From Rhodamnia argentea (Eukaryota; Streptophyta; Magnoliopsida; Myrtales; Myrtaceae): a stretch of DNA of 64,000 bases. The translations under genes and the position numbers were made by a program. Shown piece after piece: positions 1-64,000 of this stretch (the stretch's first letter is position 1; each line of letters begins with the position of its first letter). Location of the stretch: positions 16,015,311 to 16,079,310 of the forward strand of contig NC_063155.1 in assembly GCF_020921035.1 (NCBI RefSeq), written 5' to 3'. The notes beneath the pieces are model-generated. The model saw only the letters and a list, made by a program, of their open reading frames with translations. It did no database searches and was not told where the DNA came from.

Positions 1-210
1 GCGGTTGAACAAGCATTTAGTTTTGGAGGATTAATTTTGGACTCTCGCCGTTCAAGATTAAGCCCGGACTCTGTGGAAGCTCAAGCTTGTGTCGGCGATT
101 GGACGAGGGCGAAATATCGACACCAAGAGTTAGATCGTGAACACGAATTTTTTAGCGATGATGTTGGAGATACCACCGCCACGGGTACCACAACGGGTAG
201 CGACGATTGA
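1..210 (+). CDS. hAT-family transposase, C-terminal end (partial)
   Basis: An open frame runs in from the left edge and stops at 208-210, giving 69 residues. The stretch AFSFGGLILDSRRSRLSP followed by DSVEAQACVGDW is the hAT C-terminal dimerisation motif (established family knowledge, as in plant RICESLEEPER-type zf-BED transposases). The frame ends in an acidic, threonine/glycine-rich tail. The catalytic part lies outside the window, so whether the element is active cannot be judged. Its own terminal region follows at 211-560. Confidence 0.85.
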   Translation, partial: AVEQAFSFGGLILDSRRSRLSPDSVEAQACVGDWTRAKYRHQELDREHEFFSDDVGDTTATGTTTGSDD

Positions 211-560
211 CGATGAGGTAAGTTGGGGTTGTCAAAGGTAAAAAGAACTACATGGGCTTTGATTCTTCTATCTCCAAGAAGATATGTAGGCCGCTTAATG
301 ATAATTCATTAAGTTCAAGCCCATTCCTTTTTTTTTTTCCCATATTTTATTACAATGTACAATTTAATTGTATTTTATAATTTATAATTTATTATATTTA
401 TTTTATTAAATAAAAATTATTATTAAAAATGAATCGGAATGAACCGGCGGTTCCGAATCGGAACCGGCCCGGAACCGGAACCGCCATTTTTCACGGCCGG
501 TTCCGGTTCCACCTTTTCGTGGAACCGGAACCGGCGGTTCCACCGAACCGGCCGTGACTA
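1..560 (+). mobile_element. hAT transposon, 3' end
   Basis: After the transposase stop comes AT-rich DNA and then, at 425-556, a dense block of GGTTCC / GGAACC subterminal repeats ending in the GGCCGTGACTA edge. The right boundary is set by comparison: from 561 the sequence matches repeat R1, whose other copies (14045, about 27977) continue leftwards without a break. The left end is outside the window, so the target duplication cannot be seen. Confidence 0.75.
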
Positions 561-1345
561 GTAGGGGGCATACCGAGTGCGTTTGTTCAGTATAAATACC
601 CTCCGGCCAAGAGTTCAATCTCCATCGCAATCTTTTTCGGATAATTCGTTTAATTCAAGAATAGCTATAATGCCTTGAAGTTCTTTACACTGTCGTTGTA
701 AAGTTTGCTTAACTTTTCGTGCAATTTTATAATGTTCCTCACCAATGATTCGAGATTTGAGCATAGTTGACAATAAATCTAAATGATCTATTGCTGGATA
801 GATATCCTTAGCGACTAAATCCTCTCAATATCGGAACGCATTGATTCGTGTCGATATACCTCTCAAGGGCACCGTCTTGAGTCACCATATTCCAATCTGT
901 CGGATTGTTTAGGCACATTCGTATCGATGTACCCATCAAAAGAATTTCTTCCATGTGCATTATTTTTCATTATTTTTTCGGTTTCCGAATTTCCACGCAC
1001 CTTGGGAGTGTGCTTTATTATTATTTTTGGTAACATGTGTGTTTTGTTTCCCGATAAGAGAAAATAATTAAACCAGCAATTCATTGGTTAATTAACCATA
1101 GTTGGTATTCCACCCGTGTATTTATACAAATTGAAACCGTCTCATCATGTCTCAAGCTTCTTTCAATCTGAATGCGGGGGATTTTTGACTGGGGACAGAA
1201 TTGAGTGCTTAAACCCATATCAGCATGAGTACCGAGGATTCCATTTCGTTCATGCCCAAGCAAATATAGACCTGCCTTTTGTTCCGGAGAAAATAAAACC
1301 TGAATTTTCTGGCATCTCGGTTCGTTGGTAGAGAGAGTGGAGAAA
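561..1345 (-). repeat. Dispersed repeat R1, copy a
   Basis: This is one of seven copies of an unclassified repeat (14045, 18060, 24290, 27961, 28860, 32240). Shared marks are a TATTTATA box in a GGCCGGAGGGTATTTATA context, a block of about 330 bp with a short reading frame starting MEEILLMG (clearest at 18437-18766), and a second TATA-like box (TATAAATACACGGG on the minus strand). The strand given follows that frame. This copy was cut by the hAT element at 560/561. No known family was recognised. Confidence 0.7.
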
Positions 1346-1437
1346 TGTATCGGAGAGAACTCTTGGCCGGAGGGTATTTATACTGAATGAACGGACTCGG
1401 TAAGAAATTCAACCCCCACTGGCCCCGCGACGAGGGC

Positions 1438-1759
1438 CCAGCCATGTCAGTCACATCGACCATCACCATTACTTCACGTTCGATTTGGCATTTTCCCCTT
1501 CATGAAGATGGTTTTCGAAAACCACCTTAGATGGACAGCATCTTTAAGACGGTTTTCGAAAACCACCTTAGATGGACAGATGTTTCGAAAACCATCTTAA
1601 AGATGCCATCTTCAAGGTGGTTTTCCATCCACCTTAGATGGAAAGATGTTTCGAAAACCATCTTAAAGATGCCATCTTTAAGGTGGTTTTCCATCTGCCA
1701 AATCGAACGTGAAGTTGAACGTCAAGAATGGTGATGGTCGATGTGACTGACATGGCTGG
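1438..1759. repeat. Fold-back element with nested palindromes
   Basis: The outer arms 1438-1490 and 1697-1759 are inverted copies; the right arm carries about 11 extra bases. The core 1505-1695 is made only of direct and inverted copies of a GATGGTTTTCGAAAACCACC-like unit, itself partly palindromic. No coding capacity is seen. It resembles a foldback or MITE-type element. Confidence 0.7.
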
Positions 1760-1761
1760 TC

Positions 1762-2290
1762 TTCATGATTTTAGGGTTCGCCGTATTGATCGAATCCAAA
1801 TCGGAGCCGAAGGGGAGAATGACAACATTTTCTATTGGAGTTTTTTTTTTAAATGTTTTTTTGGTAATGAACGACACTATTTTTAACATTTCCCGGCAAC
1901 CACGTCGCCTTCGATTGACAATCGGCGTTGACTAAATATCTCATGTCAGACTTTTCCAATCAATAGGATTGAATTGAATAACATGTAAAAGGTTTATGAC
2001 TGAATTGTCACAATTGAAATATTTAAGATATGCTAATTCAATAGATATACGATTATTTTGATAATTTTCCTGTGAACGTTGAACTATCATCTAGATAATT
2101 CTATTTTTGATTTGATTTTAAAAACCGATTTCGAGATGATGGGACAGCCCATAAAATGATACGAATGCGTGAATCATATATGCGGAACGTGAGTAAATAA
2201 TACGTTTTCCTTCATAAACATAATTTACAAAAAAGTCGTCAAGATTTCCAGTATTTTCAAATTACATAAGAAAACAGAGGGTAAAAGATC
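1762..2290 (+). repeat. Repeat B (one end of composite repeat B/C)
   Basis: It matches 29990-30550 directly, 26650-27240 directly, and 11690-12395 and 46120-46690 in inverted form. Typical stretches are the 'rest of the lineage' phrases around AAAAGGTTTATGACTGAATT and CATAAAATGATACGAATGCG. Noncoding. The same two-part repeat lies next to captured galactinol synthase fragments at four places in the window. Confidence 0.7.
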
Positions 2291-2490
2291 TATAAACACG
2301 GGCGATCCCATTTCGGTTTCACGAAGCCATTGGGGGCAGCATCAGAGGCGATGGTCGGAGCCATTTCTATGGTAGAAAGATTTGTGATTTTCTGTGAGTG
2401 GAATTGAGAGTTTGCGTTTGAGAAAGTTTCACAATTGCTAGGCTTGTTTTGAGTTGATCAGAAAAGATTGTGAAGTATAATTTATAGTGG
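2290..2490 (-). pseudogene. Probable galactinol synthase 5' fragment (promoter, UTR, first codons), copy 1
   Basis: On the minus strand a TATA box (2475-2486) is followed by a leader of about 110 bp and an ATG at 2364. This opens a 24-codon frame starting MAPTIASDAAPNGFVKP, which then runs into repeat B and stops. Galactinol synthases commonly begin MAP and have a variable N-terminus ending in a lysine/proline stretch before RAYVTFLAGNGDY. I infer that this is the captured 5' end of such a gene. A second copy at 30555-30755 keeps the frame. The rest of the enzyme is absent here, but its 3' part occurs at 10932, 20761 and 45307. The short length leaves room for a different parent gene. Confidence 0.45.
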
Positions 2491-2587
2491 GAAACCAAAC
2501 CCACCTCCACAAAAAGAAAAAAAGGCACAAAAAAAAAAAATGGGATATATTGATAAAAAAAAAAAGCATATGGATTTATATCGTCCG

Positions 2588-2780
2588 GCCCTTTTATAAG
2601 GTAAAGTGCGTCGAAGAAAGCGATGGACTAAGCAGAATCCGCGAGAATTGGATTCAGCTCATAGCTGAATCCAATTTTGGGTAAAGTTCGTCGAAGAAAG
2701 CGATGGACTGCTGAATCCAATTCTCGCGGAGTCTGCTTAGTCCATCGCTTTCTTCGACGAACTTTACCTTATAAAAGGGC
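2588..2780. promoter_or_regulatory. Palindromic promoter of C2 gene A
   Basis: The inverted repeat arms 2588-2658 and 2710-2780 are 71 bp each, with two mismatches seen. Each arm carries the TATA box (TATAAAAGGGC reads rightwards at 2770-2780 and leftwards at 2588-2598). The 51-bp middle holds a third, direct half-copy at 2679-2709. The right TATA box is about 125 bp upstream of the ATG of gene A. The left one would drive transcription leftwards, towards the galactinol synthase 5' fragment. Confidence 0.85.
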
Positions 2781-2895
2781 AGCAGCACACAAACTCAGTC
2801 CTCACGCACTCTAGCTCTCTCATTTCTCGTTCTCACCCTCCCTCTCTCTCAAAACTCCTTCACATTCCCAAGAACCATCCTCAAGCACAGAGGCG

Positions 2896-3582
2896 ATGGC
2901 ATCCGTCGACATAACCATGATCTCAGCCACGAACCTCAAGGCCTGCAATGTCCGCCTCGCTGCCTCCCTCTCCGGCGACCAAAGCGACAACAAGCAGCGC
3001 ACCCCCGTCCACAAGAAAGGCAGCACCGCTAACACCTGGAAGGACCACACCTTCAAATTCACCGTGAGAGAGGCCGCGCCTCTCGGCACCCGCCTCAAGT
3101 TCAAGATCGAGAAGAAGGAGCCCTTCTTGAACCCCTTCTTCTGCTTCAAGAAGGGGTCCTTCTTTGGCCGCAAGACTACTTACGTGGTCGGCGAGGTGGA
3201 TGTGCTTCTGTATGGCCGCGCCGGCGACATGAATCCCACGGTGCGGAGCTGTGAAGTGCGGTCCTCCTCCCTGGAGACCGTGGCCGTTCTCAAATTTTCC
3301 TACAAGTTCTCCGAGCAGTTCCCCGTTGAGGCGCCCCCGGAGCTGGAGGAGGAGACAGTCACGGCTACTCCAGCTGCAGAGCGCCCTCGGACGGGGAACG
3401 CCACTCCCGCCTATTTTCATGTTCCCCGGGCAGGATACGTGCCCGCAGCCACTCCACCGCCGCCCAAGCACCACCCCCGGCGGAACTTCCCGGGGAGGGT
3501 GAGGAACGCGGTGGCCGTGAACGCGATGGCAAGTGTGATCAGTAACCTCGTATTCGAAGGCGGGAATTTTACCGATGCCTAG
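2896..3582 (+). CDS. SRC2-like C2-domain protein A
   Basis: A single-exon gene of 228 aa. Residues 1 to about 140 form a plant SRC2-type C2 domain: an ITMISATNLKACNV start strand, the TPVHKKGSTANTWKDHTFKF core (family pattern T-V-x-K-G-G-T-N-P-x-W), GRKTTYVVGEVDV, and a final VLKFSYKF strand. A Pro/Ala-rich linker and a C-terminal hydrophobic segment (about 200-222) follow, as in SRC2 proteins, which are cold- and stress-linked and bind membranes or partner proteins. Typical calcium-binding aspartates are not evident. Compared with C, D and F it lacks five residues (PVKDL) by a 15-bp in-frame deletion shared with B, which removes part of a conserved strand. GC content is far above the surroundings. 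The start sits after a CT-rich leader about 125 bp from the TATA box. Confidence 0.85.
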   Translation: MASVDITMISATNLKACNVRLAASLSGDQSDNKQRTPVHKKGSTANTWKDHTFKFTVREAAPLGTRLKFKIEKKEPFLNPFFCFKKGSFFGRKTTYVVGEVDVLLYGRAGDMNPTVRSCEVRSSSLETVAVLKFSYKFSEQFPVEAPPELEEETVTATPAAERPRTGNATPAYFHVPRAGYVPAATPPPPKHHPRRNFPGRVRNAVAVNAMASVISNLVFEGGNFTDA

Positions 3583-4622
3583 ATTTGATACTTGAACGAG
3601 TAGTATTCTCGTTCATTTGCTTGCGTGTTTGTTTCGTCTTAAGGCATGTTAAGCTGGTTTCGAGTCCTGTGTCAATTTGTTAAGTCGGGTTTGTTTGGAA
3701 GAGATCTCATCATATGATGAGATTGATGTTTGTCTTGCTACTTCTCGATTCCGAAAGTGACATGTAAAACTTGGATTTTACGGATCCGACACATGTCGCC
3801 CGATCGGGCATCGGCTTGAGTCCGGAGGAGCCTTTTCACAAAATCTTTAAGTGCTACAAAATCTGTGTTTTTTATTCTGACCAAAAGAAAAAAAAAACCC
3901 AAGGTGGTATTATCGTTAGTATAATTATTCCGCTTTCGATTTTTATTTTTTTGGTCGACAAACCAAACAGCTCTTTAGGGGTAAAAGGGAATCTTCCCCA
4001 TTGTTAATATAAGAAATAATCTATGCAAAATACATGTTGGCATAATATCTTGAATAAATGGATATATAGATATTTTATGAATTTGTGGTTGACGATCGAG
4101 AGTTATCGTTATTTCACAATTATATAGAATTGAAGGTGTGATGATGCTTTCGATGGTAAAAGTTCAAGACAAATTAATATCTTTAGATTAAAAATGCATT
4201 TGATTTGAGGTATGGAGTTTATTGTGAAGAAAATTCACCGGGGTTAAAACCTATGTATATGTCGTGAATGTGGCTGTGGAGGACGTAAGCGTAAAGACCC
4301 AGTGAATTTCCGAGAGCAATGTAGAACAAGAAGGGATAGAAAAGACCAAAAAAAGATAATTTGGGACTTGAACGGAATTTCACAAAAGATTGGGGTACAA
4401 TCGCGAAAGTGAAGAATTATTGTTTATGAGATTTAACCATGGATCCACGAGCATGAGCTAAGATACGAGCAACAGAAACACCGCGTGAAAACCTCTTTAA
4501 CATTTCACCCTCCAAATCAATTCTCTCTCTCCTTCAGGAGCGTCAGATTTGTCCATGAACATTGCCATTTGACCGGAGAAATCAGCCGCTGATCCTTCTC
4601 TTTCACCCTCTCATCGTTCGCC
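3583..4622. other. 3' flank of C2-A and upstream region of ECHIDNA copy 1
   Basis: No gene is seen. It is collinear with 37837-38935 and 49946-51001. The part 3890-4330 is the C half of repeat B/C, so this repeat forms part of the ECHIDNA upstream region in all three copies. A TC-rich leader (about 4515-4535) precedes the ECHIDNA ATG. Confidence 0.7.
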
Positions 4623-7090
4623 ATGGATCCCAGCCAGGTGAGTCGAGTCGTCTCTTGTTCTTGTTCGTCGCTGAGTTTGATTTCTGTCGACATGTCCGGG
4701 GTCGATTTGGACGATTTCTGTGTTTTTGCCCAAGTTCGGTTCTCGAGCGTTCCTGTAGGGTGTCGTTCGTGCTTTGGATGTTATCGGTTGGCTCGGTTTT
4801 GCACGATAGCGAGATCTGCCTGCGTCTCGGCGTGTCGGAGTTAGAGCCAGGTCGTTGAGTTGCTCATTCAATTGAGTTAGATTTGAGTTGCGTTACGTCG
4901 TTCAGATGTAGGCACGGGTACAGTCTGGATCTGGAATTAAGAGTAAGAAGGAGAGAAGAAAATGGAGAAGATTTCACCTGAATTTGCTAATCTTTCAGAG
5001 TAGAAGTTAATTGCATGGGAAATCGTGGTGTTTTGGAGTGGACTTACGGATTCTAATTGGTTCTGCTCGTAAATAGATTCTAATTGCTACCTCTTCCTCT
5101 ATATGGAGGAAGCTCCTTAAGCTGAGAACTGAATTTAAGCCCTTGATTAAGTATGGTGTCGTTGGTGGTAACACAATTGCTTTTGGCTGGATCCTTGGCT
5201 TCCTATGGAGGCTTTTCTGGGATGTGTTTCCTCCGAGGGTAGTCTATGATGCTGGATTAGCTCTCAGTGTGAAGGTATCCGATGTGATTGTGAATGGGGC
5301 ATGGCACTGGCCTCCTGCTAGGTCTGAGGACCTAGTTCTTATTGAATCTGTGTCGTGGAATTCAGCCAAATGTTAAGCAATTCAACTGAATCGTCTGGGT
5401 GCCTTTTTCTGCTGGAAGATTTCCTAGTAATAGCTCTTGGAGTAAAATTCAATCTTCAGCTGGTAAAGTGGCCCTGGCATAAGCTAGTTTGGTTTGCTTT
5501 AAACATACCAAACGGCTGTATTAGCTGGCTTGTTATTTTGAAAAGCTGCCTACTAGAGATAGATCAAAGAAAAATCCTTCTTTAATGATGTTTGCCTTCT
5601 CTGTGGATCATTCCCTGAATCTTAGGGTTCATTAATTTGCTCGATGTACTATGTCTTGTAAATTCTCGAGCTTAGTTTATAGTTGTTGTGGTATTCAAAG
5701 AGTTTGGAGTTGGAGTGACGAGATGCAGTGGGCTTGTGCCTAGTAGGAAGGGGAAAGCTATAGCAGATGTTGCTTGCAAGATTGCATGGTGTGATGATAA
5801 TTTTCTTGTTTTAAGTAGTGGTATCATGTCAAGAGTAATCTGTGATGTTTTGTACTGGCTTGGCAACATGCTAACGTGTAATTTACTAGTAAAATACCAG
5901 AGAAGGCAAATCTGCCGTAAGGGACTTATGACTTGAGTTGCTGTATATCTCGAGTCTCGGTTGTTATCCTTTTTGTCATTTGTAGCAGGATAATCCTGCT
6001 TTGTTTATTTGAATAGAACTCATTTGCTTACCTAGCAATAGTTTGTGGTATAGGAGAATTGTATTGCTTAGAAAATTAGTGATCTTTCCATATTTAAACT
6101 TTGTAGGAGGTCAGGACGTAGTGAACTTTTTATCTTTTCATCAACCACAGGTTTAGCAGTTGACATGGGATCCCTGAAGGAGTAATAAAGCTAGATATAC
6201 CCAGGAATAGTGAAGCTTTACCCCTTCTTTCTGGCCTTGAGCTAAAGAGCATTGCGAATGATGGTAAAATTAAGGACTATCGTGCTGTAGGTGTTTGATG
6301 GAAATTGTGCTGCTTTCACTTATCCAGAGTCTGACAGTGGAGTGGACAATTCGATTCTTTTGAAAAATTCATCTCATATGACTTTCTTTGCTATAATCTC
6401 CTATGTCATGGCATAATCTTTTGCTCCTTCCTGCAGCCTGTAGTAGAGAACTACGCCAACCCAAAGACATGTTTCTTTCACGTTATTTTCAAGGTAAAGA
6501 TAGAAGAGTATCTGTAGGAAGTTTTGATAATTTCTAAACCAAGACTTTGGAGTTCTAATGTTCAATATTTCTTTGTCTTGCAGGCTGCTGCTTTGTCATT
6601 TTACATATTATCTGCTCTCTTCTTCGATAATTTTGTCATCATTTTTGTGGTGACGGTCTTCCTTGCTGCTCTAGACTTTTGGGTTGTGAAAAATGTGAGC
6701 GGGCGTATCTTAGTGGGTTTGAGGTGGTGGAATGAGATAGATGATAATGGTGAGAGTGTTTGGAGATTTGAATGCCTTGACCAGGAGGTGAGCTAAGTAA
6801 TGTTGATATTCTAGTTTACTTGCATTGTTTTTGCTCAAAAAATTATCTTTCGGAAGATCTGATTTGTGTCCTTATAAATCCGTTTCCTTATTTTGGTGCT
6901 AGTCATTGGCGCGGATGAATAAGAAAGATTCGTGGTTGTTCTGGTGGACTCTTTACCTTACAGTAAGTTCACATGTCATGACTCGTGCTCGTTGATCTTC
7001 CCTCAGAAATGAAAAACAAACAGCAAAAACAAAATCAAACTCATTTTCTTGCTAGGAGACACAAAGGTAACACATAGGAAGGTCTTGCAT
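4623..7090 (+). pseudogene. ECH: ECHIDNA (TVP23-like), copy 1, truncated after exon 4
   Basis: Exons are 4623-4637 (MDPSQ), 6437-6493, 6584-6787 and 6903-6962, all with GT/AG borders. They encode 112 residues, including YANPKTCFFHVIFK, the two hydrophobic stretches of exon 3, and WWNEIDDNGESVWRFECL. Exons 5 and 6, present at 53738-54325, are missing: homology with the complete copy ends at 7090, inside intron 4. Read-through into the intron stops after about a dozen codons. The product would lack the last membrane segments and the cytosolic tail, so I call it a pseudogene, although its exons are intact and nearly identical to the working copy. It may still be transcribed from its own promoter. 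Confidence 0.85.
5095..5940 (+). mobile_element. LINE 3' fragment in ECHIDNA intron 1
   Basis: The frames WRKLLKLR, then IKYGVVGGNTIAFGW, then ALSVKVSDVIVNGAWHWPPA and KLVWFALNIPN are the zf-RVT (C-terminal) region of plant L1-type LINEs. It has frame breaks and lacks the endonuclease and reverse transcriptase. The same fragment sits at the same place in all three ECHIDNA copies, so it was inserted before the gene was duplicated. Confidence 0.8.
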
Positions 7091-7980
7091 GGGACTGACT
7101 GGAATTTACAACGATCCTGTCTCGGACGAAGATAGTTAAACTCATTCTCCGGATTTGACCCGCGACTTTGTTGCGGGCCCTTCGTCGGGAACTATAGCAA
7201 CAACCTGCAAAGGAAGGGGGTGGGGGGTGACGAATCATTTCTGCGTGCTGATTCCCAAAGATGCGTGAATATTTTAGAAGCGCACGTCTCTGGCTTGCCG
7301 AGCCAATGAAAAAGCTTCCGAGAAGTCCAACTGCTGAAGTTGAACCGACCTGCTTTTATTCCTTTTGTTTCGATGGAAGATTCTTGGATACTCGTGATCT
7401 AGCTCGGGATTTTTTTATTGGTTGGAAGGCTGTCCTCGAATTTTTTCGTCAAGTGGTTTGAACATTCTGACGATAATCGTTTATATCGCTAAAGGGCTTT
7501 TATCTTTCGTGATTCACGTTAACCATCGCGGTATATGTATTTTCTAAAATATATCATTTTCCTCCTTTTTAAATGCTTGAAATTGACCAAAAATCAAACC
7601 GCTCGAACTCACTAAAATAATTCTCTATAGTTAATTTTAAACGCCCAAAAAAAAAAAAAAAACGAAACCTTTTATGATATGCATGTTCATATTTGTATTA
7701 TGTATAATTCGAACGTCTCGCGGGTGCCATGTTAAACGCATGTTAATATGTTAGGAAGAATATTCAACTGCCCCACCACAACAAAAGTTTGGGTTGACAG
7801 AAAATATAGACGACCAAGGTTTGATCCCGCCATCTTGAACAAATGCCAAGTGAAAACCAACATTGGAAAATCCAAGTGTTTCGGTTAACTTCGTGAATCG
7901 AGAAGAAGCAAGACAACATCAATCTCATCATCCGGCAAAATCTCTTCAAACAGATGAAATTTAACAAGAACGAGAATACT
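7091..7980. other. Noncoding spacer after the ECHIDNA break
   Basis: It begins at a junction unique to copies 1 and 2 (7090/7091 and 41403/41404). A 66-codon frame at 7261-7461 is kept in the second copy only because the block is a recent duplicate; it was not recognised. From about 7765 the minus strand is the 3' flank of a C2-type gene. Confidence 0.5.
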
Positions 7981-7984
7981 CGTT

Positions 7985-8500
7985 CACATATCGAATCTAC
8001 ATCAATACCATCCCCTTCATCGGATCCGAGGTTATTGAGCACACTTGTCATCCAGTTCACGAGGACCTCCCTCGCCACCCCCTCCAGGAAGTTCCAGCCG
8101 TGGTGCCGTGGCGGCAGCCCATAAAAATAGGTGGGAGTGGCGTTCGGCACATGTGCCGTCCGGTGGTGCGGTGCGGGTATGCGTGGTGGGTATGGGTACG
8201 CCGCCTGATAATTGGGCACTGCGTTGTGCTGATATGTCATCTGAGGACGGGGCGCTGACGGTGGGTACGGGGTACGCCGCCGGATAATTGGGCGTTGCGT
8301 TGTAGTGATATGCAATCTGAGGGTGGGGTGTTGATGGCCGTTACGGGTACGGGTATGCCTCCGGATAATTGGGCGCTGCGTTGTGCTGATATGCCGTCTG
8401 AGGACGGGGCGTTGATGGCCGGTACGGGTACGGGTAAGGGTCCGGGGTACGTGTGTGTGCGCGTCTGTGTGTGTAAGGCAGAGAACGAGAAATTTCATGG
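7985..8500 (-). pseudogene. SRC2-like tail fragment G (C2 domain lost)
   Basis: On the minus strand the frame reads a Tyr/Pro-rich repeat tail, then AHVPNATPTYFYG, then the hydrophobic end VAREVLVNWMTSVLNNLG, as in the end of C2 gene E. There is no C2 domain: a leader-like TTTCTCGTTCTCTGCC (about 8475-8492), matching the 5' UTR of gene C, is joined almost directly to the tail. The tail is a tandem repeat of about 78 bp (8150-8450, roughly four units) with frame slips between units. The normal stop is lost and the frame reads on into the former 3' UTR. I infer an internal deletion that removed the start codon and the domain. Confidence 0.65.
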
Positions 8501-9471
8501 AAATACGGTCCCCCATTAATTACCGCAGTTCAACTTGGTCATGTGAGGGTGGACCCACATTCATTCTTTGGACCATAGTGCAATTAACAAAAAAATAAAT
8601 AAATCAAGATACAGTGGCCATTGAATATGCCACGTTAGCGTGCTCCGCAATCATCCCTAAACTGCACCTTCATTAATAGTCTCAACAGCAGTTTACCGCG
8701 TTCTTACAAGTCCAATTTTGCGGCAATTGGAAAAATAAAACCTTACTCTTCTCCTAAAGTGTTCCACCTCTTTTGCTTCCTTCTTGCTTCGTTCTCCCTC
8801 GGATCGGCAATTGGCCAGAGACGAGGGCCGACGAGGTCGGCATCGACATCTCGCTCCTCGGCACGGCCAACCTCGCCCTAGCCAATTTTGATGAGAGTTT
8901 TAGTGCGAAAAATTTCGTGTTTCAAACATTATTATGAATTTCATTCCATTATGCCAAACACAATCAATTTATTCATGTATAATCGTCCACCGGCGATTTG
9001 GATCGATTTTTTCTGACCTTTTACCTAATCAAAATATTGTCGCCCAAGTATTTTGACCTTAAAAATCGGGGCATTTGAAAAATTCATTCGTATATCTACA
9101 CATAAAATTGAGTGTGCATGTGCGCACGACAGATATTCAATTGATATTTTTAAATTTCCAAATGACAACTTGCTTAAACTGAAGTAAGCAATTGTTCAGG
9201 TTTATTCAATTTTCCTACTGAAGCTAAGAACTACGGAAATGGGAGCTAAATCTTTGACAAAAAGTCAACAAACTAAAAGAAAATATTGATCTCCATTGAT
9301 GGCCAGTCAAACCATCATAGAAACACAAGACCAAATAAATAAATAAATAAATAAATAAAATTCTTCCGAGTCTTCTCCCATTTTCTCTCTCATGGTTTCT
9401 CTCTCCTCCCTCCTCCGCGCAGTTCCCTCGCCTGAAGAAAACAGCAAGGAAGGAGGGTGAATCGATTGCCA
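8501..9471. other. Intergenic DNA, no gene seen
   Basis: AT-rich, collinear with 42890-43839. It holds an AAAT-type microsatellite near 9337-9359. No element was recognised. Confidence 0.5.
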
Positions 9472-9752
9472 CCGTGTCGGCACAGCCCCAACAGGAGGAG
9501 CTGCAGGACACGCAGCTGGAGATGACGCCGTCGGCGCAGGAGAAGAACAGAGACCCGATCCACTGGGCTCTTCGGCTCAACTCCAGCCTCGCGCTCCATC
9601 GGCGTCTCCCTCCCCTCTGTCGACCTCGCTCACCTCCTCGTGTCCCACATATGCTGGGACAACCACGTCCCAATCGCCTGGAAGTTCCTCGAGAAGGTCC
9701 TCACTGTCGAGATCGTCCCTCCCATGCAGGTCCTCGCCATTCTCTCTTCCAG
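9472..9752 (+). pseudogene. MED33-like Mediator subunit, exon 1 fragment, copy 1
   Basis: The frame beginning SAQPQQEELQ continues as SAQEKNRDPIHWALRLNSSL. After a one-frame shift near 9595 it reads VSLPSVDLAHLLVSHICWDN and then HVPIAWKFLEKVL, ending at a GT donor at 9753. This is the conserved N-terminus of plant Mediator subunit MED33A/B (REF4/RFR1 family), a regulator of phenylpropanoid genes. Only this exon is present out of a protein of about 1300 aa. The same fragment with the same shift is at 43840-44122. It lies on the same strand as the galactinol synthase fragment that follows. Confidence 0.7.
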
Positions 9753-10931
9753 GTTCTTGTTTCTCTCTCTCTCTCTCTTCCATTATCTATATGACATATG
9801 CGAATTGTCACCAAAATTTAAATTTCTACGGAACTGAGTTGGGCTCTTTGGTCTATCCATGCTTATTATAGGGAACTGCTGTAAGTATTAAAGTTTCTTT
9901 CTCTGATATATTGGTGTCATTAGTAGGGTCATACCTTTTGGCATGTGATCCTAATGAATTCGGCAAACATTGATGGACCAGATCAAATAATTGATGATAT
10001 AGCTTCATTTTCTGCATTAACACCTTACAGAGATCCCGATGGGCAGTATCATAGTCCTTGGTGTCTGTAGCTGACCGATTTCTTAGTATTATTGTCCATT
10101 CTGGCGCAATGAGAAATCTCTGTTTTCTGGCTTATTAGCATCCCTTTGATCTACTTCTTCTAAGGAAGACGCTAACTTAGTGGCTAACGTAAGATTCACA
10201 AATACTATATTTAACACCTTTTTAACGTTGAATTTATACGATAGAAGAGAAATGTAGGAGCCGATTCCTATTTAGAATCAATTGAATTTTGATTTATATG
10301 TGCACTTTATTTTTTATTTTTATTTTTAAGAAATGTCTTCATTTGTGGTATGTCAGTGCAAATAAGGTAGATACCACTTGTGTCGGTCCTATCGAATTCG
10401 CAACTTCTTTAGTTATCGCATTTTTATCGCAGCATGGTAAGACGGACTTGCAATTATTGATGTTCTCCTCAAGGTCATTATGTATTTTTCTTACCATTCA
10501 CTAAAAGATATGGAAACGTATTCATTTTCCACAAGATGCGCTCGTGAAAAATTGATGATATTAACCATTCAATTAGATGATTTCAGAAAACAAGCAATAC
10601 CGAGGAACCGTATTCGCATGCCTATTGGACCCCAGTTGAAGGGATGATTTTTTTTCGAACCGGTGTTCGGGCATCAGAGTTACTTGCCTCTATTTGCTCA
10701 TAATGTCAAACTGAATTTGATTTATAAAGATCAAATTTGAGATTGCAATAAAAGATAACTTGCTCCTATTTGGCCCCGTCATTTATAGCCCCACATAACA
10801 ATTTAGGTGAATAACTGACTAAAGCTAGGCTCAGTATCCGTGAGCCTGCCTCATCATCCATTCTCTTCCGGGTTCCCGGATCCGAAACACATTGAACAAA
10901 AAGATCTGGTGAAGGTAATGGCTTCGATTTG
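9753..10931. other. Spacer between MED33 and galactinol synthase fragments
   Basis: No gene is seen. The part 9888-10931 occurs again at 19722-20760 and 44263-45306, each time directly before a galactinol synthase fragment. It may be intron or flank of one of the captured genes. Confidence 0.45.
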
Positions 10932-11561
10932 GACAACATTGATTGCCTCTTCGACCTCCCGAACGGTTTCATCTACGCCGTCATGGACTACTTCTGTGAG
11001 AAGACATGGAGCCACACCCCTCGGTACAAAATCAGGTATTGCCAACGGTGCCCCGACGAGGTCCAATGGCTCGACCACGATGGTCCGAAGCCATCTCTCT
11101 ACTTCAACGCCAGCATGTTTGTGTAGCAGCCGAACCTCGACACTTACCATGACTTGCCGGAAACCCTCAAGATCACACTTCCAACTCCATTTGCTGAACA
11201 AGACTCCTTGAACATGTACTTCAAGGACATCTGCAAACCGATTCCTAATGTGTACAACCTCGTGCTCGCATGATTGTGGCGTCACCCCGAGAATATCGAG
11301 CTGGACAAGGTGAAGGTCATTCACTATTGTGCCGCGGGGTCGAAGCCGTGGCGGTACACGGGCAAGGAGGAGAACATGGAAAGGGAAGATATCAAGATGC
11401 TGGTGCAGAAGTGGTGGGATATCTATGATGACGAGTCTTTGGACTATAAGAATATCATGGCCGGAGATGAAGCGGCGAAGCAAACGAAATGGGATCGGTT
11501 CCTTGCGGCATTGGCGGAGGCCGGAGCTTTCCGCTTCATAACCGCCCGTCCGCTGACCTAG
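10932..11561 (+). pseudogene. Galactinol synthase 3' fragment, copy 1
   Basis: The frame reads NIDCLFDLPNGFIYAVMDYF, CEKTWSHTPRYKI, YCQRCPDEVQW, GPKPSLYFNASMFV, HYCAAGSKPWRYTGKEENM and KWWDIYDDESLDYKN, which is the second half of galactinol synthase (GT8 family, UDP-galactose plus myo-inositol to galactinol, first step to raffinose sugars). The N-terminal half with the DxD metal site (YLDGDIQ in the family) is missing; the fragment starts just after it. Two in-frame stops are seen (after SMFV and after NLVLA). A 3' UTR-like stretch and then inverted repeat B follow. The stop after MFV is shared with the copies at 20761 and 45307. Confidence 0.85.
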
Positions 11562-11689
11562 CTGTTTGGAATTAGGGTTGTGGTTTTAAGTGTGTAGAGC
11601 AATTACAGAGACAAACACGATTGGAATTGGTTGCTCTTTTCGTTAAGTTAAACGGAATTTCAAATTAACCCGTATATTACACTTGTATT

Positions 11690-13130
11690 GTATCCGTGGT
11701 AGTGGAATTTCTCTTTAAGTAAAAGCAAATTATCGATAGGAACCATTCTATTAAAATAATGGAGATCTACGTTTATAGATCTTTTATCCTATGTTTTCTT
11801 ATGTAATTTGGAAATACTGGAAATTTGGATGACTCTTTTGTAAATTATGTTTATTAAGTAACACGTATTATTTATTCACGTTCTGTATATGTGATTCACG
11901 CATTCATATCATTTTATGGGCTGTCACATCATCTCAAAATCGGTTTTTAAAATCAAATCGAAAATAGAATTATCTAGATGATAGTTTTTTGACAGATATC
12001 TAGATGATAGTTCAACGTTCACGAGAAAATTATCGAAATAATCATAGATCTATTGAATTAGCACATCTTAAATATTTCAATTGTGATAATTCAATCATAA
12101 ACCTTTTACATGTTATCCAATTCAATCCTATTTATTGGAAAAGTCTGACATGAGATATCTAGTCTGCGGCGACGATCAATCGGAGCTAACGTGGTTGCCG
12201 GAAAATGTTAAAAATAGTGTCGTTCATTACCCAAAAAAAAAAAAACTCCAATACGATATGATGTCATTCTCCCCTTCGGCTCCGATTTGGATTCGATCAA
12301 TATCGTCAACCCTAAAATCATGAAGAACCTGAATTTCTTTCGGTTATTCTCCCAAATTCGAGCACTCCTTTCCATTTCCCTCAAGCCGAGTTCTTCTTCC
12401 GTCACCCGCACCCGCCCGACCCGAGAAAAAGAGTTGCGTTCCGGCGTTTGACAACTATCGGGCCTTGGCTTCCAGAGACCGGCACAAAGGTTGGTCCATT
12501 TTCAGATTCTTTGGGCCTTGATCAAGAACGGGCTCGATCGCAAAAGATTGGGCCCATTCTCATAAGTTTCGGGCCTATGCTTTAGTACCGTTCTGTGAGT
12601 TCGGAGATGGGAAAAATTGCAAAAGACTAAAATAGCACTTTTGCCCCCGAAAAGGATACCTTTGTTCTACATTGCTCTCGGAAATTCATTGGGTCTTACT
12701 TTTACATCCTCCGCAACCACATTGACGACATACACATGGGTTTTACCCCCAAGGTTCCCGCCACGGTGAATTTTCTTTGCAATAAACTCCATACCTCAAA
12801 TCAAATGCACTTTTAGTCCAAAGATATTAATTTGTGCTAATCTTTTATCATCGAGAGCATCATCACGCCCTTGATCTTATATAGTTGTGAAACAGCGATA
12901 ACTCTCGAACTTCAACCCCGAATTCATAAGATATCTATATACCCATTTATTCAAGATATTATGCCGATATGTATTTTTTGTAGATTATTTCTTATATCAA
13001 CAATGGGGAAGATTCCCTTTTACACCCAATGAGCTCCTTGGTTCGTCGACCAAAAAAATAATAATCGAAAGTAGCATAATTATACTAATGGTAATACCAC
13101 CTTAGTTGTTTTTTATTTTTTTGTGAAAAG
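11690..13130 (-). repeat. Composite repeat B/C, copy next to galactinol synthase fragment
   Basis: This is the inverted counterpart of 25895-27240: part B at 11690-12395, a linker with GGGCC-rich phrases (12400-12640), and part C at 12640-13130. Further copies are at 46120-47350 and, decayed, 33720-34340. Noncoding apart from short chance frames. No terminal repeats were identified with certainty. Confidence 0.65.
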
Positions 13131-13199
13131 AATACCACCTTATTAAAGACACATTAAATTTGCCTTAAGAAAGGTTCACGCACTCAATCATTATCTTAT

Positions 13200-14044
13200 A
13201 GTAATTTCTTTTTCACTCACAAAAGTGGAAATCAAGGCACGTAAAAGTTCAAGCATGGACTTGGTTGACAATTTGACCATTGAGTTACCTAGGCGGAGTT
13301 GGTCTCATTTCATCCCTTATTTCCTACACGGGGTAAGCTCATGTAGGCTTACGGGTATTGATTCCGCCGTTTGGCAGGTGGCCTTGTGTGGTCACTCTTG
13401 GTGGTGAGGATGAGAGGTTTTGTGTTTATTTGGCATAACTCTCTTTTGGACATTTGAAGTCAATGCAAATGTTTGTTGAGTTTTGACTTTCGGATTGGGA
13501 CGAGGGTACCTGTGCTTTGATTGTATGCGTTATATCTCATGAGTTTTTGGATTTTACTGTCATCCTTTGCTATTTATGCTTCGATTGTGTATCTTTCGGT
13601 GTTGTTCCGCGACAAGCTCACCCTCGCCAACGCCCACACACACGCTAGGCATCGAGGATGAACTTCTGACCATCTTCAAGGCTGCAGTTGCTTGTGTGTC
13701 TACTCAGGCCGTAAAAGGGCATGATTTCTCGGGCGCTATCAGCTCGTTCAACCATTTTCCATGGTGTTTGAAATTCACGGTCAGCCGCCGATCCTAGAAG
13801 AGATGCAGCAGCTTCAAGCCGTTCACTGGATTAATTTGTAGGGGATGTTGTCCGATAAAAGATGTCGCTCTCTCAGTCAACCACATGCAATATCTTTAAT
13901 GAGAATTAGAGTCATGGCAACTATTTCATTATGTCTCAAGCTTTTTTCCATTCTGTTTTTTTGGATTTTCTTTTATTTTTTAATGCATTCTTGCTTTTTT
14001 GGAGAATGCGGTTGTCTCTGAAAAACGTAATTAATGCCCAGGTT
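13200..14044 (-). repeat. Repeat D, adjoining R1
   Basis: It matches 25111-25890 in inverted form and, in part, 27560-27960. It always adjoins the same edge of R1, so D and R1 may be parts of one longer element. A frame containing DELLTIFKAAVACVSTQAVK is kept in two copies but was not recognised. Confidence 0.55.
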
Positions 14045-14757
14045 GTAGGGAGCATACCAAGTGCGTTCATTCTATATAAATACCCTCCGGCCAAGAGTTC
14101 AATCTCCATCGCAATCTTTTTCGGTTAATTCGTTCAATTCAAGGATAGTTATAATGCCTTGAAGTTCTTTACAACGTCGTTGTAAAGTTTGCTTAACTCT
14201 TTGCGCAGTTTCATGATGTTCCTCACCAATGATTCGATATTTGAGCATAGTTGACGTTGAATCAAAAAAATCTACTGCTGGATAAGTATCTTGAGCAGCT
14301 AAATCCTCTTGATATCGGAACGCATTGATTCATGTCGATGGACCAGTCAAGCACACCGTCTTGAGCCATCATCATATTCCAATCCCATTGGATTGTTTAG
14401 GCTCGTTCATGTCGATCTACCCGTCAAAAGAATTTCTTCCATGTGCATTATTTTTAATTTTTTTTTCAGTTTCCGAATTTCCACGTGCACTGGGAGTATG
14501 CTTTATTTTTTTTTTGTAACGTGTGTGTTTTATTTCCTGGTAAGAGAAAATAATTAAACCAGCGATTCGTTGGTTAATTAACCATAGTTGGTACTCTACC
14601 CGTGTATTTATACAAATTGCAACCATTTCATTACGTCTCAAGCTTCTTTTCATATCAGCATGAGTACCGAGGATTCCATTTCGTTCATGCCCAAGCAAAT
14701 ATAGATCTGCCTTTTGTTCCGGAAAAAGTAAAACCTGAATTTTCTAGCATCTCGATT
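14045..14757 (-). repeat. Dispersed repeat R1, copy b
   Basis: It has the same layout as the copy at 561, with both TATA-like boxes. It ends where the palindromic promoter of C2 gene B begins (14758-14761). Confidence 0.7.
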
Positions 14758-14760
14758 TCG

Positions 14761-15083
14761 TGGGAATGTGAAGGAGTTTTGAGAGAGAGGGAGATTTTGT
14801 GTATAGGCAGGGACGACCGAGATAACGACGGTTTCCCTGCTGCCCTTTTATAGGGAAAATTTCGTCGACGAAAGCAGGTTCGGTCTTGTAGAAATGGGAC
14901 GACCGAGATAACGACGGGACATTCGAAGACATTCTTCGAATGTCCCGTCGTTATCTCGGTCGTCCCATTTCTACAAGACCGAACCTGCTTTCGTCGACGA
15001 AATTTTCCCTATAAAAGGGCAGCACACAGTTCCCTGCCTATACACAAAATCTCCCTCTCTCTCAAAACTCCTTCACATTCCCA
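14761..15083. promoter_or_regulatory. Near-perfect palindromic promoter and leader of C2 gene B
   Basis: The inner arms 14838-14929 and 14933-15024 are perfect 92-bp inverted copies with a 3-bp loop. Outer arms 14761-14813 and 15031-15083 are perfect 53-bp inverted copies of the 5' UTR. Each side has its own TATA box (right TATAAAAGGG at 15010-15019). On the left only, the arms are separated by 24 bp that repeat a piece of the inner arm (GACGACCGAGATAACGACGG), against 6 bp on the right. The ATG of gene B is at 15109. Confidence 0.95.
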
Positions 15084-15108
15084 AGAACCATCCTCAAGCA
15101 CAGAGGCG

Positions 15109-15783
15109 ATGGCATCCTTCGACATAACCCTGATCTCAGCCACGGACGTCAAGGCCCGCAACGTCTGCCTCGCCGCCTCCCTCTCCAGCGACGAAAGCAA
15201 CAACAAGCAGCGCACAGCCGTCCACAAGAAAAGCAGCACCGCTAACACCTGGGAGGGCCACATCTTCAAATTCACCGTGAGAGAGGCCGCACCTCTCGGC
15301 ACCCGCCTCAAGTTCAAGATCGAGAAGAAGGAGCCCTTCTTGAACCCCTTCTTCTGCTTCAAGAAGGGGTCCTTCTTTGGCCGCAAGACTACTCACGTGG
15401 TCGGCGAGGTGGATGTGCTTCTGGATGGCTGCGCCGGCGACATGAATCCCCATGTGCAGAGCTGCGAAGTGTGGTCCTCCTCCCCGAAGAAGACCAAGGG
15501 GAAGACCATGGCCATTCTCGAATTTTCCTATAAGTTCTCCGAGCAGTTCCCCATTGAGGCGCCCCCGGAGCTGGAGGAGGAGACAGTCACGGCTGCTCAA
15601 GCTGCAGAGCGCCCTCAGACGGGGAATGCCACTCCCGCCTATGTTTTTGGGCCCCCGGCAGGATACGGGCCCGCAGCCCCATCGCTGCAGCGCCACCCCG
15701 GCTGGAGCTTCCTGGGGAGGGTGGGGATCGCGGTCGCCGCGAACGCGATAACAAGTGCGTTCAATAACCTCGTATTCGATTGA
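15109..15783 (+). CDS. SRC2-like C2-domain protein B
   Basis: A single-exon gene of 224 aa, closest to A. The C2 domain covers about 1-145, with HKKSSTANTWEGHIFKF and GRKTTHVVGEVDV. It shares with A the five-residue deletion after GEVDV. It has the KKTKGKTMA stretch before the last strand, as D does. A Pro/Ala-rich linker leads to GWSFLGRVGIAVAANAITSA, a hydrophobic C-terminal segment. The normal end (GGDFTD in C) is lost: a deletion brings in a TGA from the former 3' UTR right after VFD. The leader and TATA box are part of the palindrome at 14761-15083, the closest gene-palindrome pairing in the window. Membrane or protein binding is inferred from the family. Confidence 0.85.
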   Translation: MASFDITLISATDVKARNVCLAASLSSDESNNKQRTAVHKKSSTANTWEGHIFKFTVREAAPLGTRLKFKIEKKEPFLNPFFCFKKGSFFGRKTTHVVGEVDVLLDGCAGDMNPHVQSCEVWSSSPKKTKGKTMAILEFSYKFSEQFPIEAPPELEEETVTAAQAAERPQTGNATPAYVFGPPAGYGPAAPSLQRHPGWSFLGRVGIAVAANAITSAFNNLVFD

Positions 15784-16849
15784 TATGTGGACCGAGTATT
15801 CTTGTTCACTCACAAATGAGTTCATTTGCATGCGTATTTGTTTTGTCTTAAGGTATGTTAAGTTGGTTTGAGTTCCGTGTCGATTTGTTAGATTTGGATT
15901 GTTGAAGAGATTTTGTCGGATCTCTTGTCGTGCTTAAATTATGATGAGTTTGATGCTGTCTTGCTACTTCTCGATTCACAAAGTCATCTATAACTTGGAT
16001 TTTCTAATGTTGGTTTTCACTTGGGATTGTTCTGAGAGCGGGATTAAACCTTGGTCGTCTACAGTGGTTTCCTATTCGGAATTCACGACAAACTCCGTGC
16101 TCTCTCATAGACTCTGTTTATCCTCGAGGTGAAATTGTTCCGATATATTTTGCGCAAATTAAGGCAACATAAGTTCACTGCACTGAAAAACTGAAAAGAT
16201 TGGGGTTGGTTTATGGTGAGCTAAGCCATAGATGAATTTTCCATTTCTAACTTTGACATGGGCACTTAGCTTTCACTACGATGGCCGTGCCCTGATTAAG
16301 ACTAGGTGCAGAAACAGTTTCGTGTGCCTGCCTGGGCACTGGTTTCTGGTTCCAAAATAACTTGAAGAAAGGATCTCCTTTTGTTTCAGGTGAATGACCT
16401 TATTTACTATGAATCCAACCTCTCTTTGTCCATCTAATCTTGATTTGCTGTAAACAGACGATAGTGTCATGAAGTCGTATGCCGACAATAACAAACCAGC
16501 CGTTATGCCTCAGGATCGCCAAAGTTTTGTCCCGAAGTTGGTCTTGGATGCTCAATTTTGCTCTTTTCGGCTGATGCGCACAGTTTTACAGAAGAGTCAC
16601 AAACAAAGAAACCACATTTAGAGGTTCATGATTATGTAAAATTGCATCAACAAAAAACCTCTCCTGAACCTGAAGCACTCTGCAGTCAAGAATTACATCA
16701 ATAATCAGCAATAGCATCACAGAGAATACTTCCAACTGAATTGCGCCAAGATCATTTACCAAAAACAAAATAACGTTCCTCCACACAATCCCCAGTTTCT
16801 CTGAATAAGAAAGCCTCCGAGTTAGAACCACACCGTGAATTAAAGCACA
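15784..16849. other. 3' flank of C2-B and unassigned DNA
   Basis: The part 15784-16250 is inverted at 47640-48110, downstream of gene E. A short open stretch at 16454-16580 (NNKPAVMPQDRQSFVPKLVL) looks exon-like but was not recognised. The rest shows no gene. Confidence 0.5.
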
Positions 16850-17584
16850 TCACGCCCTCACTTCATAGTGCCCTGCTGGAGTGAGAGCTCTGAAACCTTT
16901 GTAAGGACGATGAGCGGGAGTCGCGAAATGAGGCTTCCCCCAACCCAGAGCTTCCGATTCGGACCGGTTCTGGTGATTTTGTGGATTCCAAGGCTTCTCC
17001 GACGGGAACCAGCGAGAAAACAGAGAGGAGAATTCGGTGAAGGAATCGTCTACGAAAGGGGACAGCCATTCGAGGTCGGCCAAATCATCATCCTGCAAAA
17101 AAAAAAATTACAACTTTGGCTCATCAACCATTGACCACTTCAGAGAAAAACCCAAGCATAAGAAAAAGGTAAATAAATGAAGAACCCATTTTTGGGCAAC
17201 GATAGAGGATTGTGATTGTTACCGGAACGCTGAGTTCACTGGCGAGCAAAGGCCCAAGTTCGTCTTTTTCGGCTGAAAATTGCTCTTCAGCTGAGTAAGA
17301 AGCAGAGGAGACTAATTTCGCTGCTTCTCCTTCTCCTTCTCCTCCTCCTCCTCCTTCTCCTCCTCCTCCTCCTCCTTTTGGGTTTCGCTCTTCCCCTTCT
17401 TGTTCTTGCGCTCGGACTTAGCCTTCGTCGTTCGAGAAGTCGAGGAGGTCGTCCACGAGAAAGTCATCGGACGACGAGGCATTCTGCAAACTATTGAGGG
17501 CGGGCCACACTCATCCGAAACGAACGGTCTCGTGGCCATTTCCCTCCTGAAACTCGTCTTCAGAGCGGCCTCAAAGCACTCCAT
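16850..17584 (-). pseudogene. GATA transcription factor, 5' part only, zinc finger missing
   Basis: Minus-strand exon 1 (17584-17223) starts MECFEAALKTSFRREMA. After a frame change it shows SSDDFLVDDLLDFSNDEG and AEKDELGPLLASELSVP, then a GT donor. Exon 2 (from 17092, after an AG acceptor) begins DDDLADLEWLSPFVDDSFTEF. This order is typical of plant class I GATA factors (GATA1/5/12 type). The frame stops at 16850 and the C-x2-C GATA finger that should follow is not found, so DNA binding is lost. A simple GAG/GGA repeat (about 17330-17390) is where the frames diverge and slippage is likely. A CT-rich leader lies at 17700-17890. Confidence 0.75.
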
Positions 17585-18059
17585 TTCCCTTTCAACCTGG
17601 GCACACACGAAAACCCAGAACACTCGCAATTCAAAACCGATCAAAAGACAAAACCTTTTTCAGTTTTTCTGCAGTTTCCGCACACTCTCATGCAATTGAC
17701 AGATTCAGGAAACAGAGGAGTCAAAAATCGTTTCTTTTTCCCTTTGGGTTACCTTGAATGGAGAAGAAGAAGACGAGGATAAGAGAGAGCGGAGGAGGAC
17801 GGAAGGGGGAAGGAAATTGAATTCACGAGAGTAGAAGGAGAGAGAGCGTGTGAAAGAGAAAAGTTGAAGAGAGAAAGTCTGCTCCATTTATTGTAGCAAA
17901 TGGAAAAAGTTTTAAATTCGAAAATGAAATCAATTTTTGTGTGCAGTGGGGATCACTGACTTACGTGGATCCACATGGCCTCTCCTGATTGGCCGGGGCG
18001 CACGGTGACGTGTTGACCCCAGCCCACCCAATATTTTCTCAGAGTTCCGGTCTTCTCTC

Positions 18060-18800
18060 AACCAACGAATCAAGATGCCAGAAAATTCAAGTTTTACATT
18101 TTCGGAACAAAAGGTAGATCTATGTTTAGTTGGGCATGAACGAAATGGAATCCTCGGTACTCATGCTGATATGGGTTTAAGCACTCAAATTCTGTCCCCG
18201 GTCAAAAATCCCCTCCATTCGGATTGAAAAGAAGCTTGAGACTTAATGAAATGGTTGCAATTTGTATAAATACACGGGTGGAGTACCAACTATGGTTAAT
18301 TAACCAACGAACGTTGGTTTGATTATTTTCTCTTACCAAGAAACAAAACACACGCGTTACCAAAAAAAAAAAAAAAGCATACTCCCAGTGCACGTGGAAA
18401 TGCGAAAACTGAAAAAAAAAATGAAAAATAACGCACATGGAAGAAATTCTTTTGATGGGTATATCGACACAAATGTGCCTAAATAATCCGACAGATTGGA
18501 ATATGGTGACTCAAGATGATGCCCTTGAGAGGTATATCAACACGAATCAATGCGTTCCGATAGCTAAATCTAAAGGTATCTATCCAACAATAGATCATTT
18601 AGATTCAACGTCAACTATACTCAAATCTCGAATCATTACCGAGGAACATTATGAAATTGCGCAAAAAGTTAACCAAACTTTACAACGACAGTGTAAAGAA
18701 CTTCAAAGTATTATAGCTATCCCCGAATTGAACGCATTATCCCAAAAAGATTGTGATGGAGATTGAACTCTTGGCTGGAGGGTATTTATATTGAACGAAG
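18060..18800 (+). repeat. Dispersed repeat R1, copy c (best open frame)
   Basis: This copy holds the longest R1 frame, 18437-18766, 109 aa, starting MEEILLMG and containing [20 protein letters not shown], a stretch likely to form a helix. The frame lies about 140 bp downstream of a TATA-like box (TATAAATACACGGG). I do not recognise the protein. No reverse transcriptase, protease or transposase was seen near any R1 copy. Confidence 0.6.
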
Positions 18801-18860
18801 TCCCTCGGTATGAAGAGCCAAAAGACATTCTGCTTTTTTGGATTTTTCTTTTATTTTATT

Positions 18861-19050
18861 TTTTGTGCATTCTTGTTTTTTTTTTTGGAGAATGCAGTAT
18901 AAATGAAGAGAATGCCCCTACAACCTGGGCATTAATTTCCGCATTCTCCAAAAAAAAAAAAGCAAGAATGCACAAAACAAATAAAAGAAAAGTCCAATTC
19001 AGATCTGAAAAGTAATTAATGCCCAAGTTGTAGGGACATTCTCTTCATTT
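18861..19050. repeat. Nested inverted repeats at the edge of R1
   Basis: The arms 18861-18895 and 18941-18977 form one hairpin. The 37-bp arms 18901-18937 and 19014-19050 form a second one that interlocks with it. The second pair is the R1 edge (GGGCATTAATT) present in both orientations. Confidence 0.75.
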
Positions 19051-19051
19051 A

Positions 19052-19721
19052 GGGAAAAATCCAAAAAAGGGCCCGAAGTCTTCAGATTTTCTCAAATAAG
19101 AGCCTCAAGTGAACATTGTTTCAAAAAAGGGCCCGAAGTCCTCATATTTTCTCAAATAAGGGCCCCAAGTGAACACTGTTTCAAATAAGGGCTTGAAATG
19201 ACTATAAAATTTCAAAAAATGGCCTGATTTAAGGGCATTTTAGTCTTTTTACTTATTTAATTTTTTTCTTTTTTATTATTCTATTTGTTATCTGTTTTCT
19301 CACAGAAAAAAAAAAAGAGGGGGGGGAAATCGGACCTTCACGGGCGGGAGGGGCGGCCCTCCCGCCTGTGGCCACCGCCCCACCGCCGAAGGGCGGTAGG
19401 CGGGGGCAGCAAAGCCTGGCGGGGTCGCCGGCGCCTTGGCGAGGGCCAGCGACCCCACCGGCCTTCGCCCCTCCCGCGTGTGGATGTTTTTTTTTTTATA
19501 ATACATAAATCAGGAAAAAGAGAAAAAATGAATAAAAAAATTAAAATGTGAAATGACGAAAACGCCCTTCAAGGCCGGACCCTTTTTGAAACATTATGAT
19601 CACTTCGAGCCCTTAATTAAAACATATTATGTCACTTTGAGCCCTTATTTGAAGCATAGTTCACTTGGGGCCCTTATTTGAGAAAATCTGAAGACTTGAG
19701 GCCCTTTTTTGGATTTTTCCC
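19052..19721. mobile_element. MITE-like element with long terminal inverted repeats
   Basis: It starts GGGAAAAATCCAAAAAAGGG and ends with the inverted form, with about 60 bp of imperfect terminal inverted repeat. The flanks are AT-rich and the core is very GC-rich (19320-19480). No coding capacity. The 9 bp on either side (CTTCATTTA and AAGTTTCTT) do not match, so the target duplication is lost. The right edge coincides with the start of a duplicated block (19722). Confidence 0.7.
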
Positions 19722-20760
19722 AAGTTTCTTTCTCTGATATATTGGTGTCATTAGCGGGGTTATACCTTTTAGCATGTGATCCTAATGAATTCGGCAAACA
19801 TTGACGGACCGGATCAAATAATTGATGATATAGCTTCATTTTCTGCATTAACACCTTACGGAGATCCCGATGGGGCGTATCATAGTCCTTGGTGTCCGTA
19901 GTTGACCGATTTCTTAGTATTATTGTCCATTCCGGCGCAATGAGAAACCTCTGTTTTCCGGCTTATTAGCATCCATTTGATCTACTTCTTCTAAAGAAGA
20001 CGTTAACTTAGTGGCTAACGTAAGATTCACAAATACTATATTTAACACGTTTTTAACGTTGAATTTATACGATAGACAAGAAATGTAGGAGCCGATTCCT
20101 ATTTAGAATCAATTGAATTTTGATTTATATGTGCACTTTATTTTTTATTTTTATTTTTAAGAAATGTCTTCATTTGTGGTATGTCGGCGCAAATAAGGTA
20201 GATACCACTTGTGTCAATCCTATCGAATTCGCAACTTCTTTAGTTATCACATTTTTATCGCAGCATGGTAAGACGGACCTGCAATTATTGATGTTCTCCT
20301 CGGGGTCATTATGTATTTTTCTTACCATTCACTAAAAGATATGGAAACGTATTCATTTTCCACAAGATGCGCTCGTGAAAGATTGATTATATTAACCATT
20401 CAATTAGATGATTTCAGAAACAAGCAATACCGAGGAATTGTATTCGCATGCCTATTGGACCCCAGTTGAAGGGATGATTTTTTTCGAACCGGTGTTCCGG
20501 CATCAGAGTTGCGTGCTTCTATTTGCTCATAATGTCAAACTGAATTTGATTTATAAAGATCAAATTCGAGATTGCAATAAAAGATAACTTGCTCCTATTT
20601 GGCCCCGTCATTTATAGCCCCACATAACAATTTAGCTGAATAACGGACTGAAGCTAGGCTCTGTATCTATGAGCTCGCCTCATTATCCATTCTCTTCCGA
20701 GTTCCTGGATCCAAAACACATTGAACAACAATATCTGGTGAAGGTAATGGCTTCGATTTG
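19722..20760. other. Third copy of the galactinol synthase upstream spacer
   Basis: Collinear with 9888-10931 and 44263-45306. No gene is seen. Confidence 0.5.
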
Positions 20761-21215
20761 GACAACATCAATCGCCTCTTCGACCTCCCGAACGGTTTCT
20801 TCTACACCATCATGGACTCGCTACGTGAGAAGACATGGAGCCACACCCCTTGGTATAAAATCGGGTATTGCCAACGGTGCCCCGACGAGGTCCAATGGCT
20901 CGACCACATTGGTCCGAAGCCGTCTCTCTACTTCAACACCGGCATGTTTGTGTAGCGATCGAACCTCGACACTTACCGTGACTTGCTGGAAACCCTCGAG
21001 ATCACACCTCCGACTCCATTTGATGAACAAGACTTCTTAAACATGTACTTCAAGGACATTTGCAAACCGATTTCTAATATGTACAACCTCGTGCTCACGA
21101 TGTTGTGGCGCCCCCCCGAGAACGTTGAGCTAGACAAGGTGAAGGTCATTCACTATTGTGTCGCAAGGTCGAAGCTGTGGTGGTACACGGGCAAGGAAGA
21201 GAACATGGACCGGGA
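20761..21215 (+). pseudogene. Galactinol synthase 3' fragment, copy 2, cut by a retroelement
   Basis: The frame reads DNINRLFDLPNGFFYTIMDS, then EKTWSHTPWYKIGYCQRCPD, and after the shared stop DEQDFLNMYFKDICKPI and WYTGKEENMDRD. It then breaks at 21215/21216 where a copia LTR begins. The last 80 or so codons are not found beyond the element. No DxD site. Confidence 0.8.
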
Positions 21216-22813
21216 TGTTAAGAAGTGATTCAAAGTTGAGGTCCTTGTTTTTAGGAGGCAGTTAGCTAGTTCTAGTCAACAATAAATTAGTTTGTTATTG
21301 CTGGTTTTACGCTATGTGATTTCTATTTATTATTGTTTTGTATTCTCAAAAAAGTGAGCTGAATAAAAGTCCTCCACTTTCATAATCACCTCTATTTTAC
21401 GTGTAGTTTCTGTCTAGCGAGGTTGATTTGTATTAAGTGACCTTCTTATTGATCCAACAGATTGGTATCAGAGCCGGGTTGAAGGTCTCTACTGCAAATC
21501 AACATGGCAGCAAGTGGATCGAACTTGCAGCAATCGATGATACCCATTTTCAAGGGTGAAAACTATGAGTTTTGGAGTATTAAGATGAAGACTCTCTTTA
21601 GGTCTCAAGACCTATAGGAGATTGTGGAAGATGGTGTGCCGTAGAATGAAGAAGAGGGCGGAATGCGGGAGTTGAAAAAAAGAGATGCCAAAGCTCTTTT
21701 TTTTATCCAACAGGGGTTGCATGAAACTGTCTTCTCTAGAGTTTCAGCCGCGGAAACAGCAAAAGAAGCATGGGAGGCTTTGAAAAATGAGTTTCGGGGG
21801 ACAACCAAGGTTAAGGCGGTGAAACCGCAAACCTTGAGGAGAAATTTTGAGACGTTATAGATGAATGGTGTAGAGTCCATTCAAGATTTCTTTTCAAGAG
21901 GCATGACAGTGGTAAATCAAATGAGATCGTATGGAGAAGAGATCTCGGATGAAACTATTGTTTGCAAAATACTCGGAAGCTTGACAACAAGATTTGATCA
22001 CGTAGTGGCAGCAATTGAGGAATCAAAAGTCTTAACAAACATGTCTGTTGATGCCTTGATGGGTTCTCTTCTTGCTCATGAAGATAGAATCAACAGAGCT
22101 GGAGAGAGAATTGATGAAAGGGCATTCCAAGCTAAGCGCAATTCGGGAGGAAATTGGAGAGGATCGGGAAGCTCGGGGAGAGGAAATGGAAGAAGTGGGA
22201 CGCGAGGCAGAGGTAAAGGCGTAAACGCACAACAAGAAATGAGAAGATGTTTCAATTGTAACAAAGTGGGACATCTTGGAAAAGATTGCAAGGCAAAGGT
22301 TAACCAGGCAGAATTTGCTGATAGCGAGGAACAAGAAGAGGAGGAAGAAGAGTATTATCTGTTTATGGCACATGAGGAGACAACGTAGAATCGGAGGTCC
22401 ATTTGGTTTGTGGACAGTGGCTGCTCCAATCATATGACTGGAGTGAAAGAGCTATTCAAAGACTTGGATGAGTCTCAAAAACGAATGATTAGTCTTGGGA
22501 ACAACTACAAAATTCAGGTGGAGGGAAAAGGCACAATACTTATCAAGACACATCGGGGAAGAAGCAAGTTGATCGGGGATGTCTTGTATGCACCTCAATT
22601 GGCACACAACTTGTTGAGTGTAGGCCCATTACCGAAGTCGGGATTTATAGTTCTCTTGGACAACAACGCTTGCACCATCAGAGACAAAGAAGGAGGACAA
22701 TTGGTGGCTCGAGTAGCCATGACAGAAAATCTTATGTTTCCTTTTGAGGTTACAGCAGTAGATGAGCTCAATATGGTAGCAATCAATTCCTCGGAACTAT
22801 GGCATATGAGATA
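21216..22813 (+). mobile_element. Ty1/copia retrotransposon fossil, 5' part
   Basis: The 5' LTR is 21216-21459 (TG...CA), followed by a methionine-tRNA type primer site (TGGTATCAGAGCCGGG from 21463). Parts seen are gag with a UBN2-type region, a CCHC knuckle (CFNCNKVGHLGKDC) at about 22250-22290, and the start of the protease (FVDSGCSNHMTG) at about 22408-22440. Homology ends at 22813; integrase, reverse transcriptase and the 3' LTR are absent. It is a broken, truncated copy. With one LTR its age cannot be read, but it is younger than the galactinol synthase fragment it sits in. Confidence 0.85.
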
Positions 22814-24289
22814 AAAAATTATTTTAAAAAAGATAAAAACATATTGTTCACGTCAACGCCGATCATGCCACATATGATAATTGACGTATACGCCAGCAAT
22901 TTCGGGCCAATAAGATTCGATTAAAAAATTGTTAAAAGGTTTCTGACTAAATTGGCCAAATTAAAATGTTTAAGACTGAATTGACACAAGTTCAATAAAT
23001 TTAAAAAAAAAATTGTAATTTTCCCACCAAAACGTGACTCAATTTTAATGCATGACTCCGTGATAGATCAACATTAATCGCTCGGGATAATGACATGCGT
23101 GGCCGCAAGCTTCATGTGAAAAATCTAATCGAATTATATAAGATGAGCATCACTTTTTTTTTGTTTTAGCGCAATGGAATGAATTAGGAGAATGTCATTT
23201 GCTCTTGCATGACTATGATGTTTGATTGGAGCTCTCTCTCAAACGTCATGTTCAGGAGGTGCACAACAACAATTTTATATTCTACTTCGAAAAACAGATT
23301 TGAAATAGAAATCCATTTGAAAATACAATTTTATTTTTATTATTTAATCATTCCTAATCCTATCCCAATTTTGTCATTATAGTTCATACTTCTAAGGCAT
23401 ATGTCTAACCCAACAATTTGAAAATCACAATTCGTTAATTATTTGAAAAGTCACGAGCTTAAAATCAATGGCTATTAAGTCGAGTCGAATTCGAAAATTC
23501 GTCATACAAATTTACGAATTTCTAATATATTTTCGCTCCCGCTTCGAATGAGCCTCTAGAATCGTGAAGAAATTCTGAGATATAGCGACGCATCGTGCCG
23601 CCGCCGTTTCCCGATCATTTTTATATCGGAGCACCACTAACTGCCGTGGCATCGGAAATTAATCTCATCAAGTGCCCTTGCTTGATCACACGATGAAGCG
23701 TTGGCAAGGATACTAGAAATGGGGCTCCCAAGTCGCTGGCAGCTGACGTCACCCCCACCGTCAGCGAAACCATTAGAAAAAGGCTGCACGCAGGGGGAGT
23801 TCTGGCAGAACCCATAACGTCGAATGTCGTCTGGCCAATGGGATCCCAAGAAGGTGACGTCACAGTGCCCGTCACCAATGATGTGATTGTTTTTTTTTTT
23901 TTATATGATCGCGTAAAGAAAGAAAGAAAGCCAGCCTCTTTGCCATGATTGGATGTCATGTTTGTAATGAACAATGTGAAGTCGTTCAAAATCCCTTGTT
24001 TTTTTTTGGAGCCCCGTGCCCGGCCGCAATAGGGTTGTCCCGGGTTCCACATGTTATAAAATCGAATTTTTATTTTCTAAATTAGCATCAAACGTCAGCA
24101 TCGATCGTGCTAGTAGGCGATCGGCGTTGACGTCAGTGATTTCCAATCAACATTACTCAATTGGTAAATTATCAAAATATTGAGTATTAAATTAGCCTAA
24201 TTAAAAGATTTACGATTGAATTGGTATAAATGCAATAAGATTATAACTTTTTTGATAATTTTTCCCGATTTGGCAAATCGTTTTCCTAC
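22814..24289. other. AT-rich intergenic DNA with repeat remnants
   Basis: The parts 22850-23040 and 24060-24270 carry short repeat-B-like phrases. The part 23640-23880 is more GC-rich, with two TGACGTCA-type sites (about 23743 and 23855) but no hairpin. No gene was recognised. Confidence 0.5.
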
Positions 24290-25110
24290 TCTCTCGCAAG
24301 ATATGAGTACCGAGGAAATGAAATCCTCGGTACTCATGCTGATATGGGCTTAAGCACTTCAATTCTGTCCCCGATAAAAAATCCCCTAAATTCAAATTGA
24401 AAAGAAGCTTGAGACATAATGAAATGGTTGCAATTTGTATAAATACACGGGTGGAGTACCAACTATGGTTAATTAATCAACGAACGCCGATTTAATTATT
24501 TTCTCTTATCGGGAAACAAAACACACATGTTATCAAAAAAATAAAGCATAGTCCTAGTGCACGTGAAAATTCGAAAACTGAAAAAAAAAAATGAAAAATA
24601 ATGCACATGGAAGAAATTCTTTTGATGGGTACATCGACACGAATGTGCTTAAACAATCCAACAGATTGGAATATGGAGACTTAAGACGGTGCCCTTGAGA
24701 GGTACATCGACACGAATCAATGCGTTCCGATATCAAGAGGATTTAGTCGCTAAATGTACCTATCCAGCAGTAGATCTTTTACATTCAATGTCAACTATGC
24801 TCAAATCTTGAATCATTGGTGAGGAACATTATGAAATTGCGCAAAAAGTTAAGCAAACTTCACAACGACGTTGTAAAGAACTTCAAGGCATTACAGCTAT
24901 TCTTGAATTGAACGAATTATCTGAAAAAGATTGCGGTGGAGATTGAACTCTTGGCCGGAGGGTATTTATACTGAATGAATGCACTCGGTATGCCCCCTAC
25001 AACCTGGGCATTAATTACTTTTTTCAGTGACAACAACATTCTCCAAAAAAGCAAGAATGCATTAAAAAATAAAATAAAATCCAAAAAAGCATAATGGAAA
25101 AAAGCTTGAG
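24290..25110 (+). repeat. Dispersed repeat R1, copy d
   Basis: Same layout as the copy at 18060. It is followed by repeat D at 25111-25890, mirroring 13200-14757. Confidence 0.7.
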
Positions 25111-25890
25111 ACATAATGAAATAGTTGCAATGACTCTAATTCTCATTAAAGATGTTGCATGTGGTTGACTGAGAGAGCGACATCTTTTATCGGACAACAT
25201 CCCCTACAAATTAATCCGGTGAATGGCTTGAAGCTGTTGCATCTCTTCTAGGATCGGTGGCCGACTGTGAATTTTGAACACCATGGAAAATGATTGAACG
25301 AGCTGATAGCGCCCGAGAAATCATGCCCGAGTAGAAACACAAGCAATTGCGGTCTTGAAGATGGTCAGAAGTTTATCCTCAATGCCTGGCGTGTGCGTGG
25401 GCGTTGGCAGGCATAAATCTGTTGCGAAACAACATCGAAAGATACACAATCGAAGCATAAATAGCAAATGATGAAAGTAAAATCCAAAAACTCATGAGAT
25501 ATAATGCATACAATCGAAGCACTGGTGCATTGGTACCAATTTGAAAGTCAAAACTCAACAAATCTCTGCATTGACTTCAAATATCCAAAAGAGCGTTATG
25601 CCAAACAAACACAAAACCTCTCATCCTCGCCACCAAGAGTGACCACACAAGTCCACCCGCCAAATAGCAGATTTGATACCCTTAAGCCTTCATGAGCTTA
25701 CCCCGTGTAGGAAATAAGGGATGAAATGCGACCAACTCCGCCTAGGTAACTCAATGCTGAAAATGTCAACCAAGTCCATGCTTGAACTTTTACATGCCTT
25801 GATTTCCACTTTTGTGAGTGAAAAAGAAATTACTATAAGATAATGATTGAGTGCGTGAACCTTTCTTAAGGCAAATTTAATGTGTCTTTA
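25111..25890 (+). repeat. Repeat D, second copy
   Basis: The inverted match of 13200-14040. No recognised protein. Confidence 0.55.
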
Positions 25891-25894
25891 ATAA

Positions 25895-27240
25895 GGTGGT
25901 ATTATTTTCACAAAAAAAAAACAACTAAGGTGGTATTACCATTAGAATAATTATGCTACTTTCGATTATTATTTTTTTTGGACGACGAACCAAGGAGCTC
26001 ATTGGGTGTAAAAGGAAAATCTTCCTCATTGTTGATATAAAAAATAATCTACACAAAATACATATCTGCATAATATCCTGAATAAATTGGTATATAGATA
26101 TTTTGTGAATTTGGGGTTGATGATCGAGAGTTATTGTTGTTTCACAGCTATATAGGATCAAGGGCGTGATGATGCTCTCGATGATAAAAGATTAGCACAA
26201 ATGAAAATCTTTGGACTAAAAGTGCATTTGATTTGAGGTATGGAGTTTATTGCGAAGAAAATTTACCGATGGGTATGTCGTGAATGTGGTTGTGGAGGAC
26301 GTAAAAGTAAGACCCAACGAATTTCCGAGAGCAATGTAGAACAAAGGTGTCCTTTTCGGGGGCAAAAGTGCTATTTTAGTCTTTTGCAATTATTCCCATC
26401 TTCGAACTCACGGAACGGGACTAAAGCATAGGCCTGAAACTTATGAGAATGGGCCCAATCTTTTGCGATCGACCCCGTTCTTGATCAAGGCCCAACGTTT
26501 GTGCCACTTTACGGAAGCCAAGGCCCGATAGTTGTCAACGCCGGTACGCAACTCTTTTTCTCGGGTCGGGCGGGCGACGAAAGAAGAACTCCGCTTGAGG
26601 GAAATGGAAAGGAGTGATCGCATTCGGGAGACAAACCGAAAGAAATTCAAGTCCTTCATGATTTTAGGGTTCGTGATATTGATCGAATCCAAATTGGAGC
26701 CGCAAGTAGTCCGGGATTTGGTTCATGAAGGGGAGAGTGACGAGATTTTCTGTTGGAGTTTTTTTTTCCCCCTTTTATAAATGAACCACACTATATTTAA
26801 CGGATGAAATGATGTAGTTTAATTTTTCGGCGACCACGTCGGCGCCAACCATGTCATGTAGGATGGTCGGCACCGACTAGATATCCCATGTCACACTTTT
26901 CCAGTCAATAGGATTGAATTGAAAATATGCAAAAGGTTTAGAACTGAATTATCATAATTGAAATATTTAATATACGCCAATTCAATAGATCTATGACTAT
27001 TTTGGTAATTTTCATGTTGAACTATCATCTAGATAATTCTATTTTCGATTTGATTTTAAAAACTGATTTTGAGATGATGGGACATCCCATAAAATGATAT
27101 GAATACGTAAATCACATATGCAAAACGTGAATAAATAATACATGTTACTTCTTAAACATAATTTGCAAATGAGTCGTCAAGATTTTGAGTATTTCCAAAT
27201 TACATAAAAGAAAAAAATAGGGGATAAAAGATCTAAAAAT
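25895..27240 (+). repeat. Composite repeat B/C, full copy
   Basis: Part C (25895-26340), linker (26340-26640) and part B (26640-27240) lie in one run. This is the clearest evidence that B and C belong to one element. Confidence 0.65.
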
Positions 27241-27559
27241 GCAAGTCTCCATTATTTTAACTTATACAGCCGCTGACGGCCGATTGTGGTAGATGGAGAA
27301 AGAAAAAAAAAATAGGGAAAAAATAAAAATAAATTTTAAAAATTCAACTTTTTTTTAGCATGAAATGAGATCATGAGATTAAAATCAATTTTCAAATGAG
27401 ATCCAAACACCAAAAAACGTTTTCTTGGTCACATATCAACAAACATATCAAAACTAACTGTTTTCCTAGAAAATGACTTTTCAAAAAGCATTTCTCTTTT
27501 TCGTGGAGTTTTTCTCCAACCAAACGTTCATTTAATGGAAAATTCCATGAAAAAGGATG

Positions 27560-28760
27560 AATGCCTATGCACACGCCGGGCATCGAGGATGAACTTCTGA
27601 CCATCTTCAAGACTGCAGTTGCTTGTGTGTCTACTCGGGCCGTAAAAGGGCATGATTTCTCGAGCTCTATCGGCTCGTTCAACCATTTTCCATTGTGTTC
27701 AAAATTCACAGTTAGCCATTGATCCTAGAAAAGATGAAGCAGCTTCAAGCCGTTCACTAGATTAATTTGTAGGGGATGTTGTCCGATAAAAGATGTCGCT
27801 CTCTCAGTCAACCACATGCAATATTTTTAATGAGAATTAGAGTAATTGGAACTATTTCATTATGTCTCAAGCTTTTTTCCATTCTGCCTTTTTGGATTTT
27901 CTTTTATTTTTTAATGCGATCTTGCTTTTTTGGAGAATGCGGTTGTCTCCGAAAAAAGTAATTAATGCTCAGGTCGTAGGGGGCATACCAAGTGCGTTCA
28001 TTAAGTATAAATACCCTCCGGCCAAGAGTTCAATCTCCATTGCAATCTTTTTCGAATAATTCGTTCAATTCAAGGATAGCTATAATGCATTGAAGTTCTT
28101 TACAACGTCGTTGTAAAGTTTGCTTAACTTTTTGCACAATTTTATAATGTTCCTAAAAAATGATTCAAGATTTGAGCATAGTCGACGATGAATCTAAAGG
28201 ATCTATTGCTGGATAGATACCTTTAGCGGCTAAATCCTCTTGATATCGGAACGCGTTGATTCGTGTCGATTTACCTCTCAAGGGCACCATCTTGAGTCAC
28301 CATATTCCAATCTTTCGGATTGTTTAGGCACATTCGTGTCGATGTACCCATCAAAAGAATTTCTTCCATGTGCATTATTTTTCTTTTTCTTTTTTTTTTC
28401 GGTTTCCGCATTTGCACGTGCACTGGGAGTATGCTTTTATTTTATTTTTTTGGTAATGTGTGTTTTGTTTCCTGGTAAGAGAAAATAATTAAACCAGCGT
28501 TAGTTGGTTAATTAACCGTAGTTGGTACTCCACCACCCGTGTATTTATACAAATTGCAACCATTTCATTATGTCTCAAGCTTCTTTTCAATTTGAATGCA
28601 TGGGATTTTTGACGGGGGACAGAATTTGAGTGCTTAAACCCATATCAGCATGAGTACCGAGGATTCAATTTCGTTCATGCCCAAGCAAATATAGATCTGC
28701 CTTTTGTTCCGGAAAAAGTAAAACCTGAATTTTCCGGCATCTCGATTCGTTGGTAGAGAG
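27560..28760 (-). repeat. Repeats D (partial) and R1, copy e
   Basis: D at 27560-27960 is joined to R1 at 27961-28760, in the same arrangement as 13200-14757. Confidence 0.65.
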
Positions 28761-28859
28761 AAGACAAGAACTCTGGTGATACTTCCAAACTGTTTCTGCA
28801 CCTAGTCTTAATCGGGGCACGGCCATCGTAGTGAAAGCTAAGTGTCCGTGTCAAGTTAG

Positions 28860-29440
28860 AAATGGACGTTGAATCTAAAGGATCTACTGTTGGATAGATA
28901 TATTTAGCAGCTAAATCCTCTTAATATCAGAAAGCATTGATTCGTGTCGATGTACCTCTCAAGGGCACCGTCTTGAGTCATCACCATATTCCAATCCTGT
29001 TGGATTGTTTAGGCCTGTTCGTGTCAATGTACCTATCAACAGAATTTCTTCCATGTGCATTATTTTTCATTTTTTTTTTCAGTTTCCGAATTTCCACGTG
29101 TACTAGGAGTATGCTTTATTTATTTATTTATTTTTGGTAACATGTGTGTTTTGTTTCCTGGTAAGAGAAAATAATTAAACCAGCGATTCGTTGGTTAATT
29201 AACCGTAGTTGATACTCCACCCGTGTATTTATACAAATTGAAACCATCTCATCATGTCTCAAGCTTCTTTCAATCTGAATGCAGGGGATTTTTGACAGGG
29301 GACAGAATTTGAGTGCTTAAACCCATATCAGCATGAGTACCAAGGATTCAATTTCGTTCATGCCCAAGCAAATATAGATCTACCTTTTGTTCCGGAAAAA
29401 GTAAAACCTGAATTTTCTGGCATCTCGATTCGTTGGTTGA
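28860..29440 (-). repeat. Dispersed repeat R1, copy f (partial)
   Basis: It lacks the first 250 bp or so of R1. It is separated from copy e by a short segment (28770-28850) that is repeated at 29465-29525 and near 16255-16320. The two R1 copies are in tandem. Confidence 0.65.
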
Positions 29441-29929
29441 GAGAAGACGGGAACTCCGGTGATACTTCCAAACTGTTTCTGCACCTAGTCTTAATCGGGG
29501 CACGGCCATCGTAGTGAAAGCTAAGTGCCCGAATAAGATCCTAAAGTAAATTTATTTTCTTTAAAAAGGATTCAAAATGGATTTTATTTCAAATAAGGAT
29601 CTAGAATGAGGCCTGAATTTGTCGATTGGCCGATTATTCTCTTGCCACTTGAGAATAATTTTTTTTTTTGTCAGACTCGTGAACAATGTTTGAACAATGG
29701 TTTTTTTTTTTTTTTTTTGGCTAGCACCAAAGCAAGAGTGGTCGTGATGAAGAGAGACGTTGCATTCGTAGATGAGGTGATGAGTTGTTCTCTTCCAGAA
29801 AGTTCACGAATTGGTACGAGAGTCAGAAAGTAGGATTAAGGAACACCTTTGTCTGGCAACGGAAGGACCATGGGACACCTAAGCCATGACCTAATCGGCT
29901 CGGCTCTGCTCGGGCATGGAGACTAGACT
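29441..29929. other. Intergenic DNA, no gene seen
   Basis: It holds poly(T) tracts at about 29650 and 29700 and no recognised element. Confidence 0.4.
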
Positions 29930-30555
29930 TTGACCCCGAGAGCGACGGAAGAAGAACTCGGCTTGAGGGAAATGGAAAGGAGTGTTCGAATTTGGGAGAA
30001 TAACCCAAAGAAATTCAGGTTCTTCATGATTTTAGGGTTCGCCATATTGATTGAATCCAAATCGGAGCCGAAGGGGAGAATGACAACATTTTCTATTGGA
30101 GTTTTTTTTTAAATGTTTTTTTTTGTTAACGAACGACACTATTTTTAACATTTTTTTACAATCACGTCAGCTCCGATTGATGGTTAGCACCGATTAGATA
30201 TCTCATGTTAGACTTTTTTAATCAATAAGATCGAATTGGATAATATGTAAAGGGTTTATGACTGAATTGTCATAATTGAAATATTTAAGATGTACTAATA
30301 CAATAGATATGCGATTATTTTGATAATTTTCCTATAAATGTTGAACTATCTTCTAAATAACTCTATTTTCGATTTGATTTTAAAAACCGATTTTGAGATG
30401 ATGCGACAACCCATAAAATGATACGAACGCGTGAATCATATATGCGGAACGTAAGTAAATAACACGTTTTCCTTCATAAACATAATTTACAAAAGAGTTG
30501 TCAAGATTTCGAGTATTTTCAAATTACGTAAGAAAACAAAGGGTAAATGATCTAT
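29930..30555 (+). repeat. Repeat B upstream of C2 gene C
   Basis: Collinear with 1762-2290. Together with the next feature and the promoter it shows that genes A and C were copied with about 900 bp of upstream DNA. Confidence 0.65.
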
Positions 30556-30755
30556 AAACACAAGCGATCCCATTTCGATTTCACGAAGCCATTGGCGGCA
30601 GCATCGGAGGCGATGATCGGAGCCATTTCTATGGTAGAAAGATTTGTGATTTTCTGTGAGTGGAATTGTGAGTTTGCGTTTGAGAAAGTTTCACAATTGC
30701 TTGGCTTGGTTTGCGTTGATCAGAAAAGATTGTGAAGTATAATTTATAGCGGGAA
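30555..30755 (-). pseudogene. Probable galactinol synthase 5' fragment, copy 2
   Basis: The minus-strand ATG at 30626 opens MAPIIASDAAANGFVKSKWD and then runs into repeat B, as at 2290-2490. A TATA box lies at about 30737-30748. Both copies keep the frame and the same break, so they descend from one captured fragment. The parent gene is inferred from the N-terminal sequence only. Confidence 0.45.
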
Positions 30756-30840
30756 ACCAAACCCACCTCCACAAAACGACAAAAAGGCAAAAAAATGGGA
30801 TATATTGATAAAAAAAAAACAAATGAATTTATATCGTACC

Positions 30841-30964
30841 AGCCCTTTTATAAGGAAAATTTCGTCGACGAAAGCTATGGTTGATGACGTCATCCTTTTA
30901 TAAGGAAAATTTCGTCGACGGCTTCCATCGCTTTCGTCGACGAAATTTTCCTTATAAAAGGGCT
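30841..30964. promoter_or_regulatory. Palindromic promoter of C2 gene C
   Basis: The perfect 35-bp arms 30841-30875 and 30930-30964 each hold a TATA box and the 14-bp self-palindrome TTTCGTCGACGAAA. The loop holds GATGACGTCATC (30882-30893), a full TGACGTCA bZIP-type site, and a third half-copy of the arm at 30894-30920. The right TATA box (30953-30960) is about 130 bp upstream of the ATG. Confidence 0.9.
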
Positions 30965-31088
30965 GAACACAAACTCAATCCTCACGCCCTCTAGCTCTCT
31001 CATTTCTCGTTTTCTGCCTATACACATACACTCCCTCTCTCTCAAAACTCCTTCACATTCCCAAGAACCATCCTCAAGCACAGAGGCG

Positions 31089-31790
31089 ATGGCATCCTTG
31101 CCTCTGTCGATAACCGTTATCTCAGCCAAGGACGTCAAGGCCCGCAACGTCCGCCTTGCCGCCTCCCTCTCCAGCGACGAAAGCAACAAGAAGCAGCGCA
31201 CCCCCGTCCACAAGAAAGGCAGCACCGCTAACACCTGGGAGGGCCACACCTTCAAATTCACCGTGAGAGAGGCCGCGCCTCTCAACACCCACCTCAAGTT
31301 CAAGATCGAGAAGAAGGAGCCCTTCTTGAACCCCTTCTTCTGCTGCAAGAAGGGGTCCTTCTTTGGCCGCAAGACTACTTATGTGGTCGGCAAGGTTGAT
31401 GTGCCCGTCGAGGATCTGCGTCCGGATGGCTCCGCCGGCTACATGAATCCCAAGGTGCTAAGCTGCGAAGTGAGGTCCTCCTCCCTGAAGACCGTGGCCG
31501 TTCTCGAATTTTCCTACAAGTTCGGCGAGCGGTTCCCTGCCGAGGCGCCCCCGGAGCTGGAGGAGGAGACAGTCACGGCTACTCCAGCTGCAGAGCGCCC
31601 TCGGACGGGGAACGCCACTCCCGCCTTTTTTTTTGGGCCCCCGGCAGGATACGGGCCCGCAGCCCCACCGCCACTGCGCCGCCCCGGCTGGAGCTTCCTG
31701 GAGAGGATAGGGATCGCGGTCGCCGTGAACACGATAACAAGTGCGTTCAATAACCTCGTATTCGATGGCGGGGATTTTACCGATACCTGA
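31089..31790 (+). CDS. SRC2-like C2-domain protein C
   Basis: A single-exon gene of 233 aa and the most complete member: SITVISAKDVKARNVRLAAS start, HKKGSTANTWEGHTFKF, GRKTTYVVGKVDVPVEDL (full, without the A/B deletion), VAVLEFSYKF, Pro/Ala linker, hydrophobic segment IGIAVAVNTITSAFNNLVFD and the end GGDFTDT. The typical SRC2 layout (C2 plus proline-rich linker plus hydrophobic tail) fits a membrane-associated stress protein. The start lies after a CT-rich leader and a spliceless 5' UTR; no intron is needed. Very high GC at third positions against AT-rich surroundings. Confidence 0.88.
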   Translation: MASLPLSITVISAKDVKARNVRLAASLSSDESNKKQRTPVHKKGSTANTWEGHTFKFTVREAAPLNTHLKFKIEKKEPFLNPFFCCKKGSFFGRKTTYVVGKVDVPVEDLRPDGSAGYMNPKVLSCEVRSSSLKTVAVLEFSYKFGERFPAEAPPELEEETVTATPAAERPRTGNATPAFFFGPPAGYGPAAPPPLRRPGWSFLERIGIAVAVNTITSAFNNLVFDGGDFTDT

Positions 31791-32239
31791 TTTTGATATG
31801 TGAACCGAGTATTCTTGTTCATTTGCATACGTACTTGTTTCGTCTTTAAGGTATGTTTAGTTGGTTTTGATTACTGCGTCGACTTGGTAAATCTGGATTG
31901 TTTGCAAGAGATTTTGTCGGATCTCTTATTGTTCTTAAAAGGATGCACGTTATAAACACTTCGGCATGTAACAGGATTTTGCATCTGCATAAATCTGAAA
32001 TAAACGTTATAAGAGAACTAACACTGGACAAGATTTTAGACTTGTTATCAATGTTCCATTTCAACTTCACCCGAACCCTTTGGCATTTAAGATGGTATAC
32101 ACCACATGTATCGACTTTACATCCATACGAAGGTTATATTTTTCCAATTCTAACCTTGACATGGACACTTAGCTTTCACTACGATGACGGTATCCCGATA
32201 AAAGTCTAGGTGCAGAAACAGTTTGAAATGTCACTTGAG
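31791..32239. other. 3' flank of C2-C
   Basis: UTR-like start, then unassigned AT-rich DNA. The end (32160-32220) repeats the segment seen at 16255-16320 and 28790. Confidence 0.4.
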
Positions 32240-32870
32240 TTCGACTGTCCTCTCTCTACAAACGAATCGAGATGCCGGAAAGTTGAGGGAGGCGGATCTA
32301 TATTTACCCGAGCATCAACGAAATGTTATGTATGTCACGAAAATTCCAATATTAGGCGATCTAAATCTCAAATGGAGTACCAACTGTGGTTAATTAAGAA
32401 ACTATGGTTAATCAACCAACGAACATTGGTTTAATTATTTTCTCTTACCAGGAAACAAAACATACACGTTACCAAAAAAAAAAAAAAACAAAGCATACTC
32501 CCAACGCACGTGGAACTTCGAAACCTGGAAAAAAAAAAATAATGCACATGGAAGAAATTCTTTTGATGGGTAGATCGACACGAACGGACCTAAACAATCC
32601 GACAGGATTGGAATATGACGATGACTCAAGATGGTGTGCTTGACTGGTCCAACGACACGAATCAGCGCGTTCCGATATCAAGAGGATGTAGCTTCTCAAG
32701 GTACTTATTCAACAGTAGATCTTTTAGATTCAACGTCAATTATGCTCCAATCTCAAATCTTTAGTGAGGAACATCATGAAATTGTGCAAGAGTTAAGTAA
32801 AACTTTATAATGTCGCAACAAACTTTAGGATATTATAACTATCCTTGACTTGGACGAATCGAAAAAGATC
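32240..32870 (+). repeat. Dispersed repeat R1, copy g
   Basis: A more diverged copy with an internal loss. It is oriented like 18060 and 24290. Confidence 0.6.
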
Positions 32871-33719
32871 ACTTAACCATAATAAGAGCACAAAAAATTG
32901 AGCGTTTCTTATCCCTGAAGTTGCTAGCTCTAACACCAATGTCCAGAATAGAAAGTTGAATTTGACATGGGTCAACTTAGGATGTATATGGTAACACTTT
33001 TAGAAATGAATATTTGCTCAAAAAGTATTTTTAGAACAAAAATTCATTTAATAAAAGGTACTATGATTTATTAAAAGCGGGACTTCAATGAAGGCAGGAG
33101 AAAAACACACGCACTCTCTCTCTCTCTATGTGGGTGGGATTGTGAGTGAGAGTTCATTTTCTCCAGGGCGCTTTCTCTCCTCTTCTCGGGGGGCCCGCCG
33201 AGATGAAATCCCACTTCTGCCCCTACCTCTCCTTGGCCCGAGGTCAGTCCTAGTACCTTCCGAGGCTCTGAGGGCCCCCCGTTTGGAACGCGGGTTTTCT
33301 CCATCCGCTCTCCGGAATTAAGATGACTCTCCGCCCGGAGCGTTGTTCCTCAAGTCCGGTTTTGATTTCCCACTTCATTTTATTGTCACCCACGACCGCC
33401 ACCAACCGCCGCCACCACTGGTCGCCCCCGAGTCATTATCTCCAGCTGCCGAAATAAAAGATAAATAATATTTTTTAATGATAAAAATTATTTTTTAAAG
33501 AAAATTAAAAATTTTGTAAATGAAGTAAAAAAATTTTCGGCCGCCGATAACAATTTTTCATAAAATATTTTGTGTTAATAATGTTTCAGAAGTGGAAATT
33601 TTTAACCGTTACCAAACGAATTTCTCCCGATCGAAATTAACTTCTATTTCTTAATGAGCCCAAATTTCAAGATATGAAGCCCAATATCATACTGAAAGAT
33701 ATAAACGTTTTCCCATACC
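32871..33719. other. Unassigned DNA with a GC-rich patch
   Basis: The part 33100-33440 is GC-rich with a CT run and codes for nothing recognised on either strand. The rest is AT-rich. Confidence 0.4.
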
Positions 33720-34340
33720 CAACTTGATCGATTTAACTTCTCGTTCCGAGGTCCTAAAAGAGTTGTGCGATCGTCGGTGCTCCGCAATTCCATTCTCCAA
33801 CTTTCGGGATCGATTAACCGAGAAAAAGAGTCGCGTACTGAGGTTCCAAAGAAAAAATGTACAAAGCCTTCGTGTAACCGTCGATAACTATCGAGCCTTG
33901 GCTTCTAGAAACTAGCACAAAGGTTGGGCCATTTTCATTCTTTGGGCCTTGATCTATAATGGGCTCAACTGCAAGCTGAGTAAAAGGATTGGGCCACTCT
34001 CATGTGTTCCGGGCCCATGCTTTAGTCCTGTTTTGTGAGTTCGGAGATGGGAATAATTGCAAAATTACTAAAATTGCATTTTTGCCCCCAAAGTGTACCT
34101 TTAATCTACTTTAATCTCGGAAATTCATCGGGTCTTACTTTTACATCCTCCACGACCACATTCACGACATGTATGAAGTAGCATTTATTTCTTATGTCGA
34201 CACCGAGGAAGATTCCTTTATACCCAAAGAGCTTCTTGGTTCGCGGACAAATAAATCAAAAGTAGCATAACTATAATCAATGATAATACCACCCTATTTA
34301 AGATACCTTTAATTTTCCTTAAAAAAAGGTTCACACTCAA
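33720..34340 (-). repeat. Decayed copy of composite repeat B/C
   Basis: Phrases of the linker and part C of 12400-13130 are visible with many changes and gaps. Confidence 0.5.
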
Positions 34341-34486
34341 TCTTTTTTTTTTCAGAAAAAAAAAATCATAATTTTTTGGTAATTTCTTTTCACCCACAAA
34401 AGTGGAAATCAAGAAAGGTAAAAGTTATACGATTAATTTTTTTAAGAGTAGACATGAAAATTAGAATATTTGTTACCAGTACTAGT

Positions 34487-35865
34487 ATAAAACGCGAGTG
34501 TTTTGCCGATTCATGTTTCCCAAAGCCACATATTAACAGGTAAGTAGGATTAAATGTTTGACATATTCTAACACATAATCCAACCGACCCGATTTGGTCG
34601 AACTCGATTGAGACACTTTTAGCCTTTGGGGATTTCTCTCGAAAAATCTTCCTTTGAGGCAAGCGGGAGAATCCAATTGTGTAGATCTGTAAGCTGAAAT
34701 ATTTTCAAATTCGGGATGATCCAGGTGTCTTCAAATAAATAAATAAAAAATAGAGCGAGTCTACATAAATTTGACGATTTGAAATTGCATAGTAAAAAGG
34801 GAAGTTTTCAAATAAGGGCACGAAATACCCTCATTTTTTTTTCAAATAAGGACGTGAAATGGACAAGTGGAACGTTGTTTTTGGGGAGCCGGGCAGAAGG
34901 AAAAGAGGCTCTTAGCTAAAGGTAGCTTGTCTCGCCTAGAAGGGGAGACACCTTGGAAGTCTCCTAAAGAAAGGAAAGTCCCTCATGGAGAAACTTTTGC
35001 GCTTGGCCAAAAACCCAAATATTGATGCCAATATTGGCCCATAAACCCTTTCTCAATGAATGGAGAGAATGTTCGCAAATCACCTTGATTTGGATCGGAA
35101 CTTCGTGAACTAAATGTTGGCAAAGCCAATTATTCCATCTTTGGCTTTATTTCAAATAAAGATATGAAGTGCTCTCATTATTTTAAATAAAGGCTTGAAA
35201 TGGATAATATTTCAAATAAGGACATGAAGTGATCGTATCAATCTCAAGAAGGATCTCAACAAGGGGCTTGACTCACCGGTTGGTTAGGCATTTTCTTCCT
35301 TCATTTTTTTTCTTCTTTTTTTTTCCTTTTTCTATTATCTAAAAATAAAAAAAATTAAAATAAAAGAAACATAGGCGATGGGGCTGCCTCTCGCCAATGG
35401 AGTGGAGTAGCGACGATGGCCGTCGGGGTCGTGATGCCAATGACCCCACTGTTAGAGGTGAGGGCCTACACCGACGATGTGGCGACGACCATTGGCGTAA
35501 GGGCAGCGTTTCCACTTGTATTTCTTTTTTCTACCGCATGTATTTCCTTTTTAATTTTTTTTAATTTTAAATTTAATTTAACCAAAAATTTATTGAAATT
35601 AAATTTTAACGAAAATATCCTTAATTGGCCGGCGAGATCAAGCCCTTATTCGAAACAAAAACGATCGCTTCAAGCCCTTATTTGATATAAAGATCACTTC
35701 TTGCTTTTATTTAAAATAAAAGATATTTCGAGTTTTTATTTGAATTTTTTTTTTATTCGAAGAAATTTTCCCTATTGAAAATCATGAACGGAAAGCAGAA
35801 TTCCACCGGTTCCTGACACGGACATAGACATCCTCAAAGGACAAGGATCGCATGGTTTTCGCTAA
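34487..35865 (+). repeat. Inverted duplicate of the ECHIDNA 3' flank, with MITE-like core
   Basis: It matches 54808-56183 in inverted orientation over about 1.38 kb. Inside (about 34799-35773) is an element with imperfect terminal inverted repeats of the TTTCAAATAAGG type, related to but distinct from the one at 19052. An open frame at 35416-35685 lies in its GC-rich core and is not conserved as protein in the other copy. Confidence 0.75.
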
Positions 35866-35885
35866 TTCGAAGTCAGAGGTGAATG

Positions 35886-35887
<2 letters not shown>

Positions 35888-35932
<45 letters not shown>

Positions 35933-36057
35933 GTAGTTGCAGGAGTGGTTCACTTCTCACGCATCATCTCGTCTCAGACACCACACTTCATTCTCATTTC
36001 TTTATTATTAACACGATTAATTATCACTCCGACGTCTCTCTCTCTCTCTCTCTCTCT
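35888..36057. repeat. (GA)n and (CT)n microsatellites in inverted arrangement
   Basis: A pure GA run at about 35888-35928 and a CT run at about 36032-36057, separated by 100 bp, could pair. Confidence 0.85.
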
Positions 36058-36764
36058 TCGATTTGCACAAAATCCAACTAAAAAATTTCCAAAAGAGTAA
36101 AGTTTTTTTTCTTGTTGGTCATGCAAAAGAGTAAAGTAACATAATAGCAACTGTTCCCATGAAATTAATGTAGCAATCGATAAAATTTAAACAAGAATTA
36201 CATTTAACAACCTTGAATGTACTTATGACAACACGGGCTACGAAAAATAATAAAAAATAATTTAAAGTCTCTTTTTTTTAAGAATTTATGGCTCGCGATA
36301 TGATGTTATTTTCACGGTCGGTTAAAAAATGATTACGTTAGGAAAGTTCTTTTTAAAAATTATTTAGCAATGGGTTATTAGAATCTTATCATGTCTCTGG
36401 ACGTCTCAATTACGTGAAATAGCGGTAAGATATATTAAGGCATTATTCCCTCGCAAAAAGAAGGAGCGAGATGAGAAGTGATTGCTGCTGGCATAGGAAT
36501 TCGAGTCGGAGTCACCGGGAGACCACCGGCTATTTCCGGTAATAATTCGTGGGGGGAGCTCCTCTCCAGCTGCCCCTATCTCCTGACACAGGTTTCCCTA
36601 ATTGTCGTCCTGCAAATTTTGCGGCCCCTTTTTTTTTACTTAATTATTGCAAGTCTTCTCTCGCGATCTTTTTTTTTTTTTTTTTTTTTGTGGTCTGAGA
36701 GTACTCTGACTCTGAAATTCTCTCGCCATTTTTCCCCCCGGCTGAACTCTCAGACTCTCAGACT

Positions 36765-36936
36765 GAGTGACGTCACTCTGAACGACACTCGACTCTGAGT
36801 TCAGACTCGAGTGTCGTTCGCCTTTTTTCCCCCCGAGTGTAGTGTCGTTCGCCCTTTTTCCCCCGACAAGGGGAAAAGGGCGAACGACACTCGAGTCTGA
36901 ACTCAGTGTCCAGTGTCGTTCAGAGTGACGTCACTC
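36765..36936. promoter_or_regulatory. Palindrome upstream of C2 gene D
   Basis: The arms 36765-36820 and 36881-36936 (56 bp, two mismatches seen) each carry GAGTGACGTCACTC, a palindromic TGACGTCA site. The weaker similarity extends outwards to about 36707 and 36980 (CTTTTTTCCCCCC blocks). Near the axis there is a tandem copy of GTGTCGTTCGCC. The TATA box of gene D (TATATATA, 37057-37064) lies about 120 bp beyond the right arm. Confidence 0.85.
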
Positions 36937-37170
36937 AAAACTAGTCGGGGGGAAAAAAGGCGAAGGAGAGAGAGAATTTCTTTTTTCTAAAAGGTGGGCT
37001 CACACTATTAATGGAGCTGGGTATTGCTGATGTCGCTCGCTCGCTCCCTCTCTCTCTATATATAGAGACAACCCCCTCAGTCCCTGAGAGACCAAATTTC
37101 TCGTTTCTCCTTTACAGACTCCCTCTCTGTCTCTGTCTCTCTCTCAAAACCATCCTGAAGCGCAGAGATC

Positions 37171-37836
37171 ATGGCGTCCAGGCGTCTGGTGATAACCATT
37201 AGGATTAAGTCGGTCAAGGGCCTCAAGGCCAGCAATGTCCGCCTCGCCGCCTCCCTCTTCGGGGACGAAAGCGACAACAAGCAGCACACCCCCGTCCACA
37301 AGAAAGGCAGCACCACCAACCCCTGGTTCGACCACAGCTTCGAATTCACCGGGGAAAAGGCCGCGCTTCTCGGCACCCACCTCGAGTTCAAGATCGAGAA
37401 GAAGGAGCCTTTCTTGAACACCTTCTTCTGCTTCAAGAAGGGGTCCTCCTTTGGCCGCAAGAGTACTTACGTGGTCGGCAAGGTGGATGTGCCCGTCAAG
37501 GATCTGCTTCCGGATGGCTGCGCCGGCGACATGAATCCCAAAGTGCTGAGCCTCGAAGTGAGGTCGTCCTTCCCGAAGGAGACCAAGGGGAAGGCCATGG
37601 TCGTTCTCGAATTTTCCTACGAGTTCGGCGAGCGGTTCCTCGTCGAGGCGCCCCCGGAGCAGGAGGAGGTGACAGTCCCGACTACTGAAGCTGCAGAGCG
37701 CCATCAGACGGGGAACGCCACTCTGCCGCCGCGCCAGCATCACCTCGGTGGAAACTTCCTGGAAAGGGTGGGGATCGCGGTGGCCGTGGAAGCGATAGCA
37801 AGTGTGCTCAGTAACCTCGTATTCGGTGGCGAGTAG
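37171..37836 (+). CDS. SRC2-like C2-domain protein D
   Basis: A single-exon gene of 221 aa starting MASRRLVITIRIKSVKGLK. The C2 domain (1-155) has HKKGSTTNPWFDHSFEFTGE, GRKSTYVVGKVDVPVKDLLP, and KGKAMVVLEFSYEF. The tail is short: the Pro/Tyr part is reduced, then GNFLERVGIAVAVEAIASVL and the end VFGGE. It forms a subgroup with F and the first half of E (MASR start, EFT after the core). The leader shares the CTCTCTATATA box and the GAGAC leader with E and F, while the palindrome further upstream is its own. A direct repeat of about 95 bp lies in the 3' UTR (37858-38030). Confidence 0.87.
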   Translation: MASRRLVITIRIKSVKGLKASNVRLAASLFGDESDNKQHTPVHKKGSTTNPWFDHSFEFTGEKAALLGTHLEFKIEKKEPFLNTFFCFKKGSSFGRKSTYVVGKVDVPVKDLLPDGCAGDMNPKVLSLEVRSSFPKETKGKAMVVLEFSYEFGERFLVEAPPEQEEVTVPTTEAAERHQTGNATLPPRQHHLGGNFLERVGIAVAVEAIASVLSNLVFGGE

Positions 37837-38935
37837 TATTCTCGTTCATTTGCATGCGTGTTTGTTTCGCCTTAAGATACATTAAGCTGGTTTCGAGTCC
37901 TGTGTCGATTTGTTAAATCTGGTTTGTTTGGAAGCGATCTCATCATGTTTGTTTCGTCTTAAGATACATTAAGCTGGTTTCGAGTCCCGTGTCGATTTAT
38001 TAAATCTAGTTTGTTTGGAAGAGATCTTATCGGATGATGAGACTGATGTTTGTCTTGCTACTTCTCGATTCCGAAAGTGATATGTAAAACTTGGATTTTT
38101 CAGATCCGACACATGTCGCCCGATCGGGCATCGGCTTGAGTCCGGAGGAGCCTTTTCACAAAATCTTTAAGTCCTACAAAATCTGTGTTTTTTATTCTGA
38201 CCAAAAGAAAAAAAAAAACCAAGGTGGTATTATCGTTAGTATAATTATTCTACTTTCGATTTTTTTTTTTTTGGATCGACGAACCAAGGAGCTCTTTAGG
38301 AGTAAAATGGAATTTTCCTCATTGTTAATATAAGAAATAATCTACGCAAAATACATATTGGCATAATATCTTGAATAAATGGATATATAGATATTTTATG
38401 AATTTGTGGTTGACGATCGAGAGTTATCGTTATTTCACAACTATATAGGATTAAAGGCATGATGATGCTTTCGATGGTAAAAGTTCAGCACAAATTAATA
38501 TCTTTAGATTAAAAATGCATTTGATTTGAGGTATGGAGTTTATTGCGAAGAAAATTCACGAAGGCAGGAACCGGGGGTAAAACCTATGTATACGTCGTGA
38601 ATGTGGCTGTGGAGGACGTAAGCGTAAAGACCCAATGAATTTCCGAGAGCAAGAAGGGATAGAAAAGACCAAAAAAAGATGAATTTGGGACTTGAACGGA
38701 ATTTGACAAAAGATTGGGGTACAATTGCGAAAGTGAAGAATTATTGTTTGTGAGATTTAATCATTTAGAGCTAAGAAACGAGCAACAGAAAGACCTCGTG
38801 AAAACCTCTTTAACATTTCACCCTCAAAATCAATTCTCTCTCTCCTTCAGGAGCGTCAGATTTGTTCATGAAGATTGCCGTTTGACCGGAGAAATCAGCC
38901 GCTGATCCTTCTCTTTCACCCTCTCATCGTTCGCC
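37837..38935. other. 3' flank of C2-D and upstream region of ECHIDNA copy 2
   Basis: Collinear with 3583-4622. It includes part C of the composite repeat at 38200-38660. No gene is seen. Confidence 0.65.
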
Positions 38936-41403
38936 ATGGATCCCAGCCAGTTGAGTCGAGTCGTCTCTTGTTCTTGTTCTTCGCTGAGGTTGATTTCTGT
39001 CGACATCTCCGCGGTCGATTTGGTCGATTTCTGTGTTTCTGCCCAAGTTCGGTTCTCGAGCGTTTCTGTAGGGTGTCGTTCGTGCTTTGGATGTTATCGG
39101 TTGGCTCGGTTTTGCACGATAGCGAGATCTGCCTGCGTCTCGGCGTGTCGGAGTTAGAGCCAGGTCGTTGAGTTGCTCATTCAATTGAGTTAGATTTGAG
39201 TTGCGTTACGTCGTTCAGATGTAGGCACGGGTACAGTCTGGATCTGGAATTAAGAGTAAGAAGGAGAGAAGAAAATGGAGAAGATTTCACCTGAATTTGC
39301 TAATCTTTCAGAGTAGAAGTTAATTGCATGGGAAATCGTGGTGTTTTGGAGTGGACTTACGGATTCTAATTGGTTCTGCTCGTAAATAGATTCTAATTGC
39401 TACCTCTTCCTCTATATGGAGGAAGCTCCTTAAGCTGAGAACTGAATTTAAGCCCTTGATTAAGTATGGTGTCGTTGGTGGTAACACAATTGCTTATGGC
39501 TGGATCCTTGGCTTCCTATGGAGGCTTTTCTGGGATGTGTTTCCTCCAAGGGTAGTCTATGATGCTGGATTAGCTCTTAGTGTGAAGGTATCCGATGTGA
39601 TTGTGAATGGGGCATGGCACTGGCCTCCTGCTAGGTCTGAGGACCTAGTTCTTATTGAATCTGTGTCGTGGAATTCAGCCAAATGTTAAGCAATTCAACT
39701 GAATCGTCTGGGTGCCTTTTTCTGCTGGAAGATTTCCTAGTAATAGCTCTTGGAGTAAAATTCAATCTTCAGCTGGTAAAGTGGCCCTGGCATAAGCTAG
39801 TTTGGTTTGCTTTAAACATACCAAACGGCTGTATTAGCTGGCTTGTTATTTTGAAAAGCTGCCTACTAGAGATAGATCAAAGAAAAATCCTTCTTTAATG
39901 ATGTTTGCCTTCTCTGTGGATCATTCCCTGAATCTTAGGGTTCATTAATTTGCTCGATGTACTATGTCTTGTAAATTCTCGAGCTTAGTTTATAGTTGTT
40001 GTGGTATTCAAAGAGTTTGGAGTTGGAGTGACGAGATGCAGTGGGCTTGTGCCTAGTAGGAAGGGGAAAGCTATAGCAGATGTTGCTTGCAAGATTGCAT
40101 GGTGTGATGATAATTTTCTTGTTTTAAGTAGTGTTATCATGTCAAGAGTAATCTGTGATGTTTTGTACTGGCTTGGCAACATGCTAACGTGTAATTTACT
40201 AGTAAAATACCAGAGAAGGCAAATCTGCCGTAAGGGACTTATGACTTGAGTTGCTGTATATCTCGAGTCTCGGTTGTTATCCTTTTTGTCATTTGTAGCA
40301 GGATAATCCTGCTTTGTTTATTTGAATAGAACTCATTTGCTTACCTAGCAATAGTTTGTGGTATTGGAGAATTGTATTGCTTAGAAAATTAGTGATCTTT
40401 CCATATTTAAACTTTGTAGGAGGTCAGGACGTAGTGAACTTTTTATCTTTTCATCAACCACAGGTTTAGCAGTTGACATGGGATCCCTGAAGGAGTAATA
40501 AAGCTAGATATACCCAGGAATAGTGAAGCTTTACCCCTTCTTTCTGGCCTTGAGCTAAAGAGCATTGCGAATGATGGTAAAATTAAGGACTATCGTGCTG
40601 TAGGTGTTTGATGGAAATTGTGCTGCTTTCACTTATCCAGAGTCTGACAGTGGAGTGGACAATTCGATTCTTTTGAAAAATTCATCTCATATGACTTTCT
40701 TTGCTATAATCTCCTATGTCATGGCATAATCTTTTGCTCCTTCCTGCAGCCTGTAGTAGAGAACTACGCCAACCCAAAGACATGTTTCTTTCACGTTATT
40801 TTCAAGGTAAAGATAGAAGAGTATCTGTAGGAAGTTTTGATAATTTCTAAACCAAGACTTTGGAGTTCTAATGTTCAATATTTCTTTGTCTTGCAGGCTG
40901 CTGCTTTGTCATTTTACATATTATCTGCTCTCTTCTTCGATAATTTTGTCATCATTTTTGTGGTGACGGTCTTCCTTGCTGCTCTAGACTTTTGGGTTGT
41001 GAAAAATGTGAGCGGGCGTATCTTAGTGGGTTTGAGGTGGTGGAATGAGATAGATGATAATGGTGAGAGTGTTTGGAGATTTGAATGCCTTGACCAGGAG
41101 GTGAGCTAAGTAATGTTGATATTCTAGTTTACTTGCATTGTTTTTGCTCAAAAAATTATCTTTTGGAAGATCTGATTTGTGTCCTTATAAATCCGTTTCC
41201 TTATTTTGGTGCTAGTCATTGGCGCGGATGAATAAGAAAGATTCGTGGTTGTTCTGGTGGACTCTTTACCTTACAGTAAGTTCACATGTCATGACTCGTG
41301 CTCGTTGATCTTCCCTCAGAAATGAAAAACAAACAGCAAAAACAAAATCAAACTCATTTTCTTGCTAGGAGACACAAAGGTAACACATAGGAAGGTCTTG
41401 CAT
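38936..41403 (+). pseudogene. ECH: ECHIDNA (TVP23-like), copy 2, truncated and with a lost splice donor
   Basis: Exons are 38936-38950, 40750-40806, 40897-41100 and 41216-41275, with the same sequence as copy 1. The first donor reads TTGAGT instead of GTGAGT, as in the other two copies, so exon 1 should not be spliced normally. As in copy 1, homology with the complete gene stops inside intron 4, at 41403, and exons 5 and 6 are absent. Coding differences from copy 1 are very few, which points to a recent duplication. Confidence 0.88.
39408..40253 (+). mobile_element. LINE 3' fragment in ECHIDNA copy 2 intron
   Basis: The counterpart of 5095-5940, same insertion point and ends. Confidence 0.78.
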
Positions 41404-42364
41404 GGGACTGACTGGAATTTACAACGATCCTGTCTCGGACGAAGATAGTTAAACTCATTCTCCGGATTTGACCCGCGACTTTGTTGCGGGCCTTTCGTCG
41501 GGAACTATAGCAACAACCTGCAAAGGAAGGGGGTGGGGGGTGACGAATCATTTCTGCGTGCCGATTCCCAAAGATGCGTGAATATTTTAGAAGCGCACGT
41601 CTCTGGCTTGCCGAGCCAATGAAAAAGCTTCCGAGAAGTCCAACTGCTGAAGTTGAACCGACCTGCTTTTTTTCCTTTTGTTTCGATGGAAGATTCTTGG
41701 ATACTCGTGATCTAGCTCGGGATTTTTTTATTGGTTGGAAGGCTGTCCTCGAATTTTTTCGTCACGTGGTTAGAACATTCTGACGATAATCGTTTATATC
41801 GCTAAAGGGCTTTTATCTTTCGTGATTCACGTTAACCATCGCGGTATATGTATTTTCTAAAATATATCATTTTCCTCCTTTTTAAACGCTTGAAATTGAC
41901 CAAAACTCAAACCGCTCGAACTCACTAAAATAATTCTCTATAGTTAATTTTAAACGCCCAAAAAGAAAAAAAAAAACGAAATCTTTTATGATATGCATGT
42001 CCATATTTGTATTATGTATAATTCGAACGTCTCGCGGGTGCCATGTTAAACGCATGTTAATATGTTAGGAAGAATATTCAACTGCCCCACCACAACAAAA
42101 GTTTGGGTTGACAGAAAATATAGACGACCAAGGTTTGATCCCGCCATCTTGAACAAATGCCAAGTGAAAACCAACATTGGAAAATCCAAGTGTTTCGGAT
42201 AACTTCGTGAATCGAGAAGGAGCAAGACAACATCAATCTCATCATCCGGCAAAATCTCTTCAAACAGATGAAATTTAACAAGTCGACACGTAACTCAAAC
42301 CGACTTAACATACCTAAGACAAAACAAATAAGTATGCAAATGAACGAGAATACTCGTTCACATA
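41404..42364. other. Spacer after ECHIDNA copy 2
   Basis: Collinear with 7091-7984. No gene was recognised. The last part is the 3' flank of fragment H. Confidence 0.5.
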
Positions 42365-42880
42365 TCAGATCTACATCAATACCATCCCCTTCATCGGATC
42401 CGAGGTTATTGAGCACACTCGTCATCCAGTTCACGAGGACCTCCCTCGCCACCCCCTTCGGGAAGTTCCGGCCGGGGTGCCGTGGCGGCGGCCCATAAAA
42501 ATAGGTGGGAGTGGCGTTTGGCACATGTGCCGTATGGTGGTGCGGTGCGGGTATGCGTGGTGGGTACGGGTACGCCGCCGGATAATTGGGCACTGCGTTG
42601 AGCCGATATGTCATCCGAGGACGGGGCGCCGACGGTGGGTACGAGTACACCGCCGGATAATTGGGCGCTGCGTTGTGGTGATATGCAATCCGAGGGTGGG
42701 GTGTTGATGGCCGGCACGGGTACGGGTACGGGTACACCCCCGGATAATTGGGCGCTGCGTTGTGCTGATATGCCGTCTAAGGGCGGGGCGTTGATGGCCG
42801 GTACGGGTACGGGTACGGATACGTGTGTGCGCGTGTTTGTGTGTGTAAGGCAGAGAACGAGAAATTTCATGGAAATACCG
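42365..42880 (-). pseudogene. SRC2-like tail fragment H (C2 domain lost)
   Basis: The second copy of fragment G, with a better tail frame: PSTPHPRIAYHHNAAPNYPA, then MTYRLNAVPNYPAAYPYPP, AHVPNATPTYFYG, and EVLVNWMTSVLNNLGSDEG. The tandem unit (about 78 bp) repeats roughly four times at 42540-42820. The leader fragment TTTCTCGTTCTCTGCC lies near 42858, directly before the tail. There is no ATG-C2 part, and the stop is lost into the 3' UTR. H keeps a stretch of about 60 bp of 3' UTR (42281-42340) that G has lost. Confidence 0.65.
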
Positions 42881-43839
42881 TCCCCCATTAATTCCCACAA
42901 TTCAGCTTGGTCATGTGGGGGGTACCCACATTCATTCTTTGGACCATAGTGCAATTAACAAAAAAATAAATAAATCAAGATACAGTGGCCATTGAGTATG
43001 CCAAATTAGCGTGCTCCGCAATGATCTCTAAATACACCTTCATTAATAGTCTCAACGGCAGTTTACAGCGTTCGTAAGCCCAATTTTGCGGCAATTGGAA
43101 AAATAAAACCTTACACTTCTCCTAAGGTGTTCTACCTCTTTTGCTTCCTTCTTGCTTCGCTCTCCCTCGGATCGGCAACCGACCAGAGGCAAGGGCCGAC
43201 GAGGTCGGCATCGACATCTCGCTGCTCGGCATAGCCGACCTCACCCTAGCCAGTTTTGATATGATCTTTCATATCATTAAGTGCGAAAAATTTCGTGTTT
43301 CAAACATTTATATGAATTTCATTCCATTATGCCAAACACAATCAATTTGTTCATGTATAATCGTCCACCATTGATTTGGATCGATTATTTCTGACCTTTT
43401 ACCCAATTTAAATGTTGTCGCCCATGTATTTTGACCTTAAAAATCGAGGCATTTGAAATATTCATTCGTATATCTACACATGAAATTGTGCGCGCATGTG
43501 CGTACGATAGATATTCAATTGATATTTTTAAATTTCCAAAGGATAACTTGCTTAAACTGAAGTAAGCAATTGTTCAGGTTTATTCAATTTTCCTACTGAA
43601 GCTAAGAACTACGGAAATGGGAGCTAAATCTTTGACCAAAAGTCAACAAACTAAAAGAAAATATTGATCTCCATTGATGGCCAGTCAAACCACCATAGAA
43701 ACACAAGATCAAATAAATAAATAAATAAAATTCTTCCGAGTCTTCTCCGATTTTCTCTATCATGGTTTCTCTCTCCTCCCTCCTCTGCGCAGTTCCCTCG
43801 CCTGAAGAAAACAGCAAGGAAGGAGGGGGAATCCATCGC
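42881..43839. other. Intergenic DNA, no gene seen
   Basis: Collinear with 8501-9471. Confidence 0.5.
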
Positions 43840-44122
43840 CACCGTGTCGGCGCAGCCCCAACAGGAGGAGCTACATGACGCACAGCTGGAGATGATGTCG
43901 TCGGCGCAGGAGAAGAACAGCGACCCGGTCCGCTGGGCTATTAGGCTCAACTCCAGCCTCGCGCTCTGTCGGCGTCTCCCTCCCCTCTGTCGACCTCGCT
44001 CACCTCCTCGTGTCCCACATATGCTGGGACAACCACGTCCCAATCGCCTAGAAGTTCCTCGAGAAGGTCCTCGCTGTCGAGATCCTCCCTCCCATGCAGG
44101 TCCTCGCCATTCTCTCTTCCAG
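43840..44122 (+). pseudogene. MED33-like Mediator subunit, exon 1 fragment, copy 2
   Basis: The same fragment and frame change as 9472-9752 (SAQEKNSDPVRWAIRLNSSL, then VSLPSVDLAHLLVSHICWDN). It has one further stop of its own before KFLEK. Followed by the same intron-like DNA. Confidence 0.7.
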
Positions 44123-45306
44123 GTTCTTGTTTCCCTCTCTCTCTCTTCCATTATCTATATGACATATGCGAATTGTCACCAATATTTATATTTCTACGGA
44201 ACTGAGTTGGGCTCTTTGGTCTGTCCATGCTTATTATAGGGAACTGCTGTAAGTATTACAGTTTCTTTCTCTGATACATTGGTGTCATTAGTAGGGTCGT
44301 ACCTTTTGGCATGTGATCCTAATGAATTCGGCAAACATTGATGGACCAGATCAAATAATTGATGATATAGCTTCATTTTCTGCATTAACAACACCTTACA
44401 GAGATCCCGATGGGCAGTATCATAGTGCTTGGTGTCTGTAGCTGACCGATTTCTTAGTATTATTGTCCATTCTGGCGCAATGAGAAACCTCTGTTTTCTG
44501 GCTTATTAGCATCCCTTTGATCTGCTTTTTCTAAAGAAGACGTTAACTTAGTGGCTAACGTAAGATTCACAAATACTATATTTAACACGTTTTTAACGTT
44601 GAATTTATACGATAGACGAGAAATGTAGGAGCAGATTCCTATTTAGAATCAATGGAATTTTGATTTATATGTGCATTTTATTTTTTATTTTATTTTTTAA
44701 GAAATGTCTTCATTTGTGGTATGTCGGCGCAAATAAGGTAGATACCACCTGTGTCGGTCCTATCGAATTTGTAACTTCTTTAGTTATCGCATTTTTATCG
44801 CAGCATGGTAAGAACTAAGACGGACCCGCAATTATTGATGTTCTCCTCGTGGTCGTTATGTATTTTTCTTACCATTCACTAAAAGATATAGAAACGTATT
44901 CATTTTCCACAAGATGCGCTCGTGAAAGATTGATGATATTAACCATTCAATTAGATGATTTCGGAAAACAAGCAATACTAAGGAACCGTATTCGCATGCC
45001 TATTGGACCCCAGTTGAAGGGATGATTTTTTTTTGAACCAGTGTTCGGCCATCAGAGTTGCATGCTTCTATTTGCTCATAATGTCAAACTGAATTTGATT
45101 TATAAAGATCAAATTCGAGATTGCAATAAAAGATAACTTGCTCCTATTTGGCCCCGTCATTTATAGCCCCACATAACAATTTAGGTGAATGATAGACTGA
45201 AGCTGGGCTCTATATCTGTGAGCCTGCCTCATTATCCATTCTCTTCCGGGTTCCTGGATCTCAAACACATTGAACAACAAGATCTGGTGAAGATAATGGC
45301 TTCGAT
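44123..45306. other. Spacer before galactinol synthase fragment, copy 3
   Basis: Collinear with 9753-10931. No gene is seen. Confidence 0.45.
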
Positions 45307-45939
45307 TCGGAGAACATCGACCGCCTCTTCGACCTCCCGAACGGTTTCTTCTACGCCGTCGTGGACCGCTTCTGTGAGAAGACATGGAGCCACACCCCTC
45401 GGTACAAAATCGGGTATTGCCAATAGTGCCCCGACGAGGTCCAATGGCTCGACCACGTTGGTCCAAAGCCGTCTCTCTACTTCAACGCCGGCATGTTTGT
45501 GTAGCAGCCGAACCTCGACACTTACCATGACTTGCTGGAAACCGTCAAGATCACACTTCCGACTCCATTTGCTGAACAAGACTTCTTGAACGTGTACTTC
45601 AAGGACATCTACAAACCGATTCCTAATGTGTACAACCTTGTGCTCGCGTGGTTGTGGCGTCACCCCGAGAATATCGAGTTGGACAAGGTGAAGGTCGTTC
45701 ACTATTGTGCCGCGGGGTCGAAGCCGTGGCAGTATACGGGCAAGGAGGAGAACATGGAAAGGGAAGATATCAAGATGCTGGTGAAGAAGTGGTGGGATAT
45801 CTATGATGACGAGTCTTTGGACTATAAGAATTTCGTGGCCAGAGATGAAGTGGCAAAACAAACGAAATGGGATCGGTTTCTTGCCGCGTTGGCGGAGGCC
45901 CGAGCTTTCCACTTCATAACCGCCCTGTCCGCAGCCTAA
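45307..45939 (+). pseudogene. Galactinol synthase 3' fragment, copy 3
   Basis: The frame reads ENIDRLFDLPNGFFYAVVDR, CEKTWSHTPRYKIGYCQ, FNAGMFV, DLLETVKITLPTPFAEQDFL, NVYNLVLAWLWRHPEN and the normal-looking C-terminus ending SAA. It keeps the stop after MFV shared by all three copies and has one of its own after GYCQ, but lacks the second stop of copy 1. The DxD half is missing. This is the best preserved of the three 3' fragments. Confidence 0.85.
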
Positions 45940-46119
45940 CTGTTTGGAATTAGGGTTGTGGTTTTAAGTGTGTAGAGCAATTATAGAGACAGACACGATT
46001 GGAATTGGTTGCTCTTTTCGTTAAGTTAAATGGAATTTCAAATTAACATGTATATTATACTTGTATTGTATCCGTGGTAGTGGAATTTCTCTTTAAGTAA
46101 AGTAAATTATCGATAGGGA

Positions 46120-47350
46120 CCATTATATTAAAATAATGGAGACCTATGTCTATAGATCATTTACCCTCTGTTTTCTTATGTAATTTAGAAAAAATTGAAA
46201 TTTCAACTACTCTTTTGTAAATTATGTTTATGAAGTAACACGTATTATTTATTCACACATTCATATCATTTTATGGGTTGCCACATCATCTCAAAATTGG
46301 TTTTTAAAATCAAATCAAAAATAGAATTATCTAGATGATATTCAACGTCCACGAGAAAATTATCAGAATAATCACATATCCATTGAATTGGGACATCTTA
46401 AATATTTCAATTTTGACAATTCAATCCTAAACATTTTACATATTTTCCAATTTAATCCTATTGATTGGAAAAGTCTGACATGGAATATCTAGTCAACGCC
46501 GACCATCCCAAGTGGCATGGTCAGAGCCGGCGTGGTCGCCGGAAAATGTTAAAAGTAGTGTCTTTCATTACCACCACACACAAAAAAAAAACTCCAATAG
46601 GAAATGTTGTCGTTCTCCCTTACGGCTCCGATTTGGATTCGATCAATATCGTGAACCCTAAAATCATGAAGAACCTGAATTTCTTTCAGTTTTTCTCCCA
46701 AATTCGATCACTCCTTTCCATTTCCCTCAAGCCGAGTTCTTCGTCCGTTGCCCGCACCCGCCCGACCTGGGAAAAAGAGTTGCGTACCGCCGTTGACAAC
46801 TGTCGGGCCATGGCTTCCAGAAACCGGCACAAACGTTGGGCCATTGTCAGATTCTTTGGGCCTTGACTAAGAACGGGCTTAACCGTAAAAGATTGGGCTC
46901 ATTCTCATAAGTTTCGGGCCTATGCTTTAGTCCCGTTCTGTAAGTTCGGAGATGGGAATAATTGCAAAATATTAAAATAGCACTTTTGCCCCCCAAAAGT
47001 ACACATTTGTTCTACATTGCTCCCGGAAATTCATTGGGTCTTACTTTTACGTCCTCCACAGCCACATTCACGATATACCCATCGGTGAATTTTCTTCGGA
47101 ATAAACTCCATACCTCAAATCAAATGCACTTTTAGTCCAAAGATATTCATTCGTGCTAATCTTTTATCATCGAGAGCATCATCACGCCCTTGATCCTATA
47201 TAGCCGTAAAACAGCAATAGCTCTTAATCGTCAACCCCGAATTCACAAAATATCTATATACCAATTTATTCGGGATTGTGGATATGTATTTTGTGTAGAT
47301 TATTTCTTATATCAACAATGAAGAAGATTCCCTTTTACACACCCAATGAT
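46120..47350 (-). repeat. Composite repeat B/C next to galactinol synthase copy 3
   Basis: Collinear with 11690-13040. The duplicated block ends here at about 47350. Confidence 0.65.
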
Positions 47351-48184
47351 CGTCAAGTCTCGGCCGCGAAGGTCGCAGCTGCCATGGCTGTGGAGCTCGA
47401 GCTCTGTGGCCGTAGCAGCCAACGTCTTTTTTACTTCCCAGTCGATATGCAACGCCAGAGAGAGACAGTAGAGAGAGGAGAGAAATGTTTTATTTTTTCT
47501 GAGTGGTGGGACCCTTATGCCCCACATGTCGCTGAATGGTGATCTGGACCGCACCAAATTTCCCACGTCTTTACTCAATATTTTTTCATATGGAAATGCC
47601 CTTTGTTCCGGAAAAAGTAAAACCTGAATTTTCTGGCATTTCGATTCGTTGGCAGAGAGAAAGCTAAGTGCCCGTGTCAAAGTTAGAAATGGTAAATTCA
47701 TCTATGGCTTAGCCCACCATAAACCAACCGCAATCTTTACAGTTTTTCATTGCAGTGAACTTATGTTGCCTTAATTTGCGCAAAACATGTCGGAACAATT
47801 TCACCTCGAGGATAAACAGAGTCTATGAGAGAGCTCGGAGTTTGTCGTGAATTCGGAATAGGAAACCACTGTAGATGACCAAGGTTTAATCCCGCTCTCG
47901 TAACAATCCCAAGTGAAAACCAACATTAGAAAATCCAAGTTTCGGATAACTTTGTGAATCGAGAAATAGCAAGACAGCATCAAACTCATCATAATTTAAG
48001 CACGATAAAAGATCCGACAAAATCTCTTCAACAATCCAAATCTAACAAATCGATCCGGAACTCAAACCAACTTAACATACCTTAAGACAAGACAAATACG
48101 CATGCAAATGAACTCATTTCTGAGTGAACAAAAACACTCGTTCACATATCAAAATCAGGCATCGGTGAAATCCCCGCCATCGAA
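47351..48184. other. Inverted 3' flank of C2-E
   Basis: The part 47580-47650 is an R1 scrap. The part 47640-48110 is the inverted copy of 15784-16250 (flank of gene B). No gene is seen. Confidence 0.55.
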
Positions 48185-48889
48185 TCACAGGTTATCGAAC
48201 GCATCTGTTATCACGTTCACGGCAGCCGCGATCCCCGCCCTCCCCAGCAAGTTCCAGCCGGGGAGCGGCCGCTGCGGCAGCAGGGCTGCAGGCACATATG
48301 CCATCTGATGGTGCAGTGCAGGTATGGGTGGTCGGTACGGGTTTGCCGCCGGAAAATTGGGCGCGGCGTTCTGCGGATATGCAACCGGAGGGGAGCGCAT
48401 GGGTGGCACGTATGGTTCGGACAGCGTCGCTGCAGCTTGAGTAGCCGTCACTGTCTCCTCCTGCTCGCAGAACTCGTAGGAAAATTTGAGAACGGCCATG
48501 GTCTTCCCCTTGGTCCACACTTGGCAGCTCAGCAACTTGGCCTCCATGACGCCGGTGCAGCCCTTCTCAAGCAGATCCTTGACGGACACATCCACCTCGC
48601 CGACCACGTAAGTAGTCTTGCGGCCAAAGAAGGACCCCTTCTTGAAGCAGAAGAAGGTGTTCTTCTTCTCGATCTTGAACTCGAGGCGGGTGTCGAGAAG
48701 CGCGGCCTCTTCCACGGTGAATTCAAAGGTGTGGCCCAACCAGGGGTCGGTGGTGCTGCCTTTCTTGTGGACGGGGGTGCGCTGCTTCTTGTCGCTCTGG
48801 TCGCCGGAGAGGGAGACGACTAGGTAGACACCGTGGGCCTTGAGGTACTTGACCGACTTAATGGTTATCACCAGATGCCTGGACGCCAT
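48185..48889 (-). CDS. SRC2-like C2-domain protein E
   Basis: 234 aa, minus strand, ATG at 48889 (the start shared with F and D: MASRHLVITIKSVKYLKAHG); a longer upstream frame is 5' UTR. The first 104 or so residues match F apart from a single Ser/Pro change. The second half is different: LEKGCTGVMEAKLLSCQV, then a Tyr/Pro tail (PVAYPQNAAPNFPAANPYRP) of the G/H type, and the end AGIAAAVNVITDAFDNL. The stop falls early compared with C. It lacks the residues EPFLNP found in A-D. It looks like a chimera of an F-like 5' half and a B/G-like 3' half. It shares a head-to-head promoter with F. Confidence 0.85.
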   Translation of the reverse strand: MASRHLVITIKSVKYLKAHGVYLVVSLSGDQSDKKQRTPVHKKGSTTDPWLGHTFEFTVEEAALLDTRLEFKIEKKNTFFCFKKGSFFGRKTTYVVGEVDVSVKDLLEKGCTGVMEAKLLSCQVWTKGKTMAVLKFSYEFCEQEETVTATQAAATLSEPYVPPMRSPPVAYPQNAAPNFPAANPYRPPIPALHHQMAYVPAALLPQRPLPGWNLLGRAGIAAAVNVITDAFDNL

Positions 48890-49300
48890 GATCTCTGCGC
48901 TCCAGGATGGTTTTGAGAGAGAGAGGGAGTTTGTAAAGGAGAAACGAGAAATTCGGTCTCTGAGGGACTGAGAGGGGGTCGTCTCTGTATATAGAGAGAG
49001 GGAGCTGATCTCCTTGGTGCGGGGCATTCTCGTCATTCCTCGGGAGCTGATCTCCGATCTCCTTGGTGCGGGGCAGTCTCGTCATTCCTCGGGAGCTGAT
49101 CTCCGATCGATCTCCTTGGTGCGGGGCAGTCTCGTCATTCCTCGGGAGCTGATCTCCGATCGATCTCCTTGGTGCGGGGCAGTCTCGTCATTCCTCGGGA
49201 TCTCCTTGGTGCGGGGCAGTCTCGTCATTCCTCGGGAGCTGATGACTTGGCTCCCTCTCTCTATATACAGAGACGACCCCCTCTCAGTCCCTCAGAGATC
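48890..49300. promoter_or_regulatory. Bidirectional promoter of C2 genes E and F with central minisatellite
   Basis: Both genes have the same TATA box and leader as inverted copies (CTCTCTATATACAGAGACGA; minus-strand box at 48988-48993, plus-strand box at 49262-49267). Between them (49002-49245) are five direct copies of a 37-53 bp unit containing CTTGGTGCGGGGCAGTCTCG. E has an extra leader of about 60 bp (48900-48960) that F lacks. Confidence 0.9.
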
Positions 49301-49945
49301 ATGGCGTCCAGGCATCTGGTGATAACCATTAAGTCGGTCAAGTACCTCAAGGCCCACGGTGTCTACCTAGTCGTCTCCCTCTCCGGCGACCAGAGCGACA
49401 AGAAGCAGCGCACCCCCGTCCACAAGAAAGGCAGCACCACCGACCCCTGGTTGGGCCACACCTTTGAATTCACCGTGGAAGAGGCCGCGCTTCTCGACAC
49501 CCGCCTCGAGTTCAAGATCGAGAAGAAGAACACCTTCTTCTGCTTCAAGAAGGGGTCCTTCTTTGGCCGCAAGACTACTTACGTGGTCGGCGAGGTGGAT
49601 GTGCCCGTCAAGGATCTGCTTCCGGATGGCTGCGCCGGCGACATGAATCCCAAGGTGCTGAGCCGCGAAGTGAGGTCGTCCTCCCCGAAGAAGACCATTC
49701 TCGAATTTTCCTGCGAGTTCGGCGAGCGGTTCCTCGTCGAGGCGCCCCTGGAGCTGGAGGAGGAGATAGTCACGACTACTGAAGCTGCAGAGCGCCATCA
49801 GACGGGGAACGCCACTCCGCCGCCGCCCCAGCATCACCCCGGCCGGAACTTCCTGGGGAGGGTGGGGATCGCCGTGGCCGTGCGCGCGATAGCAAGTGTG
49901 TTCAGTAACCTCGTATTCGACAGCGAGGATTTTACTGATGTCTAG
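49301..49945 (+). CDS. SRC2-like C2-domain protein F
   Basis: A single-exon gene of 214 aa. ATG 49301 is chosen over the upstream in-frame start at 49169 because it matches D and E and lies 35 bp after the TATA box region. C2 domain: HKKGSTTDPWLGHTFEF, KKNTFFCFKKGSFFGRKTTY, GEVDVPVKDLLPDG, TILEFSCEF. It then has an acidic EAPLELEEEI stretch, a short linker, GRNFLGRVGIAVAVRAIASV and the end FDSEDFTDV. The second half follows D. Like E it lacks EPFLNP. The very short distance between TATA box and ATG (about 35-40 bp) leaves almost no leader, so the true start of transcription could lie further upstream. Confidence 0.85.
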   Translation: MASRHLVITIKSVKYLKAHGVYLVVSLSGDQSDKKQRTPVHKKGSTTDPWLGHTFEFTVEEAALLDTRLEFKIEKKNTFFCFKKGSFFGRKTTYVVGEVDVPVKDLLPDGCAGDMNPKVLSREVRSSSPKKTILEFSCEFGERFLVEAPLELEEEIVTTTEAAERHQTGNATPPPPQHHPGRNFLGRVGIAVAVRAIASVFSNLVFDSEDFTDV

Positions 49946-51001
49946 ATTTGATACGTGAACGAGTAGTATTCTCGTTCATTTGCATGCGTGTTTGTTTCGT
50001 CTTAAGGTATGTTAAGCTGGTTTCGAGTCCTGCGTCGATTTGTTAAGTCGGGTTTGTTTGGAAGAGATCTCATCGGATTATGAGATTGATGTTTGTCTTG
50101 CTACTTCTCGATTTCGAAAGTGATATGGAAAACTTGGATTTTGCCGATCCGACACGTGCCGCCGTGATCGGGTGCGGCTTGAGTCCCGAGGAACCTTTTC
50201 ACAAAATCTTTAAGTCCTACAAAATCTGTGTTTTTTATTCTCACCAAAAGAAAAAAAAAAAAGCTAAGGTGGTATTATCGTTAGTGTAATTATTCTGCTT
50301 TCGATTTTTATTTTTTTGGTCGACGAACCAAGCAACTCTTTAGGGGTAAAAGGGAATCTTCCTCATTCTTGATATAAGAAAAAATTTACGCAAAATACAT
50401 ATTGGCATAATATCTTGAATAAATGCGTATATAGATATCTTATGAATTTATGGTTGACGATCCGGAGTTATCGTTATTTCACAACTCTATAGAATCGAAG
50501 GTGTGGTGATGCTTTCGATGATAAAAGTTCAGCACAAATTAATATCTTTAAATTAAAAATGCATTTCATTTGAGGTATGGAGTTTATTGCGAAGAAAATT
50601 CACCGTGACAGGAACCTGGGGGTAAAACCTATGTATACGTCGTGAATGTGGCTGTGGAGGACGTAAGCGTAAAGACCCAATGAATTTCCGAGAGCAACGT
50701 CGAACAAGAAGGGATAGAAAAGACCAAAAAAAGATGAATTTGGGACTTGAACGGAATTTAACAAAAGATTAGGGTACAATCGCGAAAGTGAAGAATTATT
50801 GTTTATGAGATTTAACCATGGATCCGCGAGTATGAGCTAAGATCCGAGCAACAGAAAGACCTCGTGAAAACCTCTTTAGCATTTCACCCTCAAAATCAAT
50901 TCTCTCTCTCCTTCAGAAGCGTCAGATTTGTTCATGAAGATTGCCATTTGACCGGAGAAATCAGCCGCTGATCCTTCTCTTTCACCCTCTCATCGTTCGC
51001 C
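49946..51001. other. 3' flank of C2-F and ECHIDNA upstream region
   Basis: Collinear with 3583-4622 and 37837-38935, with part C of the composite repeat at 50260-50710. A CT-rich leader (50896-50915) precedes the ECHIDNA ATG. Confidence 0.65.
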
Positions 51002-54000
51002 ATGGATCCCAGCCAGGTGAGTCGAGTCGTCTCTTGTTCTTGTTCTTCGCTGAGGTTGATTTCTGTCGACATCTCCGCGGTCGATTTGGTCGATTTCTGT
51101 GTTTCTGCCCAAGTTCGGTTCTCGAGCGTTTCTGTAGGGTGTCGTTCGTGCTTTGGATGTTATCGGTTGGCTCGGTTTTGCACGATAGCGAGATCTGCCT
51201 GCGTCTCGGCGTGTCGGAGTTAGAGCCAGGTCGTTGAGTTGCTCATTCAATTGAGTTAGATTTGAGTTGGGTTACATCGTTCAGATGTAGGCACGGGTAC
51301 ATTCATTGGATCTGGAATTAAGAGTAAGAAGGAGAGAAGAAAATAGAGAAGATTTCACCTGAATTTGCTAATCTTTCAGAGTAGAAGTTAATTGCATGGG
51401 TAATCGTGGTGTTTTGGAGTGGACTGACGGATTCTAATTGGTTCTGCTCGTAAATAGATTCTAATTGCTACCTCTTCCTTTATATGGAGGAAGCTCCTTA
51501 AGCCGAGAACTGAATTTAAGCCCTTGATTAAGTATGGTGTCGTTGGTGGTAACACAATTGCTTATGGCTGGATCCTTGGCTTCCTATGGAGGCTTTTCTG
51601 GGATGTGTTTCCTCCAAGGGTAGTCTATGATGCTGGATTAGCTCTCAGTGTGAAGGTATCCGATGTGATTGTGAATGGGGCATGGCACTGGCCTCCTGCT
51701 AGGTCTGAGGACCTAGTTCTTATTGAATCTGTGTCGTGGAATTCAGCCAAATGTTAAGCAATTCAACTGAATCGTCTGGGTGCCTTTTTCTGCTGGAAGA
51801 TTTCCTAGTAATAGCTCTTGGAGTAAAATTCAATCTTCAGCTGGTAAAGTGGCCCTGGCATAAGCTAGTTTGGTTTGCTTTAAACATACCAAACGACTGT
51901 ATTAGCTGTCTTGTTATTTTGAAAAGCTGCCTACTAGAGATAGATCAAAGAAAAATCCTTCTTTAATGATGTTTGCCTTCTCTGTGGATCATTCCCTGAA
52001 TCTTAGGGTTCATTAATTTTCTCAATGTACTATGTCTTGTAAATTCTCGAGCTTAGTTTATAGTTGTTGTGGTATTCAAAGAGTTTGGAGTTGGAGTGAC
52101 GAGATGCAGTGGGCTTGTGCCTAGTAGGAAGGGGAAAGCTATAGCAGATGTTGCTTGCAAGATTGCATGGTGTGATGATAATTTTCTTGTTTTAAGTAGT
52201 GGTATCATGTCAAGAGTAATCTGTGATGTTTTGTACTGGCTTGGCAACATGCTAACATGTAATTTATTAGTAAAATCTCAGAGAAGGCAAATCTGCCGTA
52301 AGAGACTTATGACTTGAGTTGCTGTATATCTCGAGTCTCTGTTGTTATCCTTTTTGTCATTTGTAGCAGGATAATCCTGCTTTGTTTATTTGAATAGAAC
52401 TCATTTGCTTACCTAGCAATAGTTTGTGGTATAGGAGAATTGTATTGCTTAGAAAATTAGTGATCTTTCCATATTTAAACTTTGTAGGAGGTCAGGACGT
52501 ATTGAACTTTTTATCTTTTCATCGACCACAGGTTTAGCAGTTGACAGGGGATCCCTGAAGGAGTAATAAAGCTAGATATACTCAGGAATAGTGAAGCTTT
52601 ACCCCTTCTTTCTGGCCTTGAGCTATAGAGCATTGCGAATGATGGTAAAAATAAGGACTATCGTGCTGTAGGTGTTTGATGGAAATTGTGCTGCTTTCAC
52701 TTATCCATAGTCTGACAGTGGAGTGGACAATTTGATTCTTTTGAAAAATTCATCTCATATGACTTTCTTTTCTATAATCACCTATGTCATGGCATAATCT
52801 TTTGCTCCTTCCTGCAGCCTGTAGTAGAGAACTACGCCAACCCAAAGACATGTTTCTTTCACGTTATTTTCAAGGTAAAGTTAGAAGAGTATCTGTAGGA
52901 AGTTTTGATAATTTCTAAACCAGGACTTTGGAGTTCTAATGTTCAATATTTCTTTGTCTTGCAGGCTGCTGCTTTGGCATTTTACATATTATCTGCTCTC
53001 TTCTTCGATAATTTTGTCATCATTTTTGTGGTGACGGTCTTCCTTGCTGCCCTAGACTTTTGGGTTGTGAAAAATGTGAGTGGGCGTATCTTAGTGGGTT
53101 TGAGGTGGTGGAATGAGATAGATGATAATGGTGAGAGTGTTTGGAGATTTGAATGCCTTGACCAGGAGGTGAGCTAAGTAATGTTGATATTCTAGTTTAC
53201 TTGCATTGATTTTGCTCAAAAAATTATCTTTCGGAAGATCTGATTTGTGTCCTTATAAATCCGTTTCCTTATTTTGGTGCTAGTCATTGGCGCGGATGAA
53301 TAAGAAAGATTCGTGGTTGTTCTGGTGGACTCTTTACCTTACGGTAAGTTCACATGTCATGACTCGTGCTCATTGATCTTCCCTCAGAAATGAAAAACAA
53401 ACAGCAAAAACAAAACCAAACTCATTTTCTTGCTAGGAGACACAAAGGTAACACATAGGAAGGTCTTGCATACAATCACACGCACTCTGAAGCTTCAACT
53501 TTTTGAAACAAGGACATACCAAGGAGTGCTTTGGTATGTTTGTAAATGAACTGCAAATCATACTGGTATTAGGAAATTATATATCATTTAAACCCACTGA
53601 TGTATAATCCTTAACTCGTAGCTGTCCTAGACTTTGCATTGGGGTCATTGTGTGGCCCTATTGCGGGTGCTTGGAGTCTGTCTTTCAGCTTCACTTATTT
53701 TCATTATCTACATCCAAGATTTTTTTTATGTCTGCAGGCAGTCGCATGGACTATCCTTGGTATATTCTCACTCATAAGGTTCCAGGCTGACTATCTCCTT
53801 GTTGTTGGAGTTTGTTTGACTCTCAGCATTGCAAATATTGTGGGCTTCACCAAGTGCCGCAAAGGTGGGCAGTAACTCTCCTCCTAAGTTTTGTTAATGA
53901 GATATCTTCGATGCATAGTGATTTATCTGTCTGCACATGTCCCCACCTTGTGCTTAGTTCTTTGAAGAGACAATTTGTCATGTTAAGGCCGTTCAAGATG

Positions 54001-54325
54001 GGAGATCTTTAGGTGAAGTTCTCGTCTAGTAATTACTAGCTTAAGGTATACAAGCTTAGATGGACCATGCAACCTTCTAAATTGAGCAGATATGATTTAG
54101 CTTGCATTTCAGGGCTGCTCATTCGGCATTCTCTGGCCTTGCGACCTTTTAGTTGACTCTCTTGATTTTAAAATGAGCTATCTCAGTCTCTGAAATTTTC
54201 CTACTTGCTGAAGAGATTTTTGGTTGTATTTCCCAGATGCCAAGAAGCAGATCCAGGCATTTGCTACCCAGACGATTGCCTCTCGGTTTTCTTCTACGAT
54301 ACAATCAGCATTTAGCGTTGTTTGA
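51002..54325 (+). CDS. ECH: ECHIDNA, complete (TVP23 family, trans-Golgi network)
   Basis: Six exons: 51002-51016, 52818-52874, 52965-53168, 53284-53343, 53738-53864 and 54237-54325, all GT/AG, giving 183 aa against about 186 in Arabidopsis. Landmarks are YANPKTCFFHVIFK, hydrophobic helices AAALAFYILSALFFDNF and VIIFVVTVFLAALDFWVV, KNVSGRILVGLRWWNEI, NKKDSWLFWWTLYL, a third hydrophobic stretch in exon 5 (LLVVGVCLTLSIANIVGF) and the tail KKQIQAFATQTIASRFSS. ECHIDNA works with YIP4 proteins at the trans-Golgi network in secretion of cell wall polysaccharides and in cell elongation (family knowledge). This is the only copy with exons 5-6 and is taken as the functional gene. Intron 1 holds a LINE relic. 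Confidence 0.95.
51476..52321 (+). mobile_element. LINE 3' fragment in ECHIDNA intron 1 (original copy)
   Basis: Same fragment and ends as 5095-5940. Confidence 0.78.
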
Positions 54326-54807
54326 ACCACATATACCCCAAAATAACCTCAAGGGAAGAATTCACGTGAAGGTGAGATGTGAAATGTGGTAGCAAAACTT
54401 GTGTAAAGATGATACCGATGACTGGACTGGACAGTTTTGGATACGATTCTTTCTAATGGGAAAAGGGATGTCTTGGGTCGAATATTCGTAGGATACATAG
54501 ATTTTGTACTGTGCTTATTGTTTTTCTCCCTCTCATAGTATCATGGACTTTGTAATGAACTCTTTAAGCTGAATGATGAGTGTTCTCTGTGGTTTTGTGT
54601 TTCGCGTCAGCTCTCCTAACACGTGTTCTGCTGTGGTTGGAAAATGAGTATCATATCTAAGTATGCTTCATTTTTCTCGGGATACATCTGTACTATGGTC
54701 ACATGCCAGCCACGTTTATCGGGACAAAGACTGAGATATAGGAGTCCCAGCTGCTTAGAACCAGAAATTGCAGGTCACGCGTTTGGCTCTTACTTTCAGT
54801 ATAATTA
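54326..54807 (+). other. ECHIDNA 3' UTR and downstream region
   Basis: Unique in this window. No second gene is seen. Confidence 0.5.
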
Positions 54808-56183
54808 GTGAAAACCATGCGATCCTTGTCCTTTGAGGATGTCTGTTTCTGTGCCAGGAACCGGTGAAATTCTGCTTTTCCGTTCATGATTTTCAATAGG
54901 GAAAATTTCTTCGAATAAAAAAAAATTTCAAATAAGAACTCGAAATGTCTTTTATTTCAAATAAGGGCAGGAAATGGTCTTTATATCAAATAAGGACTTG
55001 AAGTGATCGTTTTTGTTTCGAATAAGGGCTTGATTTCGCTAGCCGATTAAGGATATTTTCGTTAAAATATAATTTCTATATATTTTTGGTTAAATTAAAT
55101 TTAAAATTTAAAAAAAAAATTTAAAAAAAGAAATACATGCCGTAGAAAAAAGAAATACAAGTGGAAAGGCTACCCTCCTGTCAATGGTCGTTGCCACACC
55201 GCCGGTGTAGGCCCTCACCTCTGACAGCGGGGTCGTTGACAACATGACCCCGACGGCCATTGTCGCTACCCCACTCCACTGGCAAGAGGCAGCCCCATTG
55301 CCTATGTTTCTTTTATTTTAACTTTATTTTATTTTATTTTTAGATAATAGAAAAAGGAAAAAACAAAGAAAAAATGAATGACGAAAATGCCTAACCAACC
55401 GGTGAGTCAAGCCCCTTGTTGAGATCCTTCTTGAGATTGATACGATCACTTCATGTCCTTATTTGAAATATTGTCCATTTGAGGCTTTTATTTTAAATAA
55501 TGAGAGCACTTCATATCCTTATTTGAAATAAAGCCAAAGAGGGAATAATTGGCTTTGCCAACATTTAGTTCACGAAGTTCCGATCCAAACAAAGGTGATT
55601 TGTGGACATTCTCTCCATTCATTGAGAAAGGGTTTATCGGCCAACATTGGCATCAATATTTGGGTTTTTGGCCAAGCTCAAAAGTTTCTCCATGAGGGAC
55701 TTTCCTTTCTTTAGGAGACTTCCAAGGTGTCCCACCTTCTAGGCGAGACAAGCTATTAGCTAAGAGCCTCTTTTCCTTATGCCTGGCTCCCCGAAAACAA
55801 CGTTTGATTTGTCCATTTCATGTCTTTATTTGAAAAAAAAATAAAGGTATTTCGTGTCCTTATTTGAAAATTTCCCTTTTTAATATGTAGTTTCAAACCA
55901 TCAAATTTATGAGGACTCACTCTATTTTTTTTTTTTATTTGAAGACACACGGACCATCCCGAATTTGAAAATATTTCAGCTTACAGATCCGCACAATTGG
56001 ATTCTCCTACTCGTCTCAAAGGAAGATTTTTCGAGGGAAATCCCCAACTGTCAAGAGTGTCTCAACCGAGTTTGACCAAATCGGGTCGGTTGGATTATGT
56101 GTTGGAATATGTCAAACATTTAACCCTACTTACCTGTTAATATGTGGCTTTGGGAAACATGAATCGGCGAAACACTCGCGTTT
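54808..56183 (-). repeat. ECHIDNA 3' flank, inverted at 34487-35865, with MITE-like core
   Basis: The inner element (about 54898-55876) has TTTCAAATAAGG-type terminal inverted repeats and a GC-rich core (55170-55300). The homology includes unique-looking DNA on both sides of the element, so the whole segment was duplicated, not just the element. Confidence 0.75.
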
Positions 56184-56882
56184 TATGATTTACCAAACCA
56201 TACGTTCTCGCGAGGTAAAGAAGGTTTACATCTTTCCCAACAAAATGCATTTAACCATTATTTTTCTTAATAAGATGTCTGCTGACAAGAATTTCACAAA
56301 AACAAAGAGATGATCCGTTCAATTTCTACTCTTAAGCCATTTGGTTAATTTGAGTTCTGTGCTGATTGACGTGCATACTAAAAAAAACAAAAATGCTATT
56401 AGCTTAATGGTAAAATTGCATCCTCAAAATTGCTTCATTATATTTAGACTCCGTTTATTACGTGAAAATAAATAATTTCAAATATATATTTTTTAAATTG
56501 ATCGGTTGCAGTTCTTGAAATAATTAATCACTAAAAAATGTTATGATAATTGACAAAATTTTAAGTTTCAGTGTTTTTTTGGACGATAGAAATATTTTCC
56601 GTTGATTCATTTTTATAAATGATACAAACTTTCATTATTATGGAAATATTTTTTGAAATTATTTATTTTTTCGCAAAATAAAGGAGCCGTGGGGATCGCT
56701 TGGAGCTATTTAAATTAAATGCTAAATTAGTATTATAATTTATACTTTAATAAAATGGATAAATATGATGAGGCGCTTTCAATCTTATGAGCTTTTGCTT
56801 GTCCTGGGCACGTCCAGTCTTCCCTCCATAAAAATTCTCTTTCCATTTTTTCTGACTCCGGAGCCCAGAAACAACGACGACG
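56184..56882. other. AT-rich intergenic DNA and Agenet gene promoter region
   Basis: No gene or recognised repeat is seen. Confidence 0.5.
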
Positions 56883-58580
56883 ATGTCTTCCCGACGACGA
56901 CGACGACGACGACCGCCAGGAGAAGAAGATGAAGAAGCACAACAACATCAACAACAACAACAACCACCACCCAATTTCGAAGTGGGCACGCTTGTGGAGA
57001 TCGCCTCCACCGACGACGGCTTCCGCGGCTCCTGGTACGCCGCCACCGTCATCCGCGGCCCTTCGCCGCGGTCCTCCTCCGCCTCCTACGTGGTGGAGTT
57101 CCAGGAAATCTACGAGGACGAGGCCGGCACGCGCCGGGTCACCGAGGAGGTGGAGGAGTCCCAGATCAGACCGATACCTCCGAACGAGCCGAACGTGAAA
57201 AGGGACTTCGAGGTGGGTGACGAGGTTGAGGCTCGTCAAAACGACGGGTGGTGGGAAGGCGTGGTGGTGGAGAGACTGAGGGGCGGGAGGTTCGGGGTCT
57301 TGTTCGAGGAGTGGAGAGAGAGGGTGGTGAGCAAGGTCGAGGACTTGAGGCTGAATCGCAAGTGGGTTCATGGGTCTTGGCTGCCTCCTAGTGCTGCTGG
57401 TGTTGAAGATCCACAGGTTTGACACTCCGTTGTGATTTTGTTCTTGAACAAGTTGGGATTTTTTCTTTCTGGGTGTCTTCGATCCTTTAGCTCTATTGGG
57501 GCGACTGCAGCGTGCAAACTTGTAATTTGAGTGGATAGAAGGTGAACGACCTTTTGTGTTGCGTAGATGTGGACGATGAGGAGTGTTCTTGATGCTGAGT
57601 TAGGCTGCTAGTTCAGTGTTGGGCTGCTAGTTCAGTGTTGGAGTGAGTCCAGCGTGAAATGGATCGATCTTTATGTCACATTAGATGTTCCGGCTTCAAG
57701 AATAGTTAATCCTGTGTTTTCATGAATTACGCGTTCGAATTCTATGTTGAAGGAAGTGTAAATTTCCTCGCTTGATGAAGCTTCCATTTTGGCTGGCACT
57801 GTGGCTTTAGGGCAGATGAGATTGTAGGCTGAGTGGTTTTGTGCCTTGTGCATGTTGATTATGGTACAGCAATCAACTGATACCTAATGATCGCTGGCTG
57901 TTTGATAGAGGTCCTTGAAGAGGCGTTATTCATCTTCATTGTTGAAGCTATGCAAATATATGACAGTTCAAGGATTGAAAATGAGAGAAGAAATCTAGGG
58001 AATCTAGTATGTGTGTCGTTTGTAAGGCATTAATTCGCCAACCCTGTCTCATGGTAAAAATAGATTGTGTTTTCTTACTGACACATGGAAAATTGTACAG
58101 CAGAAAGCACAATCACAGTTGGAGATGAAGGTTGCCAAAAAGATGAAAAGTAACGAATTCACTAGGGGCACTCCAGTTGAGGTGAGCAGCGATGAAGATG
58201 GATATCGCGGTGCCTGGTTTGCAGCAGTGGTTGTTGAAGAGGTATCCAAGGGAAAGTACCTTGTTGAGTATGAGAACTTGAGGACGGAGGACAATGCTGA
58301 GTTTTTGAAGGAAGAGGCCGACGCTTTGCATATCCGGCCCTGTCCACCAGAAATTGTAGTTGCTGACCATTTCAATTTGTTTGACGAAGTAGATGCTTTG
58401 TATAATGACGGCTGGTGGGTCGGTGTGGTTTCTAAGGTTCTCAGCAAATCATGGTATGTTGTTTACTTCAGAGACACCAAGGAAGAATTAGAGTTTCGAC
58501 ACTCTAACTTGAGGCTACATCAGGAGTGGATTGGTGGAAGATGGATGATTGCTTCCTTTGTACAAAAAACACGCGCCTAG
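56883..58580 (+). CDS. Agenet (Tudor-like) domain protein
   Basis: Two exons, 56883-57416 (donor CAG/GTTTGA) and 58101-58580 (acceptor TACAG), in phase, 337 aa. After a basic RRRRRRRR and a glutamine/asparagine-coding CAA/AAC run (residues about 20-27) there are four Agenet repeats in two pairs: FEVGTLVEIASTDDGFRGSW with VEESQIRPIPP, FEVGDEVEARQNDGWWEGVV with LRLNRKWVHGSW, RGTPVEVSSDEDGYRGAWFA with ALHIRPCPP, and NLFDEVDALYNDGWWVGVV with LRLHQEWIGGRW. Such plant Tudor-like repeats bind modified histone tails or link chromatin and RNA (family knowledge). The DUF724 C-terminus found in some relatives is absent. It sits directly downstream of ECHIDNA, as At1g09320 does beside At1g09330 (from memory). 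Confidence 0.88.
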
Positions 58581-61500
58581 TGTAAATTCTTGATGCTGCT
58601 TAAAGGTTTGTTTGGAAACTCTACTTGTTCTAGGGCATGTGGGAACTTTGAATTCTATTTGCTTCTGCTGGTTTATAGTCGAACTTCATGAAATTTTTGC
58701 AAAACAAGAAGTTATACAACTATAAGTAAATTCTATGATTTGAAAACTCTAAACCTCACAGGATCAAGCATTTGAACCAATCGGAGCTGAACTTTCTTAG
58801 ATTTGAGTGCTCCTCCCTTATCAAGAGGAGCCATGACCAAGCGTCCTCAAATTCATAATGCTTAAAAGCCCTTAAATTACTTGGTCTGAGTCTTTGAAAA
58901 CTGTAGGCTGGATGTCCTGGGAAAAAAGTCAACTGATTATTTCATGAACTAGAGTCCTTATCTTTTTCCCCTGTTAAGTGAGAGAACCAATTATGCTTGC
59001 CAGAAAACCTGCTACTGTTGTTGATTGCTGATTTTGTGGGAAAATGAAGGTTGTTTTAAGAAGTGAAAACTTAACTCGGATCGGTGTGGTTCTTCCACGG
59101 GTTTTAGTTGTTCGGTGGGGTTTACCATATGCATGTGTTTTGTTGCTTCTCTCATGATGGATCAGTAGGTTAGATGTTTGAATAGCACTTATCCTCTTTT
59201 CTTCTGTTGTTTCCAATCTGGCCAACATAGAATAGATAGGCAAAGTAGCCAATAGCAGTTTGTTCTCACCTATCGACAGATAGCAAGTTGCTTCCAAGCT
59301 CAAATAATTTGAAACCGAATTGCTACTTCTTGTTATTGATGGAGTGGTATTCTCTGCTTGTTAAATAAAGTAGAGGGAGAGAACTGGAACAGAGAGGGAT
59401 GGGGCAGGGGAAGGAAAACGATCTCAGAGATTGAGATTGGATTTTTTCCATTGAAAATGAAGAAGGCTGGGGCAAATGTTTGCACTTGGATTTAAGCAGT
59501 TGACGCGTCAACCAGAAGCTTTGGCGACATTATGCAGAGGACTTTTGGATCTGGTTGTAAATGCTGGAATAGATGTAGCTGGCATTAATAGAAGTTAGAC
59601 CAAAGAAAGCCTATGCTGGAAATTGATGTGCATCATTGACGAGGAGGTGATTGATTCATATTTTCTGTATGGATCAAGTGTGGATTAGTATGCACCTCAT
59701 GGTACATCAATTGGCCTTAAGAATATAGTTAATCAGCATCTTCTGGACCCGATATCGTTCTTTCTATTATTCTGCTATATCTTGTAAGATAAGATCTACT
59801 TTTTAACAGTAATTATCGTGAAAAAATCTTCCATTTGAATTTGATAGCTGTTAACCGATTATCTACTAAATCTTGCATTTACAAATTACCAGAGTTTGCA
59901 AAATGTGATTAAAGGGGAATTCAGGTCATGCTGGTGCATGAGAAAGATTTTCTGTTTTGTTTGTCAAGCATGGACTAGTGACCTTGTGCTCAGTCTGGCC
60001 TTGAATGTAGCGGTGGATGACTGTCCTAAGTGGGATTTTTAAAGAGCATGGATAGTTGTAACATGAATATTTATCTGTTTCATGCAGAAAGAAGAACATT
60101 TGGAGGAGCAATTCAACAATAAATTGTTTTACTTTCTAGATTTCCGGGCTTATGAGGATGTCATCAATGAAAGCATGGACCTTTTCCAAGAGTTGAAAGA
60201 TAGACAGACCGTCGCATTTAAGTACTAACACTTAATCAGGGGTGAGCGGATGCCGAACGCAGTTTGTTCCAAAAAAGTTAAGACCAAACCAAATTACAAA
60301 ATGATTTGGTTTGATATGCATTTATCTTTGTTTCGGTCCCAAAAAATCGAAACAAATCACACCATAAAGAGATAATGACATAAATGGTCCTTGAACTTTG
60401 GCCTAATGAGCAATTTGATCTCTAAACTTTAAATTTGTTCAATAAGATTCATGAATTTTAGCCTAATGCGAAATATGGTTCTTGAACTTTTAATTTGTCC
60501 AATGTAATCTCTGAAATTTTGTATATGTTCAGTTTAGTCCTTGGACTGTAAGAAAATGTTCAATGTTCTTCCTAACATATCACATTACACATTAGACCAA
60601 TGTTCAAGGATCATTTGTGTCAATAATCATATCATAAAAGTAGTTCAACTCGCTTTTGGCTCTCCCCTGTTTATCACTTCCCATCTACAACCGATAGCTG
60701 TCCTACTTCACCTCTTAAGGTGAAGGCGTCGCCCTTTGATTTGACTCGTGAGCAAACCTAAGCCGACAGCGCGACGACTCTCATCACCTTCTCGTGCCGG
60801 TTGCTAATCGGCACCATTCATTTTGCTCTGTTAACATACATTAAAATCGGCATTGCTTCAGTCATTCTTGTTCACACAGTCGCACATAAACCCCTGCCGT
60901 TATCACTTTCAGCGGCAAAACCTACCGCCTCCATGCTGGTCATAAACACAAGTTACAGCAGTTTCGGGACTTTCTTCCTGAAGGGCAGATTATGCATTTG
61001 GAAGCCAATTATTCCTCGCGAATAGTTCACTGCCCAAAAAGAAGTACGCCTCGGTCTCCATTTTCTTCAGACATAAAAACGAGATTTTAGTTTGGAAGGT
61101 TCTCTCAAGAAATATGGAGTGAACAATAGTAAATACCTATAAGCTCAGTCACACCATGCTCACACTGACGGTGCATGGAAGATTAGGGCTAGTTCTAGCG
61201 CTGACACTTAAAGTTCATGTAGTTATACAAAAACAGGAAGATAGGAAAAATGGTGGGTACTATTTAGCAACGTAATAACTTGTTGGTTTACTTGCTGGGT
61301 TTCCGGGATTCAGTTGATGTTCGTTCGGTATTCAAGCTTATATACCGAACTTCTCTGACGGTCCAAAACTGCAAAATGTGACATGTAGTCACCACAATTT
61401 CTAAAGCCAAGGCTTTAAGCCTCGGGTTAAAATTGAATGGAAGCCATCATAAATCGCTACCCGACCTAAGCTGATGGAGTGGACAAGTACTTCACCATGT

Positions 61501-62273
61501 CTTGCGGCACAAGTTGCATCAGGCGTTTCTTGGCCTCGTGGCTAGAAACCAAGCACCACAGCTACGTCTGTTATGGTGTGTTGAAGTGTTCAGAAATTGA
61601 AAGAAGGTTGATGACTAGTAGAGCTTTGTCGACACAAGATCTAAAAGCAAATATACCAGCTACTACCACACAGTTTGCGCTACCAAGAACATGCGCATTT
61701 ATAGCTTCAATCATCATTGTTTTCTTTACAATGTGGCATTATTAGGATGCAAGCAATCTCTGATAAACTTGACTAGTCCGTGAACATAAATCGGATTGGC
61801 CCAAATTGAGAGAAAAGTCCAGAACGAGGAGAGTGGCATCATTTATATATAAATAAATGAGTTGAATAACATGATACAAGTGCTGGCTCACATTACTACT
61901 TTCAACGAGCACAAAAGTTATTTTAGGTGCCAAAGCCCGCCCAAAACGATCTTGTGATGCCTTGCGGTGCTACATGCTCGATAGCCACATGGAATAAGCT
62001 CTAGCATGATGGCTTATGGTGGAGGACGTATGGATGCATCGTTCGCCAAATTGAACTAGAAGACTCAGCGAGACGTAACTTCTATGGGGTAAAACACATC
62101 AACTCAACACAACCATGGAGACTATTGACGAAAGATGCATCAAAACCACAGTTAAAGTGCAGGTACTTCCGTGTACCTACAGTCCCAAGAGAGGTCAACT
62201 CATGCTGAAGGGATGGTAAAAGTGTCCTCGGTAATTAAGCAAAATTTTGGCTCTTCTAAGCATGAGGAGATTG
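58581..62273. other. Intergenic region between convergent Agenet and ICP55 genes
   Basis: The 3' UTRs lie at both ends. At 60093-60228 there is an AG-preceded open stretch (EEHLEEQFNNKLFYFLDF, stop at the end), and at about 60895-61078 another (ITFSGKTYRLHAGHKHKLQQ). Neither was recognised and both may be chance or decayed exons. No DUF538 gene, which lies here in Arabidopsis from memory, was found. Confidence 0.45.
60380..60620. repeat. Short tandem units of the CTTGAACTTTGGCCTAATG type
   Basis: Four to five degenerate units of about 35-40 bp, of the kind common inside plant nonautonomous DNA elements. The element ends were not identified. Confidence 0.5.
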
Positions 62274-63625
62274 TTAAATGGACACATCTCTCACACCGTT
62301 CCAGCCTTCCGCTTGCACTGCAATGTTGCAATCGTTCAGCAATGCTGCGATGTGTTTAACTTCTTTCGGCATTGAACCGGTAAGAACCTGTGTCAAACGG
62401 TGGAATATAAGGTTACACAAGTGAGTCTAAAGTGAGAGTCTATGTAAACCATGAACTTTTACCTTGGATGTGACAGAAAGCACAACTTCTAAACTTTCTG
62501 TCAAGATAATGGAATATGCAAGATGCAGGCAATGCCTTTATGTCAAAGCTAAAAGAGCAAATAAGGAAGTCCCCCACTCAAGCTTACCAGCTTAAGGTCA
62601 AGAAGATTTACGTATTTCAACAAAGAAATTAGCAGCAAATGAAATTTGAGGTGTTTCCATGACAATGTGACATAAAGCTAGAATCAGTCAATGGAGGTCC
62701 CACAACAAAAGCAAAGCTCCACACGCCTAGTGACAACCATCAAAAATTTGTTTTCATACCTCATATCCGGCATCAGTAATAAGGACCTCATCTTCAATCC
62801 TTATCCCTATCCCTTGGTACCTGCATTTACTCTCGGATACATAAGTTGAACTAAGGACAATGTTAGAGTCAAGTGTCGGTTGTAATCAGTCTGGGAATTA
62901 ATCCATTTGGAGTTCTACTCTGAAATTTCAGTTTGACAGAGGCCATGATGACTGCCCTTTTCAAAAGAGTCATGATATACATTTTTTATAAATACTTTTG
63001 AAAATTAGCTTTGAATACAGGGAGGCAGGGATGCACCCTGTTGATGCTCCTTTATGAACTTTTTTAATAATTTGTATGAATGACATAACTGGGTAAGAAA
63101 CTCGTATGATGTTTTTAACACAACTTCTGAGAACTTCGATAGTCATTTGGAAGTGGTCCTAACTCTATATATATATGTTTTTCCAGAATTGGAATGAGAA
63201 CAGAAGAGACTTTCTATCTCTTTTCTCAGATAAAGTATACAGCAAAGGTTCAAACTTCAAAGTAGTTTCCCCGGAAAACAAAGAACGAAAAGCATCATCA
63301 TTAGATAGTTTAGGTTGATAATTGGCATTCATGGTATAGTATCTGAATGTGCTTCCTTAAATGTTAAAACTAGTCAGTGATTAGATCACTTTGGTACTCT
63401 CACGAAAAGGTTTGCCCTCTGAAATAGATAAACAAATTAAAATACATAGTTGACGGATGAGTCCTCGTAATTTTGCATTTAGTTTCTAAAAGAACTTCCA
63501 AGCAAGGCCTGGGTCCTTAAAATTCCAAGATGATATGGAAAGTTTTAGTTACATAAGCTTGATTCGTACCACTCTGGACAATTGAAGTTGTAGGGGATGT
63601 AGACTCCTGGTTCAATTGTAATCAC
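62274..63625 (-). CDS. ICP55-like Xaa-Pro aminopeptidase (M24B), last three exons
   Basis: Minus-strand exons are 63625-63570 (VITIEPGVYIPYNFNCPE), 62820-62760 (YQGIGIRIEDEVLITDAGYE) and 62387-62274 (VLTGSMPKEVKHIAALLNDC and the end GWNGVRDVSI). All have AG/GT borders and the phases agree. The Glu of EPGVY and the Glu of RIEDEV are the last two metal ligands of the M24 pita-bread fold. The upstream exons lie beyond the right edge. By family this is the intermediate cleaving peptidase that trims one residue from mitochondrial proteins after MPP. It corresponds in position to At1g09300 (from memory). No defect is seen in the visible part. Confidence 0.88.
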
Positions 63626-64000
63626 CTGGACCCAAAAAAGCTCCTCGAGTGAACACATGTAAACAAATAAGGCAGCTAGTTGGATGAAAACAGGGAGTAT
63701 ACTACTGAACATATGTAATGGCAATGCACTTGCATTTAATTGTTTCCCGCGACCTGTGAAAAGCCATAACAGCTGTGAAAGTCTACATGTAGGGACCTAC
63801 GGAATGCAACTGCACACATAAGGCCCCATCAAGGACATCTCTTCTTACTAGAGGCTTAACAAAATAGAGTTGATGTCATTGAGTTGGTTTGCGTAACCAA
63901 CACATCTAAATTCGGTATCAAAATGTACAATCCACCAAAATATTGAATCAAACTCTAATTATAGTTAAAAAGGTGCGACACAACTGGACTTTTCTCAGAT
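63626..64000 (-). other. Intron of the ICP55-like gene
   Basis: No further exon could be seen up to the edge. Confidence 0.5.

Follow-up and report, generated by a model that had tools for sequence, protein, structure and literature searches.

Palindromes at the promoters of tandem SRC2-like C2 genes appear to be partly inherited and partly of separate origin

SRC2-like genes in the window

The window, the whole stretch of 64,000 nucleotides of Rhodamnia argentea DNA that was analysed, is part of a plant cluster of SRC2-like C2 genes of about 154 kb, 17 promoters of which were examined. Genes A (positions 2896–3582, 228 aa), B (15109–15783, 224 aa), C (31089–31790, 233 aa), D (37171–37836, 221 aa), and F (49301–49945, 214 aa) are SRC2-like and are located on the plus strand, and the chimeric gene E is located on the minus strand (48185–48889). 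A C2 domain scores above the Pfam cut-off in C, where it barely exceeds it, E, and F, and below the cut-off in D; A and B have no match at E ≤ 0.01. Genes A–F can be aligned with one another, and C and E also with an SRC2-type gene at 17.28 Mb, the 600 bp upstream of which contain no inverted repeat. The labels TATA, bZIP/G-box, and zinc-knuckle denote putative motifs.

Palindromes at the promoters

The palindromes that the sequence-only reading had described at genes A, B, C, D, and the E/F pair are all present in the sequence. Palindrome A follows a left flank, Y (1760–2587, plus strand), and has a left arm of 71 nt with an inverted TATA box inside (2588–2658, minus strand) and a right arm of 71 nt that terminates in TATAAAAGGGC of gene A (2710–2780, plus strand), with two mismatches between the arms. 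Part of the arm is present a third time at 2680–2709 (minus strand), in direct orientation to the left arm. Palindrome C has the same components: a left flank Y (30021–30837, plus strand) with about 90% identity to 1760–2587, a left arm of 41 nt with an inverted TATA box (30840–30880, minus strand), a third partial arm copy (30894–30920, minus strand), and a right arm of 41 nt with the TATA box of gene C (30925–30965, plus strand). The arms of C have one mismatch.

Palindrome B is formed of two nested pairs of arms. The inner arms of 92 nt, at 14838–14929 (minus strand, with inverted TATA) and 14933–15024 (plus strand, with TATA), are identical, and the outer arms of 57 nt have one mismatch. 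The outer right arm (15031–15087, plus strand) is the 5'UTR of gene B, and the outer left arm (14757–14813, minus strand) is its mirrored copy. Between genes E and F, coding arms of 329 nt on the E side (48569–48897, minus strand) and F side (49293–49621, plus strand) have one mismatch, and promoter arms of 49 nt (48957–49005, minus strand; 49250–49298, plus strand) have none; the spacer (49007–49243) consists of direct repeats with a spacing of about 53 bp. The palindrome of D has arms of 68 nt (36764–36831 and 36870–36937) and the TATA box lies downstream of it. The range of zero to two mismatches given earlier for arms within a locus holds for A, B, C, and E/F, but not for D, the arms of which have four.

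The palindromes are genuine and occur well above chance frequency. None of 100 dinucleotide shuffles for each of the six genes A–F matched the observed score, and the shuffle maxima were 11–13. In a 204-kb neighbourhood, 15 merged inverted-repeat sites were found (score of at least 22, loop of at most 400, low-complexity arms removed), eight of which lie upstream of a family gene at a distance of at most 600 bp (nominal P = 0.003 by circular shifts of gene positions). At a score of at least 20, inverted repeats are present in 9 of the 17 family promoters, 15 of 603 background windows from the cluster, none of 122 windows from nine loci beyond it, and 1 of 12 SAUR promoters. Low-complexity arms were filtered from these comparisons and from the shuffles as well, and P values are nominal because the background windows overlap, the genes are paralogous, and the SAUR set was hand-picked from a hit list. 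The sequence-only reading had overlooked direct repeats, which are present in 13/17 family promoters and 53/603 background windows; 14/17 family promoters contain an inverted or a direct repeat.

A palindrome shared by four paralogues

Among the 40 of 236 candidates scored, near-full-length copies of flank Y were found at A, C, g4, and g11 alone, upstream of the gene; g4 and g11 are outside the window. These four copies cover at least positions 1–825 of 828, whereas seven other copies in the cluster end at 537–539. Among the four loci, the last 300 bp of the left flank have 94–97% identity, and the right flank/UTR 90–96%. Their TATA-bearing outer arms are homologous, and the TATA-containing arm end, GCCCTTTTATAAGG, occurs seven times in 346.7 Mb, every time in one of the four palindromes. 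In a diverged copy of the left flank at C6:15867251 the homology ends at the palindrome edge, indicating that the edge is a join point. The common join points and outer arms indicate that at least these four loci inherited one palindrome. As judged from the alignments, the palindromes of A, C, g4, and g11 derive from one ancestor, the structure of which was inherited and the centres rewritten.

The centres are mostly unalignable between loci. Five of the six pairs among A, C, g4, and g11 are within the range of shuffled sequences, and the pair C–g11 is slightly above it. The longest exact matches to the centres elsewhere in the cluster are 11–13 nt, a length attainable by shuffles, with the exception of g9. 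However, the third partial arm copy is common to the centres of A, C, and, by eye, g11; therefore the centres are not entirely new. Structure is more conserved than sequence among these four loci, which are paralogues and not species, and most weakly so in g11. Symmetry has been partly lost: the arms of g11 have six mismatches and two gap columns, and the right arm of g4 contains a deletion.

The earlier claim that arms differ greatly between loci holds only in part, as the TATA-bearing outer arm is common to A, B, and C. Over 34 sites of the outer arms, differences within a locus number one in A and none in C and B, whereas A differs from C or B at three to five. The left arms of C, B, and g4 differ from one another at only one or two sites, and the evidence for concerted change of the outer arms therefore depends on A.

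In A, C, g4, g11, and B, each of the two arms carries the TATA box. Its retention there also fits selection for bidirectional promoters, in which two divergent TATA boxes would be useful and ordinary arm-to-arm gene conversion would preserve both, and the E/F pair, with its perfect 49-nt promoter arms, is truly head-to-head. However, the TATA box lies outside the palindromes of D, g9, and g1, the centres are for the most part unalignable, and the left flanks of A, C, g4, and g11 contain no open reading frame longer than 85 aa. An intact left TATA end of 14 nt in four loci is, by our estimate, unsurprising at a flank divergence of 3–6%. Selection for bidirectional promoters is thus an unlikely explanation.

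The same flanks bear on the proposal that the single-gene palindromes are relics of head-to-head pairs with a lost left gene. Only the E/F palindrome is positioned between two oppositely oriented paralogues; those of A, B, C, and D have no left partner at the palindrome. The left flanks of A, C, g4, and g11 are duplicated DNA, in several copies of which two ATG-less frames of 55 and 67 aa recur. A left-hand minus-strand gene persists 4.3 kb from g4 and 3.2 kb from g11, with a promoter that appears unrelated by eye. A lost left gene was rejected for A and C, and the proposal is not supported. B is the exception, since its left arm mirrors the 5'UTR, as expected of a lost left gene; no mirrored coding sequence was seen at B.

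Separate births of other palindromes

The arms of D, g9, g1, and E/F appear unrelated, and these palindromes look like separate births. The right arm of g9 contains a 16-mer that is found at the same promoter position in g5, a gene without an inverted repeat there, indicating that the left arm of g9 is likely a new inverted copy. A related copy that lacks the reverse-complement segment is also available for the F-like 5' end of E, in g1/g3/g6/g10.

The E/F pair had been proposed as a possible original state, which is not supported because E is a chimera of an F-like 5' end and a 3' part of another subfamily. About the first 320 nt of E match F almost perfectly, with an identity that rounds to 1.00 across 318 aligned nucleotides. 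At 430–700, E is 85–91% identical to g1/g3/g6/g10 and 77% identical to F. At 320–430 it is equally close to g2 and g1, with 95% identity to each, indicating that its history is more mixed than a single exchange.

The unrelated arms of D, g9, g1, and E/F, and the full-length arms of A, B, and D, which have no second copy in the genome, could be expected if every palindrome were a wholly independent inverted duplication without later homogenisation. The join points and outer arms that A, C, g4, and g11 have in common contradict such an origin for these four, making it improbable as an account of all the palindromes. Separate origin and arm-to-arm conversion had been posed as alternatives, but each seems to have taken place: conversion fits A, C, g4, and g11, and separate origin fits g9, D, g1, and E/F.

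Hairpin RNAs, transposons, and artefacts

Hairpin small RNAs were among the roles suggested in the sequence-only reading. Transcription through the palindromes could produce double-stranded RNA that silences the family. Inverted duplication can give rise to plant miRNA genes (PMC3237417), and the predicted single-strand folds (DNA parameters) of A and B have energies of −90 and −124 kcal/mol, compared to a mean of about −19 kcal/mol for 50 mononucleotide shuffles each. However, the two TATA boxes face apart, so that neither predicted transcript would contain both arms, and mRNAs initiating downstream of the right TATA box would omit the palindromes of A and C. The arms are largely promoter rather than mRNA sequence, except in E/F and the outer arms of B, and at gathering scores no Rfam family matches the window. 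Hairpin small RNAs from these palindromes are unlikely by geometry, and very unlikely to explain them.

Terminal-inverted-repeat transposable elements inserted at promoters would fit the flanking DNA, which is duplicated within the cluster and in part dispersed. They are a most improbable source, and were rejected for A, B, and D, because a genome-wide search with the full arms of these three palindromes revealed no dispersed copies, the shared arm end is confined to four palindromes, and the arms of A, B, and C carry the gene's own TATA box. Foldback reads can produce false palindromes, but an assembly or long-read artefact is scarcely credible, since the short arms, mismatches, third arm copies, diverged g11 arms, and join points common to four loci are unlike read foldbacks.

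Proposed mechanism

Recurrent foldback or replication template switching beside the TATA box probably, though by no means certainly, makes the inverted copies and re-symmetrises them. The short segment that immediately precedes the TATA box would be a local rearrangement hot spot in the tandem SRC2-like family, at which a strand end, from a stalled fork or a break, may fold back or switch to the opposite template. Promoter-proximal DNA would be copied in inverted orientation, forming a palindrome. Later switches between the arms may overwrite differences and may import new centre sequence onto both arms; because such switches place changes on both arms, symmetry would persist while the sequence turns over. 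Related slips at the same place would result in direct repeats, and tandem duplication would spread palindrome-bearing promoters; one palindrome of this kind was inherited by A, C, g4, and g11. No template was identified in the cluster for the centres, or elsewhere in the genome for the arms of A, B, and D.

Published studies report that hairpins can be both created and fixed by template switching (PMC8794818), that arms can be homogenised by it (PMC8604942), and that quasi-palindrome events in yeast assays were observed only under high transcription (PMC3820800). In the SRC2-like family, a template switch or foldback is presumably the molecular route, in preference to recombinational gene conversion, and a selected function does not appear to be needed. 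The palindromes are probably without a dedicated function and seem to reflect known DNA-copying errors that rewire promoters. It is rather doubtful that they are instead a self-renewing regulatory cassette, in which selection or a local mutational bias preserves the mirror symmetry and the two TATA boxes, and the sequence between is exchanged as a symmetrical block. In that case each tandem copy would gain a new divergent promoter and retain the old one, and symmetry itself would be the conserved item.

Comparison with known systems

The closest parallels are in Caenorhabditis, in which divergent pairs of paralogous genes have actively maintained inverted repeats between them; the structure of these repeats is also more conserved than their sequence (Zhao et al. 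2007, PMC1803023). The E/F pair resembles CBG13231/CBG13232 of that study, two genes that have 100% identical first 297 nt and diverged C-termini. Whereas the Caenorhabditis arms separate a pair of paralogues and were compared across species, the SRC2-like palindromes mostly belong to single genes, carry or adjoin a TATA box, and were compared among tandem paralogues of one plant.

Hairpins attributed to template switching share the one-event reverse-complement copies, and their arm homogenisation may have a counterpart in the outer arms of A, but the published cases concern genes for RNA, coding genes of yeast, and reporter assays (PMC8794818, PMC8604942, PMC3820800). The arms described here are longer and at promoters, they recur in one family, and their centres have been replaced. 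Foldback inverted duplications after double-strand breaks are similar in that a folded-back end primes the inverted copy, but are described as chromosome rearrangements in yeast mutants (PMC10622511). The palindromes of sex chromosomes, the arms of which are reportedly kept alike within a locus by conversion, are large (PMC8981503, PMC7023750), whereas SRC2-like arms measure about 40–430 bp and are at promoters.

SRC2-like C2 genes of maize are, like those described here, mostly intronless (13/15), and the main text of that paper contains no occurrence of "tandem", "inverted", or "palindrom" (PMC12989361). No description of promoter palindromes in SRC2 genes was found among the literature matches listed, judged by title and the start of the abstract, in a coverage that excludes most subscription journals. 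The mutational kind is already known from the divergent gene pairs of Caenorhabditis; the setting in plant promoters is new.

Significance

The paralogous promoters form a natural series in which palindromes can be followed side by side from birth (g9, E/F) through inheritance (A, C, g4, g11) and replacement of the centre to decay (g11), and which makes promoter template switching testable in a plant. Immediately before the TATA box, young tandem duplicates can shed most of their common sequence, with coding and flanking DNA remaining about 80–97% alike.

Repeats in promoters of the SRC2-like gene family

The 346.7-Mb genome contains 23 matches to the protein encoded by gene C, one of the six SRC2-like C2 genes (A–F) in the window (C6:16015311-16079310). 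Twenty-two of them, some of which are fragments of a single gene, are located at 15.91–16.07 Mb on C6. The remaining one, at 17.28 Mb, codes for a protein of the SRC2 type whose tail is long and rich in proline and glycine; this gene may be similar to the family's founder. The neighbourhood DNA and the window were merged into a 204-kb stretch, in which 17 promoters were defined: those of g1–g11 outside the window and A–F inside it. In the promoter scan, the starts of g7, g10, and g11 were placed 6–11 nt ahead of the ATG; they were corrected in the gene-by-gene alignment, which omitted g8, a gene that appears truncated.

The palindromes at or upstream of the TATA boxes of A, B, C, D, and the E/F pair exceed chance. 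Outside the window, inverted repeats without mismatches are present in the promoters of g1 (37 nt), g4 (39 nt), g9 (32 nt), and, in a short form, g7 (15 nt), and that of g11 is decayed (24 nt, one mismatch). No inverted repeat above shuffled sequences was found in the promoters of g2, g3, g5, g6, g8, and g10. Long direct repeats occur in those of g10 (C6:16004430, minus strand; score 148) and g6 (C6:15940662, minus strand; score 57).

Inverted repeats with scores of at least 20 were detected in 9 of the 17 family promoters, not counting F, which shares the inverted repeat of E and was missed because the scan ended at −50. Among the controls, repeats of this strength were seen in 15 of the 603 overlapping windows from the cluster, in none of 122 windows taken at nine loci beyond it, and in 1 of 12 SAUR promoters (nominal Fisher P 0.019). 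Direct repeats that also score at least 20 are present in 13 of 17 family promoters, compared with 53/603 cluster windows, 5/122 outside windows, and 1/12 SAUR promoters; a third arm copy accounts for part of this signal in palindromic promoters. At least one kind of repeat was found in 14 of 17 family promoters, 10.3% of cluster windows, and 2 of 12 SAUR promoters. Since both kinds are enriched, the promoter hot spot yields repeats of either orientation, and the palindromes are its most visible product.

A palindrome inherited by four genes

Genes A, C, g4, and g11 inherited a single palindrome. The duplicated DNA to its left is common to all four over at least 850 bp (90–93% identity), and to g4 and g11 over 2.2 kb. 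The identity is 94–97% in the final 300 bp of this left flank, which contains no open reading frame longer than 85 amino acids, and 90–96% in the right UTR. The arms have identical join points and begin with the same TATA-bearing segment, the end of which (GCCCTTTTATAAGG) has seven copies in the genome, every one within these palindromes. At C6:15867251 lies a diverged left-flank copy that matches up to the left edge of the palindrome (TTTATATCGT...) and is unrelated past it, which fits the joining of an inverted promoter copy at this edge. An AGC overlap, noticed by eye at the join point, is at most suggestive.

The centres between the outer arms, compared more than 40 nt from each end, score inside the shuffled range in five of six pairs, and the C–g11 pair slightly exceeds the shuffled maximum. 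A third, partial arm copy is present in the centres of A, C, and, by eye, g11, and the centre is therefore partly recycled arm. The symmetrical inner arms of A and g4 are locus-specific. At 34 outer arm sites, the two arms of a locus differ once in A and never in C or B, and comparison of A with C or B shows 3–5 differences. However, the left arms of C, B, and g4 differ from one another at only 1–2 outer sites, the arms of g11 have six mismatches and two gap columns, and the right arm of g4 carries a deletion. Given these mixed differences, the outer arms show a weak concerted signal; stronger evidence comes from symmetrical inner sequence that is specific to a locus and bordered by near-identical flanks.

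Palindrome B has the same outer arm as the four-gene set. It reaches outward across the 5′UTR, ending 21 bp before the ATG, and its adjoining flank, different from that of the set, is common to g7.

Apparent separate births and the E/F pair

The right arm of g9 holds GGGGGATGATGTGGCT, which g5 has at the matching promoter place in the same orientation; a second copy lies farther upstream. The g5 promoter contains no inverted repeat scoring at least 20, so the left arm of g9 is likely an inverted copy. The g2, g5, g9, and D sequences align closely at the TATA box and everywhere downstream, and poorly directly upstream of it, except for a short pre-TATA piece common to g9, g5, and in part D.

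The sequence-only reading suggested that the head-to-head pair of E (48185-48889, minus strand) and F (49301-49945, plus strand) may be the original state, a view not supported by segment-wise identities, which show E to be a chimera. E and F have an identity of 1.00 (rounded) across the first 318 aligned nucleotides, and their 329-nt coding arms contain one mismatch. At aligned positions 320-430, E is 95% identical to g1 and g2. At 430-700, it is 77% identical to F and 85–91% to g1, g3, g6, and g10, and F is 98% identical to g2. At 700-960, E is 90–93% identical to g1, g3, g6, and g10, and 92% to g7 and B. This patchwork implies that the E/F symmetry is derived, through a mixed history. A 59-bp piece of 5′UTR (48898-48956) is present in E and, by eye, g2, and absent from F.

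Other features of the window and its neighbourhood

Two segmental duplications (3626-7968/37946-42282, 97.4%; 3448-7090/49811-53471, 95.8%) have edges within or at the ends of C2 genes, and the downstream DNA of A, D, and F is therefore more alike than their 5′ halves. Where two duplicated blocks meet, there are two related open reading frames or relics (7764-8516 and 42078-42888, minus strand), which resemble only the C-terminal tail of E and lack the C2 domain; that at 7764-8516 has no Pfam matches. A 1.5-kb sequence present three times (9891-11380, 19722-21209, 44260-45758; 92–93% identity) is perhaps a mobile element. The open reading frame at 21861-22388, by eye retrotransposon gag-like, contains a CCHC zinc-knuckle-like motif (CFNCNKVGHLGKDC). 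Inverted repeats of similar sequence (GCCCCTACAACCTGGGCATTAAT) away from promoters, at 18838-19051 and C6:15963038-15963394, perhaps represent a small foldback or MITE element. The 600 bp upstream of each of two Agenet-domain coding stretches (56883-57422, 58125-58580) contain no inverted repeat; those upstream of the second include a direct repeat (score 21).

Possible function and related systems

The palindromes fold strongly as single strands because of their arm symmetry. Divergent transcription would be expected from the two TATA boxes, so that neither transcript would include both arms. No Rfam matches were found within the window. Two sequences resemble bZIP/G-box sites: TGACGTCA, found in the centre of C and the arms of D, and CCACGTGG, found in g1; neither is common to the whole set.

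In Caenorhabditis, Zhao et al. 2007 (PMC1803023) described inverted repeats whose structure is conserved more than their sequence, and one pair identical over the first 297 nt with diverged ends. Template switching can generate as well as repair hairpins (PMC8794818) and homogenise arms (PMC8604942), and quasi-palindrome events in yeast assays occurred only under high transcription (PMC3820800). The SRC2-like cluster appears to work like these cases. Its new features are the location at single-gene promoters, with the TATA box lying inside the arms or close to them, multiple apparent births within a single family, and inherited palindromes whose centres have been replaced.
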